Shown here piece by piece: positions 1 to 61,491 of a stretch of DNA of 61,491 nt. A program made the position numbers and the translations under genes. The stretch is taken from contig NZ_JAEULZ010000035.1 of assembly GCF_016793485.1 (NCBI RefSeq), positions 1-61,491 of the forward strand, in the 5' to 3' direction. Origin of the DNA: Mesorhizobium sp. (lineage in GTDB: Bacteria > Pseudomonadota > Alphaproteobacteria > Rhizobiales > Rhizobiaceae). Numbering within the stretch: the stretch's first letter is position 1; each line of letters opens with the position of its first letter. The notes below the pieces were generated by a model. It saw nothing but the letters and a program-made list of their open reading frames with translations. It searched no databases and was not told the origin of the DNA.

Positions 1-426
1 TTCGCCGAGTGGGCTTCACATAAATCTCAAGTCTGTGGCTGATGATCTCGAAACCGTGCTCGTGCGCGATTTCACGCTGCAAACGTTCAATCTCTTCCGA
101 TCTGAACTCGATCACTTTGCCGGATGAGATGTCGATCAGGTGATCGTGGTGGTCCCGGTCGACGGCCTCGAACCGGGCCGGACCATTGCTGAAGTGATGC
201 TTTTGAAGAACACCTTTATACTCAAGGGCGTTGAGCGTCCTGTAGACGGTCGATAGCGAGATCCGAGGATTTGTTCGCGCAGCCCTTCGATGCAGTTCTA
301 TGGCATCGGGATGATCCGTCGCGCGCATGAGGATGTCGAGGATGGTACGTCGCTGCCCGGTCAGCCGCAGACCTTTTTCGCGGCAGAGACTGTCGATATC
401 AGATATTCCAACTACCGTCTTCGCCA
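1..426 (-). CDS. Fur/Mur-family metal-dependent regulator (3' end outside window)
   Basis: A DNA-binding repressor that senses iron or manganese, of the Fur superfamily. The reverse strand reads an N-terminal winged helix (LRLTGQRRTILDIL, then RISLSTVYRTLNALE) and a dimerisation domain with the metal-site motif DHHDHLID, followed by GKVIEFRSEEIE and ending near HRLEIYVKP. This matches Fur/Mur rather than the heme-binding Irr type. About 140 residues are visible and the stop codon lies beyond base 1. The start is uncertain: I chose a TTG at 424-426 because no ATG is in frame nearby, and there is no clear ribosome binding site. It could control cbtAB or iron genes, but nothing here shows it. 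Confidence 0.85.
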
Positions 427-684
427 AAGAACCAGCCCAATTCAAGCACCTGCCTGTCAGGAAATTGTATCGGAGTTGCGTCGCAATTGCAAAAGTCGGC
501 ATGGTCTGCAGAGCAGCCACGCCGGTTGCGCGTTTCCTGCCAAGAACCCGGCGAATTGTCGCTGACAGTCGCGCGAAAGCGCTCGACAGCATCGCTCCAT
601 CGCCGTTGCGAATGAAACTCCCACCGCGAACGACAGATGTGCCACACCACTAACCGGCGCGGCACATCTCATTCAGTCTCCCTG
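427..684. other. Intergenic stretch, no gene recognised
   Basis: Short open frames cross this stretch on both strands, but none has a recognisable domain or a good ribosome binding site. It would hold the promoter of the Fur-family gene and the end of the cbtA transcript. No terminator hairpin was recognised. Confidence 0.4.
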
Positions 685-1431
685 TCAGCGATGCGCGAGC
701 TTGACGCGGGAAGCGCCAAATCCGCGCAGCGAAAACTCACGCTCCGCCAACACACCGATCCCGACGGCGATGACCGACCAGAGCGCCGCCTGGATCAGCA
801 GTGACGCCACCCTGAACTGCCACAGGACGATTGCCGGAAACACGTCAGGGACCTCGTTCACATAGGGCATGACAAGCCGGATAACGGCGACGACTGCCAG
901 ATAGCCTATGGCGGCGGCAACCGCGGCGTTCCAGCTTCCGAACGATGCCGAGAGCCTACGCGCAGCGGCGACCGCGAGAACCATCGCCGCGAGTGAAAAC
1001 AGCAAGGTCAATCCGAACATCTGCGTTCGGTAACCGATTGTCTCCGGATTGCCGACCGCTGGCGGGTTGGCGGGATAGATAAGCCCCGGAACCAGCACCA
1101 CCGAAATGAATCCGAGGCCGGCAACGGTTGCGGCAGTCGCCCGAGGACTGATCGAACCGACGCGTCCGACGGCGAATGCCGTTACGAGCGTCAGGATGCC
1201 GCCGATCGCCGCGCCATAGGCGAGGAGACCGGCACCCAGCCCAACGGTGCGCTGAACATCGCGCGACACCATCGGCTCTTCCCCCGCCTCCCCGGCGGCT
1301 GTCCTGGCCTGTTCCTCGATCGCGATGGCGCTCTCCACCGGCGGTCCTCCGAAGATGCGGGCGATCGGAAATGCCAGAATCCCTGCGAGAAGCCCGACGA
1401 TCAGGCCTCGCATCAACAATTTGCCCATCAT
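685..1431 (-). CDS. cbtA: CbtA, cobalt transporter subunit
   Basis: Predicted integral membrane subunit of the CbtAB cobalt uptake system, which supplies cobalamin synthesis. The 248-residue protein begins MMGKLLMRGLIVGLLAGI and has five or so hydrophobic segments. The first is followed by the soluble stretch GGPPVESAIAIEEQ, and later come the glycine-rich segment GLGAGLLAYGAAIGGIL and the loop YPANPPAVGNPETIGYRT, both typical of CbtA. It lies 12 bases downstream of cbtB on the same strand and shares its riboswitch-controlled leader. Function is known for the family from genomic association with cobalamin riboswitches rather than from much biochemistry. Confidence 0.85.
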   Translation of the reverse strand: MMGKLLMRGLIVGLLAGILAFPIARIFGGPPVESAIAIEEQARTAAGEAGEEPMVSRDVQRTVGLGAGLLAYGAAIGGILTLVTAFAVGRVGSISPRATAATVAGLGFISVVLVPGLIYPANPPAVGNPETIGYRTQMFGLTLLFSLAAMVLAVAAARRLSASFGSWNAAVAAAIGYLAVVAVIRLVMPYVNEVPDVFPAIVLWQFRVASLLIQAALWSVIAVGIGVLAEREFSLRGFGASRVKLAHR

Positions 1432-1443
1432 GACATAAGCTCC

Positions 1444-1647
1444 TCAGTGGCAGGGAAAGCCGAGGAGGTGGCGACCGTCATGAAAGAATTCATGCACGAT
1501 CATGTCCTGACCGGGCAATGATTGCCCGGCGGTGACAAAGTAGAGAATGATCAGAAGAACAAGCCCACCGAACAGGGCCCAGGGCAGGATTTCCTTGACA
1601 GGAATGGAAGTCGGCGCAAAGCCGGGTGAAAATGTGGCATCGGACAT
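1444..1647 (-). CDS. cbtB: CbtB-domain protein, cobalt transporter subunit
   Basis: A 67-residue partner of CbtA. It has one membrane helix (ILPWALFGGLVLLIILYFV, about residues 21-40) and a short C-terminal tail with the metal-ligand pattern VHEFFHDGRH and a final CH, as in CbtB. Gene order cbtB-cbtA directly after a cobalamin riboswitch is the usual arrangement. The start has a good ribosome binding site (AAGGAG) a few bases upstream. Confidence 0.87.
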   Translation of the reverse strand: MSDATFSPGFAPTSIPVKEILPWALFGGLVLLIILYFVTAGQSLPGQDMIVHEFFHDGRHLLGFPCH

Positions 1648-1689
1648 CTTGGCGTCTCCTTGGGATACTGCGTCCCTGTTGGAAAGAGT

Positions 1690-1800
1690 TTCGCTTCCCG
1701 CGGCGGTCTGACTTTCGGTTGCGACATCAGCGCAGACCGATCACAGTGGCGCGACCGTGCCGGTCTTTCACCGGCTTCGCCCAGGGAAGCTCAAGCATCT
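1690..1800 (-). promoter_or_regulatory. Cobalamin riboswitch upstream of cbtB
   Basis: On the reverse strand the leader of cbtB contains, in order, GAAGCCGGTGAAAGACCGGC, then CGCGCCACTGTGATCGG, then AGTCAGACCGCC and GGGAAGCGAAA. These match the conserved blocks of the adenosylcobalamin-type aptamer: the GCCACTG box and a paired AGTCAGA segment. It should lower cbtBA expression when cobalamin is plentiful. The exact edges are approximate. Confidence 0.85.
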
Positions 1801-1887
1801 ATTGACTGTTTTCCTGCGATGTCAATGAGAGCCGGTCGCTGCGACGCTGACCGGCAACGGGCGCAAGACTTATTCGGAGACATTGAT

Positions 1888-2457
1888 TTGAGAACTACGA
1901 GGTTATGCCTGATCTGCAGCGGGATAACCGATGCGATGCGGCGCGGCGCATTCCCGCAGGACGAGCCGCTGGAAGCGCGTTCGATACAGTTGGCGGCGGA
2001 CCTGCGCGCCAGGCTGCCTGCGCGAATCGACCGTGCGCTGTGCGGTCCGTCCAAGAGAGCAAGAGCAACCGCGGGGCTGCTCGGCTTGACGGCGGACATA
2101 ACCGAGGCCGCGCGCGATCAGGACTATGGAAACTGGGCGGGCCGGACGCTTGCCGATCTGGAAACGGAGCGTCCCGGCTCCATGCAGGCCTGGACCTCCG
2201 ATCCACATTTTTCGCCCACCGGCGGAGAATCCGTGCGGGACCTGCATAACCGTGCCGCCGCGTTCCTCGAACACTTCGCAGCGACGCCAGGGACGACGAT
2301 TGTCGTGACGCACGGCTCGCTTGTCCGCGCCATCGTTCTCTTGGTGCTCGAAGCGCCTACGCAATCATTCTGGCGGATCGATATGCCGCCCTTGTCCAGG
2401 ATTGACCTGAGCTTCGACGGGCGGCGGTGGGCGCTCAGGATGGGCCTTGCCTCCTGA
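1888..2457 (+). CDS. Histidine phosphatase-like protein (CobC-like), catalytic His replaced
   Basis: A member of the histidine phosphatase superfamily, whose CobC branch removes phosphate from alpha-ribazole phosphate in cobalamin assembly. Family signs are LCGPSKRARATAGLL, EAARDQDYGNWAGRTL, SPTGGESVRDLHNR and the second catalytic box TIVVTHGSLVRAI. The first box, normally RHG, reads LICSGIT, so both the Arg and the phospho-accepting His are missing. Activity is therefore doubtful. I chose the TTG at 1888 because CGGAGA lies seven bases upstream. An ATG at 1819 is also in frame. It is divergent from riboswitch-controlled cbtBA, which supports a link to cobalamin or cobalt. Confidence 0.7.
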   Translation: MRTTRLCLICSGITDAMRRGAFPQDEPLEARSIQLAADLRARLPARIDRALCGPSKRARATAGLLGLTADITEAARDQDYGNWAGRTLADLETERPGSMQAWTSDPHFSPTGGESVRDLHNRAAAFLEHFAATPGTTIVVTHGSLVRAIVLLVLEAPTQSFWRIDMPPLSRIDLSFDGRRWALRMGLAS

Positions 2458-2559
2458 ATGGGCGCCGAGCCCGCACGCGAACTCGCGCTTCGGGTTGTCA
2501 ATGCGGCTTGGCGCTCCAGTGAAGCGTTGTAAAGAACTCCCTACGCTCGGATTATGGCA

Positions 2560-2763
2560 AACGACGAGGCCAGATCGGCATGTGCGCGCCATTGGACAGT
2601 GTGTCGCGTCCGCATCGACCAGGCGCGCGGGCGCCCCGTCTTTGGGGGAGGGAAGGTGATGTTCAATCATCCGCCTTTCCGCATCGCTCAGATCGGTCTC
2701 GTATCGCCCTGCCGGGCGGCCATGCTGATCGCGGGTGATCGGGGTCCACACGACAATCTTCAA
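2560..2763 (-). pseudogene. IS5-family transposase N-terminal remnant
   Basis: The reverse strand encodes WTPITRDQHGRPAGRYETDL, followed by SDAERRMIEHHLPSPKDGAP. This is the N-terminal domain of IS5-family (IS427-type) transposases. After about 45 residues the match is lost and no catalytic DDE region follows, so this is a fragment. It sits right at the 3' end of the 498-residue gene, which suggests that the insertion reached or altered that gene's end. The stretch 2458-2560 shows nothing else. Confidence 0.65.
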
Positions 2764-4256
2764 GCAGATTGCAACTCCTTGGAATCATCCAAACCTCGGC
2801 CACTCAACCTTTCGGAGCAGCCTCTCAGGGAACCCATAGCTACGAGACCTTCGAATTCCTTAAAAGTGTGAGTGGTAAATTCCGGCGTGTAGCCGTGGGC
2901 GACCATGCCGCCGACCAGCTTCCGAGCGGAACTCGAGACACCGTGGACATGCTTGAACGTAGTCGTGGCGCGCCGGAGCTGGTGGTCCTCGCTTGCCGTA
3001 GGCCGACAGACCGTCTCAGCAGATTGGATGTACCATGTCGCCCCTAGATCGGCCCTGGTCGGACGATCGCCCGACGACAACAAGATCGTAGACCGTCCGC
3101 GGTCTAATCCGCGGCAATAGGCGTTCCCGAACGAACCATCCTTGAGCAGTCCGGAAATTCGAAGCGTGACCCCGTACGTCGCACCCGGGTTCTTGCCTGC
3201 AATCCTTCTTCGGGCACGTGGATCATGATCCAGCGGCAGGCCGGGCGCGGCCTCGATCGTCGAAATATGGGCCAGGAACTCATCAATGCCGTCGGTTCGA
3301 AAACCGCGAACAAAGAAGTGCGCCACGGGACGAGCGAACAACGTGGTCTCGCGAGCTGATACGATGTCACTCCAGGCACTGTCGTTCAGCCAGGCAATTT
3401 CGTCGTCGCAGCCATCTTCCAGCGGATAGGTGATCGGCCTTTCGTACTCATACTCTTCGCCACTGTCATCGATGTACCCCGCTGGTTCCCAGCTCAGGCT
3501 GTCAGGCGAGGGCGGTGGAGCCCGTCGAGCAAAGACATCAGAATCGAGAGTGTACACCCAACGAATTCCGAAACCTCTCCACTCCATTTCCCTCGACCCG
3601 CCAATTCGCTCCCACGGGATCGTGAGAAGGCCGAAAAGCGCGGCCTCGACGGCCGACGGGAGACTCGTTTGGTGCGGTTCGATTCGCCCAAAATCCTGCC
3701 CAAGATCTAGGAACAGGCCAGGCAGGCGCCTCCCCTCAGGGCCGTTGTCATCGTGCTTCACCTGCTCCTCGACGACGAGCCAGTTAAAATGCGAGAAACG
3801 TCCGCTATCCAAAGACCAATCTTTGTTGGCGCGGTAGAGAATTTGAACGTCAAACAGCTCCTCAAGCTCGGCCGCAGAAAAGCGCCGTACCTGGTTCGGA
3901 CCGAAGGAGATGGCCGGAAGATCCGGTGCCAGATCTAGCGGACACAGGTGCAGCCGCCGCGACGTCGTGCTGTTAATCGCCTTGTCGAGCCTGAATGCAA
4001 TCTCGGTTGGACTTGCTGCCAGGCCAGACCCCTGGCCACCGACGAGACAGGCCAAGCCGAGCTGCCGGAGCGCCGAGGCCAACGAAAACCGCAACATGGA
4101 ACCAGATCTGATATGGGGATATTGAGCCTGACAAAGCTCCACAAAACGCAGAAAAGCCGGCTGGTTTTGCAGGTGATTGACATCGGTCGACGCTGCCCGC
4201 GCCAACTGCTCCAGAACATGAAGGATGCCGCCAGTAGGGCCAACAGTGACGCTCAC
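2760..4256 (-). CDS. Unknown 498-residue protein, third gene of a toxin-antitoxin-like operon
   Basis: I do not recognise a domain in this protein. It is soluble, with no signal peptide or membrane segment, and has an acidic middle (DDSGEEYEYERPITYPLEDG, about residues 267-286). Its start overlaps the stop of the PIN gene by four bases (ATGA), so translation of the two is probably coupled. The last 120 residues are rich in Arg, Ser and Thr, unlike the rest. They may result from a frameshift or from the adjoining IS5 remnant, because the stop lies at the remnant's start codon. It could be an accessory or regulatory partner of the PIN toxin, but that is inferred only from position. Confidence 0.6.
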   Translation of the reverse strand: MSVTVGPTGGILHVLEQLARAASTDVNHLQNQPAFLRFVELCQAQYPHIRSGSMLRFSLASALRQLGLACLVGGQGSGLAASPTEIAFRLDKAINSTTSRRLHLCPLDLAPDLPAISFGPNQVRRFSAAELEELFDVQILYRANKDWSLDSGRFSHFNWLVVEEQVKHDDNGPEGRRLPGLFLDLGQDFGRIEPHQTSLPSAVEAALFGLLTIPWERIGGSREMEWRGFGIRWVYTLDSDVFARRAPPPSPDSLSWEPAGYIDDSGEEYEYERPITYPLEDGCDDEIAWLNDSAWSDIVSARETTLFARPVAHFFVRGFRTDGIDEFLAHISTIEAAPGLPLDHDPRARRRIAGKNPGATYGVTLRISGLLKDGSFGNAYCRGLDRGRSTILLSSGDRPTRADLGATWYIQSAETVCRPTASEDHQLRRATTTFKHVHGVSSSARKLVGGMVAHGYTPEFTTHTFKEFEGLVAMGSLRGCSERLSGRGLDDSKELQSA

Positions 4257-4843
4257 GATGACCGCGTCCGCGCCGGAGTTCGATAGAGGATGATCCGCCC
4301 GGTCGGCACGATCTGGGTAAGGAAATCAAAATCACGGACGTTGCCGGTCAGCACGCTCGCACCCAGCTGGCGCGCCTGCAAAAGCACGAGAGTGTCATTG
4401 ACGAACCGGCGTTCGTGCCCCTCCCCCTTGGGTAGATTGCTCAACCGGAAAAGCAGGCCCGCCAACACGCCGGCTTGCCCCCAGATCGCAACGTCGGGCG
4501 CATGAAGCCGGTGCGCCGGTATGTCGTCCACCGTCGCCTCGACCGTTTCGAGAACCGCTTTCGTCGAATCATGCTTTGGATCGAGCCGACCAAAGGCGTG
4601 CGTCAGCTCGGACAGGCAGACCGAGGAATGGTGGCATAGGCGATAGGTAAGCAGCCTGTCGACTTCAACCGGCGATCGTCCCTGCAGCACATCCAGGTAG
4701 ACACTTGTATCCAGAAACAGCGGTCCCCCGATCGCGGGTTCGTCTGCAACCCACGGGAGGTCCTCATCCACCCGGCGCTCGAGTGTTCCGGTGTGCTTTT
4801 GGGGCTTTAGCGATCGGAGGGTCTCGGAAAGATCAAATCCCAA
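4253..4843 (-). CDS. PIN-domain toxin-like ribonuclease
   Basis: A PIN-domain protein, a fold used by VapC-type toxins to cut RNA with Mg2+. The start of the PIN fold is GGPLFLDTSVYLDVLQGR (first catalytic Asp, about residue 44). The later acidic patch is FVNDTLVLLQARQLGASVLT followed by GNVRDFDFL. The 39 residues before the PIN fold (MGFDLSETLRSLK onward) are an extension not usual in VapC. The gene starts inside the antitoxin gene (11-base overlap) and ends overlapping the 498-residue gene by four bases. The target is unknown. Confidence 0.8.
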   Translation of the reverse strand: MGFDLSETLRSLKPQKHTGTLERRVDEDLPWVADEPAIGGPLFLDTSVYLDVLQGRSPVEVDRLLTYRLCHHSSVCLSELTHAFGRLDPKHDSTKAVLETVEATVDDIPAHRLHAPDVAIWGQAGVLAGLLFRLSNLPKGEGHERRFVNDTLVLLQARQLGASVLTGNVRDFDFLTQIVPTGRIILYRTPARTRSS

Positions 4844-5132
4844 GATCTATATCCGCCGGAATGCTGCCCTTTCGGCCGACCAGGCGGGCGCCAAAGTCGT
4901 CTTCGATGGCAAGGCGCGACAGCGCCAGTTCCAACAACTCCGTATCAGAGGTGACATGGGCGCGCTTCTTGGCCGCCTCGATCAACTCAGAGGGCACCCG
5001 GCCTGAAAGACGGGTATTCTTCGCGGCGCCAAGGAGGCCGGCGGCTTTCGCTTGCTCAAGCACGAGCCTGTTGCGCATCGACGCGACCTTTGCTTCGCTC
5101 TCCTCGGCATTCCTTGTGTGCGCAGCCATCAT
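4833..5132 (-). CDS. Ribbon-helix-helix type antitoxin
   Basis: A 99-residue protein, first gene of the three-gene operon. The middle reads NTRLSGRVPSELIEAAKKRA, then HVTSDTELLELALSRLA: a beta strand plus two helices as in ribbon-helix-helix DNA-binding antitoxins. The C-terminal tail (DDFGARLVGRKGSIPADIDL) probably binds the PIN toxin. Such antitoxins usually repress their own promoter, which would lie in 5133-5200; I did not recognise an operator there. Confidence 0.75.
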   Translation of the reverse strand: MMAAHTRNAEESEAKVASMRNRLVLEQAKAAGLLGAAKNTRLSGRVPSELIEAAKKRAHVTSDTELLELALSRLAIEDDFGARLVGRKGSIPADIDLGI

Positions 5133-5354
5133 CAGCTCCTATGTTGAACAGAATATAGATTGCGTTGAACACTTGGGCAAGGCTTATTAGCTGCGGGACA
5201 TGAGATCGGCTACGTCACATCGACAGGTGCGAACTGAACCACGCTGACAGCAAGCTGATCATATTCCTCACCATCGACCGGGTCTTGACGTTCACCCACG
5301 TCAAATTCCAAGGCTAAGATCATCGCCTTGAACCAAGACAGCGTTTCACGGCGC
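5133..5354. other. Intergenic stretch between antitoxin and Rrf2 gene
   Basis: No coding signal or RNA gene was recognised. It should hold the promoter of the toxin-antitoxin operon and the 3' end of the Rrf2 transcript. Confidence 0.4.
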
Positions 5355-5792
5355 CTAGGCTTGCGGAGGGCTTTGTAGAAGTGACGCGTTCGCGATGAGA
5401 TCCGCGAGCGTCGTCGCCTTCAGATGCGCCCTGAACGCGTTGGTCGCACGTCCCAAGCCCTCTCTCAATGACGAGTTGGCTGCGGTTTCAAGCGCACAGG
5501 TAGGACTGTCGATGACGGGGCCCAGCGCGAAGAGGTTCGGTTCGCCCAGCGCCTCGTAGACAGCGAGGAGACTGATATCTCCGAGCGGTCGCGCAAGCGA
5601 CCAGCCGCCCCCATGCCCCTTTGCAGCATCGAGCAGCCCAGCCTTGCGAAGATCCGACATCGTCCGGCGCACCACGCCGGGATTGATGCCGAGCATCTCG
5701 GCGATGAGGTCGGAGGGCATGGGCTGCTCCTGCCCTTGCATGTGGAGCAGGACATGCAGCATGCGCGAAAGCCTGCTGTCTGGACGCATTAT
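5355..5792 (-). CDS. Rrf2-family transcriptional regulator
   Basis: A 145-residue Rrf2 repressor. The winged helix reads MRPDSRLSRMLHVLLHM, then EMLGINPGVVRRTMSDLRKA, then GHGGGWSLARPLGDISLLAV. It has one cysteine in the effector region (DSPTCALE), not the three used by IscR or NsrR for an Fe-S cluster, so it more likely senses thiol-reactive compounds. The start at MRPDS was chosen because the helix-turn-helix begins there. Divergent from the 5914-9257 operon, with a perfect inverted repeat between them. Confidence 0.85.
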   Translation of the reverse strand: MMRPDSRLSRMLHVLLHMQGQEQPMPSDLIAEMLGINPGVVRRTMSDLRKAGLLDAAKGHGGGWSLARPLGDISLLAVYEALGEPNLFALGPVIDSPTCALETAANSSLREGLGRATNAFRAHLKATTLADLIANASLLQSPPQA

Positions 5793-5837
5793 GCACCTTT
5801 CTGTTGCTTTTGATGTATCTTGAACTCTTGACGGCAG

Positions 5838-5870
5838 CATATCAAGATACTTATCAAGTATCTTGATATG
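5838..5870. promoter_or_regulatory. Perfect inverted repeat, probable Rrf2 operator
   Basis: Two 15-base arms, CATATCAAGATACTT and AAGTATCTTGATATG, are separated by ATC. A further half-like copy, GTATCTTGA, lies at about 5814-5822, next to the Rrf2 start. Placement midway between divergent genes fits an operator controlling both directions. Confidence 0.8.
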
Positions 5871-5913
5871 CGTCGGTCCAATACCGGTGCGAATTTGTCT
5901 TGCAGGTAGGTCC

Positions 5914-6816
5914 ATGAAAATCCTCGTCACCGGCGCCACCGGATATATCGGCGGCTCTGTCGCTCACCGACTCGTTTCCGAAGGGCATGCCGTGCGCGGC
6001 CTTGTCCGTTCGCCCGAAAAAGCCGGGGTCCTTGCGTCACGGGGTATCACGCCCGTCATCGGTGATCTCGACAAGAGCGATCTCCTCGCCGAGGAGGCCG
6101 CCCAAGCAGATGCCATAGTCAACGCCGCCAGCACCCTTCACTTTGAGGCTGCCCAGGCCTTGGTGACGGGCGCACGGGCTGGAACCCGTATCGTTCACAC
6201 CAGCGGGATCGGCGCCTACTCAAATGATGAACATGGGCAGCTTGGCGATCATCCTGTTCTTGACGACACAAGCCTGCCGCCCGTGGGACCTCATCTTATG
6301 CAACAGAAGGTCCGGGAGGTGGAGAATGTCTTCCTTGGCGCGGCAAGTGCCGGAAAGCATGGCATCGTGTTATCGAACCCCCTGATTTACGGGGTTGGCC
6401 TCGGCATGGCGCGTCACAGCGTCCAGATACCGATGATGGCGCGCGCCGCCGCGGAAGCCGGCTATGTCGCTATCCTGGAGCCGGGGACCAACGTCTGGTC
6501 CACCGCCCATATCGAAGACGTCGTCGACCTGTACATTCTCGCGCTTGCCAAAGCGCCGGCCGGTTCATTCTATTTCGTGGAGAACGGCAGCTCGTCATTT
6601 GCCGATATCGGCAAAGCGCTCGCCGCGAAGCTCGATCTTGGCGAGCCACGCTTCCTGCCGCTTGGCGCCACCGCCGCCATCTATGGAGAGATGGCAGCCC
6701 GCTACCTGCTCGGCACAAGCAGCCGAGTCCGAGCCAAGCGTGCGAGAGAAGATCTCGGCTGGTCTCCGAAATATCGCTCCGCAGAAGACTGGATCGCCTC
6801 AGACGCGGATTTCTAG
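5914..6816 (+). CDS. NAD(P)-binding epimerase/dehydratase-type oxidoreductase
   Basis: An extended short-chain dehydrogenase/reductase relative. The Rossmann motif is at the very N-terminus (MKILVTGATGYIGGSVAHRL), giving the start. The cofactor side also shows GDLDKSD and VNAAST. The usual catalytic YxxxK is not obvious, as in several atypical NAD(P)-binding members. The substrate is unknown. It is the first gene of an operon with an MFS exporter and a thioredoxin-reductase-like protein, all presumably derepressed when the Rrf2 protein senses its signal. The set suggests defence against a reactive small molecule. Confidence 0.8.
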   Translation: MKILVTGATGYIGGSVAHRLVSEGHAVRGLVRSPEKAGVLASRGITPVIGDLDKSDLLAEEAAQADAIVNAASTLHFEAAQALVTGARAGTRIVHTSGIGAYSNDEHGQLGDHPVLDDTSLPPVGPHLMQQKVREVENVFLGAASAGKHGIVLSNPLIYGVGLGMARHSVQIPMMARAAAEAGYVAILEPGTNVWSTAHIEDVVDLYILALAKAPAGSFYFVENGSSSFADIGKALAAKLDLGEPRFLPLGATAAIYGEMAARYLLGTSSRVRAKRAREDLGWSPKYRSAEDWIASDADF

Positions 6817-6841
6817 CATCACAAGATCTTGCGAGTTAGCC

Positions 6842-8293
6842 ATGAATATAAATCCCGATACGACGGCTCATCCGGGCCGCCACATCGCGCTTGTTGTCTT
6901 GCTGGCAGCGGCGGTGATGAATTTGATCGACGGTACGATCCTGAATGTAGCTCTGCCTGTTATCCAGCGCGATTTGTCGGCCTCGCCAACCGAACTCAAA
7001 TGGGTCAGCGTCAGCTATCTGCTCGCGTTCGCGACCAGCCTTTTGCCGTTTGGCCGCTTCGGCGACGTTTTCGGCCGCCGCAGAGTTTTTATCCTGGGTG
7101 TGGCCGGCTTTACCCTGACGTCCACGGCGTGCGGGCTAGCCGTCAATATCGAGACTTTGATAGCGGCGCGCATTGCCCAGGGCATTTCCGGGGCCGCCAT
7201 GATGCCGCAAATACTCGCGCTCATACGGGTGGTCTTTCCACCTGAAGAGCAGGGGGCGGCATTTGCGAAGTTCACGCTCGCCTCGACTCTCTCCGCCGTG
7301 TCCGGGCCACTGATAGGCGGTTTACTCATACAAGCCGATCTGCTCGGCCTTGGTTGGCGTTCGATCTTCCTCGTCAACTTGCCGCTCGGCGTGGCGATCA
7401 TCGCCAGCTTGAGGCTCATCCCGGACATGCGGCGTGACAAAGGGCTGAAGGTCGACAGACTCGGGACAATCGTCTTCGGCGCGGGCATTGCCCTTCTCGT
7501 GCTGCCATTGATCGAGGGACGCTCCTTGGGCTGGCCCTGGTGGATCTTTCTTCTGATGCTCGCGGGCTTTGTTTCCCTGGTCGCGTTTGTCATGTTGCAA
7601 CTCGCGAGGGAGCGCGCTGGGGCCCCGCAATTGCTTCCCGCTCAACTTATCCGCAACCGTGAATTTATGAGGGGACTGCTGGAAGTCATTTGCCTCTTCT
7701 TTGTCCCTAATGGACTGATGCTCGTCCTGGGCATCTATCTCCAGAGCGGGCTGGCGTTGTCGGCCTTGCAGGCGGGCCTGATCATCAGTCCATTTCCGGC
7801 AGGCGTGATGATCGCATCCATCATGACCCGAAAAGCACAGCCCAAGTCCCAAAGGACGCGCATCAATAGCGGTGTCGCTATTCTCCTCGCGGCGTTGATC
7901 TCTCTGCGGATTGTGGTTGGGATCGTTCATGAACCGGCGGATGCATGGTATATCGGCCTCCCCGTTCTGGCGGCCGGGCTCGGAATGGGTTTTGCGGTCG
8001 TCGCCTTATACCCAAAGGTCCTCGCCACGGTTTCTCGAAACGACGCCGGCGCCGGTTCCGGAGCCGTACAGGCTGCGCAGCACGTTGGCGCGGTCCTCGG
8101 CATCGCCGGAATCGAAGAAGTGTTCTTCGCCACACTTGCTCATGGACCTGCGGCCACTGGCGGACAATGGTCGATAGCGATTGCCAATGCCGCAACCGCA
8201 GGCGCGGTTATCCTTGGGGCATTGCTTGTCCTGCTTCTCTGGAACGCGCGACGTCGTCGGAGAGAGGCCCGAAGCGCGCCCGATGCCGCCTGA
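6842..8293 (+). CDS. MFS drug exporter, DHA2 (EmrB/QacA) type
   Basis: A 483-residue transporter with about 14 membrane helices. Motif A is seen as GRFGDVFGRRRVFILG and the antiporter motif C region as STLSAVSGPLIGGLL. The early NLIDGTILNVALPVIQRDL segment is typical of the DHA2 family. It should use the proton gradient to expel hydrophobic compounds. It starts 25 bases after the reductase gene. A longer frame upstream is open but overlaps that gene; the chosen ATG begins the family-like N-terminus. Confidence 0.87.
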   Translation: MNINPDTTAHPGRHIALVVLLAAAVMNLIDGTILNVALPVIQRDLSASPTELKWVSVSYLLAFATSLLPFGRFGDVFGRRRVFILGVAGFTLTSTACGLAVNIETLIAARIAQGISGAAMMPQILALIRVVFPPEEQGAAFAKFTLASTLSAVSGPLIGGLLIQADLLGLGWRSIFLVNLPLGVAIIASLRLIPDMRRDKGLKVDRLGTIVFGAGIALLVLPLIEGRSLGWPWWIFLLMLAGFVSLVAFVMLQLARERAGAPQLLPAQLIRNREFMRGLLEVICLFFVPNGLMLVLGIYLQSGLALSALQAGLIISPFPAGVMIASIMTRKAQPKSQRTRINSGVAILLAALISLRIVVGIVHEPADAWYIGLPVLAAGLGMGFAVVALYPKVLATVSRNDAGAGSGAVQAAQHVGAVLGIAGIEEVFFATLAHGPAATGGQWSIAIANAATAGAVILGALLVLLLWNARRRRREARSAPDAA

Positions 8294-8309
8294 TAACGGG
8301 AGCTCTGTC

Positions 8310-9257
8310 ATGAAAGGACCTATCACGATGTTATACGACGCCATCATTGTCGGCGGGAATTTCGCCGGCCTGGCCGCTGCCCTTCAACTCGCTCGCGTGC
8401 GACGCAAGGTGCTGGTCGTTGACGCGGGCGAGCCACGCAACCGGTTCGCGGCCGAAAGCCATGGCTTTCTTGGCCAGGACGGCGTGGCGCCTTTCGAGAT
8501 CAAAAGGCAGGGCGAGCATCAACTTCTATCTTATCCCGATGCGGCGGTGTGGCGCGATCGGGTCACGCGCGCCGAGAAGACGGCCGGCGTTTTTGCTGTC
8601 ACGCTCGAAAATGGAAGCATGGCCAAGGCGCGCCGATTGTTGTTCGCGACAGGCGTCCGGGACGTTCTGCCGGCCGTCAAGGGCCTGGCCGAGCGATGGG
8701 GAACATCGGTGCTTCATTGCCCCTACTGCCATGGCTATGAAGTTCGTGATCGCCGCCTGGGCGCGCTCGCCAACATGCCCTGGTCAGCCGACACCGCGCT
8801 GCTCCTGCCGGATCTGGGACCGACCACCTTCTTTACCCAAGGGCTGTTCGAGATCGATCCGCAGCAGGAGCGCCTGCTGACCGGCCGTTCGATCATCATC
8901 GAACGAACACCGATCGCGGAAATCCTGGGCAAGGACAAATCCGTCGAAGCTGTTCGGTTGGATGACGGCCGTATCATTGATCTCGATGCGATATTCACCA
9001 CCACGCGCACCGTGGTGACCAACGACGTTCCGGCCCAATTGGGATGCAGGCTGCAGGAGTTGCCCTTTGGTGTCAGTCTTGAGGTCAATGAATTTCAGGA
9101 AACCAGCGTCCAGGGCGTATTCGCGGCCGGAGACACCGCAAGCATGATGCAAAGCGCCACTTTCGCCGCAGCATCGGGCGTACGCGCCGCAGTTTTCATC
9201 CATAAATCGCTGGCTGTTGAGGACGCAAGTGTCGGCGTGCAGGCCAATCTCGGTTAG
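8310..9257 (+). CDS. Thioredoxin reductase-like FAD/NAD(P) oxidoreductase with CPYC
   Basis: A 315-residue flavoprotein of the TrxB class. The FAD site is IIVGGNFAGLAAALQLARV near the N-terminus, the redox pair is HCPYCHGYE (about residue 135-143), and the second FAD motif is GVFAAGDTAS near the C-terminus. The NADPH-binding glycine motif expected after CPYC is replaced by RRLGALANMPWSADTALLL. It may therefore use another electron donor, as some TrxB-like proteins do. Third gene of the Rrf2-linked operon. An alternative start is the ATG at 8328. Confidence 0.83.
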   Translation: MKGPITMLYDAIIVGGNFAGLAAALQLARVRRKVLVVDAGEPRNRFAAESHGFLGQDGVAPFEIKRQGEHQLLSYPDAAVWRDRVTRAEKTAGVFAVTLENGSMAKARRLLFATGVRDVLPAVKGLAERWGTSVLHCPYCHGYEVRDRRLGALANMPWSADTALLLPDLGPTTFFTQGLFEIDPQQERLLTGRSIIIERTPIAEILGKDKSVEAVRLDDGRIIDLDAIFTTTRTVVTNDVPAQLGCRLQELPFGVSLEVNEFQETSVQGVFAAGDTASMMQSATFAAASGVRAAVFIHKSLAVEDASVGVQANLG

Positions 9258-9427
9258 AGGCTGTTATGGGCTCATATGCTGATCAGGTGCAACAATCGTG
9301 GCGCGTCGTGGCTGGCGTCGTTACCATCGACTATAGGCTTCCATCGGTGCATGTCGCCAATCAAAGCCTAAACTATCGGGTGGGCCCGGAGCCTCAAAGC
9401 CGCCTCACCGTCGGCTATATAATCTTT

Positions 9428-10135
9428 GGGGCTGTCCTATGAGATTGATAGTTTGATCCAGCTTTTGAGTGTCTTCAAGAGCTGAACTGGACTGCCGTAG
9501 TTGAAGCGCCACTCGCATTCCTTGAGGAACAGATGGAAGTGGTGGCGCGGGATTCCGTTGTAGCGACGCAGGTGTCGTTTGGCCTGGCTCCAGAAGTTCT
9601 CGATGCCGTTGATGTGGCTCCCAGGTCCGACCACGAACGACTTCTGGTGGTTGATGCGGTGGTGGCGGAAGCCGGCCACGTCGAGCACGTCATAGGCGGG
9701 GAAAGCGTCTGAAAAGACGATGGAATCCGGCTCGACCTTGGCCTTGATGATGGGGATCAGCGTCGTTCGCCGGGCATCGAGAATCATCTTGGTGTAGACT
9801 CGGCCGCCGCGCTTGAGGATACCGAAGACAGCAGCCTTGCCTGCTGCGCCGCGGCCGCGCTTGCCCTTTCAGTGACCGCCAAAATAGCTCTCGTCGACCT
9901 CGATCTCGCCCTTGATGGGCGACTCATCCTCGATCTGCACCGAGATGATCTCACGAAGCCGATGGTAGAAAAGGACAGCGGAGTTCTTGTTGATCCCGAC
10001 CAGTTCGGCGGCGGTTCGCGCCGGCGTCCCAGCCACGAAATGTTCGCACAGGCGCGCCGTCTGATTTATCGAAAGCTTTGAATGCTTTAGACGCATCGAA
10101 CCACCCTAAGAGCATCAATCTCCTAGGACAGCCCC
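9428..10135 (-). mobile_element. IS1595-family insertion sequence (about 708 bp)
   Basis: The ends are 22-base inverted repeats with one mismatch (left 9428-9449 begins GGGGCTGTCCTATGAG; right 10114-10135 ends CTAGGACAGCCCC). They are flanked by perfect 8-base target duplications TAATCTTT at 9420-9427 and 10136-10143, the length expected for IS1595. It contains one transposase gene, on the minus strand. The intact ends and duplication point to a fairly recent insertion. Confidence 0.93.
9437..10096 (-). pseudogene. IS1595-family transposase with one internal stop
   Basis: The protein reads LSINQTARLCEHFVAG, IEVDESYFGGH, then a TGA stop at 9869-9871. It then continues in the same frame as KGKRGRGAAGKAAVFGIL, INGIENFWSQAKRHLRRYNG and FHLFLKECEWRFNYG. 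These are the DDE-type ISXO2-like motifs (DESYFGG, then the H-x-N-G-I-E-N-F-W region). The single TGA probably replaces an Arg codon (CGA). Without readthrough the element cannot move by itself. Confidence 0.88.
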
Positions 10136-10308
10136 TAATCTTTTACTCGACCGGCTGCGCCGTAGGCTCAATCGTCTCAACCTCTGTTTATGCGCAAGCT
10201 GGATGGCCTGACGTGTCGCTGGTAGTTGCTGCAATCAGCGCCGCCGCGCTCTTCTTCTGGGCTATCACGCGGCAGTTTGCTCCGGCTTCGCCTGCGGCAG
10301 TCTCTTGA

Positions 10309-10460
10309 GCAGCGTCACGATGTGGCGGGCGGTGGTCTGGCTTCTCTTCTCGAGTCTCCGTCTACTGGCAACGCAGGCGCGACGTTAACTTCTCAGCGGT
10401 GATTTGTATCGCGCAATAGGCGTCACGACACGAAAGTGATGAATCTGTCTGAGGCCTTTA
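10309..10460. other. Short spacer without recognised gene
   Basis: Lies between the MFS remnant and the second IS1595-type transposase. No terminal inverted repeat for the second element could be identified here. Confidence 0.35.
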
Positions 10461-11543
10461 TCAACCAAAGACAGCTACAGCTGATTTGATGATGATGCCG
10501 CCATGCTGGCTTCGGCGCATTTGACGCCCAGTCGCGGCGCGCAAGACGCTGACGATTTGCACGGCCGGCGGTATCCGTGACCACAGGGTCCGAATAGTTT
10601 CGCGTCCGCGGCGTGTTTTGCGCACGGCATTGCCTGTGATGACGCGCTGAGACCAGCGAAAGCCGATCTCATGGAAATACAGGTCGGCATGCTGTGGGCT
10701 GATATGATGAAAGACGCCGGCGATGGTGCGGCGGACGCGAGAGTTGAAACCTTCGGCCGAATTCACGTGGACCGCGTCGCGAACATATTCGCCGCTGGAA
10801 TGCTTCACGGTCTCGTGCTCGGCGAAACTCTCACCAATGGACAAGCTTTCCACTCGTCACTCATCAAATGGGCCTCCCAATTCGATCTGCGTTTCCATGA
10901 CGCGTTCGCTTGCCCGTGAAGAAAGATCCGCCACGACTGTAGCGCGCGCATCGCCCGCGGGCGTGCCGGGCGTGTTGTCATCTGGCCGCCGGACCATTGC
11001 GAGGCCCGGCGCTTTCTGTGTATTCGCCTGACCTTTGCGGCCTCGCCCGGGCGGTGGATCGTTCGGGTGCTTCTTTTGGCGACCGCCAAGATGGAAATGA
11101 TCAACCTCGACCGTCCCATCGAGCATGTGTTCTCGCGCCATCATCAGACGCAGGGCATGTCCCATCCGCCAGGCCGTCGGTTGGCTCACTCCAAGGTTCT
11201 CGGCGAGCCGAACCGAAGACATGCCTTTGTCCGATTGCAGGATCAGCCACATCGCCTTCAGCCAGACACGCAGGGGAAGCTTCGTGGAGTGCAGCGGGGT
11301 GTGCGTCGTCACGGTAAACTGGAACCAGCAATCGCCGTTTGAACATTGATACAGCCCAGGCCGGGCTCGCCGCTTTCCCATATCGCGGCCGGCTATCGCG
11401 ATTGAGTGCCTGTAACCGCAGGAGGGACAGATCCTGCCATTCGGCCACACCATGCTTTCCAGTAGCCGCCGACAATGATCCTCGTCGCGAAAAGCCTCAA
11501 TCATGTCTTCCACGGTTCGAATATCGGAAAGCGCCGCAAGCAT
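10461..11543 (-). pseudogene. Second IS1595 (ISXO2-like) transposase, frameshifted
   Basis: The N-terminal half has a zinc-ribbon (CPSCGYRHSIAI and YQCSNGDCWFQFTV) and the domain LPLRVWLKAMWLILQSDKGM, then TVEVDHFHLGG. The C-terminal part reads SSGEYVRDAVHVNSAEGF, then NSRVRRTIAGVFHH. Between them the catalytic stretch LMSDEWKA lies in another frame, and the main frame has a TGA at 10854-10856. At least two indels therefore disrupt the gene. It is unrelated in sequence to the IS at 9.4 kb apart from the shared family. Confidence 0.8.
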
Positions 11544-11642
11544 TCTGGAACGGATCAGTGCCGGACGCGTCGATGTCTCCGACTGATCCAACGAAAACGC
11601 GCACCACTGCCGCAGCACCGTACGACCCAGTCACGTGGCTCG

Positions 11643-12212
11643 CTACAAGCCGGCAACAGCACGCTGATCGCCTGTCTCCTCTGCTCCCAATTGCGCTTCA
11701 CTGCTTGAGCGCGCATTCGTCAGCATGGAAAGGCACCAGTCCTCTATGCATGCCACATCTGGCATGAGTTCCTGCGCCTCCCCGTCGGCAAATTCGAGGA
11801 AAGCCGGTAGGTTCAGCCCGTTCACCCCTACAAGCACGGGAAGACCTCGCTCGAGAGCATCCGCAATCGTCCTGGTTAAACCCTTGCCTTCCGATTCCTG
11901 CTTGCCGAACTTGTTGACCACCAGCATCTCGGCCTTGTCCAGTGTCGTCGACACCCACAGCACAGACTGCTCCAGGACGCCGGCGTCGAGCCGGCAGCCG
12001 CGGGCCTCCGCCCCGCGATCGACACTGATGCGAACCACCGGACCATCCGGGAGCAGGCGCAAATCCATGTCGCATCTGGGTCGGTCGTCGCGCTCGATAT
12101 TGGTCTGCACCGTGCCGGCCAGCGCCACGCCATGGGCTTCCAAACGCTCGACCGCTTCAGACAGGAGGCGATCGATGCGGCCGCGACCATGCAAGGTTAC
12201 ATATCCAAGCTT
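11643..12212 (-). CDS. DUF2478 protein, molybdenum/nitrate-operon associated
   Basis: A 189-residue protein of the DUF2478 group, found near molybdenum transport and cofactor genes. Recognisable parts are LGYVTLHGRGRIDRLLSEAV, VLWVSTTLDKAEMLVVNKFG and RGLPVLVGVNGLNLPAF, which recall a P-loop-like nucleotide-binding fold without a clear Walker A. The start at 12212 was chosen for AAGGAG seven bases upstream. Last gene of the nar transcript, just after moeA. The exact role is unknown; a part in Mo cofactor handling is inferred from context. Confidence 0.75.
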   Translation of the reverse strand, partial: KLGYVTLHGRGRIDRLLSEAVERLEAHGVALAGTVQTNIERDDRPRCDMDLRLLPDGPVVRISVDRGAEARGCRLDAGVLEQSVLWVSTTLDKAEMLVVNKFGKQESEGKGLTRTIADALERGLPVLVGVNGLNLPAFLEFADGEAQELMPDVACIEDWCLSMLTNARSSSEAQLGAEETGDQRAVAGL

Positions 12213-12246
12213 CATCGCCATCTCCTTTGCCTTGTGGCGGGCATCC

Positions 12247-13530
12247 TCAGCCATCCGTGAAGGGCAGAAATTCCAGCATGTCGCCGCGCCGGATAGTCTC
12301 CGTGTGCGACGGGATCAGCAGCAACCCGTCAGCCTGCGCAAGAAGGGCCATACGGTGCGAAACTGCAGAAGCTGCAATCTCTACCTTTCTGGTTCCAGGT
12401 CCGTCATAGGCGCCGAGGCGGGCTGGGAGGAACTCGCAACGTCCGGGATGCCGCGAACGCTCAAAGCCCGCACGCACCATTATGCGCTCCTGTCCTCCAT
12501 CGCGAACTCCGGCCAGCGCCTCCGCAATGCGCGCGCCGATGACATGCCATACGACGAAGGCCGACACAGGATTGCCGGGAAGGCCAAGGTAGAGTGCAGC
12601 GCCGAGGCGGCCAATGATAACCGGCTTGCCGGGCTTTATCGCCACCTTCGTCACATGGATCTCGGCGCCCGCCCGACGCAGTACGGACGGCATGTGGTCC
12701 TCGTCTCCCACCGAAACGCCGCCGGTGGTAATCACCAGATCGGCCTTTTCGGCGGCTTGCTCCAGCGCCGTTCTCAACCGGTCCGGCTGGTCGGGAACGG
12801 TACCCATGTCGATCGCCTCGATCCAGGGCGTGTCAAGGGAGCCTTGAAGATGATACCGGTTTCCGTTCCATATCTGTCCCGGCTTCAATCTTTCGCCAGG
12901 TGAGCGCAGTTCGGAGCCGGTGCTGAAGAACGCCACGCGAATGCGGCGCCTGACGACGACTTCGCCGCAACCGACCGAAGCGAGCAGCGCGGCTACGCGG
13001 GGGCCAATGCGGCGCCCGGCCGGCAGCAATTCCGCGCCCTTGGTTACGTCTTCCCCGGCGCGCCGGATATTCTCACCCGGTAGGGGACGGCGGCCTATCT
13101 CGACAATGTCCCCTTGCAACCGTGTCAATTCCTGCATGACCACGGCGTCGCAGTCCGGCGGTACGAGCGCGCCTGTCAGGATGCGCAGCGCCGCGCCGAA
13201 GGGGATCGGCATGTTCGCCGCATCGCCTGCGGCAACTCGCCCGGCCAGCCGCAATCGCCAAGGACTGCCCCCGGTCAGATCGGCGGTGCGGATCGCGTAG
13301 CCGTCCATGGCGGAATTGTCGAACAGCGGCAGGGAAACATCTGTCCGTAGGTCTTCCGCAAGCACCCGGCCATGCGCGTCGTGTAGTGGCAATCGCTCGA
13401 TTTGAAAGACTGGAGACACTATGGCCAACGCGCGACGAATGGCTTCATCGACCGAAGGCAATGCGCCTGCCTCCGGCTCTGTTTCGCAGCCGCAGTAGAA
13501 CGGGTCCGGCGAGTTGCGGGGGACTGTCAT
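12247..13530 (-). CDS. moeA: Molybdopterin molybdenumtransferase MoeA
   Basis: Inserts molybdate into adenylylated molybdopterin to finish the molybdenum cofactor. The 427-residue protein shows PLFDNSAMDGYAIR (substrate region), ILTGALVPPDCDAVVMQE, the MoCF-binding motif DLVITTGGVSVGDEDH, GKPVIIGRLG and LPGNPVSAFV. It overlaps the parvulin gene by four bases and so is probably translated with the nar genes, which need this cofactor. The N-terminal Cys-containing leader (FYCGCETE) is common in nar-linked MoeA. Confidence 0.93.
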   Translation of the reverse strand: MTVPRNSPDPFYCGCETEPEAGALPSVDEAIRRALAIVSPVFQIERLPLHDAHGRVLAEDLRTDVSLPLFDNSAMDGYAIRTADLTGGSPWRLRLAGRVAAGDAANMPIPFGAALRILTGALVPPDCDAVVMQELTRLQGDIVEIGRRPLPGENIRRAGEDVTKGAELLPAGRRIGPRVAALLASVGCGEVVVRRRIRVAFFSTGSELRSPGERLKPGQIWNGNRYHLQGSLDTPWIEAIDMGTVPDQPDRLRTALEQAAEKADLVITTGGVSVGDEDHMPSVLRRAGAEIHVTKVAIKPGKPVIIGRLGAALYLGLPGNPVSAFVVWHVIGARIAEALAGVRDGGQERIMVRAGFERSRHPGRCEFLPARLGAYDGPGTRKVEIAASAVSHRMALLAQADGLLLIPSHTETIRRGDMLEFLPFTDG

Positions 13531-14363
13531 GCCGATCGCTTCATCTCCGCTCGGTCCTGTCCGGCGAGATCAACGCCGGTCACATCGGCCCTCGCCGCCA
13601 GAGCCTCGACATAGGCGCGGCTTGCCCGCACCCAATCCGCCTTTTCCTGCGCTTCGCGCAGGTGCGGCAGGACGGCAGAAAACGGCAGCACCTCGCCACG
13701 AACGCGCGCGTCCAGCCGGACCAGGTGAAAGCCATAGCGGCTGTCGACTGGAGCATCGCAAATCTGCCCTTGTTGCATGGTTCCAAGCGCCGCCTCGAAT
13801 TCCGGCACCGTGTCGCCCGAGGCGAGCTGGCCAAGCAGCCCGCCATTGGCCCGGGAAGGACAGGCGCTGTATTCGGCGGCGAGCGTCGCAAAGCGTCTGG
13901 GATCGCGCTTAAGTTCTTCGAGCGCCGCTTCGGCCAGTTGGCGCGCTTTTGTGCGGGCCGGCGGATCGTCAGGGGCCGCGGCAAACAGGATATGCGCGGC
14001 CTCAAACAGCGAGGGACCACGAAACTGATCGGGCGACTCTTCGTAGACAATCCGCAACCGGGCCTCGTCGACTTTGGACGGGGCGATGGCGCTTTCGAGA
14101 AGCTGGCGAACCAAAGCCTCCTCGTCGGTTTCCCATTTGCCTTCTTCTATCTGGATTGGCGCCGGCGCAATGCCTTGCTTGGACGCCTCCTGAAGCAGCA
14201 GTTCCCGCAGCGCCAGCGCCCGGGCCGCCGCCTGCCAGGCCGAGCGCGGCTGGCCCTTCGGCGCTGGATGGTTCTGCGCCTCTGCCGCGATAGCCTCCGG
14301 CGCGATAGTCACGCCGTTGACGGTGACGGGGACGGGACGGTCGGTGCGATCGAGGATCCTCAT
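13527..14363 (-). CDS. Parvulin-type peptidyl-prolyl isomerase of the nar operon
   Basis: Assists folding or assembly by turning prolyl bonds. The PpiC domain is at about residues 120-220: FEAAHILFAA, FATLAAEYSACPSRANGG, LLGQLASGDTVPEFEAAL and DSRYGFHLVRLDARV. There is no signal peptide, so it should act in the cytoplasm, where NarGHJ assemble. NifM/NarI-linked parvulins are seen in other nar operons. The start (MRILDRTDRPV) overlaps the narI stop by four bases. An upstream in-frame start would overlap narI by 100 bases and is less likely. Confidence 0.85.
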   Translation of the reverse strand: MRILDRTDRPVPVTVNGVTIAPEAIAAEAQNHPAPKGQPRSAWQAAARALALRELLLQEASKQGIAPAPIQIEEGKWETDEEALVRQLLESAIAPSKVDEARLRIVYEESPDQFRGPSLFEAAHILFAAAPDDPPARTKARQLAEAALEELKRDPRRFATLAAEYSACPSRANGGLLGQLASGDTVPEFEAALGTMQQGQICDAPVDSRYGFHLVRLDARVRGEVLPFSAVLPHLREAQEKADWVRASRAYVEALAARADVTGVDLAGQDRAEMKRSA

Positions 14364-15097
14364 TCGCCTGGCTCCACGCGCGGGTTCGCAAGCGGTGTGA
14401 GGCCCGTCGGCGCCGGCCTCGCCCCACGCCTGGAGCGCACGATCTGGTAGCCAGGGCGCCACAGATAGCGCACCGGCGCGGAGAACATGTGGACCAGCCT
14501 CGTGAAGGGGAATACGAGGAAGATGGTCAGGCCAAGGAAGATATGGGCCTTGAACAGCCAGCTCACATCGGTGATGTAATCCGCCGCCCCGGCACGCAGG
14601 TAGATGATGCCCTGTGCCCAGTTCATGAACTTGACCATTTCCGCGCCATCGAGATTGCGGAACGACACGGTGATGGTGGCCAGCCCCAGCAGGAGCTGGG
14701 CCATCAGCAGCACCATGATGCCGGTGTCGGCAAGCGTGGAGTTGGCGCGGATGCGCGGATCGAACAGGCGCCGGTGCAGCAGCATCGCGCCGCCGACAAG
14801 CGCCATCATCCCGGCCACGCCGCCGGCGACAATCGCCAGCATCTGCTTTGCGCCATGGCTGACGCCAAGCGCGTCAAAAACCTGGATCGGCGTCAACAGC
14901 CCGACCAGATGTCCAGCGAAGATTATAAGCACGCCGACATGGAACAGGACCGAGCCGACGATGAATTGCCGCTTGCGCAGCAACTGGCTCGATCTGGATT
15001 TCCAGGTAAAGGGGTCGCGCTCGTAGCGGGCGATGCTGCCCATGACCATCACCGTGATGGCGATGTAAGGATAAATGCCGAAGATGAAATTGTGCAT
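14360..15097 (-). CDS. narI: Respiratory nitrate reductase gamma subunit NarI
   Basis: Membrane diheme cytochrome b that takes electrons from ubiquinol and passes them to NarH. The 245-residue protein begins HNFIFGIYPYIAITVMVMGS and has five membrane helices. Candidate heme-ligand histidines lie in FHVGVLIIFAGHLVGLL and in FKAHIFLGLTIFLVFPFTR. The start was set at MHNFIF, which has a nearby AGGAGG-like site (forward strand accctcctga). It lies just after narJ. Confidence 0.94.
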   Translation of the reverse strand: MHNFIFGIYPYIAITVMVMGSIARYERDPFTWKSRSSQLLRKRQFIVGSVLFHVGVLIIFAGHLVGLLTPIQVFDALGVSHGAKQMLAIVAGGVAGMMALVGGAMLLHRRLFDPRIRANSTLADTGIMVLLMAQLLLGLATITVSFRNLDGAEMVKFMNWAQGIIYLRAGAADYITDVSWLFKAHIFLGLTIFLVFPFTRLVHMFSAPVRYLWRPGYQIVRSRRGARPAPTGLTPLANPRVEPGE

Positions 15098-15110
15098 GAT
15101 ACCCTCCTGA

Positions 15111-15791
15111 TCACCCTGAAACCCGCGCCGGCTCCATGCGGGCAAGGATGTCACGACTGACCGGACAGCCGGCATTCGGGTCTGGACCGAAGGTCACTTG
15201 TGATTCCTCCCAGACGGCGTCGAGTGCTGCCAGGTCTTCGGGATTGTCGTCCGGCTGCGACAGCAGATCCCGGGCGTTATGATTTGCCGCGCCGACTGAG
15301 GACAGCTTCACCAGCGCGTCGAGAACCGGCGCATAGACGCTCTCGCGCCGCGCCAGCCTTTCCGCCAGCGCGACAATGATGTGGCCGGCATCGGCAAGGA
15401 TTTCTCGCGCTTCGGCAATGGGCCGCGTGGACAGGAACTCGAGCAGCACCGGCAGGTGATCTGGCAGTTCCGTCCCGGCGAGATCGAAGCCGCCCGCGCG
15501 ATAAGTCTCGAGAAGGTCGACCATTGCGCCGCCGCGGTCGCGGCTTTCGCCATGGATATGTTCGAACAGGTTCAGCGACAGGGTGCGCGAGCGATCGAAG
15601 AGAAGCACGTAGCGCTCCTGCAGATCATAGATGTCCGTGTTCTCCAGTGACGCGAGCAGCGGCTCAAGGCCAGAAACGGAGGCCTGCGGCAGCAGGCCCT
15701 CTCCAAGCACGGCGCGGATCGCCGGAATCGCGCTTTTAAGATCCTCGCTGGGGTAGGTGAGCAGGATGGACAGCGCCTTGAACGTTCTCAT
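15111..15791 (-). CDS. narJ: Nitrate reductase assembly chaperone NarJ
   Basis: Private chaperone that binds the NarG N-terminus and allows molybdenum cofactor and Fe-S insertion before membrane docking. The 226-residue protein starts MRTFKALSILLTYPSEDLKS and has the core LQERYVLLFDRSRTLSLNLF, EHIHGESRDRGGAMVDLL and ELPDHLPVLLEFLSTRP, all typical of NarJ. It overlaps narH by four bases. Confidence 0.95.
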   Translation of the reverse strand: MRTFKALSILLTYPSEDLKSAIPAIRAVLGEGLLPQASVSGLEPLLASLENTDIYDLQERYVLLFDRSRTLSLNLFEHIHGESRDRGGAMVDLLETYRAGGFDLAGTELPDHLPVLLEFLSTRPIAEAREILADAGHIIVALAERLARRESVYAPVLDALVKLSSVGAANHNARDLLSQPDDNPEDLAALDAVWEESQVTFGPDPNAGCPVSRDILARMEPARVSG

Positions 15792-17308
15792 GCGATGAAC
15801 TCCTGCGGGCTGCGGAACTTCTTGCTGCCAAACAGCGACGTGCCCGAATGACCGCTTGAACAGCCATTGCCGTCAGTGAAGCCGCAGCCGCCCTTGAGGT
15901 CGTAGGCATCCTCCACCAGCTCGCGATGGGTGGTGGGGATGACAAAGCGGTCCTCGTAATTCGCGATGGCAAGAAGCTGGTACATCTCGTCGATCTGCTG
16001 CGGCACCATGCCGACGCGCTTGGCCACGCCAAGATTGACCACCCCATCCACGGTCCTGGAACGCATGTAAGAGCGCATGGCCAGCATGCGTTCGAGCGCG
16101 GATACGATCGGTTCCTCGTCGCCAGCGGTAAGCATGTTGGCAAGGTAGCGCACCGGAATGCGCAGCGAGCGCACATCGGGCATGTCGTCCTGCGCGGCAA
16201 TGGCGCCCGCCTCGGCCGCATTCTGGATCGGCGACAGCGGCGGCACATACCAGACCATCGGCAGGGTGCGATATTCCGGATGCAGCGGGAAGGCGATCTT
16301 CCACTCCATCGCCATCTTCCAGATGGGCGACTTCTGCGCGCCCCTGATCCAGTCCTCCGGAATGCCCTCGGCGCGGGCGGCGGCGATTACCTCCGGGTCG
16401 TTCGGGTCGAGGAAGACGCCAAGCTGCGCGTCGTAGAGATCCTTCTCGTTCTCCACGCTCGCCGCCTCGGCGATCCTATCTGCGTCATAGAGCATCACGC
16501 CGAGATAGCGGATACGCCCGACGCAGGTTTCCGAACAGACGGTCGGCTGGCCGCTTTCCAGGCGCGGATAGCACAGCGTGCACTTCTCGGATTTGCCCGT
16601 CGACCAGTTGTAGTAGATCTTCTTGTACGGGCAGCCGGAGACGCACATGCGCCAGCCGCGGCACTTCTCCTGGTCGATCAGGACCACGCCGTCGTCCTCC
16701 CGCTTGTAGATCGCGCCGGAAGGACAGGACGCGACGCAGGCCGGGTTGAGGCAATGCTCGCACAGCCGCGGCAGGTACATCATGAAGGTATTTTCGTACT
16801 GGCCGTAGATCTCCTTCTGAACGCCCTCGAAATTGTAGTCCTTCGAGCGCTTCTCGAACTCGCCGCCGAGGATTTCCTCCCAGTTCGGCCCCCATTCGAT
16901 CTTTTCCATGCGCTCGCCTGAAATCTTCGAGCGCGGCCGCGCGGTCGGAAACGCCTTCATCTCCGGCGCGGATTTCAGGTGGTCGTAGTCGAAATCGAAC
17001 GGCTCGTAGAAATCATCGATCTCGGGCAGGTCCGGGTTGGCGAAGATGTTGGCGAGGATGCGCCACTTGCCGCCCTGCTTGGGCTGCAGCGCGCCTGTCT
17101 TCGTGCGAGTCCAGCCGCCCTTCCAGCGCTTCTGGTTTTCCCAGTCCTTGGGATAGCCGATGCCCGGCTTGGTCTCGACATTGTTGAACCAGGCATATTC
17201 GACGCCCTCGCGGCTGGTCCACACATTCTTGCAGGTGACGGAGCATGTATGGCACCCGATGCACTTATCGAGGTTCAGCACCATGCCTATCTGTGCGCGT
17301 ATCTTCAT
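15788..17308 (-). CDS. narH: Respiratory nitrate reductase beta subunit NarH
   Basis: Iron-sulfur subunit carrying electrons from NarI to NarG. The 506-residue protein has four cysteine groups: CIGCHTCSVTC near residue 16, CEHCLNPACVASCP, CRGWRMCVSGCPYKK and CTLCYPRLESGQPTVCSETC. A Trp in the third group (CRGWRMC) marks the single 3Fe-4S cluster of NarH. Overlaps narG by four bases. Confidence 0.96.
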   Translation of the reverse strand: MKIRAQIGMVLNLDKCIGCHTCSVTCKNVWTSREGVEYAWFNNVETKPGIGYPKDWENQKRWKGGWTRTKTGALQPKQGGKWRILANIFANPDLPEIDDFYEPFDFDYDHLKSAPEMKAFPTARPRSKISGERMEKIEWGPNWEEILGGEFEKRSKDYNFEGVQKEIYGQYENTFMMYLPRLCEHCLNPACVASCPSGAIYKREDDGVVLIDQEKCRGWRMCVSGCPYKKIYYNWSTGKSEKCTLCYPRLESGQPTVCSETCVGRIRYLGVMLYDADRIAEAASVENEKDLYDAQLGVFLDPNDPEVIAAARAEGIPEDWIRGAQKSPIWKMAMEWKIAFPLHPEYRTLPMVWYVPPLSPIQNAAEAGAIAAQDDMPDVRSLRIPVRYLANMLTAGDEEPIVSALERMLAMRSYMRSRTVDGVVNLGVAKRVGMVPQQIDEMYQLLAIANYEDRFVIPTTHRELVEDAYDLKGGCGFTDGNGCSSGHSGTSLFGSKKFRSPQEFIA

Positions 17309-20300
17309 TCCGCTGCCTCCGTCATGTGGGTTGCGGGCTCGTCCATCCAGTCGATTTTCGAGAGTTTGCGCACGATCACGAACTCGTCTCGGTTCGAGCC
17401 GACCGTGCCGTAATAGTTGAAGCCGTAGGCGAGCTGCGCATAGCCGCCGATCATGTGCGTCGGCTTCAGGACGATGCGGGTGACCGAGTTGTGAATGCCG
17501 CCGCGCTTGCCGGTGACCTGGCTGCCGGGCGTGTTCACGATCTTCTCTTGCGCGTGGTACATGAACATGGAGCCTTCCTTCATCCGCTGGCTGACAACCG
17601 CCCGGGCGGTAATCGCGCCATTGATGTTGAAGACCTCGACCCAGTCATTGTCGACGAGACCGGCCTTTTTCGCGTCGGCTTCGGAGATCCAAACGACGGG
17701 ACCGCCCCGGTTGAGCGTCAGCATCAGCAGATTGTCGGTATAGGTGGAGTGGATGCCCCATTTCTGGTGCGGGGTGAGGAAGTTCAGCACGACATGCGGC
17801 TCGTCAGCAGCCAGCGGCCGCCGAGCGGTGTCGCCAACTGTCTTCAGGTCGAGAGGCGGCCGCCAGGTGACAAAGCCCTCGCCGAAGGCGCGCATCCATT
17901 CATGGTCCTGATAAAGCTGCTGGCGCCCGGTGACCGTGCGCCAGGGGATCAGCTCATGCACGTTGGTCCAGCCCGCGTTGTAGCAGACATGCTCACTCTC
18001 GATGCCTGACCAGGTCGGCGAGGAAATGATTTTGCGCGGCTGGGCGGCGATATCGCGGAAGCGGATTTTTTCGTCTTCCTTCACCTCGGCCAGGTGGCGA
18101 TGGCTTCTTCCCGTCGCCTTGCTGAGCGCCTCCCAGGCCTTTACAGCCACCTCGCCATTTGTTTCTGGCGCCAGCATCAGGATCATCTCTGCGGCGTCGA
18201 TAGCCGTGTCGAGGCGCGCCAGGCCCTTGGTCGCGCCGTCCTCGGTCACCGTGCCGTTCAACGCCCTGAGGTGATGCACTTCCTCCTTGGTGTCCCAGGC
18301 GATGCCCTTGCCGCCATTGCCGATCTTTTCCATCAGCGGGCCGACGGACGTGAACCGTTTGTGGAGGTTCGGATAGTCCCGCTCGACGGCGATATAGGAC
18401 GGCGCAGTCTGGCCGGGGATCAGATCGCACTCGCCCTGCTTCCAGTCGCGCACCACGCCCTGCGCGAGCTCGCCCGGGCTGTCGTGCTGTAAGGGAAGCT
18501 GCAGGACGTCCGTCTCGACCCCTAGGATTTCGGGGGCCACCTCGGAGAATTTCCTGGCGATGGCCTTGAAGATTTCCCAGTCGGTCTTGGACTCGTAGGC
18601 CGGATCGACCGCCGCCTGCAGCGGATGGATGAACGGGTGCATGTCGGACGTGTTCATGTCGTCCTTTTCGTACCAACTCGCCGTCGGAAGCACGATGTCG
18701 GCATAGACGGCGGTGGTCGACATGCGGAAGTCGATTGTGACGAGCAGGTCGAGCTTGCCTTCCGGCGCTTGGTCGCGCCAGACCGCCTCGACAGGCTTCA
18801 TCCTGCCTTCTTCGCCAAGATCCTTGCCTTGCACGCCATGATCGGTGCCAAGCAGGTGCTTAAGGAAATATTCGTGCCCCTTGCCGGATGAGCCCAGCAG
18901 ATTGGAACGCCAGACGAACAGGTTGCGCGGCCAGTTCTCCGGAGCATCAGGGTCCTCGCAGGACATCTGCAATTCGCCGGACTTCAGGCGCTCGGCGACA
19001 TAATCCTTGGCCTCGACGCCGGCGGCCTTTGCCGCGCGGCCGACTTCGAGCGGATTCGTCTTCAACTGCGGCGCCGAGGGCAGCCATCCCATGCGCTCGG
19101 CGCGGATGTTGTAGTCGATAAGGCTGAGCTTCAGCCAATCCCCCTTCGGGGCCGTCGGCGACAGGATTTCGGCGGTCCCGACTGTCTCGTAGCGCCACTG
19201 GTCGGTGTGGGCATACCAGGCCGAGGTCGAATTCATGTGGCGAGGTGGCCGCGCCCAGTCCAGCGCGAAAGCCAGCGGGGTCCATCCGGTCTGCGGGCGC
19301 AGCTTCTCCTGTCCGACATAATGCGCCCAGCCGCCGCCCGACTGCCCCACGCAGCCGCACATGACCAGCATGTTAATGACCGCGCGGTAGTTCATGTCCA
19401 TGTGGAACCAGTGGTTCATCGCCGCGCCGATGATGACCATGGAGCGTCCATTGGTCTTTTCGGCATTGGCGGCGAATTCGCGCGCCACCTGGATGATCTT
19501 GTCGCGGCGCACACCGGTGATGCGTTCGGCCCAGGCGGGCGTGAACGGCGCGTCTGCGTCATAGTCGGAGGCGACGTGATCGCCGCCCAGCCCCCGATCG
19601 AGACTGTAATTCGCGCAGAGGAGATCGAAGACCGTGGCGACCAGGACGTCCTCGCCATCCGCAAGTTTGAGCCGTTTCACCGGCACTTTGCGCGTCAGCA
19701 CCTCGCCGCGATCGTCGACTTCGAAGCCGTTGGTCGCGGCGCCGCCGAAATAGGGAAAGTCGACGCCCGCCACTTCGTCATGGTCTTCATCGAGTATCAG
19801 GCTGAGCTTGAGCTCGACATCATTCTTGCCTGCCTTTTGCTCGAGGTTCCATTTGCCGCTCTCGCCCCAGCGAAAGCCGATAGAACCGTTGGGCGCCACC
19901 ACCTTGCCCGAAATCTCGTCGATCCCGACCGTCTTCCAGTCCGGATTGTTCTTTTCGCCGAGAGAGCCGGCGAAATCGGACGCCCGCAACTGGCGGCCGG
20001 GAACAAGCCGCTCGCCCCGGCGGTCGAGCCGGACCAGCATCGGCATGTCGGAGTATTTGCGGCAGTAATCCTCAAAATAGGGAACCTGCCTGTCGAGATG
20101 GAATTCACGCAAAATAACGTGGCCGAAGGCCATGCCGAGCGCCGCGTCGGTTCCCTGCTTGGCATTGAGCCAGATGTCGCCGAACTTGGCGGCTTCCGAA
20201 TAGTCGGGGCAGATGACCGCGCTCTTGGTCCCCTTGTAGCGGGCCTCGGTGTAGAAATGGGCGTCGGGCGTGCGCGTCTGGGGCACGTTGGAGCCCCAGA

Positions 20301-21054
20301 GCAGAAGGTAGCCGGCATTGTACCAGTCGGCGGATTCGGGAACGTCCGTCTGTTCCCCCCAGGTCTGGGGGCTTGCCGGCGGAAGGTCGCAATACCAGTC
20401 GTAGAACGACATGCAGGTGCCGCCAAGGAGAGACAGGTACCGTGTGCCTGCGGCATAGGAGACCATGGACATGGCCGGGATGGGCGAGAAGCCGAACACG
20501 CGGTCGGGACCGTATTTGCGGGTCGTATAGGCGTTGGCCGCGGCGACGATCTCGGTCGCCTCGTCCCAGCTCGCCCGCACGAACCCGCCCTTGCCGCGTA
20601 TGCGCGTATAGCTTTCGCGCGCGGCGGGATCGTTCTGGATCGCCGTCCAGGCCTCGACAGGAGTCATGCTCCTGCGCTTATCGCGCCAGAGCCGCATCAG
20701 CCGGCCGCGAACGAGCGGCGTCTTCACCCGGTTGGCACTGTAGAGATACCAGCTATAGGACGCGCCGCGCGCGCAGCCGCGCGGCTCGTGGTTGGGCATG
20801 TCGGGACGCGTTCGCGGATAGTCCGTCTGCTGCGTTTCCCAGGTCACGATGCCCGACTTGACATAGATCTTCCAGGAGCAGGAGCCGGTGCAGTTCACGC
20901 CGTGGGTGGAACGCACGATCTTGTCGTGCTGCCAGCGCCGGCGATAGGCGTCCTCCCAGTCGCGGTTCTCGATCGTCGTCTGACCGTGGCCATCGGCAAA
21001 CGTGTCTTTGCGCAAGGAGGTCAGGAAGTTCAGTCGATCCAGTAGATGGCTCAT
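17305..21054 (-). CDS. narG: Respiratory nitrate reductase alpha subunit NarG
   Basis: Molybdenum catalytic subunit that reduces nitrate to nitrite on the cytoplasmic face. Its 1249 residues match the family's length. The N-terminal cluster motif is His51-x3-Cys55-x3-Cys59-x34-Cys94 (HGVNCTGSCSW and GCARGASYSWY), the His being usual for NarG. The Mo-site region is CDLPPASPQTWGEQTDVPES. There is no Tat signal, again typical. It lies 18 bases downstream of narK. Confidence 0.96.
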   Translation of the reverse strand: MSHLLDRLNFLTSLRKDTFADGHGQTTIENRDWEDAYRRRWQHDKIVRSTHGVNCTGSCSWKIYVKSGIVTWETQQTDYPRTRPDMPNHEPRGCARGASYSWYLYSANRVKTPLVRGRLMRLWRDKRRSMTPVEAWTAIQNDPAARESYTRIRGKGGFVRASWDEATEIVAAANAYTTRKYGPDRVFGFSPIPAMSMVSYAAGTRYLSLLGGTCMSFYDWYCDLPPASPQTWGEQTDVPESADWYNAGYLLLWGSNVPQTRTPDAHFYTEARYKGTKSAVICPDYSEAAKFGDIWLNAKQGTDAALGMAFGHVILREFHLDRQVPYFEDYCRKYSDMPMLVRLDRRGERLVPGRQLRASDFAGSLGEKNNPDWKTVGIDEISGKVVAPNGSIGFRWGESGKWNLEQKAGKNDVELKLSLILDEDHDEVAGVDFPYFGGAATNGFEVDDRGEVLTRKVPVKRLKLADGEDVLVATVFDLLCANYSLDRGLGGDHVASDYDADAPFTPAWAERITGVRRDKIIQVAREFAANAEKTNGRSMVIIGAAMNHWFHMDMNYRAVINMLVMCGCVGQSGGGWAHYVGQEKLRPQTGWTPLAFALDWARPPRHMNSTSAWYAHTDQWRYETVGTAEILSPTAPKGDWLKLSLIDYNIRAERMGWLPSAPQLKTNPLEVGRAAKAAGVEAKDYVAERLKSGELQMSCEDPDAPENWPRNLFVWRSNLLGSSGKGHEYFLKHLLGTDHGVQGKDLGEEGRMKPVEAVWRDQAPEGKLDLLVTIDFRMSTTAVYADIVLPTASWYEKDDMNTSDMHPFIHPLQAAVDPAYESKTDWEIFKAIARKFSEVAPEILGVETDVLQLPLQHDSPGELAQGVVRDWKQGECDLIPGQTAPSYIAVERDYPNLHKRFTSVGPLMEKIGNGGKGIAWDTKEEVHHLRALNGTVTEDGATKGLARLDTAIDAAEMILMLAPETNGEVAVKAWEALSKATGRSHRHLAEVKEDEKIRFRDIAAQPRKIISSPTWSGIESEHVCYNAGWTNVHELIPWRTVTGRQQLYQDHEWMRAFGEGFVTWRPPLDLKTVGDTARRPLAADEPHVVLNFLTPHQKWGIHSTYTDNLLMLTLNRGGPVVWISEADAKKAGLVDNDWVEVFNINGAITARAVVSQRMKEGSMFMYHAQEKIVNTPGSQVTGKRGGIHNSVTRIVLKPTHMIGGYAQLAYGFNYYGTVGSNRDEFVIVRKLSKIDWMDEPATHMTEAAE

Positions 21055-21072
21055 GGTTGTGTCCTCGATATG

Positions 21073-23787
21073 CTAGGCTGGAAGGGCGACGGGTGTGGCG
21101 CGCCCTCGCTCGATGTCGTGCAGCAGGCCGCCGCGACGGGTGTAGACTGCCCACGTGACCACAAGGCACAGGACGTAGAAGGCGAGGAACGCCCACAGGG
21201 CCGCTGCCGGCGCACCGGTCAGCCCGATGGACGTGCCGTAGGCCTTGGGGATGAAGAAGCCCCCATATCCCCCGATGGCGCTGGTGAAGGCGATGATGGC
21301 CGCCGACTCCCGCTCCGAGCGGCGGCGGCGATCATCGGCTTCCTCGTCGGGATGGAGGCGCGCAATCTCCTTGCGCATGATGACGGGGATCATCTGGAAG
21401 GTCGAGGAATTGCCGACCCCGGTGAAGAAGAACAGCGCCATGAACCCGGCGAAGAAGATGGGGAACGATGCACCCTGCAATCCCCAGATCACCACCAGAA
21501 CCGAGACGATCATGCCTGCGAATACCCAGAAGGTGACGCGCCCACCACCGGCCCGGTCGGCCAGCCAGCCGCTGCCGGCACGGCTGAGCGCGCCAATCAA
21601 CGGCCCGAGGAATGCGAACTGAAGCGCGTTCACTTCCGGAAACGCCAGGCCCGAGAGCAGCGGGAAGCCGGCGGAATAGCCGATGAACGAGCCGAACGTG
21701 CCGACATAGAGCAGGCACATGATCCAGTTGTGCGTGCGCGTCAAGATCACCGCTTGTTCGCGGAAGCTGGCGCGCGCATCGGTGATGTCGCTCATGCCGA
21801 GCCAGGCCGCGGCCGTCGAGACGAGGATGAACGGCACCCAGATGAAGCCGGCATTCTGCATCCATATCTGGCCGCCTGCCGACAGTTCCTGCGGCGCGCC
21901 GCCCATCGCCCCGAAGACGCCGACCGTGATCGCCAGAGGCACGAGGAACTGCATGACCGACACGCCGAGATTGCCCAGCCCGGCATTCAGCCCCATCGCA
22001 TTGCCCTTTTCGGCGCGCGGGAAGAAGAAGCTGATATTGGCCATGGACGATGCGAAGTTGCCACCGCCCAGCCCGCAGAGCAGCGCCAGCACCACGAAGA
22101 TCAGATAGGGAGTCGATGGATCCTGCACGGCGTAGCCGATGCCTATGGCGGGGATCAGCAGCGACGCGGTGGACAGTGTTGTCCATAGCCGGCCGCCGAA
22201 GATGGGCACCATGAAACTGTAGAAGATGCGCAGCGTCGCGCCGGACAACGAAGGCAGCGCGGCCAGCCAGAACAGTTGGTCCTGCGTGAAATTGAAGCCG
22301 ATGGCAGGCAGTTTCGAAACAACGACCGACCAGACCATCCAGACGGCGAAGGCAAGCAGCAAGGCAGGGATCGAGATCCACAGATTGCGCTTTGCGATCC
22401 GCCGCCCCTTCTCATTCCAGAAATGTGGGTCTTCCGGGCGCCAGTCCTCGATCACGCGCGGCATGGCAACATGCCTCGCCTCGTGCACTTCCTTCAGTTC
22501 CGGGAAAGCAGGCAGCTTGTCCAGCGCCTCGCCTGCGGCCTGCCGCTCCATCAGGCGGATCGACATGTGCATCCACACGGCCGACACGATCACGATCAGC
22601 AGCAGCAGCATGAACGAAGACGTCCAGATGCTGGTGAGGTCCAGCAGGGCGCCAAAGACAATCGGCAGAATGAAGCCACCAAGACCGCCGATCATGCCGA
22701 CCAGACCTCCGACAGCTCCGACATGGTTCGGATAGTAGACCGGGATGTGCTTGAACACCGCAGCCTTGCCGAGGCTCATGAAGAAGCCGAGGCCGAACAG
22801 GGTGGCCACGAACGGCCAAAGCCCCATCTCGGTCGAGAAGGCGATCGGACCATCCTTGCCCCGGATCAGATAATCCGTTGGCGGATAGGACAGCATAAAG
22901 AGAAGCAGGGCAGAAAAGCCGAAGGTCCAATACATGACCGTACGGGCGCCGAAACGATCCGACAGCACGCCGCCATAGGCGCGGAACAACGAGGCCGATA
23001 GACTGAATGCAGCCGCAGCCATACCTGCCGTGCGGATATCCACCTGATAAACCTGCACCAAGTAGTACGGCAGCCAGAGCGCAAGCCCCATGAAGCCGCC
23101 GAATACGAAGAAGTAGTAAAGCGAAAAGCGCCAGACCTGGATATTCCTAAGCGTAGCGAACTGCTCGGCAAGGCTGGGAGCCTGGACGCCACGGGCGCGA
23201 CGATCAGCAAAATCCGGATCATCTTTGGCCAGCAGATAGAAGACAACGCCGGCAACGATAATCGCCACCGACCAGATCTCGGCAACCGATTCCCAACCCC
23301 ACATCACCAGAAAGAAGGGAGCAAGGAATTTGGTGACGGCCGCGCCGACATTGCCCATGCCGAAAACGCCCAAGGCAGTGCCCTGCTTTCCGGCGGGATA
23401 CCATTTCGACACGTAGGTCACGCCGATGATGAAGGAGCCGCCAGCAAGACCGACGCCCAGTGCGGCCAGTATGTAGGTGGTGTAGCTGTCGGCCCAGGTC
23501 AGCAGCCATGTCGCAACGCCAGCCAGGATCATCTGGCCTGCGAACACCAGTCGTCCCCCGTAGCGTTCTGTCCAGATGCCAAGAAATATTCGCGTAAGCG
23601 AACCCGTCAGGACCGGTGTTGCGATCAGGATGCCGTACTGGAACTCGGACAATCCCAGTTCCTGCTTGATGGACAGGCCGATGATGGAAAAGATCGTCCA
23701 GACCGCGAAGCACAGCGTGAAGGCGATGGTGCTGAGCCACAGGGCTCTCTGCTGTTCGCTGCGGCTCGCTGTCATGTGGTCTGCCAT
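21073..23787 (-). CDS. narK: Fused NarK1-NarK2 nitrate/nitrite transporter
   Basis: A 904-residue membrane protein made of two MFS nitrate porters in tandem. Domain 1 (about residues 1-420) includes RIFLGIWTERYGGRLVFAGQ and the nitrate signature GNVGAAVTKF. Domain 2 (about 460-904) includes RIFYSFMVPIFGGRLWTTLS and GLGNLGVSVMQF. Fused NarK of this kind is known from Paracoccus, where the first half imports nitrate with protons and the second exchanges nitrate for nitrite. First gene of the nar operon, with an FNR-type box 84 bases upstream. Confidence 0.93.
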   Translation of the reverse strand: MADHMTASRSEQQRALWLSTIAFTLCFAVWTIFSIIGLSIKQELGLSEFQYGILIATPVLTGSLTRIFLGIWTERYGGRLVFAGQMILAGVATWLLTWADSYTTYILAALGVGLAGGSFIIGVTYVSKWYPAGKQGTALGVFGMGNVGAAVTKFLAPFFLVMWGWESVAEIWSVAIIVAGVVFYLLAKDDPDFADRRARGVQAPSLAEQFATLRNIQVWRFSLYYFFVFGGFMGLALWLPYYLVQVYQVDIRTAGMAAAAFSLSASLFRAYGGVLSDRFGARTVMYWTFGFSALLLFMLSYPPTDYLIRGKDGPIAFSTEMGLWPFVATLFGLGFFMSLGKAAVFKHIPVYYPNHVGAVGGLVGMIGGLGGFILPIVFGALLDLTSIWTSSFMLLLLIVIVSAVWMHMSIRLMERQAAGEALDKLPAFPELKEVHEARHVAMPRVIEDWRPEDPHFWNEKGRRIAKRNLWISIPALLLAFAVWMVWSVVVSKLPAIGFNFTQDQLFWLAALPSLSGATLRIFYSFMVPIFGGRLWTTLSTASLLIPAIGIGYAVQDPSTPYLIFVVLALLCGLGGGNFASSMANISFFFPRAEKGNAMGLNAGLGNLGVSVMQFLVPLAITVGVFGAMGGAPQELSAGGQIWMQNAGFIWVPFILVSTAAAWLGMSDITDARASFREQAVILTRTHNWIMCLLYVGTFGSFIGYSAGFPLLSGLAFPEVNALQFAFLGPLIGALSRAGSGWLADRAGGGRVTFWVFAGMIVSVLVVIWGLQGASFPIFFAGFMALFFFTGVGNSSTFQMIPVIMRKEIARLHPDEEADDRRRRSERESAAIIAFTSAIGGYGGFFIPKAYGTSIGLTGAPAAALWAFLAFYVLCLVVTWAVYTRRGGLLHDIERGRATPVALPA

Positions 23788-23870
23788 AACTTTGCTCCCG
23801 GCCTGTTTCCGGTGGCTGATAAAGATTGTTGCAATTTACCCAGTCAATAATGCACACGTGACTCTGCTCT

Positions 23871-23884
23871 TTGATCCATATCAA
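23871..23884. promoter_or_regulatory. FNR-type box upstream of narK
   Basis: A perfect TTGAT-CCAT-ATCAA palindrome lies 84 bases upstream of the narK start in the narK/narR divergent region. It is the classic anaerobox for FNR, or for NarR-like relatives, and should activate narKGHJI when oxygen is low or nitrate/nitrite is present. Confidence 0.85.
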
Positions 23885-24007
23885 TCAAATCCGAGATGGG
23901 GCCGTCAATGTCGTTTTGTCGCATATAACATCTTGTCTCTTGAACATTATTTCACTGAAAAGGGCTGCCGATCGCCCTCGTGGAGTTGACAAAATTGATT
24001 CCCATAA

Positions 24008-24021
24008 TTGATAATAGTCAA
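24008..24021. promoter_or_regulatory. FNR-like box just upstream of the narR-like gene
   Basis: TTGAT-AATA-GTCAA lies about 20 bases upstream of the regulator's ATG. At that distance it is too close for activation of a promoter upstream of it, and may serve autorepression. Confidence 0.55.
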
Positions 24022-24041
24022 TTATTGGAGGACGCGACGTC

Positions 24042-24734
24042 ATGCATCAAGACGAGAAGCTGCGCCTGCGTCGTCTCCCACTGTTCCGCGAGATGATGAC
24101 GCCGACATTCGACGGCCTGATGGAGATCGCTTATGCCCAGACCTTTCCAGCACAGTTGGAATTGATCCGGCAGGGTGAATATGCCGACTTTCTCCATGTC
24201 ATCGTCGAAGGATCTGTCGAACTGCACGCTATGTGGAATGGGCGAAACACGATCATGGGGATCGTCAATCCGGTCTCGACCTTCATTCTGGCCGCTTGCG
24301 TATGCGAAGAGCCCTACCTGATGTCGGCGCGAACCCTTGAACGGTCGCAGATCGTATTGCTCCCGGTCGCCGATGTGCGTGTTGCTCTGCGGCAGGATCC
24401 CGATTTCGCCATGGCCGCCATGCGCGAATTGGCCAATGGGTATCGCACATTTGTAAGGCACGCCAAGAACCTGAAACTGCGCAATTCAACGGAGCGGCTC
24501 GCCGCTTACATCCTCCACCAGTCACGACAGAATGATGATATGGACACAGTCACTCTGCCGGTGGAGAAGCGCCTTCTCGCCTCCCACCTGGGCATGACCC
24601 CGGAGAACCTCTCACGGTCCATGAAGGCCTTGCAAGGCCATGGGATCGCTGTTCGCGCCATGCGCGTAAAGATAGCCGATCGGGCGCGCCTTGCTGCGGT
24701 TGCGGTCCCAGATCCGCTGATCGACGGGCCGTAA
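24042..24734 (+). CDS. narR: Crp/Fnr-family regulator, NarR-like
   Basis: A 230-residue activator with an N-terminal cyclic-nucleotide-like domain (EGSVELHAMWNGRNTIMG) and a helix-turn-helix (LLASHLGMTPENLSRSMKAL). The recognition helix keeps the Glu and Ser-Arg spacing of FNR (E-x-x-S-R in PENLSR), which fits TTGAT half-sites. It lacks the N-terminal cysteine cluster of FNR and has only CVC at mid-domain, so it cannot sense oxygen the FNR way. Divergent from narK as in Paracoccus, where NarR responds to nitrate or nitrite. The name rests on that context. Confidence 0.75.
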   Translation: MHQDEKLRLRRLPLFREMMTPTFDGLMEIAYAQTFPAQLELIRQGEYADFLHVIVEGSVELHAMWNGRNTIMGIVNPVSTFILAACVCEEPYLMSARTLERSQIVLLPVADVRVALRQDPDFAMAAMRELANGYRTFVRHAKNLKLRNSTERLAAYILHQSRQNDDMDTVTLPVEKRLLASHLGMTPENLSRSMKALQGHGIAVRAMRVKIADRARLAAVAVPDPLIDGP

Positions 24735-24939
24735 GAACACATTCGCCACAGCCTCTCCGTTTCCCGGGGGCTTCAGAAACGCTTTAGCACGCGGGATGAC
24801 GGCCTCGGTTCAGGCCTGCAGCGTGGGGGGGTGCCAGTCGGCACAAGCATATCGATCTGCAAATTTGCGGCAAAGCGTTCCACCTTTGTGACAGTGGTCA
24901 TAGGCTTTGCTGACTGTAGCCTCCAGACGATCGAGGGAT
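24735..24939. other. Spacer between convergent genes
   Basis: Lies between the ends of the narR-like gene and nnrS. No convincing terminator hairpin or gene was recognised. Confidence 0.35.
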
Positions 24940-26154
24940 TCAGTGCTGGTGCGGCGCCGCGTTTGGCTGTCGCGCACGGAGTTTTGGTCGAACCAGGGTT
25001 CCGCCGAACAGCACGGCATAGCCGAGGAATGCGCCCGCCCACAAAGCTGCCGCCCCATACAGAAGCATGGCTTCGGTCGGCACGAAGGCTGCCGCTATCC
25101 GCAGCATCGCGGCGCCGACAATTGCCGCGTAGATAAGACAGGTGCCGACGTCCGCCCGCAATTCCCGTCCCGTATGGCCGAGCGTGGCGCGGGTAATAAC
25201 CGCAAGTGTCATACATCCGATGGCGCCAACGCCGAAACCATGGATGGCGGCTGAGGGTGGGACCGAGTCGGGAGCGACGATCGCGAGGCCGGCGAGCAAC
25301 AACCCGACAGGCACGAAGAGGTAGGCGACATGCAGGACAAGCACGAGCGGATCGCGCATCGTACGGTCGCCGGCCCAGCGCAGCAGCCGAAGGAGATTGA
25401 ATAGCGCGGCAGCGAGTAAGGCCATCCCCGCCTCCATCCTGTCGGGCAGGAAAGTCCACGCCGCCAGCGCTGCGGCGGAAAGGACGATCGTTACAGCGTC
25501 GAACCGGCCGAAGGGAACCGGGAGCCGCCCCGGATTTTGCCGGGCCAGCCAGTTGCGTGTGAAGCTCGGAATGATCCGTCCTCCAATGATCATGATAAGA
25601 ATGAGCGACGCGCCGATGCCGAGCCGGCGGCTGATGTCGGAAATCCCGGCAAAGTGAGCCTCGGCATGGAACAGCACGTTGGCCGCAAACAACACGGACA
25701 CCGGAATAAGCACTTTGAGGTTTCGCCAGTTGCGGCCGGCGGCGATCTCGGTCGCGGCGGCCAGGGCGACTGCTGCCAGAAACGAGCAATCGATCGCCGC
25801 AGCGGCGAGCCAGCCGATATCTGCAGAGAAGAAGACGGCGAACCGTCCCGCAAGCCATAGTAGAACCAAGGCTAGGAGCGGCATGCCCTGCACGGGCAGC
25901 CGACCCGTCCAGTTCGGTATGGCGGTCAGAAGGAAACCTGTCACGATGGCCGAGAGATAGCCAAAGAGCATCTCATGGATGTGCCAGTCTATCGGCGTGA
26001 AGATACTGGCGGTCTCAAGCCTGCCGTAGAATAGCGGCAACCAGAACAGAACCGTCACGCCTGCATAAAGCGAACCCAGCAGGAAGAACGGCCGAAAGCC
26101 ATAGGATAGAAGCGCCGGATAGTTGCCCGGTCTGGTGCGCGCTATTGCCATCAT
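24940..26154 (-). CDS. nnrS: NnrS-family heme-copper membrane protein (copy 1)
   Basis: A 404-residue protein with about 12 membrane helices. The NnrS signature is [18 protein letters not shown] near the start, then [43 protein letters not shown] and [13 protein letters not shown]. NnrS proteins reduce nitric oxide stress, and histidines in these segments bind heme and copper. It directly follows the pseudoazurin gene. A second copy lies at 35 kb. Confidence 0.92.
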
Positions 26155-26663
26155 CGTCTCTCGAGTGCTTCCAAAGCCCTGGCCCCGAGAACCCGACGTC
26201 TGGCCAGCGCCATGATGCCACTACGGCCTGTCAATTCGTGCGAACTTTCGCGAACAGCTATTCGAACACATTCCTGGCTTTGCCTGTTTGCTTGACGGCC
26301 TTTGCCTGGTCGAGATTGACCGGCTTGCCCGACGACGAGCGCCGCCATGCCCATGCCCTGGTGCGGCGTGCATTTCACGCCGTAGATTCCCTCCTTGTCG
26401 AAGGTCACGGCGATCTGTTGGTTCATCTTTCCCTTGAAGTGTTCAGCGCCGTCGGGAACCATCCCCTTGATGCTTTCGGCGTCGTGCGACTTGTCAGTCG
26501 GCACGAAGGTAACGGTATCGCCAAGAGCGGCGGCGATGAAGTCGGGCTGGAACACCATTGCGCCTTTCTCGCCCCTGTTGAGCATCTGGACCTGATGGTC
26601 GGCGGCCTGCGCGGCGCCGGCCAGCAAAAGACCGGCGACCGCGATGGCGATTTTGTTGCTCAC
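26151..26663 (-). pseudogene. Pseudoazurin with frameshifted C-terminus
   Basis: A periplasmic blue copper protein that donates electrons to nitrite or nitrous oxide reductase. The signal peptide ([17 protein letters not shown]) is intact, and so are the copper ligands in DKSHDAES and [11 protein letters not shown]. After AALVV the frame slips near 26327-26333. The other frame restores the normal end [20 protein letters not shown] with a stop at 26258. As read, the tail instead runs on to overlap the nnrS start by four bases. Either a true mutation, giving a copper protein with an odd tail, or a sequence error. Confidence 0.85.
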
Positions 26664-26733
26664 GAAATTGCCTTTTCGCTTATGACGGATTCAACCGTTG
26701 ATGCTTGTATAGAGCCCGCCTTCGTCAGTGACT

Positions 26734-26747
26734 TTGCTGCAACGCAA
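26734..26747. promoter_or_regulatory. NnrR-type box between pseudoazurin and the NnrR-like gene
   Basis: TTGCT-GCAA-CGCAA lies about 70 bases upstream of the pseudoazurin start and about 120 upstream of the divergent regulator. It fits the TTGCG-N4-CGCAA pattern repeated elsewhere in the window. Confidence 0.65.
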
Positions 26748-26870
26748 ACAGATCGTGCTGAGAGCCGAAAGGTCGCATCGCGAGAGGGTTGCCGCGACGG
26801 ATTGTGCATGGGACATTCCCATGGCGGCTTTCGACCGGGGCCGCCGGCAGATGACCGAAGGAATGTGAAC

Positions 26871-27575
26871 TTGAGCCGTCTCGACCGCTCGCTGATTTCC
26901 GGGCTTGCGCCATTTCAGGGCCTGACCGCGGTTGATCTCAACCGCATGGTTGGGCAGGCCCATTCGCTCCGCATCGCCAAGGACGAAGCTGTCTTCGAGC
27001 AGGAAGGAGAAGCGCATTCTTTCTTCCTGCTGCTCGATGGGCATGTGCGCGTGATCAGGACGACGCCGGACGGGCAGCAGGTAATTGTGCGCTACATCAG
27101 CCCAGGCGAACTGATGGGAATTGCCCATGCACTCGGCCGCACGACCTATCCGGCGAGCGCCATCGCCGCCGTCGACTGTGTGGTACTCGCCTGGCCGGGT
27201 CGGCTCTGGCCGGAGTTCGCCGCCGCGTTTCCTGATTTTGGCGCCAACACGTATAAGATGGTTGGCAGCAGACTGCAGGACGCCCATACGCGGGTCGTTG
27301 AAATGTCGACTGAACAGGTAGACCGGCGCGTCGCCCACGCTCTCCTCAAACTTGTCAATCAAACGGGCAGGAGGATGGACGAAGGCGTGCTCATCGATTT
27401 TCCTATCTCTCGGCAGGATATCGCCGAGATGACGGGCACGACGCTGCATACGGTCAGCCGGCTCCTTACCGCTTGGGAGGAACAGGGCTTGGTCAAAAGC
27501 GGACGTCAGAAAGTGACCGTAACCGAGCCACATCGACTGCTCATGCTTGCCGAAGGACGCGCGTCCAAGACCTAG
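26871..27575 (+). CDS. Crp/Fnr-family regulator, NnrR-like
   Basis: A 234-residue transcription factor: a beta-barrel sensor domain (KDEAVFEQEGEAHSFFLLLD, VIVRYISPGELMG) and a winged helix (FPISRQDIAEMTGTTLHTVS, RLLTAWEEQGLV). In the recognition helix the Glu of FNR is His (TTLHTVSR), which predicts a half-site other than TTGAT and suits the TTGCG boxes found in front of nitric oxide genes here. There are almost no cysteines, so it is not an Fe-S sensor; NO sensing through heme is usual for NNR/NnrR. The TTG start was chosen for AAGGAA seven bases upstream. ATG 26808 and GTG 26865 are alternatives. Confidence 0.8.
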   Translation: MSRLDRSLISGLAPFQGLTAVDLNRMVGQAHSLRIAKDEAVFEQEGEAHSFFLLLDGHVRVIRTTPDGQQVIVRYISPGELMGIAHALGRTTYPASAIAAVDCVVLAWPGRLWPEFAAAFPDFGANTYKMVGSRLQDAHTRVVEMSTEQVDRRVAHALLKLVNQTGRRMDEGVLIDFPISRQDIAEMTGTTLHTVSRLLTAWEEQGLVKSGRQKVTVTEPHRLLMLAEGRASKT

Positions 27576-27769
27576 CCGGTGCCCGCGTCCTCTTTGGCGA
27601 TAGCCCTCTTCAGGTCGCGAGCGAGCGAGGCCCGGTCCACATCGTGTTCTCTCGCGGCATCGACGATGGTGTGAAACGGGGCGATGGGGCAGCCGACGCA
27701 CAGCAGACCATGATCGAGAACGACACGGATGGTGGCCGGCCATTCTCGCATGATTGCATCCATCGTCAT
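27572..27769 (-). CDS. DUF1858 small protein
   Basis: A 65-residue cytoplasmic protein of the DUF1858 (hybrid-cluster-protein-associated) type, with MTMDAIMREWPATIRVVLDH and the conserved CVGCPIAPFHT. Relatives occur as single genes or fused to DUF2249 in nitric oxide and nitrite stress regulons. The function is unknown; the CxxC could hold iron or a thiol switch. The start at 27769 matches the usual domain length and leaves room for the upstream box. An ATG at 27829 is in frame. It ends overlapping the NnrR-like gene, tail to tail. Confidence 0.8.
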   Translation of the reverse strand: MTMDAIMREWPATIRVVLDHGLLCVGCPIAPFHTIVDAAREHDVDRASLARDLKRAIAKEDAGTG

Positions 27770-27849
27770 CTCGTCGTGCAACCTCTTTCTCACGGCCGAT
27801 ATCCGCATCTGGAAAACGGCCATGTTCATCGCATTCCAGCAAACGATCG

Positions 27850-27863
27850 TTGTGCGGCAACAA
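27850..27863. promoter_or_regulatory. NnrR-type box upstream of the DUF1858 gene
   Basis: TTGTG-CGGC-AACAA lies about 80 bases upstream of the chosen start. It is a weaker version of the pattern seen at six other places. Confidence 0.5.
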
Positions 27864-27877
27864 ACTGAAAAGCGGTC

Positions 27878-28339
27878 TCATTCGAAAAGCCGGGACGCGC
27901 TTGCGCGCCTTGGCGGAAGCGGTGCGGGGAAGAAATCCTCGGGCGTCAGCGTGATGTCTGCCAGCGTATAGCGATCGAGCGTTTCATGGAAGGAGGCCAT
28001 AGCCTCGCCGAGCATGCCGGACAGCTTGCAGGAGTTCGTCAGGATGCACTGGTTACCCGTTGCAAAGCACTCGACCAGCGAGAAATCCGGCTCCGTCATT
28101 CGGATTACGTCGCCGATGCCGATAGCTTCCGGCTGGCGGCCGAGCATCAGGCCACCCGACCGGCCGCGGACGGCCTTGAGATATCCGCCACGCGTGAGCG
28201 TGTTGGCGACCTTGTTCAGATGCGTCTTCGACACCCCGAAGGCGCTCGCCGCCTCCTCGATCGTGATCAGGCGGTCACCCGCCGTGGCGGCATACATCAG
28301 CATGCGCAACGCGTAGTCGGAAAAGCTCGTCAGCCGCAT
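27878..28339 (-). CDS. nsrR: NsrR, nitric-oxide-sensing Rrf2 repressor
   Basis: Fe-S cluster repressor that falls off DNA when nitric oxide attacks its cluster. The 153-residue protein starts MRLTSFSDYALRMLMYAATA, with ASAFGVSKTHLNKVANTLTR for DNA binding and RGRSGGLMLGR for the wing. The three cluster cysteines are in VECFATGNQCILTNSCKLSG (C-x6-C-x5-C). It is the last gene of an operon that starts near 31320, and so probably represses itself through the site at 31367. Confidence 0.9.
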   Translation of the reverse strand: MRLTSFSDYALRMLMYAATAGDRLITIEEAASAFGVSKTHLNKVANTLTRGGYLKAVRGRSGGLMLGRQPEAIGIGDVIRMTEPDFSLVECFATGNQCILTNSCKLSGMLGEAMASFHETLDRYTLADITLTPEDFFPAPLPPRRASASRLFE

Positions 28340-28374
28340 AAGCCATCCCTTGCTTCATTCCCCGACGCCGGACG

Positions 28375-28839
28375 TCAGAGGCTTTCCTTGAGGATTGGCT
28401 TGATCGCGAGCGTGTCGTCACCACGGCTGAACGCGACCGCCAGACGGAAGGAATGCGCGATTCGCAGCGCGCGATCCATAAAGAGGACCGCAACATCTGC
28501 TGGGCAGAGCCTGTCAACTGTGGCGCCGAAAAGCGTCAGCCAGCGGCGGAAATGCTCTTCGTCAAGACCAGGCAGCGCCAGATGCGGCGGCAGCGGCCGG
28601 CCCTGGTACCGTCCCGTGCGCAGGAGCGTCGCCGACCAGAAATCGCACATCCTTGCAAGATGCCGCGGCCAGTCGTCGGGGCGGATCGCGCCGTTGAAGA
28701 TCGGCCCGAGCAGATCGTCGTTGCGGATCTCGGCATAGAACCCATGCACCACGTCGTGGATCATGCGTTCGTCCAGGATTTCTGGCAAAGGAACGCCATC
28801 GACCACGATCGTCGTCCTGCCGGCCGATTGTCCGCTCAT
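28375..28839 (-). CDS. Group III truncated hemoglobin
   Basis: Small heme protein of the truncated globin (2/2) fold, group III, likely to detoxify nitric oxide or other N-oxides. The 154 residues include MIHDVVHGFYAEIRNDDLLG, RMCDFWSATLLRTGRYQG and LPPHLALPGLDEEHFRRWLT. The H in LPPHLAL is the usual proximal-side candidate, and the FW pair is typical of group III. It overlaps the DUF59 gene by four bases and lies 35 bases ahead of nsrR. Confidence 0.88.
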   Translation of the reverse strand: MSGQSAGRTTIVVDGVPLPEILDERMIHDVVHGFYAEIRNDDLLGPIFNGAIRPDDWPRHLARMCDFWSATLLRTGRYQGRPLPPHLALPGLDEEHFRRWLTLFGATVDRLCPADVAVLFMDRALRIAHSFRLAVAFSRGDDTLAIKPILKESL

Positions 28840-29174
28840 CTGCCTGACGCCTTTCTCGCAAACCGCAAATGCGCGCTCGCATTTGAACTCATCATCTCAG
28901 GCGTCCATGGCGGATCATATGCCAGATCGACGTGGACGCGCTCTATCCCCTCGACGATCCCGGCGGCGGATACCACCGCGTCCCTGAGATAAAAAGCTGC
29001 GGGACACCCGGGCGTGGTGGTCGTCATCTCCACATGCGCAAGCCCGCCCTCGCGGACGGCCACCCTGTAGATCAGGCCGAGGTCGACGACGTTCTCGCCA
29101 AGCTCCGGGTCGATCACGATGCGCAGAGCCTGGCGAACCCTTTCCGCCAGTTCTTCCTGGGTCTTGTCGCTCAT
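28836..29174 (-). CDS. DUF59/MIP18-type Fe-S assembly factor
   Basis: A 112-residue protein of the SufT/PaaD family that helps Fe-S cluster delivery. It contains LRIVIDPELGENVVDLGLIY, VEMTTTTPGCPAAFYLRDAV and VHVDLAYDPPWTPEMMS. The Cys in TPGCP is the family's reactive residue. Located between DUF2249 and globin genes with four-base overlaps on both sides, it probably repairs or rebuilds Fe-S proteins damaged by nitric oxide. Confidence 0.88.
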   Translation of the reverse strand: MSDKTQEELAERVRQALRIVIDPELGENVVDLGLIYRVAVREGGLAHVEMTTTTPGCPAAFYLRDAVVSAAGIVEGIERVHVDLAYDPPWTPEMMSSNASAHLRFARKASGR

Positions 29175-29704
29175 CGCCGCCCTCCCCCTGCCGAGCCTGC
29201 GCGGATGACGATGCGATAGTGTCCTTCCGGCTCCAGGCTGCCGCGCCACCGGTGGCCCCTCGCCTTCAGTTCCTCGAACAGAAAGAGCGGCTCGCGCGGC
29301 AACAGCGCGCAAAGTGTCTCCCCGGCGGCAAGACCTTCGACACCGGCAAGCGCCTTCACCATGGGTTCGGGAGGATCGAGATCGCGGCAGTCGATCTCCC
29401 GGGTGGGTATCCGCCAATCGTCGCTCGCTCCCTGCCCGCTCTCGCCCGGCGGTTCCACACCCGGCCCCTTCTCGGCGACCGGCGTAAAAACGACTTCCCA
29501 ATCACCGCCGCCGATCTCACGAGAGACCGGTTCGAAACCGCGTGCGCCAAGCACCTGAAACAGGGGAATCGGCTTGAACGTCGCCAGCAGGCGCAGGCCC
29601 TGGCCGGGCGTCAGTTCCGCCACCGCCTGCATGATGGCGCTGAAGGGCTCCCCGCCGTCGCGCAGGATCGGCCTCACGTCGAGTTCGCGGTGGGGAATGG
29701 TCAT
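29171..29704 (-). CDS. Tandem DUF2249 protein
   Basis: A 177-residue cytoplasmic protein with two DUF2249 repeats. The first, residues 3-75, reads RELDVRPILRDGGEPFSAIM, GLRLLATFKPIPLFQVLGAR and GGGDWEVVFTP. The second, residues 100-165, reads EIDCRDLDPPEPMVKALAGV and LPREPLFLFEELKARGHRW. DUF2249 has the TusA-like (sulfur carrier) fold and is common in nitrogen-oxide regulons; its role is not established. Single-domain relatives are at 37 and 43 kb. Confidence 0.85.
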   Translation of the reverse strand: MTIPHRELDVRPILRDGGEPFSAIMQAVAELTPGQGLRLLATFKPIPLFQVLGARGFEPVSREIGGGDWEVVFTPVAEKGPGVEPPGESGQGASDDWRIPTREIDCRDLDPPEPMVKALAGVEGLAAGETLCALLPREPLFLFEELKARGHRWRGSLEPEGHYRIVIRAGSAGGGRR

Positions 29705-29725
29705 GGAAACCTCCGGGCAACTTGA

Positions 29726-31081
29726 TCAATGATTGCGGCTTGCAGGCAGGAACAGACGGGGCGGCGTGGCGCCATCCGGAAAACGATCCGCTGCGGCAAC
29801 GTTGAAGAGCCTGCGCGCCAGCACCAGTTCGATGACGATCGCGACCGTTGCGAGCAGCGTCACAACCGCCGTCGCGCGGAACAGATTTGGCGCACCCGCC
29901 AGCAATACAACCGTCCCGCCGAGGACGCCCGCGAAGTAGAGCACGAACCACGGTCCGTCGCGTCTTTCCACCATCAGGTCCTGCACGCGCGGCGTGGGCT
30001 TGCGGCCCATAACGGGCCCGTAGCATTCGAGCCAGGTCAGAAACGGTACGATCTTGTAGAGCTGCGACAGCCCCAGTCCTGTCAGCCAGCCGAACGCAAC
30101 GAGATAAACGAGCGCGCCCGCATGAATGGCGAGCGTGCCAGTCGCAAGCAGGCCAAGAAGAAGCGCAGCCGACAGGTAGAGGGCGGCAAAGGCCCCGAGT
30201 GCCGATTTGCTGTTCAGTTCGATGTTTCGCCGCCTTCGGTTGTGATAGAAGGAGGTAAGATCGACGCCGTAGAATGCGAGCGCAGCCAAAGCGGACAATC
30301 CCGCGACGATGCTTGCAATCCTGCCGGTGCCACCCAGGACGAATTCCGCCGGCGCCCCGATGACCACCGACAGTAGCGCGATGCTGCCGCTCCAGAAGAC
30401 CACCTTGTTGGTTGTTCGCTGCGATTCGGGAGCGAGCATGAACATCGGCAGCAGTCGGTAGCTCACGCCAATCGCCGTGAAGGTAAGCCATCCGCCGAAG
30501 CCGGCAGCGGCGTGAACAGGAAGAACCTGGGTCCGAAAATCGATCATCGCCGCGTCGGAGATCAGACCGGAGAGGATGTGCGCGAAAAATGTGCCGAGTA
30601 GGAACGTGGCGGCCAGGCAGGTGAGACCCATGGCAACGAAGCGCGCCGGCAACGGCAATGGTCGCGCCTGCCAGAGCGTGCGGCCCAGCGTCCAGAGAAT
30701 CAGTCCAAAACCGATAGGAAGCAGATAGCCGCCGATCAGCAGGAAGGGGATATTGGTGTCGAGCGTCCCTGTGAGTTGGAGGAACCCCGCCAACAAGGTG
30801 GTGAGGCCCGCAAGCAGACACAGCAGCGCTGGTAGAACCAGGGTCTCGTCGCGGAGAGGCTGTGCGACCAGCACCGGAACGAACTGCAGCAAAGCTCCAC
30901 ACATCAGCAGGCTGAGCCACCCGATCGTCACCGTGTGGACGAGCAACAACGTCTCCGGTGCCTCCGCCGGCATCGTCGGAAAGCCATACCCGGCAACCAT
31001 GAGGCATTCAGCCGCTATCAGGAATACCACCGCGCCAGAGAAGAAGGCCATCGTCCAACGCGACAGGCTCGAACCGATCAT
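29726..31081 (-). CDS. Heme-copper-oxidase-like membrane protein of the NsrR operon
   Basis: A 451-residue protein with about 12 membrane helices. Histidines in helices, LLVHTVTIGWLSLLMCGALL, VLPVHAAAGFGGWLTFTAIG and AIHAGALVYLVAFGW, resemble distant relatives of oxidase or NO reductase subunit I, but the usual copper-site HPEVY-like motif is absent. It may be a heme protein that binds or scavenges nitric oxide, as NnrS does. The start at MIGSSL has GGAGG nearby and overlaps the preceding small gene by four bases. Confidence 0.7.
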   Translation of the reverse strand: MIGSSLSRWTMAFFSGAVVFLIAAECLMVAGYGFPTMPAEAPETLLLVHTVTIGWLSLLMCGALLQFVPVLVAQPLRDETLVLPALLCLLAGLTTLLAGFLQLTGTLDTNIPFLLIGGYLLPIGFGLILWTLGRTLWQARPLPLPARFVAMGLTCLAATFLLGTFFAHILSGLISDAAMIDFRTQVLPVHAAAGFGGWLTFTAIGVSYRLLPMFMLAPESQRTTNKVVFWSGSIALLSVVIGAPAEFVLGGTGRIASIVAGLSALAALAFYGVDLTSFYHNRRRRNIELNSKSALGAFAALYLSAALLLGLLATGTLAIHAGALVYLVAFGWLTGLGLSQLYKIVPFLTWLECYGPVMGRKPTPRVQDLMVERRDGPWFVLYFAGVLGGTVVLLAGAPNLFRATAVVTLLATVAIVIELVLARRLFNVAAADRFPDGATPPRLFLPASRNH

Positions 31082-31320
31082 CGCCGACCTCCGGTAAGGC
31101 CGGATCTCTCGTCGGAGGCTTCCTGCCCCCACCGCGTGGCGTCACGGCAGAGGCCGTCGCAAAGCCACAGAAGCTCGCCGCCCGGAGGGCCAAGACTATT
31201 GCTGCCGCTCAGTTCGACGAGCAAAGCGAGCCGGTCTGCCTGAGCATGGAAATCGGGCCGGCGTCCTCTGCTTTCGAGCGCCCCTGCCGAACCTCGTGAA
31301 TGTGTTCTTGAGAAAGACAT
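31078..31320 (-). CDS. Small unknown protein, first gene of the NsrR operon
   Basis: An 80-residue open frame whose stop overlaps the next gene's start (ATGA). It begins about 50 bases downstream of an NsrR-like site. The readable part (DFHAQADRLALLVELSGSNS) resembles no family I know, and the N-terminus is Ser/Arg-rich. The coupling and position support it being translated. It could also be only a leader. Confidence 0.45.
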   Translation of the reverse strand: MSFSRTHSRGSAGALESRGRRPDFHAQADRLALLVELSGSNSLGPPGGELLWLCDGLCRDATRWGQEASDERSGLTGGRR

Positions 31321-31366
31321 CCGGTTGATTTCACACTTGTTTCTGATTTTTCAGCATTCTTGGCAA

Positions 31367-31389
31367 AAGATATATTGTCAATATATGTT
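31367..31389. promoter_or_regulatory. NsrR-like operator
   Basis: AAGATATATT-GTC-AATATATGTT is an AT-rich inverted repeat with the AAGAT/ATNTT ends of known NsrR sites (one mismatch between arms). It lies about 50 bases upstream of the first gene of the operon that ends in nsrR, as expected for autorepression lifted by nitric oxide. Confidence 0.65.
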
Positions 31390-31529
31390 TTCCGAGCAGC
31401 GCTACGCCCGCCGAAAACCACAGGCCGTGCAGCCTCATGAACCCCGCCACTTTCCAGTTCAGATTCAAGATGTTGTGCCCCTCTGGTTGAACCAGGCCTC
31501 ATCGCAGGCCCATCGGGACAAACGCGATC

Positions 31530-31551
31530 TTCTTTGCGCTAGCGCAAAGAA
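31530..31551. promoter_or_regulatory. Perfect 22-base palindrome, NnrR-type box
   Basis: The core TTGCG-CTAG-CGCAA (31534-31547) is the most symmetric of the NnrR-type boxes, and the symmetry extends to TTCTTTGCG on the left arm. It lies about 170 bases upstream of ftrA and 210 upstream of the minus-strand operon. Which promoter it serves is not clear. No gene is seen in the rest of 31390-31716. Confidence 0.65.
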
Positions 31552-31716
31552 CACTCCGGTTTGACGGATAAGTTGACCTCGTAAGTCATGATTTTAGCCA
31601 CCTTCAGGCGGGCACTCCCTCCGTTCGGATGGGTCGTCCACGATGATCGGTAGCGAAACATCCGAGACCCGCACCGAAAGCATCGCGAGGTCCGATTGCC
31701 AGACTCAGGAGCCGAC

Positions 31717-32262
31717 ATGAACCGCCTATCTATTCCGTTCCTATCAACCCTAGCCTTGCACGCGGGAATCTCCGGGGCGTCTGCGCTGGAATATCCCATC
31801 GGCGAGCCCCGACTGATGAACGGCATGGAGATAGCCGCCGTCTACCTGCAGCCCACCGAGATGGAGCCCGCGAACATCATGAGGCCTGCAGCGGATTCGG
31901 ACATCCATCTGGAGGCCGACATTCGTGCCACGCGGGACAATGTCAACGGATTCGCCGAAGGCGACTGGATCCCCAATCTGACTATCGAATACACGCTGAC
32001 CAAACTCGACGACAACGGGCAGACAGGTGGCGTATTCATGCCGATGGTCGCCAGTGACGGCCCCCATTACGGCGACAATGTAAAACTGATGGGCGCCGGA
32101 AAGTACCGGGTCGTCTACAAGATCGCGTCGGTGGCGCCCGGCACCGCATCATATCTAGGCCGGCACGTCGACAAGGAGACGGGCGTAGGCGCATGGCCCG
32201 AGACCTTCACGGTCGAATACGAGTTCACCTATGCCGGCACCGGCAAGAAGGGCGCCTACTAA
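31717..32262 (+). CDS. ftrA: Periplasmic iron-binding protein, P19/FtrA type
   Basis: A 181-residue secreted protein of the P19 (iron/copper-binding) family that presents ferrous iron to the FTR1 permease. A signal peptide (LSIPFLSTLALHAGISGASA) is followed by LEYPIGEPRLMNGMEIAAVY, METEMEP-like metal residues (QPTEMEPANIM), DSDIHLEADI and GPHYGDNVKLMGAGKYRVVY. His and Met in these stretches are the P19 copper/iron ligands. It heads ftrABCD, known from Brucella and Bordetella. Confidence 0.9.
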   Translation: MNRLSIPFLSTLALHAGISGASALEYPIGEPRLMNGMEIAAVYLQPTEMEPANIMRPAADSDIHLEADIRATRDNVNGFAEGDWIPNLTIEYTLTKLDDNGQTGGVFMPMVASDGPHYGDNVKLMGAGKYRVVYKIASVAPGTASYLGRHVDKETGVGAWPETFTVEYEFTYAGTGKKGAY

Positions 32263-32355
32263 CCCAAATCAGCTGCACCGCACCGCGATGCATGCGCTTC
32301 ACCTGCTGCGCTCGCATGGCGTGGTGGCTCAGCAACCTGCGTTGGAAAGTGTGAG

Positions 32356-32715
32356 ATGCCTGTTTTCGCACGCTTAAAAGCGATCGCCGCCGGCGCAGCC
32401 CTTTTATCGATGTCCGTCGCGGCAGGTGCCGAGGACCATCCGGTCTTTGTTATCGAGTTCAGGGACGGCGTCATCTCGCCTCCGGCGATCGAGGTTCCCG
32501 CCGGTACGCGCTTCAAGCTCGAACTTCGCAACACTGGCCTCAGCCCCGTCGAATTCGATAGCCTCGAACTGCGCAAGGAAAAGGTACTAGGCCCGGGCGT
32601 CACCTCCTTCATCGTCATCCGCAGCCTCGATCCCGGGGAATACCGCTTCTTCGACGACTTCCATCTCGATATGCCGCCCGCCATCCTGATCGCCAGGGAG
32701 CCTGTATCTCCATGA
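32356..32715 (+). CDS. ftrB: Cupredoxin-like protein FtrB
   Basis: A 119-residue periplasmic cupredoxin fold protein, thought to oxidise ferrous iron for the permease. Signal peptide KAIAAGAALLSMSVAAGAE, then FVIEFRDGVISPPAIEVPAG, FKLELRNTGLSPVEFDSLEL and PGEYRFFDDFHLDM. The classic Cys ligand is missing, as in FtrB/EfeO-type cupredoxins, leaving Glu, His and Met as possible ligands. Overlaps ftrC by four bases. Confidence 0.87.
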   Translation: MPVFARLKAIAAGAALLSMSVAAGAEDHPVFVIEFRDGVISPPAIEVPAGTRFKLELRNTGLSPVEFDSLELRKEKVLGPGVTSFIVIRSLDPGEYRFFDDFHLDMPPAILIAREPVSP

Positions 32716-33563
32716 CCGGCCTTCATGGACAAGTGGCCTTCGTCATCTGGCGCGAGAGCATGGAAGCGCTGCTCGTCGTCGGCATCCTCCACGCGTGGCT
32801 GACACATAATGCCGGGTCGAAGGCGATCGCAACCGGCAGGCGCTTCCTGTGGGGCGGCGTCGTTGCCGGTCTGGCAGCAGCCTTGCTTCTGGCTGTCGTC
32901 ATTGTGTCCTTTGCGAGCCTGCTGGAGGGCGATCGCGAGGACTATTTCCAGATTGCCATGGCCGGGTTCAGCGCGCTGCTCATCCTGCAGATGATTGTGT
33001 GGATGCGCCATCATGGCAGCGGCCTCAAGCGAGACCTCGAACGAGGAGCCCAACAGGCGGTGACCGGCGCCAACTGGTGGAGCCTCTTTCTCTTGGCGAT
33101 GATCGCTGTCGCGCGAGAGGGCAGCGAGACGGTTGTCTTTCTTTACGGCATCCTCGCATCCGCGGGCGAAACGGCGCTCGCCGGCAATGTCGGGGCGGTC
33201 GCAGCCGGCTTCGCGCTGGCCGGCGCGCCCTATTGGCTGCTTCAGGCGGGCGCCAGGCGCTTTCCCTGGGGCGTCTTCTTCAGAGTCACCGAGATCCTTC
33301 TGCTGGCGCTGGCCGCGTCGCTGGTCATGACCGCACTCGATCGCGCGATCGGACTCGACCTCGTCTCCCCGCTTGGCGGACCCTTGTGGGATACGTCATG
33401 GCTGCTCGACGACAGCGGTCCGCTCGGCGGCTTCGTCGCCGCGGTGACCGGCTATCGATCCCGGCCCGATCTGATGTCGGCGCTCGTCTACGCTTCATTC
33501 TGGATCGTCGCGGTCGCGCTGCTGCGAATGCGGTTGCCGCATGCTTCGCCCCGGCCATCATGA
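32712..33563 (+). CDS. ftrC: FTR1-family iron permease FtrC
   Basis: A 283-residue inner-membrane permease with seven helices. The two iron-passage motifs of the form REXXE are both present: RESME (about residue 14) in the first helix and REGSE (about residue 137) in the fourth. It imports iron coupled to oxidation in the FtrABCD system. Overlaps both neighbours by four bases, so the four genes are one translational unit. Confidence 0.93.
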   Translation: MTGLHGQVAFVIWRESMEALLVVGILHAWLTHNAGSKAIATGRRFLWGGVVAGLAAALLLAVVIVSFASLLEGDREDYFQIAMAGFSALLILQMIVWMRHHGSGLKRDLERGAQQAVTGANWWSLFLLAMIAVAREGSETVVFLYGILASAGETALAGNVGAVAAGFALAGAPYWLLQAGARRFPWGVFFRVTEILLLALAASLVMTALDRAIGLDLVSPLGGPLWDTSWLLDDSGPLGGFVAAVTGYRSRPDLMSALVYASFWIVAVALLRMRLPHASPRPS

Positions 33564-34975
33564 CCATACGGAACACCCTGCCCGTTCGAGCCTTGTCCGC
33601 GCCCGAAAGCGACATATGGCAAAGCATCGGCGACTGGCTCCTGCGTCACCAGTCGGCAATCCGGCGCGTGCAGTGGTCGGTGGTCTCGATCTATGCCGTT
33701 CTGCTGGTCGTCCCACCCTTTCTGCCGCTTCCCGACAGCACCGCCTACATATGGAACAATTTCACCCGTTTCGCCCAGTTCGTCTTCTGGGGCGTCTGGT
33801 GGCCGTTCGTGCTTCTGAGTACGGCGTTGGTCGGACGGGTCTGGTGTGGGGTCCTGTGTCCCGAGGGCGCGATAAGCGAATTCGTCAGCAGCCACGGACG
33901 CGGGAGAGCAATCCCTCGCTGGCTGACATGGTCCGGCTGGCCGACCGTCGCGTTCGGCTCCACCACGCTCTACGGACAGATGATCAGCGTCTACCAGTAT
34001 CCGCGCCCGGCCCTGCTGATCCTTGGCGGTTCGACCCTTGTAGCTGCCGCGGTCGGTTATCTCTACGGGCGCAACAAGCGCGTCTGGTGTCGATATCTCT
34101 GTCCGGTCAGCGGCGTCTTCGGCCTGCTTGCAAAGCTGGCGCCCCTGCATTTCCGCACCGACCCGTTCCTCTGGCAACAGTCGCAGATGTCGAAGATCAA
34201 ACCGGGGCCGGTGAACTGCGCGCCTCTCGTGCAACTGCGGACCATGCGCGGCGCCAGCGACTGCCACATGTGCGGGCGCTGCAGCGGCTTTCGCGGCGCG
34301 ATCCGCCTGGCCCGGCGCTCGCCCAGCCATGAGATCGTCCATGTCGCCGGAAAGACTCCCCGGCCTTGGGAAACGGTGCTGATCACCTTCGGGCTGATGG
34401 GGGTCGCCGTGGGCGCGTTCCACTGGTCCGCAAGTCCCTGGCTCGTCGCGATCAAGCAGATAGCTGCGGAACGGCTTGTCGGGATTGGCGAGACCTGGCC
34501 GCTCGAAACGTCCGCGCCGTGGTGGCTGTTGACCAACTACCCGGAGCGCAACGATGTCCTGACGCTGCTCGACGGGACGGTTCTCGTCGCCTACATCCTG
34601 GCGACCGCCCTCGCCTGCGGCTCCGCGGTAACACTCATGATAGCCATTGCCGCGCGCAGCCTCGGCCCTTGGAAGACCGCGCGCTTCCATCATTTGGCGC
34701 AGACACTTATTCCGCTGGCCGGCGCCGGCGTCTTCCTCGGCCTCTCCGCCCTCACCGTCAGTCAGCTTCGCTCCGACGGGTTCGCTTTGCCGTTCATCGA
34801 CGCGATGCGTTCCTCTTTTCTCGCGCTCGCATCGATCTGGTCGGGAATCCTCTGCTGGCATGTCAGCGGCATCTACACACGTGCAACAACCCGGCGCGCA
34901 CTGGCGGTGCTGGCCGTGTCTGTGGGGATGAGCGTCGTCAATTCAGGCTGGCTCCTTCTTTTCTGGATCTGGTAG
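33560..34975 (+). CDS. ftrD: Membrane polyferredoxin FtrD
   Basis: A 471-residue membrane protein with about six helices and cytoplasmic Fe-S motifs: CGVLCPEGAISEF, WCRYLCPVSGVFG and CHMCGRCSGFRGA. It resembles NosR/CcoG-type electron-transfer proteins and should accept electrons released when FtrB oxidises iron. The start at MTIRN was chosen over a long upstream open frame that overlaps ftrC almost completely and has no family match. Confidence 0.88.
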   Translation: MTIRNTLPVRALSAPESDIWQSIGDWLLRHQSAIRRVQWSVVSIYAVLLVVPPFLPLPDSTAYIWNNFTRFAQFVFWGVWWPFVLLSTALVGRVWCGVLCPEGAISEFVSSHGRGRAIPRWLTWSGWPTVAFGSTTLYGQMISVYQYPRPALLILGGSTLVAAAVGYLYGRNKRVWCRYLCPVSGVFGLLAKLAPLHFRTDPFLWQQSQMSKIKPGPVNCAPLVQLRTMRGASDCHMCGRCSGFRGAIRLARRSPSHEIVHVAGKTPRPWETVLITFGLMGVAVGAFHWSASPWLVAIKQIAAERLVGIGETWPLETSAPWWLLTNYPERNDVLTLLDGTVLVAYILATALACGSAVTLMIAIAARSLGPWKTARFHHLAQTLIPLAGAGVFLGLSALTVSQLRSDGFALPFIDAMRSSFLALASIWSGILCWHVSGIYTRATTRRALAVLAVSVGMSVVNSGWLLLFWIW

Positions 34976-34997
34976 CAACACGCGGCCCCTCCCGCGA

Positions 34998-36170
34998 TCA
35001 TTCGCGCCCCAGCAGGTAGCCTCCGAAAGCCACCAGAAACAGGCCAAAGGCCGCGATCCAGAGCCCGGCCGAAATCCTTAGCCACAGCCCGCCATCGTCA
35101 ACTGGTGTCTCCACCACGAGCCGCGAAAGGCAGGACAGCATGATCGCTACGAACGCGGCCGTCGCCGGGATGGAGTCCGAGAAGGGGTGGCCGCTGTGCT
35201 TGCGGATCATGCTTGCCATGATGGCCAGGCCCATCATGCCGAAGGCGCCGATCGTCCAGGCGTGGATGCCGGCGCCCCGCCCCACGGTTTCCGGAAAGAA
35301 GACATGAAGCGCCAGAAGCATGAAGCCGGCGACGGTCCAGCAATAACCGACGTGCAATGCAATGATCGACCAAGGCACCCTGCCCTGCCAGCCGCGCCAT
35401 TGCGCAACGCGCAGGAGTTGACAGACGGCAGCGGCGGCGCACGCCGCGCCCGTCAGCCACGCCTGCGGAGCGATGGCCCAGGCGGCAAGGGCGCACGTCG
35501 TCGCAATCGCCGCGGCGCGTTCCACCTGTGTCGAAAGCCGGATGAGGCGCCGTCCGCCTGTCTGCCGTGTATAGGCTGCAGTCAGGGCAGGAACGATCCG
35601 CCCTCCAATGATCGTGACCAGGCCGATGATCGACGCGATAGCGATCCTGAGCGCAAGTTCGACGTGCCAAGCTCCCGCCATTGCGACGATGCTTGCGCAA
35701 AAGCACGACAGCAGGAGCACGACCTTGACGTTGCGGCGGTCCCTGCTCGCAATCACGGGTCTGGCCGCAACGATCGTGAGAGACAAGACAAAGACGGCGG
35801 CCAACGCGAGCCCCACCGTGGCGAACAGGAAGGATGACACGCGCGCGGCCACCCATGTTGCAGCCAGAAAGCGCATCGTCGAGCGGGAAGCGGCGGGCTG
35901 TTTCGTCCATCGAGGCAGGGCCGTCAGAAGGAATCCGGCAAGGACCGCAGGGATCGTTCCGAACAACAGGGCGTTTCGGTGCCACACGCCGGGGGCGCCA
36001 ACGGACAGGGTTTCCGTCGTAAACGCCACCGGTAGCCACGCCGCAGCCCCCAGCATGGCGTCTATCGCCGCCATGAGGAAGAACAGCCTGAAGGGCTCCC
36101 GCCTCACCGTGATGCCCAAATCTGAACGATTGGGAGATCTGTACTGGATCGAAACGGTTTGCTTTTCCAT
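34998..36170 (-). CDS. NnrS-family protein (copy 2)
   Basis: A 390-residue, 12-helix relative of NnrS. It shows REPFRLFFLMAAIDAMLGAA, the shortened first histidine loop APGVWHRNALLFGTIPAVLA, GFLLTALPRW, NVKVVLLLSCF, GAWHVELALRIA and TIIGGRIVPALTA. The DWHIHEM motif of copy 1 is VWHRNAL here, so one His is replaced, and this copy may bind its cofactors differently. An NnrR-type box lies 63 bases upstream. The start at MEKQTV was chosen for family fit; longer starts up to 36260 are open but would run through the box. Confidence 0.83.
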   Translation of the reverse strand: MEKQTVSIQYRSPNRSDLGITVRREPFRLFFLMAAIDAMLGAAAWLPVAFTTETLSVGAPGVWHRNALLFGTIPAVLAGFLLTALPRWTKQPAASRSTMRFLAATWVAARVSSFLFATVGLALAAVFVLSLTIVAARPVIASRDRRNVKVVLLLSCFCASIVAMAGAWHVELALRIAIASIIGLVTIIGGRIVPALTAAYTRQTGGRRLIRLSTQVERAAAIATTCALAAWAIAPQAWLTGAACAAAAVCQLLRVAQWRGWQGRVPWSIIALHVGYCWTVAGFMLLALHVFFPETVGRGAGIHAWTIGAFGMMGLAIMASMIRKHSGHPFSDSIPATAAFVAIMLSCLSRLVVETPVDDGGLWLRISAGLWIAAFGLFLVAFGGYLLGRE

Positions 36171-36232
36171 TTGTTGACGGCGGGTCCAGGACGAAAACGC
36201 GGCCATCAATTCAGAAATCATCGGCCTGTTGT

Positions 36233-36246
36233 TTGTGCTGGCGCAA
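36233..36246. promoter_or_regulatory. NnrR-type box upstream of nnrS copy 2
   Basis: TTGTG-CTGG-CGCAA lies 63 bases upstream of the minus-strand nnrS copy and 160 upstream of the plus-strand gene at 36410. The distance to nnrS suits direct activation. Confidence 0.65.
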
Positions 36247-36409
36247 ACATCCCACAGCAAAGCCTGCTATTATTTGATGGGCGTTGCCGGCTTCGGCCCA
36301 ACCGATGTCGGAGGATGTGCTTGATGCGCGCTTCGACGCTCATGCTCGTCCGCAATGCGGATCCGGCCGACCGACACAAGTACCGGAGCATCGCAGGAGC
36401 AAGGACGAC

Positions 36410-36799
36410 ATGCCCGTGATTGATCTGTCGCAAGGAAACGATCGCTCCGCCCATCACATGGGGCCGACGGTGGTCCGTCGACTGACGACCCTGATGAGGG
36501 AGGTTCAGCTCGATTGTGAATGTCACTCTCGCCTCGATGAGGCGCTTGCTCGGTTTGCTGCTCTGGAGGAACGGCGGGAAGCATGCCAACATCTTGCCAG
36601 CGCGCGCCGTCAACGCGAACGCATCAATGCGATGCTTTTCTTCCTGCAGGACCTCAACGATTTGACCGCGGCTGAAGGTGACCGCAGCGCTTACCTGGAT
36701 ATCGCACTGCTCTTCGACGACATTGCCACGACCGCGAGGGCGGGCGCATTTGCCATGCGGCAGCTCTCGGCATGCCCGGCTAAATCTGACGGGTCCTAA
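36410..36799 (+). CDS. Unknown 129-residue protein
   Basis: A soluble, helix-rich protein with many charged residues (RRLTTLMREVQLDCECHSRL, DEALARFAALEERREACQHL, INAMLFFLQDLNDLTA). I do not recognise a family. The pattern suggests a coiled or four-helix protein with cysteines in the first helix. AGGAGC lies upstream of the chosen ATG; starts at 36305 or 36284 are also open. It faces nnrS copy 2 across an NnrR-type box. Confidence 0.5.
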   Translation: MPVIDLSQGNDRSAHHMGPTVVRRLTTLMREVQLDCECHSRLDEALARFAALEERREACQHLASARRQRERINAMLFFLQDLNDLTAAEGDRSAYLDIALLFDDIATTARAGAFAMRQLSACPAKSDGS

Positions 36800-36842
36800 A
36801 CCGGCCCCGAGCGTGTTTCGCAACTGGCCTCTGTCGGGTGAT

Positions 36843-37103
36843 TCACCCGGCCTTAACCTGGGCGCGTTTTCCGACCTCGATCCTCCACTCGGGCGGACCT
36901 TGCCAGATGCACGTCCAGCTGTGCTCCCCATCGAAAAAAGCTGCGAATTTCCGCTCAAGTGCCGTGGGGTCGAAGTCGCAGGCGAAAGTAAAGGTCTGAC
37001 TTGGCCTGAGACCATCGAACATCGACAACACCGCCGCTTGTTGTTTCGCCGGGGGAAGTCTCCGCACATCATAGGTCATGTCACTCAGGGATTGTACGGG
37101 CAT
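36843..37103 (-). CDS. Single-domain DUF2249 protein
   Basis: An 86-residue protein: MTYDVRRLPPAKQQAAVLSM, then FDGLRPSQTFTFACDFDPTA, LERKFAAFF and QGPPEWRIEVGKRA. The Trp-rich end (WIxxGPxxWRIxVGK pattern) is the DUF2249 hallmark. A start at 37079 (MTYDV) is equally good. A box lies about 60 bases upstream. The fold is TusA-like; the role in nitrogen-oxide stress is unknown. Confidence 0.83.
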   Translation of the reverse strand: MPVQSLSDMTYDVRRLPPAKQQAAVLSMFDGLRPSQTFTFACDFDPTALERKFAAFFDGEHSWTCIWQGPPEWRIEVGKRAQVKAG

Positions 37104-37158
37104 CTATTTCCTGATGGCTTGAGAATCGGCATCAGATCAAACGTCATCGCTTGCCTCT

Positions 37159-37172
37159 TTGCGCAAGAACAA
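37159..37172. promoter_or_regulatory. NnrR-type box between DUF2249 and a small gene
   Basis: TTGCG-CAAG-AACAA, set in CTTTG-N8-CAAAG, lies 56 bases upstream of the DUF2249 gene and 48 upstream of the small plus-strand open frame at 37220. Confidence 0.6.
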
Positions 37173-37219
37173 AGAGAGGATCGATGATCGCGCCTATTCT
37201 TTGAAAAAAGGATACGGGC

Positions 37220-37408
37220 ATGTCACCGGCTCGACCGCAAGCCAGTTCGGAAATACTTCATTTGATGACGTGCCATCCAGCGACGTTGCATGCTCTGCTT
37301 GAAATGCCTGAGCCCGTCGGGTTCCGAAAATCGAATGGCACCTTCAGGCGGTTCCGTTGCTTCCTCGCAACGGTCGCGCGATGGTGGTCGCGCAAAGTGC
37401 GGAACTAG
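37220..37408 (+). CDS. Possible small basic protein
   Basis: A 62-residue open frame, strongly basic at the end (FRRFRCFLATVARWWSRKVR). AAGGAT lies upstream of the ATG and the box at 37159 is at a promoter-like distance. No family is recognised. It may be a real small stress protein or chance. Confidence 0.35.
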   Translation: MSPARPQASSEILHLMTCHPATLHALLEMPEPVGFRKSNGTFRRFRCFLATVARWWSRKVRN

Positions 37409-37429
37409 TCGCGATAGGCATGATCCCGC

Positions 37430-38008
37430 TTACGAAACCCGCTCTTCGCCCCATCGCTTCAACTCATCGCCAGGATCGACGCCGGCCCAATTGAGCAGTC
37501 GGGCGGCAATCTGTTGGATCATTTCATCAACCGACAACATCTTCACGTAAAACGGCGGCACCGGTGGCGCCACGATCGCACCCATCCTCGCCAGGGCGAG
37601 CATTGCCGAGAGATGCCCCTCGTGGAGGGGCGCTTCCCGCGGCGCCAGCACCAACCTGCGCTTTTCCTTGAGTACGACGTCGGCAGCTCTGGTCAGCAGG
37701 TTGTCCCCGAGACCGTGAGCCATTGCGGCCAAGGACCTCATCGAACACGGCACAACGATCATGCCATCGGTCCTGAACGAGCCGCTGGCGATCGGCGCAG
37801 CGAGATTCTTGTGTGAATGCGTTCGGGTCGCCGCTGCTTTCAGGCGCGCCAGGCCGCCAGCGCCGAGTTCGTGGGCGATCGTTGCTCGCGCGCCTTGCGA
37901 AACGACGAGGTGCGTTTCCACGCCGGCAATCGACAGCAACCGAAGCGTTTCGAGCGCCAGGACGGAACCCGACGCTCCCGTGACGCCGACGATCAGCCGC
38001 TTGTTCAT
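37430..38008 (-). CDS. ubiX: UbiX-type flavin prenyltransferase
   Basis: Makes prenylated FMN, the cofactor of UbiD. The 192-residue protein begins RLIVGVTGASGSVLALETLR and has the motifs GSFRTDGMIVVPCSMRSLAA, LGDNLLTRAADVVLKEKRRL and LAPREAPLHEGHL, all conserved in UbiX/Pad1. It overlaps the ubiD gene by four bases. Together they serve decarboxylation in ubiquinone synthesis. Confidence 0.92.
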   Translation of the reverse strand: MNKRLIVGVTGASGSVLALETLRLLSIAGVETHLVVSQGARATIAHELGAGGLARLKAAATRTHSHKNLAAPIASGSFRTDGMIVVPCSMRSLAAMAHGLGDNLLTRAADVVLKEKRRLVLAPREAPLHEGHLSAMLALARMGAIVAPPVPPFYVKMLSVDEMIQQIAARLLNWAGVDPGDELKRWGEERVS

Positions 38009-39513
38009 TGTTGCTTCCCATCGCTCTGTTGCGGAAAGAACTCGGCCCAGCGCATGGAGACCTGCCGCTCCATGTCCGTCGACATCCACAGCTCCTTTCC
38101 CCACTCGCGGCTGGTTTCGGATCCGATCTTGCGTGTCGCGTCGAAGCCGACCTTTCCTCCCAGCCCCTCGATGGGAGAGGCGAAGTCGAGCTGATCGATT
38201 GGCGTTCGATCTACCCGCATGAGATCTCGGGATGGATCCATCCGGGTTGACATTGCCCACATGACGTCCGGCCAGGACCGGATGTCGATGTCGTCGTCCA
38301 CCACGATGACCAGTTTCGTCATCGAAAATTGAGGCAGGAGCGACCAAAAACCCATCATGACACGCCGCGCCTGACCTGCATGACTCTTGGCAATGGAAAT
38401 CACCGCGATCCTGTACGAACAGGCCTCGGGCGGAAGCCAGGCATCGACGATCTCGGGCATCTGCTGCCTCAAAAGTGGCTTGAACACCTCGATCAGCGCC
38501 TCGCCGAGAACCGAAGGCTCGTCTGGCGCGCGGCCGGTGAATGTGGTCAGATAGTGCGCATCGTCGCGCACGCAAATGCGTTTGAGCTGAAACACCGGAT
38601 AGGATGCGGGAGCGTTGTAGTATCCGGTATGGTCGCCAAACGGACCCTCCAGCGCCATGTCACCCGGCGACACGACGCCTTCCAACACGATCTCGGCGCT
38701 GGCGGGCACATGAAGAGAAATGCTTGCGCAAGGTGCGATCGCCATTCGCCGATTGTTGATCATGCCGGCCAGCGCCAGCTCCGAAACGCCGTCGGGCGTG
38801 GGCATCACCGCTGAGATCATGGTTGCGGGGTCGGCCCCGATAACGACTGCGACCGGCATTTCTGCCGCCTGCGCCTGCCACTGGCGGTGATGCGCCGCTC
38901 CGCCGCGCATCGGCAGCCAGCGCAGGATCGCCCGGTCGGGGCTGATCACCTGCATCCGGTAGACACCGAGATTGTAGGCGCCGGGATCGTCCGCACCCGG
39001 CGGTCGGGTGACTACGAGCGGCCAGGTTATCAGCGGCGCGGCGTCGCCCGGCCAGCAGCGCTGAATGGGAAGGACTGAGAAGTCCCGCCCAATCTCACGC
39101 CAGTTCCGGGGTCGGGAAACGATCCTTGGCCGGGCCAGCAATGCGCTACGCGCGGCCGGCAGCATCAGCCGGGCTTCGCGCAACGTCTGCGGCGGTCGTG
39201 GCGTCCGCATCCATGCCAGCAATTCACCGAGTGATTTCAAGCCTGCCAGGTCAGTGCCCAGGCCGCATGCGACGCGCTCCACCGTACCGAAAAGGTTGGT
39301 TACGACTGGAAAACGCGCTGCCGTGCCTCGGTCGTCGATGGGCCTGGATATACGCAACACCGGTCCCTTCTGCGCAATTACCCGTCGATGGAGTTCCGTG
39401 ATTTCCAGCCGCATTGAAACCGGGACGTCGATTTCTCGCACATCTCCTTGTGTTTTGAGGCGGGTGAGGAACGAGCCGAGATCGGGGAAAGACGGAAGAT
39501 GACGCTGATGCAT
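38005..39513 (-). CDS. ubiD: UbiD-family decarboxylase
   Basis: Removes the carboxyl group of the polyprenyl hydroxybenzoate intermediate of ubiquinone, using prenylated FMN. The 502-residue protein has RISRPIDDRGTAARFPVVTN, LFGTVERVACGLG and EIVLEGVVSPGDMALEGPFG followed by DHTGYYN. The E-GPFGDHTGYY loop is the family's active site. The start at MHQRHLP was chosen because upstream codons run into a strong palindrome at 39554-39585. This may be an anaerobic-condition copy rather than the housekeeping one. Confidence 0.9.
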   Translation of the reverse strand: MHQRHLPSFPDLGSFLTRLKTQGDVREIDVPVSMRLEITELHRRVIAQKGPVLRISRPIDDRGTAARFPVVTNLFGTVERVACGLGTDLAGLKSLGELLAWMRTPRPPQTLREARLMLPAARSALLARPRIVSRPRNWREIGRDFSVLPIQRCWPGDAAPLITWPLVVTRPPGADDPGAYNLGVYRMQVISPDRAILRWLPMRGGAAHHRQWQAQAAEMPVAVVIGADPATMISAVMPTPDGVSELALAGMINNRRMAIAPCASISLHVPASAEIVLEGVVSPGDMALEGPFGDHTGYYNAPASYPVFQLKRICVRDDAHYLTTFTGRAPDEPSVLGEALIEVFKPLLRQQMPEIVDAWLPPEACSYRIAVISIAKSHAGQARRVMMGFWSLLPQFSMTKLVIVVDDDIDIRSWPDVMWAMSTRMDPSRDLMRVDRTPIDQLDFASPIEGLGGKVGFDATRKIGSETSREWGKELWMSTDMERQVSMRWAEFFPQQSDGKQQ

Positions 39514-39553
39514 GATTATCCCCGGACTGGCGGCAGCTATCATCTCTCGGCCG

Positions 39554-39585
39554 GTCCGTTCTTTGCAAAAGCGCAAAGAACGGAC
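39554..39585. promoter_or_regulatory. Long NnrR-type palindrome between ubiD and the ubiTUV operon
   Basis: Two perfect 13-base arms (GTCCGTTCTTTGC and GCAAAGAACGGAC) flank a 6-base spacer. The core is TTGCA-AAAG-CGCAA at 39563-39576. It lies about 50 bases from both divergent starts (39513 minus, 39630 plus), so it could serve both operons of quinone synthesis. Confidence 0.7.
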
Positions 39586-39629
39586 ACTTCATCAGGATTA
39601 GCCTGTCGACCAAATGTCAGGAGGCTCCC

Positions 39630-40064
39630 ATGCTTGGACATCTGATTGGCGAAATGCGCTTACTGTGGAGTTCAGCGACGGCGTGGGCGTACGACCGAAG
39701 CCGCAGAATGGAGACCTTGAGAGAACTCCAGGCGCTCGACCCGCATGAGCGAACCAGAGTCCTTGGTGACCTCGGACTGTCACAAACAGAGCTAGGTGCC
39801 GCATTGCACGGCCCCTTCGTCACACGGGACCTTCTTTCGGGCGCGCTGCGGGCAATCGGCACTGATCCTGATTTGCTTCGCGCACGCCATGGCGGCCGGG
39901 AGCGCGACATGCGCAGAGTCTGCGTGGAGTGTCCCGCTCGCGGGCGCTGCCGGCGCGACCTCGCGACAGGTGATTTCGCGCGCCGCTACCGGCACTATTG
40001 CCTCAACGCCGACAGCCTCGCCGAGATAGCCAGGGCTGGCCGCGCCCCGATCGGACGCGCATAA
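39630..40064 (+). CDS. DUF6455-type cysteine protein
   Basis: A 144-residue cytoplasmic protein. The N-terminal helix is MLGHLIGEMRLLWSSATAWA. A helical middle (LRELQALDPHERTRVLGDLG) and a C-terminal cysteine region (RRVCVECPARGRCRRDLATG, then HYCLNADSL) suggest binding of a metal or Fe-S cluster. Related DUF6455 proteins are found in denitrification clusters. The role is unknown; it is the first gene of the ubiTUV operon, one base before ubiT. Confidence 0.75.
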   Translation: MLGHLIGEMRLLWSSATAWAYDRSRRMETLRELQALDPHERTRVLGDLGLSQTELGAALHGPFVTRDLLSGALRAIGTDPDLLRARHGGRERDMRRVCVECPARGRCRRDLATGDFARRYRHYCLNADSLAEIARAGRAPIGRA

Positions 40065-40065
40065 G

Positions 40066-40608
40066 ATGAGCCTGTATGCAACGGAAGGCGGACTGCCGCC
40101 AATCGCCCGGCGCATATTCCCGATCGTTGCCGGATTGCCCCTCGGCCCAATGCTGACGCTATCCCTGCGCTCGCTTGCCCGGCGACGACCCGTGATGTTC
40201 GAACGCCTCGGCGAGCACCGATCGGTACGTTATTTCATCGATCCGGTTGACCTGGCTTTTGCATTCACGATCGTCCCGGACGGGATGCGATCGGTCGTCC
40301 GCGTTGTTCGCAAGGAAGAAGCGGCAGAATCCAGCGTCGTGGTCAGAGGTCCTCTCCTGATGTTGCTCGGCCTACTCGACGGCACGCTCGACGGAGATGC
40401 GCTCTTCTTCAATCGCGTAATCTCGGTCAGCGGAAGCACGGAGGCTGTGCTCGCACTGAGGAACACGATCGAGGATGCAGAACTCCTCCCGGCCGACCTG
40501 CTCGGCCTGAGCGGATCTCTCGCCAGCGCCATGAATGCCGGGATACTCGGTGGCCTGGAAACGTTGAGGCGGCTGACAAGGCCAGAACAATCGCGGGAGG
40601 AAGCATGA
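40066..40608 (+). CDS. ubiT: UbiT, SCP2-domain lipid-binding factor for anaerobic ubiquinone synthesis
   Basis: Binds hydrophobic ubiquinone intermediates for the oxygen-independent pathway. The 180-residue protein has an SCP2 fold seen in RSVRYFIDPVDLAFAFTIVP, RGPLLMLLGLLDGTLDGDAL and FFNRVISVSGSTEAVLALRN. The DGDALFFNR-I-V-GSTE motif is typical of UbiT. It overlaps ubiU by four bases. Confidence 0.9.
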   Translation: MSLYATEGGLPPIARRIFPIVAGLPLGPMLTLSLRSLARRRPVMFERLGEHRSVRYFIDPVDLAFAFTIVPDGMRSVVRVVRKEEAAESSVVVRGPLLMLLGLLDGTLDGDALFFNRVISVSGSTEAVLALRNTIEDAELLPADLLGLSGSLASAMNAGILGGLETLRRLTRPEQSREEA

Positions 40609-41603
40609 GATCGAAGCGCATTGAGTTGGTCTGCCCTGCCGGGACGCCTGCGACGCTCAGGGCGGCAGTGCAGGCCGGCGCCGATGCCGTCTATTGCGGG
40701 TTTCGCGACGAAACCAACGCCCGAAACTTTCCCGGGCTCAATTTCTCGACGGAGGAAATGGCGGAAGGGGTCCGTTTCGCCCACGCGCATGGCAGCAAGG
40801 TTTTGGTCGCCATCAACACCTTTGGCAGGGTGGGAAGCGTGGACCTGTGGCGCAAGGCGGCGGATGCGGCGGTTGGGTGCGGCGCGGACGCCATAATCGC
40901 CGCCGACATCGCCGTGCTCGATCACGTTGCAAGGAACCACAAACAAATACGCCTTCATTTGTCAGTACAGGCCGCGGCTGCGACGCCTGAGTCGATCGGC
41001 TTCTATGCCGAGACGTTCGGTGTCCGGCGGGTCGTCCTGCCGCGAGTGCTGACCATCCATGAAGTCGCCACACTCAATCGGGCTATCCATGTCGAGACGG
41101 AAGCCTTCGTATTCGGTGGTCTGTGCGTAATGACGGAAGGCCGCTGCTACCTCTCCTCCTACGCAACCGGAAAATCGCCGAATTTGCACGGCGTCTGTTC
41201 GCCGCCGGAAATGGTCAGCTACGAGGAGGATATCGACGGCACCGTGGCGCGTCTGTCCGGCTTCACCATCGATCAGTATTCACCCGGTGCGCCGGTGGGT
41301 TACCCGACGCTGTGCAAGGGACGGTTCAAGGCTGGTGACAAGACCTCCTACCTTTTCGAGGATCCCGTCAGCTTGAATGCGGGAAGCATGATTGCCGGGC
41401 TGAGCGCGGCCGGCGTTACGGCCTTGAAGATCGAGGGCCGCCAGCGCGGCAAGGGCTATGTGACCGAGGTGGTTCGCACATTCAGGAGGGCCGTCGACGC
41501 GGTCGAGCAAGGTAGCGACACGATCGAGATCGATCGCATACTGGCGGGTCAATCGGAAGGCGGCCGGCAGACAACCGGCGCCTACAGGAAGTCCTGGAGA
41601 TGA
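40605..41603 (+). CDS. ubiU: UbiU, U32-family Fe-S protein of anaerobic ubiquinone synthesis
   Basis: With UbiV it hydroxylates the ring without oxygen. The 332-residue U32 protein has LVCPAGTPATLRAAVQAGAD, the family's EAFVFGGLCVMTEGRCYLSS, then HGVCSPPE and YPTLCKGRF. These give the four cysteines that hold a 4Fe-4S cluster in E. coli UbiU. The C-terminal GLSAAGVTALKIEGRQRGKG is the U32 hallmark. Four-base overlaps on both sides. Confidence 0.93.
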   Translation: MRSKRIELVCPAGTPATLRAAVQAGADAVYCGFRDETNARNFPGLNFSTEEMAEGVRFAHAHGSKVLVAINTFGRVGSVDLWRKAADAAVGCGADAIIAADIAVLDHVARNHKQIRLHLSVQAAAATPESIGFYAETFGVRRVVLPRVLTIHEVATLNRAIHVETEAFVFGGLCVMTEGRCYLSSYATGKSPNLHGVCSPPEMVSYEEDIDGTVARLSGFTIDQYSPGAPVGYPTLCKGRFKAGDKTSYLFEDPVSLNAGSMIAGLSAAGVTALKIEGRQRGKGYVTEVVRTFRRAVDAVEQGSDTIEIDRILAGQSEGGRQTTGAYRKSWR

Positions 41604-42538
41604 CCGTGCAGAAAGTCGCCTTGACGCTGGGGCCGGTCTTCTTCCACTGGTCTCCCGCGAGGTTGGCGGACTTCTACCGCCGCATTGGCGACGAAGCTCC
41701 GATCGATCGGGTCCATGTCGGCGAGGTCGTCTGCGGCAAGCGGATGCCGTTCTCCGATCCAGCTTGGCCCGACATCATTGAGCGCCTGGAGCGCGCGGGA
41801 AAGGAAGTGGTGATTTCTACCCTTGCGGCACCGGCAACCGTGCGGGAGCGCCGGAGCGTTGATGATCTTAGCACCGATGAACGTCTGATCGAAATCAACG
41901 ACATCACCGCCCTGCCATCGCGCGCAGGACGGCCTTTCGTCACCGGGCCTTTCCTTAATGTGTACAATGAAGCCGCTGCGCAGTTCCTGATCGATCGTGG
42001 CGCGCGCTCGATTTGCCCGCCGGTCGAACTTTCCCTCGCAGCCATCGGCCATATGGCGCAGGCATGCCAGGAAGCTGACTTCGAGGTCTTCGCATTCGGC
42101 CGGCTGCCTCTCGCCATATCCGGACGATGCTACCATGCGCGGCACCATGGGCTCCACAAGGACTCCTGCCAGTTCACCTGCGAAAAGGATCCCGACGGCC
42201 TCGCGGTCGATACGCTTGACGATCAGGAATTCCTCGCGATCAACGGTGTGCAGACGCTATCCAATCAGGTGCAGGCCTTCCTGCCCGTACCCGGGGAACT
42301 GACTGCATGCGGGGTTCGGCGCCTGCGCCTTTCGCCCCAGACCGCGGACATGGTGGAAGTGGCAAGGACCTACAGGGCCTTGCTGGACGGCAGAGAAGAC
42401 CCCCAAAGCGCGCGCTTCCTTCTGTCATGCCTCGAACTGCCCGGCGTGATGGTCGACGGATACGCATACGGCAAGCCCGGATGGGAGGCGACCACATCGG
42501 CACCGGGCTGGACGCAACTCCGCCAGGAAAGAACATGA
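41600..42538 (+). CDS. ubiV: UbiV, U32-family partner of UbiU
   Basis: A 312-residue U32 protein shorter than UbiU. Cluster cysteines are in GEVVCGKRMP and in LAISGRCYHARHHGLHKDSC followed by QFTC, matching the C-x(n)-C-x12-C-x3-C pattern of UbiV. VPGELTACGVRRLRLSPQTA near the C-terminus is also typical. Forms a heterodimer with UbiU. Coupled to ubiU and to the MogA/MoaB gene by ATGA overlaps. Confidence 0.93.
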   Translation: MTVQKVALTLGPVFFHWSPARLADFYRRIGDEAPIDRVHVGEVVCGKRMPFSDPAWPDIIERLERAGKEVVISTLAAPATVRERRSVDDLSTDERLIEINDITALPSRAGRPFVTGPFLNVYNEAAAQFLIDRGARSICPPVELSLAAIGHMAQACQEADFEVFAFGRLPLAISGRCYHARHHGLHKDSCQFTCEKDPDGLAVDTLDDQEFLAINGVQTLSNQVQAFLPVPGELTACGVRRLRLSPQTADMVEVARTYRALLDGREDPQSARFLLSCLELPGVMVDGYAYGKPGWEATTSAPGWTQLRQERT

Positions 42539-43041
42539 CCCAGATTGCGATCGTCACAATATCGGATCGTGCCAGCCGCGGAGACTATGAGGACCTTAGC
42601 GGTCCGGCCATCGAAAAGTGGCTACGCCGTGCCATCACCGGGCACTACAACCCCGTCCACCGAATGGTGCCTGATGGGCTGGAAAGCGTCCGGGACGTGC
42701 TTCTGAATCTCGTCGATGTAGGCGGCGTGGATCTCATCCTCACAACGGGTGGCCCCGGCCCATCTCCCCGGGACCTTACTCCAGAGGCCATGCGCGAGGT
42801 GATCACGAAGGAACTCCCTGGTTTTGGCGAGCTCATGCGGCAAGCCAGCCTCAAGCATGTGCCCACGGCCATCCTTTCACGTCAGACAGCCGGTGTGCGG
42901 GGCCGTTCCCTGATCGTGAATCTGCCGGGGAAGCCGTCGTCGATAGAAGTGTGCCTGAATGCCGTGTTCCCGGCCGTCCCTTATTGTCTGGAACTGATCG
43001 GCGCGGGGCGCCTTGTCGCGGATCATCCCTCGATGTTGTGA
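42535..43041 (+). CDS. MogA/MoaB-family molybdopterin adenylyltransferase
   Basis: Adenylates molybdopterin before MoeA adds molybdenum. The 168-residue protein has IAIVTISDRASRGDYEDLSG, LILTTGGPGPSPRDLTPEAM and GVRGRSLIVNLPGKPSSIEV, the MoCF domain motifs of MogA. It may supply cofactor for NarG. It is odd to find it at the end of a quinone operon, but both are needed for nitrate respiration. MogA and MoaB cannot be told apart with confidence here. Confidence 0.88.
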   Translation: MTQIAIVTISDRASRGDYEDLSGPAIEKWLRRAITGHYNPVHRMVPDGLESVRDVLLNLVDVGGVDLILTTGGPGPSPRDLTPEAMREVITKELPGFGELMRQASLKHVPTAILSRQTAGVRGRSLIVNLPGKPSSIEVCLNAVFPAVPYCLELIGAGRLVADHPSML

Positions 43042-43167
43042 TAAAGCTCTGTTGGGCCGAGGTCATCGCGCCCGGCGAAAATCATCACGCAGCGCTATTT
43101 GAAATGGTGTTCCAGGTCCGGATGCCGCAGGGTCCTTCCCAGGCGCCGCCTCGTCGAAACCTGTGCG

Positions 43168-43445
43168 TCACGACCCGCAACAACAGTCGCAGCCTGACGG
43201 CGCCTCTTTTCCGATCTTGACGCGCCAGACCATCGGACCCTGTTCCAGATATTCCCAGACGATCAAGCCCGGTATTTCGTCTCGATCTGGTAATGCAGGG
43301 GACGTGGATCATGGTCACTGATGATCGTGAAGCATTCGTCCGGTTCCAGGCCCTCGATCATGCCGAAGATCCGTGGGTGGCGCTCGAAAGGCGGTATGGT
43401 GCGCACGTCGATCGAGGGGATCGAGGCGGCTTGTGCTGCGGTCAT
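43168..43445 (-). pseudogene. DUF2249 protein with a one-base frameshift
   Basis: The first part reads SIDVRTIPPFERHPRIFGMI, EGLEPDECFTIISDHDPRPL, HYQIETKY and then hits a TGA. In the next frame it continues PGLIVWEYLEQGPMVWRVKI, GKEAPSGCDCCCGS and stop. One missing C in the run at about 43266-43270 explains it. The cysteine-rich tail CDCCC is unusual for DUF2249 and might bind metal. Divergent from hemN, with a box between. Confidence 0.8.
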
Positions 43446-43590
43446 GTCAGAAAAATCCTTGTTCCGCCCTGGGATTGCTCGCCTCGGGAGAGGACGGATG
43501 CGCTCCCGCATCCAAAGGCTAGCGGGCCAACGGTCAGGCGAGCTTGTCGAAACGCAAACTCCTCGAAGAAATACTCGAAGCGTTCCTGAC

Positions 43591-43604
43591 TTTGGCATTT
43601 CGCA
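43591..43604. promoter_or_regulatory. NnrR-type box upstream of hemN
   Basis: TTGGC-ATTT-CGCAA, set in CTTTG-N8-CAAAG, lies 66 bases upstream of the hemN start and about 145 from the divergent DUF2249 gene. One arm is imperfect. Confidence 0.55.
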
Positions 43605-43669
43605 AAGAGGCCGGTAGCAGCAGCGGCTAAACTTCATAAATTGACGACCGGCAGCACAGGACCTTACCC

Positions 43670-45025
43670 TTGCAGACTTCAATCCTGGCGAAATACGGCG
43701 ATGCCCGCCTTCCTCGCTACACCAGTTATCCAACGGCGCCACGATTCTCGTCGGACATCGGCGCCGATACTTATCTAGGCTGGATGAGGAGCCGGCCGGC
43801 GGGAGATCCCGTATCGCTTTACCTGCACATTCCATTCTGCCGGTCGATGTGTTGGTACTGCGGCTGCCACACCACGATTACGCGCCAGGACGCCCCGATA
43901 CTCGACTATCTGGCGGCGCTGCGCGAGGAGATCCGCATGGTCGCGAAATTCGCGCCGCAGCAACTCGGCGTCAGCGCCGTGCATTTCGGCGGAGGAACGC
44001 CGACGATCATCGCGCCCGCCGAGTTCCTGGCGCTGATGGATCTGCTGCGCAGCAACTTCGACTTCACGGACACGGCCGCGATCGCCATCGAGATCGACCC
44101 GCGCACCCTGACGGCCGAGATGGCCGCGACCCTGGGAGCGTCCGGCATTGGCCGGGCAAGCCTCGGCGTGCAGAGCTTCGATCCGATCGTACAGAAGGCA
44201 GTCAACCGCATCCAGACCCCGGAGCAAACTGCCGCCGCCGTTGTCGATCTTCGAAGAGCCGGCGTGGCCGAGATCAATTTCGACCTCATCTACGGGTTGC
44301 CGCATCAGACGTCGCGCTCCTGTATCGAGACCGCAAACATCGCCAGCACGATGCGGCCCGACCGGTTCGCCGTGTTCGGTTATGCGCACCTTCCCTCCTT
44401 CAAGAAGCATCAGCGCATGATCGACGAGGCGGCGCTTCCGGGCAGCGCCGCCCGCTTCGAACAGGCAGCAGCCATCGCCGGCACATTGGTCGCCGCGGGT
44501 TACCAACAGGTAGGCCTGGACCATTTTGCCCTACCGGGCGACGATCTGGTGCTAATGCAGAAGGCCGGCAGGCTGCGGCGCAACTTCCAGGGCTATACGA
44601 CCGACACCTGCGAAACGTTGATCGGCCTCGGCGCGTCCGCCATCGGCCGCGTCGGCGAGGGCTATGTCCAGAACGAGGTCGCTTCGGGCGTCTATTCCCA
44701 GAGGATAGCCAGCGGCCACCTCGCGACGGCGAAAGGTTACCGCCTCACAGCCGAGGACGGCGTAAGAGCGGCGATTATCGAGCGGCTGATGTGCGATTTC
44801 GCGGCGGACATACCGGCGCTTTGCGCCGCACGAGGTTTCGACGCTGCCAGAATCCTCGATAGGGCGGCCGACAGACTGAAACCGTTGGTCCAGGATGGCG
44901 TGATTGACATCAGCGACGGGTTCATCCGTGTGCGTCAGGGCCACCGCTTCGTCATACGGGCAGTCGCGGCGGCCTTCGACGCTTATCTCGATCAATCGAA
45001 GCGGATGCATAGCAAGGCTGCGTAA
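43670..45025 (+). CDS. hemN: Oxygen-independent coproporphyrinogen III oxidase HemN
   Basis: Radical SAM enzyme that oxidises coproporphyrinogen III in heme synthesis without oxygen. The 451-residue protein has the cluster motif CRSMCWYCGCH (Cys-x3-Cys-x2-Cys), VHFGGGTPTI, SLGVQSFDPIVQKAVNRIQT, FDLIYGLPHQT and the C-terminal HemN domain. The conserved leading segment ARLPRYTSYPTAPRF marks true HemN. The start is a TTG, since the family's N-terminus begins there. Needed to make cytochrome heme during nitrate respiration. Confidence 0.94.
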   Translation: MQTSILAKYGDARLPRYTSYPTAPRFSSDIGADTYLGWMRSRPAGDPVSLYLHIPFCRSMCWYCGCHTTITRQDAPILDYLAALREEIRMVAKFAPQQLGVSAVHFGGGTPTIIAPAEFLALMDLLRSNFDFTDTAAIAIEIDPRTLTAEMAATLGASGIGRASLGVQSFDPIVQKAVNRIQTPEQTAAAVVDLRRAGVAEINFDLIYGLPHQTSRSCIETANIASTMRPDRFAVFGYAHLPSFKKHQRMIDEAALPGSAARFEQAAAIAGTLVAAGYQQVGLDHFALPGDDLVLMQKAGRLRRNFQGYTTDTCETLIGLGASAIGRVGEGYVQNEVASGVYSQRIASGHLATAKGYRLTAEDGVRAAIIERLMCDFAADIPALCAARGFDAARILDRAADRLKPLVQDGVIDISDGFIRVRQGHRFVIRAVAAAFDAYLDQSKRMHSKAA

Positions 45026-45059
45026 CGCTACCGCATCCCGCCGAGATCAAGGGTGGTGT

Positions 45060-45610
45060 AGATTAGCCCGGACAAGGATAGAGTTCGCGATGCGCGACCT
45101 TCGCGCTGCCCCAGCCATATTGTCCGCAACTCAACGGCACGTCGGCAAAGCTGATAAAGACGAGTCCTTCGGCGACACGGACATGGAGCTTGCGCAGGCC
45201 ATGCGCGGCACGGTCGAAATCCTTCGGCATGAGGCGGACCGCGCGAAGCGATCCATCGTTCGCGTATGTCCATGCATGATAGGGGCAGACGAAGACGCCG
45301 GCATTGCCTTTCGGCTTGGTGCAGACTTCGGCACCCCGGTTGGCGGCAGACATTGACCAGCACATGCGCCTGCCCGTCGACCGATCGCGTCAGGATGATC
45401 TGTTCATCGCCCAGCTTGAACAGTTCAAAATCGCCCGGAGTTGGGAATGGCGCTGGCATGCGCGATGCAGTGCCAATGCCGCCGAAAGACGCGCTCCATG
45501 TCCCGTTCGAACACATCCGGGTCTAGGCAAAACCGCGGCGCCAGTGCATTACCCGGCCGGTGCCCGGCGACCAACTGGATCGAGTCGAGAGAGACCGGAG
45601 CGGCTTGGCA
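45060..45610 (-). pseudogene. Rieske oxygenase alpha-subunit fragment, frameshifted
   Basis: In three frames the reverse strand reads LDPDVFERDMERVFRRHWHC, then PTPGDFELFKLGDEQIILTR, VDGQAHVLVNVCRQPGC, and then NAGVFVCPYHAWTYANDGSL with GLRKLHVRVAEGLVFISFAD. These are the N-terminus and half of the [2Fe-2S] site (C-P-Y-H) of ring-hydroxylating or demethylating oxygenases. The first C-x-H pair is damaged and the catalytic domain is absent. A dead remnant. Confidence 0.78.
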
Positions 45611-45769
45611 CCTAAACCAAACGTCCCACCGACGTCAACAATGACTTTCACGTCAACGCCGAAGCCGTGCACACGATAAACGGTGCCGACCTGCGATCGT
45701 CTGGACCAGATGATCTGGATCGTACAGTCTCGACTTGATGAGACCGATCTGAACAGTTAGGACTTCCCT

Positions 45770-45932
45770 CGTCGGTTTCCGCAAGGAAGTAACAGGGAAT
45801 CCGCCGCGGCTTGCCCGCGAACCGGAACTGCCCCCGCAACTGTAGGCGGTCAGCCCTTCTCGATAACGCCACTGGGTTCGCGCCCGGGAAGGCCGGGAAG
45901 GACAACGACCCGCCAGTCAGGAGACCTACCGA
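45770..45932 (+). promoter_or_regulatory. Cobalamin riboswitch upstream of the ABC transporter
   Basis: Conserved blocks appear in order: ACAGGGAATCCG, CCGGAACTGCCCCCGCAACT (the core), GCCACTGGG, CCGGGAAGG and CGCCAGTCAGGAGACCT (the box before the switch). The next gene starts at 46094 after a 160-base leader. It should shut off the transporter when cobalamin is abundant. Confidence 0.93.
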
Positions 45933-46093
45933 CACTTGTAACTCAACAAGCCGGGCGGGGCGTCCGGGGAGGTTGTCGATGACTCTGCCGAAACGTGAGC
46001 ACCCTGTGCCTGCATTCCAAGGCGCAGCCTCGATCCACCACCGCGCCCGCCCTTTCGCGGCATGGTGACGAAAACGATCGGGAGGTTCATTCC

Positions 46094-47113
46094 ATGACCA
46101 TTGCACGCTGCCTGCTGGCCTTTGCTGGCCTCGGGGCACTTACGACTGCCGTCCACGCCGAGCCGACGAAATATCCGCTCACGCTGCAGAACTGCGGCGA
46201 GACGGTGACGTTCGAAAAGGCGCCCGAGTCGGCGGTGACCGTCGGCCAGTCGGCGACGGAGATCCTCTATGCGCTCGGCCTCGGCGACAAGGTGAAGGGC
46301 ACCGCCGTCTGGGCGAACGAGATCCAGGAAGAGTTCCGTGAGATCAACGCCAAGGTCGATCGCATCGCGGACGGCGATCCGAGCTTCGAGGCGATCGTCG
46401 GAAAGCGGCCGGGCTTGGTCGCCATCCAGTGGGAATATACGATCGGCCCGCAGGGAACGGTGGGCACGCGCGGGCAATTCCACGACATCGGCATCCCAAC
46501 CTACGTACTGCCGGTCGATTGCGCCGACAAGGACAACAGCATCGGTTCCGACGGGACTCGCTTCGCGCCGCTGGAAACCGAGAACATCCTCGCAGGCGTG
46601 CGCGAATTGGCTCAGATCTTCGACGTGCAGGACAAGGGCGAGGCGGTCATCGCCGACCTGAAGGCGCGCGAGGCGCGTGCCATCCAGAAGGCAAGGGCGG
46701 CGCGCAGTGAGGGCGCCTCCGCCGTGTTCTGGTATTCGAGCTCCGACAAGGCGATCGATCCCTTTGTTGCGGGCGCCAAGGGCGCACCGGGCTTCATGCT
46801 CGAGCAACTGGGCATCCGCAACGTCATCGAGTCGGAAGAGGATTGGCCGATCGTCGGCTGGGAGACGATCGCGCGCGCCGACCCCACCTTCATTGTCGTT
46901 GCGCGCATGGCGCGGCGCAAATACGTCGCCGACGACGTCGAGAAGAAGATCGAGTTCCTGAAGACCGATCCCGTCACCAGCCAGATGTCCGCGGTAAAGG
47001 AAAATCGCATCGTCACCATGGACGCACATGCGATGGACCCGACCATGGGGACCTTCGGCGGGTTGGAAATTCTCGCCGACGCCGTCGAGAACGCGAAGCT
47101 TCCGACCCGGTAA
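46094..47113 (+). CDS. ABC transporter substrate-binding protein, cobalamin-riboswitch controlled
   Basis: Periplasmic binding protein of the BtuF/FecB class. Signal peptide LLAFAGLGALTTAVHAEP, then TLQNCGETVTFEKAPESAV, ATEILYALGLGDKVKGTAVW, DGDPSFEAIVGKRPGLVAIQ and the C-terminal lobe SEEDWPIVGWETIARADPTF. The substrate is probably cobalamin, cobinamide or a related corrinoid, inferred from the riboswitch. The start at MTIARC was chosen for the signal peptide. Confidence 0.88.
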   Translation: MTIARCLLAFAGLGALTTAVHAEPTKYPLTLQNCGETVTFEKAPESAVTVGQSATEILYALGLGDKVKGTAVWANEIQEEFREINAKVDRIADGDPSFEAIVGKRPGLVAIQWEYTIGPQGTVGTRGQFHDIGIPTYVLPVDCADKDNSIGSDGTRFAPLETENILAGVRELAQIFDVQDKGEAVIADLKAREARAIQKARAARSEGASAVFWYSSSDKAIDPFVAGAKGAPGFMLEQLGIRNVIESEEDWPIVGWETIARADPTFIVVARMARRKYVADDVEKKIEFLKTDPVTSQMSAVKENRIVTMDAHAMDPTMGTFGGLEILADAVENAKLPTR

Positions 47114-47140
47114 GCCGTCCGGAAATCGGGGAGCCGGCGA

Positions 47141-48193
47141 ATGAGCCTTGCCGATCACAGTTCCACCCATGTCTCCCGGCTGCGCCGTGGGGCGTTGGGT
47201 CTCCTGCTGCTCGTGGCGGCGGTTCTGGCCGGCATCTGCATCGGGGAAACGCCCATTCCTATGTCGACGGTCTTGCAGACTCTGGCAAACAAGATTCTGG
47301 GGTCTGCCTATCCCGTCGATCCAATCGACATGGGCATCATCTGGAACTACCGCTTGCCCCGCGCGATCGTCGCGGGCTCTTGCGGTGCTGGCCTGGCTAT
47401 CTCGGGTATGGTGCTGCAATCGCTGCTGCGCAACGCGCTTGCCGATCCCTACCTCCTGGGCATCTCCGCGGGCGCCTCCACCGGGGCGGTCTTCGTGACC
47501 ATCGCGGGGCTTGGCGCAGGCGCCATCTCGATGTCGCTGGGCGCCTTCGCGGGCGCCATCGCCGCCTTCCTCCTCGTGGCCGCGCTTGCCCGCGCGTCGG
47601 GCGCTGGCGCGACATTGCACGGAACCGGTCAGATCATCCTCGCCGGCATCGCCGGATCTCAGCTCTTCAACGCTCTGACCTCGTTCATCATCACCAAGTC
47701 GGCCAATGCCGAACAGGCGCGCGGCATCATGTTCTGGCTGCTCGGCAATCTCAGCGGCGTGCGCTGGCCGGATGTATGGCTGAGCGTGGCGGTGACCGTC
47801 ATCGGGCTGGTCGTCTGCATCTGGTATGCCCGGGCCCTCGACGCCTTCGCCTTCGGGGCGGAGTCGGCGTCGTCGCTGGGAATCAACGTCCGTCGCGTCC
47901 AGGTCGTGCTGATCGGCCTCACGGCACTTGTCACCGCCGTCATGGTCAGCATCGTAGGCTCCATCGGCTTCGTCGGGCTCGTCATCCCACACGCGGCGCG
48001 CTTCCTGGTCGGCGTGCGCCACGGCAGGCTGCTGCCGATCACGGCGCTGATCGGCGCGGCCTTCATGATCGCGACCGACGTGATCTCCCGCACCATCGTG
48101 CCGGGACAGGTGTTGCCCATCGGGGTCATCACCGCGCTCGTCGGCGCACCCGCCTTCGCATTGATCCTGCTCCGCGGGCGGCGCCGGCCATGA
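47141..48193 (+). CDS. FecCD-family ABC permease (BtuC-like)
   Basis: A 350-residue inner-membrane permease with about ten helices. It contains IWNYRLPRAIVAGSCGAGLA, ISGMVLQSLLRNALADPYLL and GISAGASTGAVF, and near the end VGSIGFVGLVIPHAARFLVG, the coupling loop to the ATPase. This is the BtuC/FecC family. Second gene of the riboswitch operon. It depends on the ATPase encoded next, which is truncated. Confidence 0.92.
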   Translation: MSLADHSSTHVSRLRRGALGLLLLVAAVLAGICIGETPIPMSTVLQTLANKILGSAYPVDPIDMGIIWNYRLPRAIVAGSCGAGLAISGMVLQSLLRNALADPYLLGISAGASTGAVFVTIAGLGAGAISMSLGAFAGAIAAFLLVAALARASGAGATLHGTGQIILAGIAGSQLFNALTSFIITKSANAEQARGIMFWLLGNLSGVRWPDVWLSVAVTVIGLVVCIWYARALDAFAFGAESASSLGINVRRVQVVLIGLTALVTAVMVSIVGSIGFVGLVIPHAARFLVGVRHGRLLPITALIGAAFMIATDVISRTIVPGQVLPIGVITALVGAPAFALILLRGRRRP

Positions 48194-48690
48194 TCCTCGA
48201 GGCACGTAAGGTCGGATGGTCCGTGCGGGGCAAGCCTATTGTGGCTGATGTCTCGCTGGTCGTGAACGAGGGCGAAACCCTCGCATTGGTCGGTCCCAAC
48301 GGTTCGGGGAAATCCACCCTGATGAAGCTCCTCGCAGGCATAAGGCTGCCGACGTCCGGCGACGTGCTGCTGCAGGGCAAGGCGGTAGCCGGCACGTCTC
48401 GGCGCGACGCGGCACGGCTCATCGCGTTCCTCGAACAGCAATCGGAGACGATCGAGGCTATCACCGTGACGGATGCCGTGCAGCTCGGCCGCACGCCGTG
48501 GCTGTCACCGCTCCAGCCGTGGGCGCGGGAAGACGATGAGATCGTCGCCGAGGCTCTTGCCGATACCGACATGACCGGCTTCGAGAACAGATTGTGGAGG
48601 ACCCTGTCGGGAGGCGAACGTCAGCGGGTTCACCTGGCTCGCGCGCTCGCACAGAAGCCGAAGATCCTGCTGCTTGACGAACCGACGAAC
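48190..48690 (+). pseudogene. ABC ATPase (BtuD-like) truncated after Walker B
   Basis: The frame overlaps the permease by four bases and reads the Walker A LVGPNGSGKSTLMKLLAG, the signature LSGGERQRVHLARALAQ and Walker B ILLLDEPTN. It then runs into foreign sequence (LRACRVSDDRCGQ) in place of the expected HLD and the switch His. About 90 residues of the domain are missing. The frame stays open to 49149 as a meaningless tail. The transporter here cannot be powered by this protein. Confidence 0.88.
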
Positions 48691-48940
48691 CTACGCGCTT
48701 GCCGCGTTTCCGACGATCGATGCGGTCAAAGATGTGTTCTAGCTGCGGATCGCGCACCACGGCTATACGGCCAGTGCCTGCGGCGCGTTCCTGCCGGCCG
48801 ACAAAGGGCCAGAGACGCATTTCTTCTTTCAGGACTGGCCGCCCGACTGGATCGAACTTTATACGCGGCGCAATTTTCTCGCCGCCGATTATATGGTGGC
48901 CGAGGCCCGGCGGCGCGTTGCGCCAGATGTAACGGAACAG
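48691..48940 (+). pseudogene. LuxR-type autoinducer-binding domain fragment
   Basis: Read just past the ATPase break, the plus strand gives YALAAFPTIDAVKDVF, a stop, then HGYTASACGAFLPADKGPET, HFFFQDWPPDWIELYTRRNF and LAADYMVAEARRR. The last segment is the core of the N-terminal domain of LuxR-family regulators. Both ends are missing. Confidence 0.72.
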
Positions 48941-49051
48941 GAATTCAGGCCGATGCCCGGACCTGCGCGCTGTGCGGCGGCAACGGCCGGTGCCAGCGCT
49001 GCACCAACGGTGCAGATGCGCGTGCGCCCGACAATTGCCGGGATCAAGGAC

Positions 49052-50501
49052 ATGCCGCAGGGCTTCATGCGATCGGGTATCAGACTGGCACTCGCAGGCA
49101 CCGCGCTGGTAGCCGGGTTGACGGCGGCGAGCGAAGCGCACGCGGCTGAACAGGGAGAATTTTCAACAACAAGCTCCGAGGCGGAAAGCCTCGTCTTCAA
49201 CCCGGCGACCGTCACTACCACCAATATCGTCAGTTACTCGACGCAGATCCTCGCGCGCCTCAACGGTGGCGTGCCGATCTACGATCAGACGTTCGATGTT
49301 CCGTTCTCCGATCCGGCCCCGCAGGCGGGCGTTACCGCCGCGCGGGCCGCGATCACCACGGCGGGCGGGCCAGGCGTCATTATCGCCGCGCCGGTGCTGA
49401 CAGCCTCGTCCAGCAACACGACATCGGCGAGCGTCACCAGCTATTCGCTTGCCGGAACGCAGGCTATCGTCAACCCCGGGCTCGCCACCTCCGGGCCAGC
49501 CAACTTGCTGGTAGGTCAGCTTTCCACCTGCAATGTCGCGTTGCTTCCCAATACGACTCGCCCGCCCTGCCAGAGCCTGACCCAAACGCCGCTTGTGCTC
49601 AGCGAGAATGACAGCAACGTCAACGTCCGTGCCGACACCGTTTACACCATCGATCGGGCGATGGCGACGACCAGCACGACGCAGTTCGAACAATGGACGT
49701 TGTTCGGCACGGTGCAGGCGTTCGGCATGGCGCACACGGCGGTGCAGTCCGGCGCGCTCGATGCGAATTCGCGTTTCCTGCGCAGGCTTGGCGATGAGGC
49801 CGGCAGCGGCGACCAGCGGCCTGTGCGTATGTGGATGGGAGGCTAGGGCGTCTGGACGCGCGAGAAGGCGCAGGGCGGGGTTTCCGGCGACAGTCGCAAC
49901 CAGTACGGCATCGCGGGCGGCCTCTCCGTCATCGTGAAACCCGGCTTCACGCTCGGTGTCGGCATCGACCGCGGCAACACCGACATCACGCTCAACAGCG
50001 CCTTCGCGGAGAGCGGCCGGATCGACCTGACCCAGCTCGGCGTCAACGCCGGCTTCACCTCCGGCCCGTGGTTCGCCAACCTTGCCGCCACTACGGCTTC
50101 GGCGATGCCGGCACGAGCCAGGCCGGCGGCGGCGTCTCCACCGCCAGCTATGGCATCAGGACATGGGGAGCGCAGGCCGAGACCGGCTACCGCTTCGACT
50201 TCGACGGCGGCTCCAGGATCACGCCCAGCGTCGGTCTCGACTACACCGACATGCGCTCGGGTGGGTTCACCGAGACGGGCGGGCTGGCACTGAGTGCGCG
50301 CGACTATTCGACTGCCCGTCACCTTCTACGGCGTGCCGACGACCGTCACCGGTGTCTCGGAAGCGAAAGTCGGGGGATGCCGGCGCGCGGGTCTCCTACA
50401 AGTTCGCGCCGAGCGCCGAGTTCTTCGCTCGCTACGACGGCCGCTTCCGCGTCGGCTTCACCGCCCATGCCGCGACAGCAGGACTGAAGGTGAGTTTCTA
50501 A
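49052..50501 (+). pseudogene. Autotransporter-type outer-membrane protein, multiply broken
   Basis: A signal peptide (GIRLALAGTALVAGLTAASE) opens a 265-residue passenger-like stretch. It stops at a TAG (49844-49846) that interrupts VWMGGxGVWTREKAQ. Beyond this the beta-barrel continues in several frames: YGIAGGLSVIVKPGFTLGVG, GAQAETGYRFDFDGGSRITP and ending FFARYDGRFRVGFTAHAATA with a final Phe. At least three frameshifts follow the stop. The ending Phe and alternating pattern support an autotransporter barrel. Confidence 0.78.
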
Positions 50502-50974
50502 GATGGGCCACCATGTTGCGAATGGGTAGCCCGGTGAGTTCGGCATATCCCGATAGCAGAGGTGGCCTTGCTGCCCGCACGCGACGGAAACCTATCGCCT
50601 TGTGTCAACGGATTTGATTGTTGACACGGGCGGCGCCATGGTGTCCGCCTATCCATGATACTGGGGCTGGGACGGCATATGCGCGCGGTCGCATTCTGGG
50701 CGATGCTGCCGCCTTCTCGCACAGCTCGCCGACCTCGACTGCGGTAGGGGTCATGCTCGATACGGATGCCGTCCCGCCAAAATGCGGAAAGAGGCGGCCG
50801 GGAAGACGATCCGGCGCGGCCCGTCCCGTCGTCTCGATACGGACGACGAGCACGTTCAAGCAAACCCATGCTTAAATCCGCTATCACGAGCGCGAAGATT
50901 GGTCGCAGTTCGCTTCGAAGGTGCTCTGGTAGGATCAGTTCCAGCTTCAGCTTCAATTGAACCGTCAGAGAACC
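50502..50974. other. Stretch without a recognised gene before pcuAC
   Basis: Both strands have open frames of up to 85 residues here, but none shows a family motif. It presumably holds the promoter of the copper chaperone gene. Confidence 0.4.
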
Positions 50975-51499
50975 ATGAAAAAAGTCCTGCTCGCACTCCT
51001 TGCTGTCGTGATCGCCACCCCGGTGGTCGCGCAGACCTATTCGGCTGGTGCCGTAGGCATCGACAACACATGGATCCAGGAGGCGCCGCCCCGCGCCCCT
51101 ACCCTGGCCGGGTTTGTCACTTTCGAAAACACCGGCGCCGAGGACGACCGGCTTGTCGCAATTGAGAGCGCAGCGGTCGAACGCGTCGAATTGCACAAGT
51201 CCGTCGTCACCGACGGCATTGCACGCATGTCGCCGATGGAGAACGGCCTCGCCCTGCCGGCGGGACAGACCATCACGCTGGGCGAGAACGGGACCCACGC
51301 GATGTTCATCAATCCACTCCAGCGCTATCGCGATGGCGAGGAAATCGCAGCTACGTTGATCCTCGAAAAGGCCGGGCGCGTGGACGTCAATTTCACGGTA
51401 AGGAAGCGCCCTGCCGCCGGCGCAATGCCGGAATCCGACGGAATGACCATGGACGACGGCATGATGATGGATGGAGAGGGAGCGGCAAATGGCCAGTAG
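50975..51499 (+). CDS. Copper chaperone PCu(A)C
   Basis: Periplasmic copper carrier that loads copper on cytochrome oxidase or related enzymes. The 174-residue protein has a signal peptide (KVLLALLAVVIATPVVAQ). Its copper motif has the form H-x10-M and H-x-M: ELHKSVVTDGIARMSPMENG then NGTHAMFINPL. The Met/Asp/His-rich end (ESDGMTMDDGMMMDGEG) is another metal-binding stretch. It overlaps the SCO gene by 11 bases. Confidence 0.9.
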   Translation: MKKVLLALLAVVIATPVVAQTYSAGAVGIDNTWIQEAPPRAPTLAGFVTFENTGAEDDRLVAIESAAVERVELHKSVVTDGIARMSPMENGLALPAGQTITLGENGTHAMFINPLQRYRDGEEIAATLILEKAGRVDVNFTVRKRPAAGAMPESDGMTMDDGMMMDGEGAANGQ

Positions 51500-52100
51500 C
51501 GCCCGGCGCGGGCTGCGCACGACAAGAGCCGTTCTATGGGCCCTCGTGGCAATCGCGGCCGTTGTCGCTACGGCGCTCTATCTTTACCGGCCGGAGCAAC
51601 CGCGAGGCGGCGAAGCCTTCTATGCGCGGCCGTTCCAACTGGTCAATCAGGATGGCGCGACGGTCACCGAGGCCGACTTCCTCGGCAAGCCGTCCGCCTG
51701 GTTCTACGGGTTTACCTTTTGCCCCGATATCTGCCCGACGGCGCTGGCGGAAATGTCGGCTATCCTGAAAGCGCTCGGTCCCGACGCGGCCAAGCTCAAC
51801 GTCATATTCGTCAGCGTCGATCCCGAGCGCGACACGGTCGCTGTGATGAAAGACTATGTCGACTATTTCGATTCCAGGATTATCGGCCTCACCGGCACGC
51901 TGGACGCCATAACGGCGATGGCCAAGGACCGCTACATCTTCTTCCGTAAGGTCCCGGTGGAAGGAAGCGACTACACCATGGAACACCAGGCCTCGGTGCA
52001 ACTGGTCGATGCCAGCGGCGCCTTCTTCGGCACGCTGGCCGCCGAGGAGAGTTTCGATGTTCGCCTGCAAAAGGTCCGCCGCCTCATCGGCAACTCATAG
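51489..52100 (+). CDS. SCO/SenC-family copper protein
   Basis: A membrane-anchored thioredoxin-fold protein that delivers copper to the CuA site of oxidases or nitrous oxide reductase. The N-terminal anchor is AVLWALVAIAAVVATALYLY, the metal site is FTFCPDICPTALAEMS (CxxxC) and the later His is in YTMEHQASVQLVD. With PCu(A)C it makes the usual copper pair. Confidence 0.92.
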   Translation: MASSARRGLRTTRAVLWALVAIAAVVATALYLYRPEQPRGGEAFYARPFQLVNQDGATVTEADFLGKPSAWFYGFTFCPDICPTALAEMSAILKALGPDAAKLNVIFVSVDPERDTVAVMKDYVDYFDSRIIGLTGTLDAITAMAKDRYIFFRKVPVEGSDYTMEHQASVQLVDASGAFFGTLAAEESFDVRLQKVRRLIGNS

Positions 52101-52507
52101 TAATTATGGTCTGTAGTCGGCCGGCGGCAGTGCATGGGCGGGTCGTCGCCCATGCAGGCGGTATGCTTGCAAACATTGTCGGACCCGAGCCAGTTGAGCG
52201 ATGATCCCCTCATCAGCCTGCCCGCAGTGGCGCGCTGATCAGCCCGGCAATGCCAGGCAGCTCGCCGATCAACGTCGCAAGATGCGCCACCCCGTGGGCC
52301 TCTCGTTGCCCGGAGCCTTTGCACGAGCCCAAATTGGAATGGCCAAGCTCTCTTGGCTGCAGTCGCCTGCGCTCCGCAGTGATCTCACTTTCGCAGCAGC
52401 CGATTCTCTTCAGATTTTTCGTGGAACATTAAGCCTGTCTTCGAAGAGATGCTTTACTGTTTGAGAATAATTTGACCTGACGGCGTTGTGGCCGGAGAGG
52501 TGCCTTC
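52101..52507. other. Stretch of about 400 bases without a recognised gene
   Basis: No family motif or hairpin terminator was found on either strand. The end probably carries the promoter of the GAF-GGDEF-EAL gene. Confidence 0.35.
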
Positions 52508-54365
52508 GTGCTCCGGTTTCAAAACGCTATTCTGGAGATGATTGCAAAGGGCGAGCCCCTCGATGTGACGCTCGATCACCTCTGCATCGAAGCCCAGCGG
52601 CTGCTTACGGGTGGCTGCTGCGCGATTGTTTCAGCGGACCCGTCAGGTCGGCTGCAATGTCTCTCCGCGCCTGGATTGCCGGAACCCTATCGCCACGCGC
52701 TGAACGCAATCATCGTCGGCCCCGACGTTGGATCGTGCGGAACAGCAATTTATCTGAATGTGCAGGTTGAAGTCGCAGATATTGAAGTCGACCCCAAATG
52801 GGCTCCTTTCCGGTCTCTGGCCCTTCCCTTGGGACTGAACGCCTGCACATCGTCCCCGATCCGCGACGAGCACGGCAAGCCCGGCGGCGCCTTCGCAGTC
52901 TACTTTCGCGACAAACGATTGCCTTCGGCGGAGGAACAGGAGGTTCTGGCCGTCTGCGTAAACCTTTGCGAACTCGCGCTGCGACGGCATCAGCGTGTAA
53001 TCGATAGGGAGCGTCGCGCAACCATGGATTCGCTCACCGGGTTGCCAAATCGGTCAGCCTTCGACGAAGCTTTGGCCTGCCTTCGGTGTGAGTTTCCTGG
53101 AAGCTGGGCCTTTTCGTCCTCGACATCGACAATCTGAAGGTGACGAACGACACGTTTGGCCACGAGGCGGGCGACGCGCTGATCCGCGCTGTGGCATCCC
53201 GGATATCGGCATCGTTGAGCCCCGACGTGACCTTCAGGACCGGAGGTGACGAGTTCACGACTGTCCTCCAGGATCGGAACGCACTGCAAGACCTTTATCG
53301 CACGGCGCAGATTGTCCTGGATGCGCTCTCGGAGCCGGTGCATACTGCGGGACATACGGTCATCCCGAGGATCACCATTGGGGGAGCAGTGCTTGCGCCT
53401 CAGGAGAGCAATCCGGAAACGGTGCGCCGGAACGCAGACTTTGCGCTTTACCACGCCAAGGAAACGCAGCGCGGCGGCTTCGTCCGCTATTGGCCGGGAT
53501 TGGAACACGCATGGCTCTGCGTCGCGACTCGGTCCGCGACGTGACCGAAGCATTGCGCGAAGGGCGTATAGATGCGCACTACCAACCCGTAGTGCGGCTG
53601 GACAGCGGGCTTATTGTCGGCTTCGAAGCCTTGAGCCGCATGACGAACGACGCCGGGAAAGTTCTGCCCGCATCGCTGTTCCAGGAAGCTTTCGCGGATG
53701 CGCGGGTCGCGTCGGAATTGACCGATTGCATGTTGACGCTCGTCGCATTGGATATTCGCCGCTGGCTTGATCAGGGGCTCCCCGTAAAGCGCATCGGGCT
53801 GAACGTGAGTTCGGTCGATTTTTACGCCGGCAACCTGGCATTGAAGCTGCAGGCCAGTTTCGACCGCTATCACCTGCCCCTGACTCATTTGGCGCTCGAC
53901 GTCACCGAAAACGTCTACATGGGTCAGCGCGACCGCGTCGTCAGCGACGGTATTGCAGAACTAAGGGCGAAGGGTGTCCGTGTCGCTCTGGATGATTTCG
54001 GAACGGGTTTCGCCGCCTTGACACATCTTCTCACCATGCCCGTCGACGTCCTGAAAATCGATCAGTCCTTCGTGCGCAGACTTGCTCCGACGGATCCAAG
54101 CGCCGCGATTGTTCGAGGGCTGCTCCAGATCGCCCGAGACCTGGGCATCGACGTTGTGGCGGAAGGCGTGGAGACAAGCGAACAGGTGAAGACTCTCCAT
54201 GCAATGGGATGCCTGATGGCACAGGGCTATGCCTTCGCCAAAGCCGTCCCCCGGGAGAATGCCGCCGCGATGCTCCACCTTCACGGAGATGGGTCGGTGG
54301 GTGCTACACCATTCCCGCTCGTCGCCACGGGACGGGGTCCAGTGCCCTCGGTTGCTGTTGGCTAG
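52508..54365 (+). pseudogene. GAF-GGDEF-EAL c-di-GMP protein broken by two frameshifts
   Basis: In order: a GAF domain (CCAIVSADPSGRLQCLSAPG, then SCGTAIYLNVQVEVADIEVD), a GGDEF domain with motif RTGGDEFTTVLQDRNA, and an EAL domain with GFEALSR, IGLNVSSVDF, HLALDVTENV and DVLKIDQSFVRRL. One base is lost near 53104 (GGA AG CTG) and the frame shifts again near 53495. The sensor, cyclase and phosphodiesterase motifs themselves look intact, so a corrected frame would give one protein of about 620 residues. The start is a GTG. Confidence 0.85.
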
Positions 54366-54449
54366 ATGTGAGCTTTCATCAGGTTGTCCATCCGGTCCGA
54401 GCCGGGAAGACTGAGGTTGCTTAAGCTTCAGTGATTCTCGGAGGACCGA

Positions 54450-54635
54450 ATGAACATCCACAGGAATGCCCGGTTGACACCACTGCGTCGAGAGGAGATG
54501 GCCCGCGACGTAGTTGAAGGCCATCTTTCCCAAGCCAATGCGGCGGCCAAGTACGGCGTGACGGTGAAGATCGTGGCGCGCTGGGTCGAGCGCTTCCGGG
54601 CAGAGGGAAGCGCCGGCATGGCGGATTGTCAATGA
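54450..54635 (+). pseudogene. IS481-family transposase N-terminal fragment
   Basis: The 61 residues MNIHRNARLTPLRREEMARD, then VVEGHLSQANAAAKYGVTVK and KIVARWVERFRAEGSAGMAD are the helix-turn-helix of IS481 transposases. The match ends at MADC, where an IS21 end begins. The rest of the element is gone. Confidence 0.8.
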
Positions 54636-56185
54636 CCGCGGAATCGGGACACCGTATTTTCGCGCAAAAGGGACCCCGGCTTTCGGTTGTGAGAGGCACG
54701 CCGGTTAGCGCCCGATCAGGCGGAGCTGGTCGGGGTTGCGCAGCCTGATCGGGTGCGGCTGATTGGCTTTTCGGCTTTAGCTTTGAGATCGGCTTTTGAA
54801 GCGCCAGGACTCGTTTCCGGTCTCGACGATCTCGCAGTGGTGAGTGAGGCGGTCGAGCAGCGCGGTGGTCATCTTGGCATCGCCAGCGAAGACGCTCGGC
54901 CATTCCCCGAAGGCAAGATTGGTGGTGATGATGATCGAGGTGCGTTCATAGAGCTTCGAGATCAGGTGGAAGAGCAACTGCCCGCCGGCCTGGGCGAAAG
55001 GCAGATAGCCGAGTTCGTCGAGCACGACGAAGTCGAGGCGTGTGAGATGGTCTGCCATGCGGCCCTGTCGGCCGGAACGGGTCTCGGTCTCGAGCCTGTT
55101 GACGAGGTCGACGACGTTGAAGAAGCGCCCGCGTGCGCCGTTGCGGATCAGCGCCCGGGCAATGGCGATGGCCAGATGCGACTTTCCGGTGCCTGTCCCG
55201 CCGACCAGGACGACATTGCGCTGATCGGCGACGAACGCGCCGGCGGCGAGGTCACGGATCAGGCTCTCGTTGACCGGCGTGCCAGCAAAATCGAATTCCT
55301 CGATGTCCTTGGCCAGCGGCAGTTTGGCGACGGTGAGCTGGTACTTGATGGAGCGGGCCTGCTTCTCCGATATCTCGGCTTGCAATAGATCGCCGCGCAA
55401 TCCTCGGCGGCTCGTGCTGTCGCTTGATGGCGATGCCCATGATCTCGTCATAGGCCGCGCGCATCCCGAAGAGCTTCAGCGCCCCCATCAGTTCCAGAAC
55501 TTCGGTGCGTTCCATGGCTGTTCGTCCTCCTGAGACTGTCATAGCGGGCGCAGTCGGCGATCGGCTCGTGAGCCAGCTTCAGCGCCTGTGGAATGGAAAG
55601 GATTGATCCGGGAGCCGGGTCGCGGCTGCGGGCCAGGATGTTGAGGATCACCGACGCCGACGAGACGCCGTGTTCGAGTGCTTCCTGGCAGGCGGCCTCG
55701 ACCGCGCTCAATCCGTCGGTCAAAACGCAGGTGAGGATCGACACCATCTGCCGGTCGCCGTCATCGGCCGCCTTGAGCTTGCGGCGCACCTTCTCCATTG
55801 CCGACGGCAAGACCCAGCCAAGGAACGGCGCGCCGTTGCGCAATCCGCCCGGCTTGCGGGCCAGCACCGGCACGTAGTGCCAGGGATCGTAGATGACCTC
55901 GTTGCGGCCGAAGCAGCGGGCATGCTCGCCCACGACCGCGCCGTCCTGGCGGATGACGATGCGGTCAGCATAGGCGTGGATCTCGACCGGCCGGCCGACC
56001 GCGCTCGACAGCACCGAGTATTTGTTGTTGTCGAAGCGCACCGTGCAGGTCTTCGACACCGACGCGGGAATGCAATGGAAGCCGTCGAAGCGTCCGGCAT
56101 AGGGAATGAAGCTGGCGCGCTCCTCTTCGAACACGTCCCAGATCGTGCGCTCGCCCTGCTCGGGGTGCCTGTGCGGCGCGACAAT
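54628..56185 (-). mobile_element. IS21-family element, right part lost
   Basis: The left end (TGTCAATGACCGCGG at 54628) cuts the IS481 fragment. The element contains istB and only the C-terminal half of istA, both on the minus strand. The break at about 56185 coincides with the start of another IS21 element. It cannot move by itself. Confidence 0.7.
54777..55518 (-). pseudogene. istB: IS21 IstB ATPase with a frameshift
   Basis: The N-terminus [20 protein letters not shown], followed by IKRQHEPPR, is in one frame. The rest continues in the next: [40 protein letters not shown] (Walker A) and [19 protein letters not shown] (Walker B). A one-base loss near 55400 separates them. IstB helps the IstA transposase choose targets. 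Confidence 0.85.
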
Positions 56186-56188
56186 CAA
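55448..56188 (-). pseudogene. istA: IS21 IstA transposase, C-terminal half only
   Basis: Reads RHPEQGERTIWDVFEEERAS, then VRFDNNKYSVLSSAVGRPVE and FLGWVLPSAMEKVRRKLKAA. The catalytic DDE core upstream is absent, cut at about 56185. The end overlaps istB by about 70 bases. Confidence 0.82.
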
Positions 56189-56193
56189 AGTGA

Positions 56194-57894
<1,701 letters not shown>

Positions 57895-58036
57895 TCGTGA
57901 GAATCGCGCCTCAGTTATTTCAGATACTTACGTTGGCACTTAATTTGCGAATCGGCAGTTAATTTGACAATGCGCATTGGCTTTTTGCACTTAATATGAG
58001 AATGACGCTCGCGATGTTTTTCCTCTCGAGCCTGCC

Positions 58037-59650
58037 ATGATCGATCGGTTCCCTGACGATATCGACGAAGCGCTTTGGGATGAAGCTTGTCGACGGGCGG
58101 ATGCAATCCGTGAGTTCCTGAAGCGCAATCCCAACGGTGCGACCGCGGCAGAGGTTTCCGGGCTCGCGACTGAGATGAATGTCAGCCAGGCGACGGCCTA
58201 CAGGCTGATCAAGCTGTTCCGCGCCGGCGGGACCGTTCTGTCTCTTGTCGATCGTAAGCGCGGACGACCTGAGGGGCATCGTACGCTGGACGAGAAGCGC
58301 GAGGAGATCGTCAGCACGACCATCAAGAGGTTTTACCTGAAGCGGACCCGACCGACGATCTCGCAGTTGGTGCGGGACGTGCAGACGAACTGCTTCTCGG
58401 TCGGACTGAAGCCGCCGCATCGCCGAACAATCGTCGCCCGCGTCAAGGATATCGACCTGCAGAAACGCGCAAAGCCGCGCGGCGAACAGAAGATCGTCAC
58501 GGCGACAACGGCCGTTCCCGGATCATTCGAGGCCTCCCGTCCCCTGGCAGTGGTCCAGATCGACCATACCAAGGCCGACATCTTCATCGTTGACGAGGAG
58601 ACGCGGCAGCCGATCGGACGGCCATGGCTGACGCTGGCGATGGATGTCTGCAGCCGGATGGTGACCGGTTTCTATCTCACGATGGAGGCGCCGTCCCGCC
58701 TTTCCACTAGCCTGTGCCTGCTACACTCGGTGTTCGACAAAACGGCATGGCTGCGTGACCGCGAGATAATGGATCCTTGGCCCGTCGCCGGTCTGCCGGA
58801 CATGGTGCATGTCGACAACGGCCCGGACTTCCGTAGTCGGGCCTTCAAGCGAGGATGCCAGGACGCGGGCATCGCGATCGAATGGCGACCACCGGGTGAG
58901 CCGCGTTTCGGTGGTCATATCGAACGCCTGATCGGCACTCAGATGGGGAGGCTGCATCTCCTGCCCGGAACAACATTCAGCAATGAACAGGAGTTAGGCG
59001 ACTACGACTCCAAGCGGCATGCGGCACTGACTTTGAGGGAGCTCGAGCGCTACATCGCTCTCGACATTGTGGGCGCTTACCATCAGTCGATCCACAGTAG
59101 CCTTGACCGGCCACCGATCGCGGTGTGGCGGGAGCACGAGGACGAGATCCCGCTTCGGCTGCCGCAAGATCGAATGCGCTTCTGGCTGACGTTCCTGCCG
59201 GAGCAGGAGCGGACGTTGATGCCTGACGGGATTCATTTGTTCAAACTGCGCTACTGGTCGCCGGCACTGAGCGCCGATGTCGGACGCTCGGACCGGAGAC
59301 TGCTTGTCAAATACGATCCGCGCGACATGGCGCGCATCTTCGTCCGGCGACCGTCGGGAAACTTCGTGGAGGCCCGTTATGCCGACGTGACCCTGCCCTC
59401 GATAACGCTGCACGAGGCACTGACCGCCCGCCGAACCTTGCGTGCAAAGGGCCGTAGCGAAGTCGATACCCGCGCCATCGTCCGCACCGCCGTTGCACAG
59501 CGAGAATTGGTCGAGGCGGCAACCAACAAGACGGCAGCTGCGCGACGCGGGAAGGCTTCTTCGAAATCGAAGGTGGATGATCGGGGATTGGGCTCGCTCC
59601 GCGGCGTCGACTCCAGCAAACCTGTACCCTTTGTTGAGGATACAGATTGA
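58037..59650 (+). CDS. TniA/TnsB-type DDE transposase
   Basis: Joins transposon ends to the target. The 537-residue Mu-type integrase core has catalytic residues Asp176 (VVQIDHTKADIF), Asp260 (VHVDNGPDFRS) and Glu296 (GGHIERLIGTQM). N-terminal helix-turn-helix parts (SGLATEMNVSQATAYRLIKL) should bind the repeated end motifs. It lies 142 bases inside the left terminal repeat, and tniB follows 13 bases later. Confidence 0.92.
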   Translation: MIDRFPDDIDEALWDEACRRADAIREFLKRNPNGATAAEVSGLATEMNVSQATAYRLIKLFRAGGTVLSLVDRKRGRPEGHRTLDEKREEIVSTTIKRFYLKRTRPTISQLVRDVQTNCFSVGLKPPHRRTIVARVKDIDLQKRAKPRGEQKIVTATTAVPGSFEASRPLAVVQIDHTKADIFIVDEETRQPIGRPWLTLAMDVCSRMVTGFYLTMEAPSRLSTSLCLLHSVFDKTAWLRDREIMDPWPVAGLPDMVHVDNGPDFRSRAFKRGCQDAGIAIEWRPPGEPRFGGHIERLIGTQMGRLHLLPGTTFSNEQELGDYDSKRHAALTLRELERYIALDIVGAYHQSIHSSLDRPPIAVWREHEDEIPLRLPQDRMRFWLTFLPEQERTLMPDGIHLFKLRYWSPALSADVGRSDRRLLVKYDPRDMARIFVRRPSGNFVEARYADVTLPSITLHEALTARRTLRAKGRSEVDTRAIVRTAVAQRELVEAATNKTAAARRGKASSKSKVDDRGLGSLRGVDSSKPVPFVEDTD

Positions 59651-59662
59651 GCTGGAGTGAAT

Positions 59663-60544
59663 ATGAACGATGAAATCTCCCACCTGACCGCCGGTGCCTC
59701 GGCGCTGCTTGCCGAAACCGACGAACGGCGCATTCGCGCGATACGATCACGCCGCTGGGTGCTGTACCCGCGCGCCAAGCAGGCGCTCGACCGGCTGAGC
59801 GCGCTGCTCGACTATCCGCGAGGCACGCGCATGCCCTCGGTCGCGATCTATGGCGACAGCGGCATGGGCAAGACCATGATCATGAAGCGCTTCCGCGACG
59901 AGCACCCGCCGAGCTTCAATCCGGTGACGGGCACGCTGAAGACGCCGGTCCTTGCCATGGAAATGACCAGCCGCCCGGGTGAGCGGCGCTTCTACGCCGA
60001 GCTGCTCACCCTACTCGGCGCACCGCAGCGGCCGCGCGCCGACATCGCCCAGATGGAACAGGCGGCGCTGCGCATCATGGAGGCCATCGGCGTCCAGGTG
60101 CTGGTCATCGACGAGGTGCACAACATTCTCGCAGGCTCCTATCGCGAGCAGCGCATTGTTCTGAACACTCTGCGCTTCCTCAGCAATCGTTTGCAGATCT
60201 CGCTGGTATGCTTCGGCGTCAACGAGGCGCGGGAGGCGATCAGCGGCGACGTTCAGCTTGCGCGAAGGTTCGAACAACTCACGTTGAGCAGATGGGCCGC
60301 GAACGAGCAGTTTGAGACCCTTGTGACGTCGATCCTGCGCAACACGCCGCTAAAACGACCTTCGGTGCTCACGCCGAAATCGCTGCGCCGGATCCTGCAG
60401 ATTACGGAGGGCATCACGGCGAACATCTTCCTCATGATCAACAGCCTCGCGATCGACGCCGTCGAAAGCGGCCGCGAAAACATCACCGACGAAGCGATCG
60501 AAAGATGGGAGCCTGAATTCGATGCCGAGGCGGCATTCGCATGA
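59663..60544 (+). CDS. TniB/TnsC-type AAA+ ATPase
   Basis: ATP-dependent regulator that marks target DNA and activates the transposase. Walker A is YGDSGMGKTMIMK (about residue 65) and Walker B is VQVLVIDEVHNIL (about residue 148), with LARRFEQLTLSRWAANEQF as the sensor-2 region. The ATG at 59663 was chosen for GGAG five bases upstream. A GTG two codons earlier is open. Confidence 0.9.
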   Translation: MNDEISHLTAGASALLAETDERRIRAIRSRRWVLYPRAKQALDRLSALLDYPRGTRMPSVAIYGDSGMGKTMIMKRFRDEHPPSFNPVTGTLKTPVLAMEMTSRPGERRFYAELLTLLGAPQRPRADIAQMEQAALRIMEAIGVQVLVIDEVHNILAGSYREQRIVLNTLRFLSNRLQISLVCFGVNEAREAISGDVQLARRFEQLTLSRWAANEQFETLVTSILRNTPLKRPSVLTPKSLRRILQITEGITANIFLMINSLAIDAVESGRENITDEAIERWEPEFDAEAAFA

Positions 60545-61407
60545 TGGAGAACATGCCGCTCCTGCAGTTGCCGGTATTGTTGTCACCCTATACCGACGAA
60601 CTGCTGTCGTCGTGGATTAGCCGGCACGCTACCTTCTACGCGGTTCCACCACTCGTCATGCTTCGACATTGCCTGCCGGAAGTGCGCTCGGTACGTGCCG
60701 CCGATCTCCATGTGAGTGAAGATCAGGCAGTCCGCCTCGCCAGCATGTTCGCCATCGAACCGGCCGTCTTGCGTCGAATGACCTTCATCGATGTGCCGAA
60801 GTCATCGCATCGGCTCCTCGCAGCAAGACCAACGCAGTACTGCACGAGATGCAGCCCAGATGGTCCAGAACCGGCGCCAATCCTGCGAAGCCAATTGTCG
60901 GGATGGCGCATCACATGTCCTCTATGCGGTGACCTGCTTCGAGCCGAAAACGGGCGCGAAGTCCCCTCCCCTTTCGGCCAATATCGCCTTGCGGCTCGGC
61001 GCGGCGAAAAGCTGCTCGACGATGAAGCCGAACGCGGCAACCGAACCTGGACGTCGCCAATCGAAATCGCACGGCTTCTCCTGATGCGGCGGGTGATCTG
61101 GCCCCTGCCGCGCGAGCATGAGCTTTGGCGCTACCGGGTGCTCGGTGCCATCATTCCAGATCTCGACGAGGTCGTCGCTGCCGGACAGGTGAACTTGCCG
61201 ACCCCCGCAAAGCCTATCCTGCCGCTTCAGCTGCGGCCGGCTCTCCTCGCCGGGGTCGCCATCGTCGAGCGTGCTGGCCCCGAAATGCTCCGCATGTTGC
61301 GTGAGCACATGATGGGCGACAACAAGGTCAGATTCTCTGACGCTGCCGAAAACATGATAGCTCAAGCCGGCGAGCTGCGAGCTTCCGGGCAAATGCAGTT
61401 AATTTGA
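60541..61407 (+). CDS. TniQ-family target-site protein
   Basis: A 288-residue TniQ/TnsD relative. LLSPYTDELLSSWISRHATF at the start is the TniQ motif, followed by the zinc-finger cysteines CTRCSPDGPEP and ITCPLCGDLL. It may bridge TniB and a DNA site. Its start overlaps tniB by four bases. Confidence 0.87.
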   Translation: MMENMPLLQLPVLLSPYTDELLSSWISRHATFYAVPPLVMLRHCLPEVRSVRAADLHVSEDQAVRLASMFAIEPAVLRRMTFIDVPKSSHRLLAARPTQYCTRCSPDGPEPAPILRSQLSGWRITCPLCGDLLRAENGREVPSPFGQYRLAARRGEKLLDDEAERGNRTWTSPIEIARLLLMRRVIWPLPREHELWRYRVLGAIIPDLDEVVAAGQVNLPTPAKPILPLQLRPALLAGVAIVERAGPEMLRMLREHMMGDNKVRFSDAAENMIAQAGELRASGQMQLI

Positions 61408-61473
61408 GAATCGAACAGTCGAGATTCTCACGATTAAGTGCCCAACCCGGACAAAACCGCTGCATTCTTGCAT

Positions 61474-61490
61474 TTAAGTGCCAAGCGACA
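61474..61490 (-). repeat. Right terminal repeat of the TniABQ transposon
   Basis: Complement of the left repeat. It ends one base before the end of the window. The stretch 61408-61473 holds end-binding motifs and no gene. Confidence 0.88.
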
Positions 61491-61491
61491 G

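Follow-up and report, generated by a model that had tools for sequence, protein, structure and literature searches.

The question raised by this locus is whether the palindromes lying among its nitric oxide (NO), ubiquinone, heme and iron genes (Table 1) form a single class of operators and, if so, which regulator and which signal they serve. A sequence-only reading of the window, i.e. the whole stretch of 61,491 nucleotides of the Mesorhizobium contig under consideration, had proposed seven TTG-N8-CAA palindromes as the mark of an NnrR-type regulon. All seven (7/7) are present as written, six at exactly the coordinates given and the seventh at 43592-43605 instead of 43591, and all are indeed placed between genes once gene starts are set in agreement with the domain matches. 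The window contains 24 TTGN8CAA in total versus 10.6 expected, and 0 of 100 shuffles reach 24. They are not equally common inside genes: between 14,360 and 45,025, 11 of 14, the seven among them, are intergenic, compared with 9.2% of the bases (binomial P ~1e-9), a count that uses our own gene list and start codons chosen to fit domain matches. If each gene were instead extended to its longest ORF, nnrR, nnrS2 and ubiD would cover 26734, 36233 and 39563, respectively, and the frame over the 43263 DUF2249 gene would cover both 43544 and 43592; an opposite-frame ORF (36678-37187) contains 37159.

Table 1. Genes and sites of the cluster in window coordinates. Rank and score refer to the independent matrix; G018 gives bases identical in that relative.
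Feature	Coordinates	Strand	Evidence or context
NnrS 1	24940..26154	-	PF05940
Pseudoazurin	26151..26663	-	TIGR02375; frame leaves family pattern near C-terminus
NnrR-type site TTGCTGCAACGCAA	26734..26747	.	between pseudoazurin and nnrR; rank 5, score 21.1; G018 14/14
Predicted NnrR-type Crp/Fnr regulator, helix TTLHTVSR	26865..27575	+	Pfam cNMP_binding PF00027, HTH_Crp_2 PF13545; orthologs
DUF1858 protein (hybrid-cluster-associated disulfide domain)	27572..27829	-	TIGR03980; likely start 27769
NnrR-type site TTGTGCGGCAACAA	27850..27863	.	upstream of DUF1858; rank 7, score 16.3; G018 12/14, TTG/CAA intact
nnrS3-like, DUF2249-TusA, SUF-associated, 28375 gene, NsrR/RirA-like Rrf2 regulator	27878..31132	-	no Pfam match for nnrS3-like gene; no family match for 28375 gene
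NsrR-like 11-1-11 palindrome	31367..31389	.	upstream of nnrS3...nsrR-like operon
NnrR-type site TTGCGCTAGCGCAA	31534..31547	.	most symmetric; nearest start ftrA; rank 1, score 30.3; G018 14/14
Iron import genes (Iron_transport, cupredoxin, FTR1, Fer4_5)	31717..34975	+	
NnrS 2	34998..36170	-	PF05940
NnrR-type site TTGTGCTGGCGCAA	36233..36246	.	between nnrS2 and orf36410; rank 3, score 26.0; G018 12/14
DUF2249 protein	36846..37079	-	PF10006
NnrR-type site TTGCGCAAGAACAA	37159..37172	.	upstream of DUF2249 gene; rank 2, score 26.2; G018 12/14
UbiX and UbiD	37430..39513	-	
NnrR-type site TTGCAAAAGCGCAA	39563..39576	.	between ubiDX and divergent 39630-ubiTUV; rank 4, score 23.7; G018 11/14
UbiT, UbiU, UbiV (O2-independent ubiquinone synthesis)	40066..42538	+	NF047962, NF047963, NF047965
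hemN site A TTGTCGAAACGCAA	43544..43557	.	48 bases from site B; rank 10, score 14.1; G018 14/14
hemN site B TTGGCATTTCGCAA	43592..43605	.	rank 6, score 16.4; G018 14/14
HemN, O2-independent coproporphyrinogen III oxidase	43670..45025	+	TIGR00538 over cut-off

A scoring matrix was derived from 107 distinct sites near pseudoazurin and DUF1858 starts in other genomes, with 22-mers equal to window sites excluded. Among all window positions, ranks 1-7 of this matrix are exactly the seven sites (scores 16.3-30.3), while 0.12 positions are expected at the lowest of these scores under a Markov null and the reversed window reaches a maximum of 12.7. The motif enrichment is local to this contig and not genome-wide: TTGYKN4MRCAA shows no genomic excess (51 matches versus 56 for the reversed pattern), with the contig contributing 6 of the 51 versus 0.6 expected (five claimed sites and 37357), and TTTGBN6VCAAA has 25 genomic matches versus 16 reversed, with 7 of the 25 on the contig versus 0.3 expected (six claimed sites and 52318); the P values for both patterns are descriptive because the patterns were chosen after the sites had been seen. 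Chance palindromes would be consistent with a genome-wide core pattern that does not exceed its reversed control, but the ranking by an independent matrix and the phylogenetic conservation leave this explanation with a negligible probability. Outside the window, using a crude gene caller, 12 of the 16 examined TTGYKN4MRCAA matches fall in genes and 12 of the 15 examined TTTGBN6VCAAA matches are intergenic; the genome-wide counts gave no usable list of additional targets. The neighbors of these further matches have no obvious connection to NO; they include a BacA-like transporter with a cold-shock gene, a multicopper oxidase adjoining a gene of the MerR type, and genes for an Rrf2 protein, a CobW-like protein and an MFS transporter. 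The match at 37357 was rejected as an eighth operator, its core being lost in the relative G018.

At the seven sites themselves, TTG/CAA is kept throughout in G018 (0/42 core bases changed). Across ortholog promoters, sites are found upstream of pseudoazurin in 62 of 64 cases and of DUF1858 in 63 of 67, with reversed upstream sequence giving 2 and 2 sites and 33 kb of gene bodies giving 0. They recur at ftrA (2/2), at nnrS2 (4/4 of those with upstream sequence) and at the DUF2249 gene (1/3). Several genes internal to operons either lack them (nsrR 0/13, sufT-like 0/20, ubiX 0/8, ubiU 0/7) or have them rarely (DUF2249-TusA 1/26, the 28375 gene 1/13), the exceptions being nnrS1, which lies behind pseudoazurin (12/43), and moaB (1/1). 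The seven sites are real and conserved and belong to one shared NnrR-type class, which includes quinone, heme and NO genes alike, as had been claimed. Three genomes (G014, G032 and G041) have FNR-class pseudoazurin sites despite an NnrR ortholog with His.

The gene for the regulator lies beside those for DUF1858, NnrS and pseudoazurin, and Phaeobacter nnrR adjoins nirK, DUF1858, nor-like genes and NnrS; the predicted NnrR identity is supported by this synteny. Searches against solved structures with the regulator recovered family-level relatives, including DNR and FixK2, and it has no FNR-type N-terminal cysteine cluster, its first 60 residues being free of Cys. In the helix, FNR has Val-Glu and CRP has Arg-Glu at the positions where the regulator has Leu-His. 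The His at the FNR-Glu position, already pointed out in the sequence-only reading, is found in 87 of 89 matched segments (>=45% identity), the other 2 having Phe, and at the CRP E181 position it aligns opposite the Glu of the Crp-family PDB chain 4ev0; L013 has a Tyr there. A second intact NnrR paralog, 70% identical and with the same TTLHTVSR helix, is encoded on contig C25; its reading as a pseudogene, based on a TGA inside the match, was rejected as the frame is intact and the protein ends at that TGA. This paralog might be the real owner of the sites, leaving the 26865 protein redundant: it is accompanied by its own pseudoazurin, DUF1858 and NnrS. However, the surroundings of the C25 gene include Tn3 and conjugation genes, suggesting later arrival, and the 26865 gene is syntenic with the targets in G018 and, over the stretch compared, in Chelativorans multitrophicus. 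We hence regard exclusive ownership by the C25 copy as improbable.

The reading we prefer, with a probability of roughly 0.7 given sequence comparisons, is that an NnrR-type activator uses the sites as operators for NO, heme, ubiquinone and iron genes. We infer that the 26865-27575 protein and/or its C25 paralog would bind them when triggered by NO, probably at low oxygen, with the dimer contacting TTTGCG-N4-CGCAAA via the Leu-His helix and activating from ~40 bases upstream of the transcription start. NnrS, DUF2249, DUF1858 and pseudoazurin would constitute the NO-linked targets, along with iron import; a single divergent site would drive both ubiXD and ubiTUV for O2-independent ubiquinone synthesis, and activation of hemN would promote O2-independent heme synthesis. 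All three products of ubiTUV score over the cut-offs of the NCBIfam equivalog models. The spacing of mostly 50-90 bases to a start, as earlier proposed, holds for six sites when measured on the sequence, and fails for 31534, which is farther away. Distances from site centre to nearest start codon are ~77 (pseudoazurin), 69 (nnrS2), 86 (DUF2249) and 72 (hemN), and the centre of 39563 is 56 bases from the ubiD start and 60 from that of the 39630 gene. For DUF1858 the distance is 87 from the internal ATG at 27769 and 27 from the first ATG; the latter, at 27829, was rejected as the likely start with the site so close, and 27769 appears to fit the domain better. Pseudoazurin, as read here, has 170 aa versus 143-147 in 66 of 69 matched orthologs.

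The centre of 31534 lies ~155-176 bases from ftrA and at least 408 from nnrS3. Its proposed role as promoter of the operon with the NsrR-like gene is uncertain at best: an NsrR-like palindrome of its own precedes this operon, and 31534 therefore more likely serves ftrA. Among eight nsrR-including orthologous operons, an NnrR-class site lies within 450 bases of only two, and in both it is a site that also faces ftrA, whereas the 11-1-11 box is present in 6/8 operons including nsrR versus 1/16 without it, under a scan rule set after the window box was seen. NsrR proteins typically have three conserved cysteines and act at AT-rich operators of 11-1-11 form. The protein encoded at 27878-28339 contains CFATGNQCILTNSC and scores 121.0 bits with the NsrR model (below the cut-off of 182) and 121.6 with the RirA model (below 193). 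Elsewhere in the window, the 24042 gene was rejected as NarR, since NCBIfam names it FtrB-type, over cut-off.

The placement of hemN under an NnrR-type site stands as far as the presence of the site goes and is otherwise uncertain: each site has one good half and the classes at orthologs are mixed. A second hemN site, at 43544, had been missed earlier; a pair, at -126/-78, is also found in G014. At the ubiquinone promoter, ubiD orthologs have a site in 6/6 cases, five with an NnrR-class half, and the ubiD-ubiT gap has an NnrR-class site in 5/5 NnrR-carrying replicons examined. Among genomes with a site at the ubiT promoter in a 61-genome sample, an NnrR-class half is present in 5/6 with NnrR versus, at the ubiT-proximal site, 0/4 without (Fisher P 0.048), the latter becoming 1/4 (P 0.19) if the second G028 ubi-promoter site, with a TTGCG half, is added. 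G019 has NnrR yet an FNR-class ubi site, and in G024, where NnrR and UbiU are present, the ubi-promoter site was nevertheless not found. On these small numbers, the site between ubiD and ubiT is shared by different lineages and tends to go with the presence of NnrR.

That one NO signal governs all these genes, as the sequence-only reading suggested, is uncertain: the published FixK2 consensus TTG(A/C)-N6-(T/G)CAA overlaps the site class (PMC6710368, accessible text), and there is the second NnrR paralog on C25. In Bradyrhizobium diazoefficiens, FixK2 activates nnrR and nnrS from a single box in vitro, and the box tabulated before nnrR belongs to this same class (PMC6710368, accessible text); therefore, these sites could also be under a cascade that responds to oxygen. 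A FixK/FnrL-type regulator might then be their main reader, responding to low oxygen via FixLJ-FixK with NnrR as only a target or helper, and the control of E. coli ubiTUV by Fnr (PMC10470549, in part) is in line with this. We deem it unlikely, as the ubi-promoter half-site tends, if weakly, to track the presence of NnrR, and the window has separate FNR-class sites, absent from the earlier list, at 23871 and 24008. Dual control, with some of the sites shared or contested by FixK/FNR and NnrR so that low oxygen and NO are integrated, is a genuine though lesser possibility: several hemN, ubi and pseudoazurin orthologs combine a CGCAA half with a TTGAT or TTGAC half, and B. diazoefficiens cycA requires both FixK2 and NnrR (PMC6710368, accessible text), but the strongest window sites are of the symmetric NnrR class.

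The site class and much of the idea of an NnrR regulon are largely known. The NnrR consensus ctTTGcgnnnncgCAAag was published in 2005 with hemN and nnrS among the targets, together with a residue-to-base correlation for the specificity residues and a COG4309 gene that probably shares a transcript with nor genes under NnrR (Rodionov et al., PMC1274295, accessible text). The window shares this consensus and the nnrS and hemN targets; however, all six NnrR genomes in the accessible part of that study have nir and nor, whereas NirK, cNorB and NosZ were not found here, and its only alphaproteobacterial NsrR is that of R. capsulatus E1F1, whereas here an NsrR/RirA-like gene occurs with its own box. 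In B. diazoefficiens, deletion of nnrR lowers hemN, DUF1858, a sterol-binding/U32 pair, nirK and nor; Table 1 of that study resembles the window in DUF1858 beside nnrR, hemN1/2 and the sterol-binding and U32 pair, and also lists a group III haemoglobin, while its accessible text lacks the word 'ubiquinone' and calls the NnrR consensus undefined (PMC6710368). The Hyphomicrobium denitrificans ubiXDTUV/nor/ftrA/hemN cluster likewise combines genes for O2-independent ubiquinone synthesis and iron import with hemN in the vicinity of NO reductase genes, all affected together, but was studied through sHdrR/SoxR, with NnrR absent from the accessible text (PMC12423496). O2-independent ubiquinone synthesis itself was described in 2019 (PMC6747719, in part). 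The E. coli ubiUVT genes also have a Crp/Fnr-family activator with sites near ubiT and ubiUV, differing in that oxygen-sensing Fnr reads TTGAT halves there, and a predicted NO regulator TTGCG here (PMC10470549, in part). NO control of ubiTUV by name was not found in the accessible portions of the open-access literature. In P. aeruginosa, DNR controls PA3911-3913. These gene names are absent from the accessible part of a P. aeruginosa Dnr study.

The genome encodes no NirK over the profile cut-off or at 1e-60, no cNorB at 1e-60 (the NO reductase search covered cNorB only) and no NosZ detectable with a model checked against a Mesorhizobium NosZ. Two partial matches to the NirS model PF02239 (40 and 32 bits, above the Pfam cut-off of 25.5) were rejected as NirS, the protein looking by eye like a YVTN-repeat protein. 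NnrR is thus left with neither NirK nor a convincing NirS as a nir target and, for nor, with no cNorB, the only form searched; a quinol-NorB may yet be a target. The nitrite, NO and N2O reductases of a complete denitrifier are not present together among the genes searched (for NO, cNorB only). At the syntenic gap, nirK is present in G018 and missing from this genome. A respiratory nitrate reductase is present in the genome.

A known type of switch is found here in a genome in which the usual nitrite reductase was not found. An NnrR regulon uncoupled from denitrification and retained to set the timing of ubiquinone, heme and iron provision under anaerobic conditions is conceivable, though we consider it rather doubtful; if uncoupled, NO from side reactions or from neighbors would be the signal for O2-independent cofactor synthesis, and the NO regulon might here have outlived the nitrite reductase that it usually serves. 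Under our preferred reading, the NnrR-type operators would provide a conserved DNA basis for placing O2-independent ubiquinone synthesis under an NO regulator in rhizobial relatives, a link at which the Bradyrhizobium data hint with the pathway unnamed in the accessible text (PMC6710368). Regulator swapping at similar operator positions could be followed in a natural setting in the ubiD-ubiT gap, where NnrR-class and FNR-class sites alternate, and the NsrR-like box versus the NnrR site before nnrS3 provides a second example.

We conclude that the seven TTG-N8-CAA palindromes of the window define a real and well-conserved regulon of predicted NnrR type in an uncommon genomic setting. All seven listed by the sequence-only reading are present, with the last starting at 43592 rather than 43591, and all are intergenic, as it held, when start codons fitting the domain matches are used (some fall within the longest possible ORFs). 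The preference for intergenic positions is likewise borne out: the stretch from 14,360 to 45,025 has 14 TTGN8CAA sites, and 11 of them lie between genes, versus 9.2% of the sequence. A symmetric matrix, built with zero window sequence from 107 distinct sites and their flanks near pseudoazurin and DUF1858 starts in other genomes, places the seven at ranks 1 to 7 in the window (30.3, 26.2, 26.0, 23.7, 21.1, 16.4 and 16.3); as these two promoter types also occur in the window, the fully independent part of the result is the other five sites. Ranks 8 and 9 are an FNR-class (TTGAT/TTGAC half) site at 23871 and an in-gene site at 36420, both scoring 15.3. Across 60 second-order Markov sequences, a mean of 0.12 positions reached the lowest of the seven scores, with an overall maximum of 23.4.

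Features of the window with their positions
Feature	Position	Remark
narG, narH, narJ-like, narI	14360-21054	respiratory nitrate reductase
MFS protein, 904 residues	21073-23787	upstream of narG
FtrB-type Crp/Fnr protein	24042	followed by NnrS 1
Pseudoazurin	26151-26663	after NnrS 1
NnrR-type Crp/Fnr protein	26865	followed by DUF1858
Run nnrS3, DUF2249-TusA, SUF-associated, 28375, NsrR/RirA-like		five genes, regulator last; then iron import genes, NnrS 2, DUF2249
NsrR-like palindrome AAGATATATTGTCAATATATGTT	31367-31389	23 bases; before the nnrS3 run
Small gene without Pfam match	36410-36799	at NnrR-type site beside nnrS2
ubiX, ubiD, 39630 gene, ubiT, ubiU, ubiV		after DUF2249
Small gene without family (Pfam) match	39630-40064	at NnrR-type site beside ubiT; Mesorhizobium gene at this place annotated as hypothetical
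Molybdopterin adenylyltransferase, second DUF2249, hemN		last in the order
TTG-N8-CAA palindromes	26734, 27850, 31534, 36233, 37159, 39563, 43592	

At least one site lies within 300 bases upstream of 62/64 pseudoazurin and 63/67 DUF1858 orthologs, loci that are not independent because many are from related Mesorhizobium. The distance is mostly alike (about -90 for pseudoazurin; about -34 for DUF1858, counted from its first ATG), and the letters between TTG and CAA differ among these loci. The reversed upstream sequences used as a control hold two sites for each gene, and the coding sequences of the orthologs (19,128 and 14,019 bases) hold none. Upstream of operon-internal genes sites are absent from nsrR (0/13), sufT-like (0/20), ubiX (0/8) and ubiU (0/7), and occur once each for the 28375 gene (1/13) and DUF2249-TusA (1/26); counter-cases are nnrS1 behind pseudoazurin (12/43) and moaB (1/1). 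In the relative genome G018, which aligns at 88-91% identity across most of 24953-45023, 9 of the 98 bases of the seven sites differ, none of them in TTG or CAA, and the look-alike at 37357 has both halves altered. The in-gene site 36420 is also unchanged there, so that identity alone is not proof.

The 26865 protein lacks cysteine among its first 60 residues and carries TTLHTVSR, whose His aligns with Glu in a Crp-family structure, in agreement with the earlier proposal of His at the Glu position. This residue is His in 87 of 89 matched segments and Phe in two, with Tyr in one locus (L013). The available text of a 2005 NnrR study relates specificity positions to the bases that are recognised and reports ctTTGcgnnnncgCAAag as the NnrR motif (PMC1274295); the window motif is the same. 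The main rival is that a putative FixK would read the seven sites, and the FixK consensus, in the accessible portion of the B. diazoefficiens NnrR regulon paper, overlaps this site class (PMC6710368). The residue-to-site rule is not absolute, since TTGAC-type sites occur in pseudoazurin promoters of G014, G041 and G032 (L087, L093 and L096) despite a His-type NnrR. A second intact NnrR, 70% identical, is encoded on another contig of the same genome (C25), accompanied by a further pseudoazurin, DUF1858 and NnrS and by two NnrR-type sites. Genes for a Tn3 transposase and a resolvase, along with VirB8/TrbI/CagX genes, lie close to this set (L098-L101), and the contig also bears several FNR-class TTGATTTT sites.

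The window spans contig C48 (61,491 bases) in full. The genome (5.21 Mb in 52 contigs; stated completeness 100%, contamination 2.26%) has its closest named NnrR loci, among the 80 matches listed, in Chelativorans, Mesorhizobium and Aminobacter, which probably places the organism close to the Phyllobacteriaceae. At its length, the MFS protein could be a fused NarK1-NarK2. The best NirK score in this genome is 73.9 bits versus a cut-off of 296.3, and Phaeobacter NirK has no match at 1e-60, the same query hitting 18 of the 61 sampled genomes, G018 included. The nirK of G018 (C2:172573-173646) lies in the gap that separates the MFS alignment from that of nnrS1 (window 23727-24953 versus G018 C2:170495-174065), and in the window this gap holds only the FtrB-type gene. 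Two TTGAT-class sites (23871, 24008) lie upstream of the latter. Two partial NirS hits (40.3 and 32.4 bits versus a Pfam cut-off of 25.5) were set aside, the single 616-residue frame that contains both being by eye a YVTN-repeat protein. No cNorB was found in the genome at 1e-60 (7/61 genomes have one); a quinol-dependent NorB is a live possibility because nirK genomes such as G018, and several others, also lack a cNorB match. NosZ was likewise not found in this genome or any control genome, with a model that recognises a Mesorhizobium NosZ. The window pseudoazurin frame departs from its family near the C-terminus (170 residues versus 143-147 in 66/69 matched orthologs), which may stem from decay following the loss of nirK or from an error in sequencing; the copy on C25 (L100:7053-7487) is intact.

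The site, the regulator type and the targets nnrS, hemN and DUF1858 are already known. As for ubiTUV, the open-access literature searched, in the portions available, did not state control by NO or NnrR by name. The available text reports that in Hyphomicrobium ubiXDTUV, ftrA and hemN shift with denitrification genes in mutants of other regulators (PMC12423496), and that in E. coli ubiTUV is controlled by Fnr (PMC10470549). Proteins of the window score above cut-off in the curated models for UbiT, UbiU and UbiV, and a site in front of ubiD, on the side of the divergent ubiT, is found in 6/6 orthologs with available upstream sequence, five with an NnrR-class (TTGCG-type) half. The ubiD-ubiT gap was examined in 10 plasmid records, from 30 listed of 229. 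Five bear NnrR on the same replicon (Mesorhizobium B2-1-1 and B2-1-8, M. loti NZP2037, Aminobacter SR38 and Chelatococcus CO-6), and in all five the gap reaches a matrix score of 17.5 to 28.2; in NZP2037 the site falls within the annotated start of a hypothetical gene. The same gap has TTGAC/TTGAT-type sites in Roseibium, Defluviimonas, Ruegeria and Paracoccus denitrificans, and TTGAC-N4-GACAA in Leisingera, NnrR being scored per replicon only. Three Mesorhizobium plasmids (L233, L234, L241) also show an NnrR-class site inside ubiU, at position 4706 (scores 19.1-22.8).

For the 61 sampled genomes, NnrR was searched across each whole genome and counted at >=38% identity (G047 and G050, at 27%, count as without), and UbiU is found in 13 genomes. 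Among those with both NnrR and a site upstream of ubiT, 5/6 show an NnrR-class half (the genome of the window, G014, G018 and the hybrids G041 and G046), the sixth, G019, being FNR-class; without NnrR the ubiT-proximal site is FNR-class in 4/4 (G028, G048, G050, G056). This count leaves out the site-less G024 (with NnrR), G029 and G058 (without). The association has P 0.048, or 0.19 counting a second ubiT-promoter site with a TTGCG half in G028; therefore the tracking of NnrR presence by half-site class, sorted by eye, appears only as a tendency. In the accessible results for B. diazoefficiens, an nnrR mutant has bll7628 (sterol-binding) down 10-fold and bll7627 (U32) 15-fold (PMC6710368); from the family names, we infer that these are ubiT and ubiU or ubiV, respectively.

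Site 31534 had been assigned to an ftr/NsrR operon, of which the ftrA side most likely stands, whereas the NsrR run has its own NsrR-like box. Across 24 nnrS3 orthologs this box, by a rule fixed after viewing that of the window, occurs in 6/8 runs with nsrR and 1/16 without (P 0.0013); by the same rule, 13 of 1,999 chunks taken from the 80 named loci contain one. Conversely, an NnrR-class site scoring >14 within 450 bases is found in 2/8 runs with nsrR and 15/16 without (P 0.0013), or 12/16 (P 0.032) minus three weak or distant sites (L088, L089, L152). In the two exceptions, G018 and C. multitrophicus, the site also faces ftrA, as in the window. These counts point to 31534 as most likely serving ftrA, perhaps both sides, and control of nnrS3 apparently alternates between an NsrR-like regulator and NnrR, the former name being provisional because the regulator scores under the NsrR cut-off. 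The box pattern in nnrS3 orthologs is seen in L084 and L103-L153.
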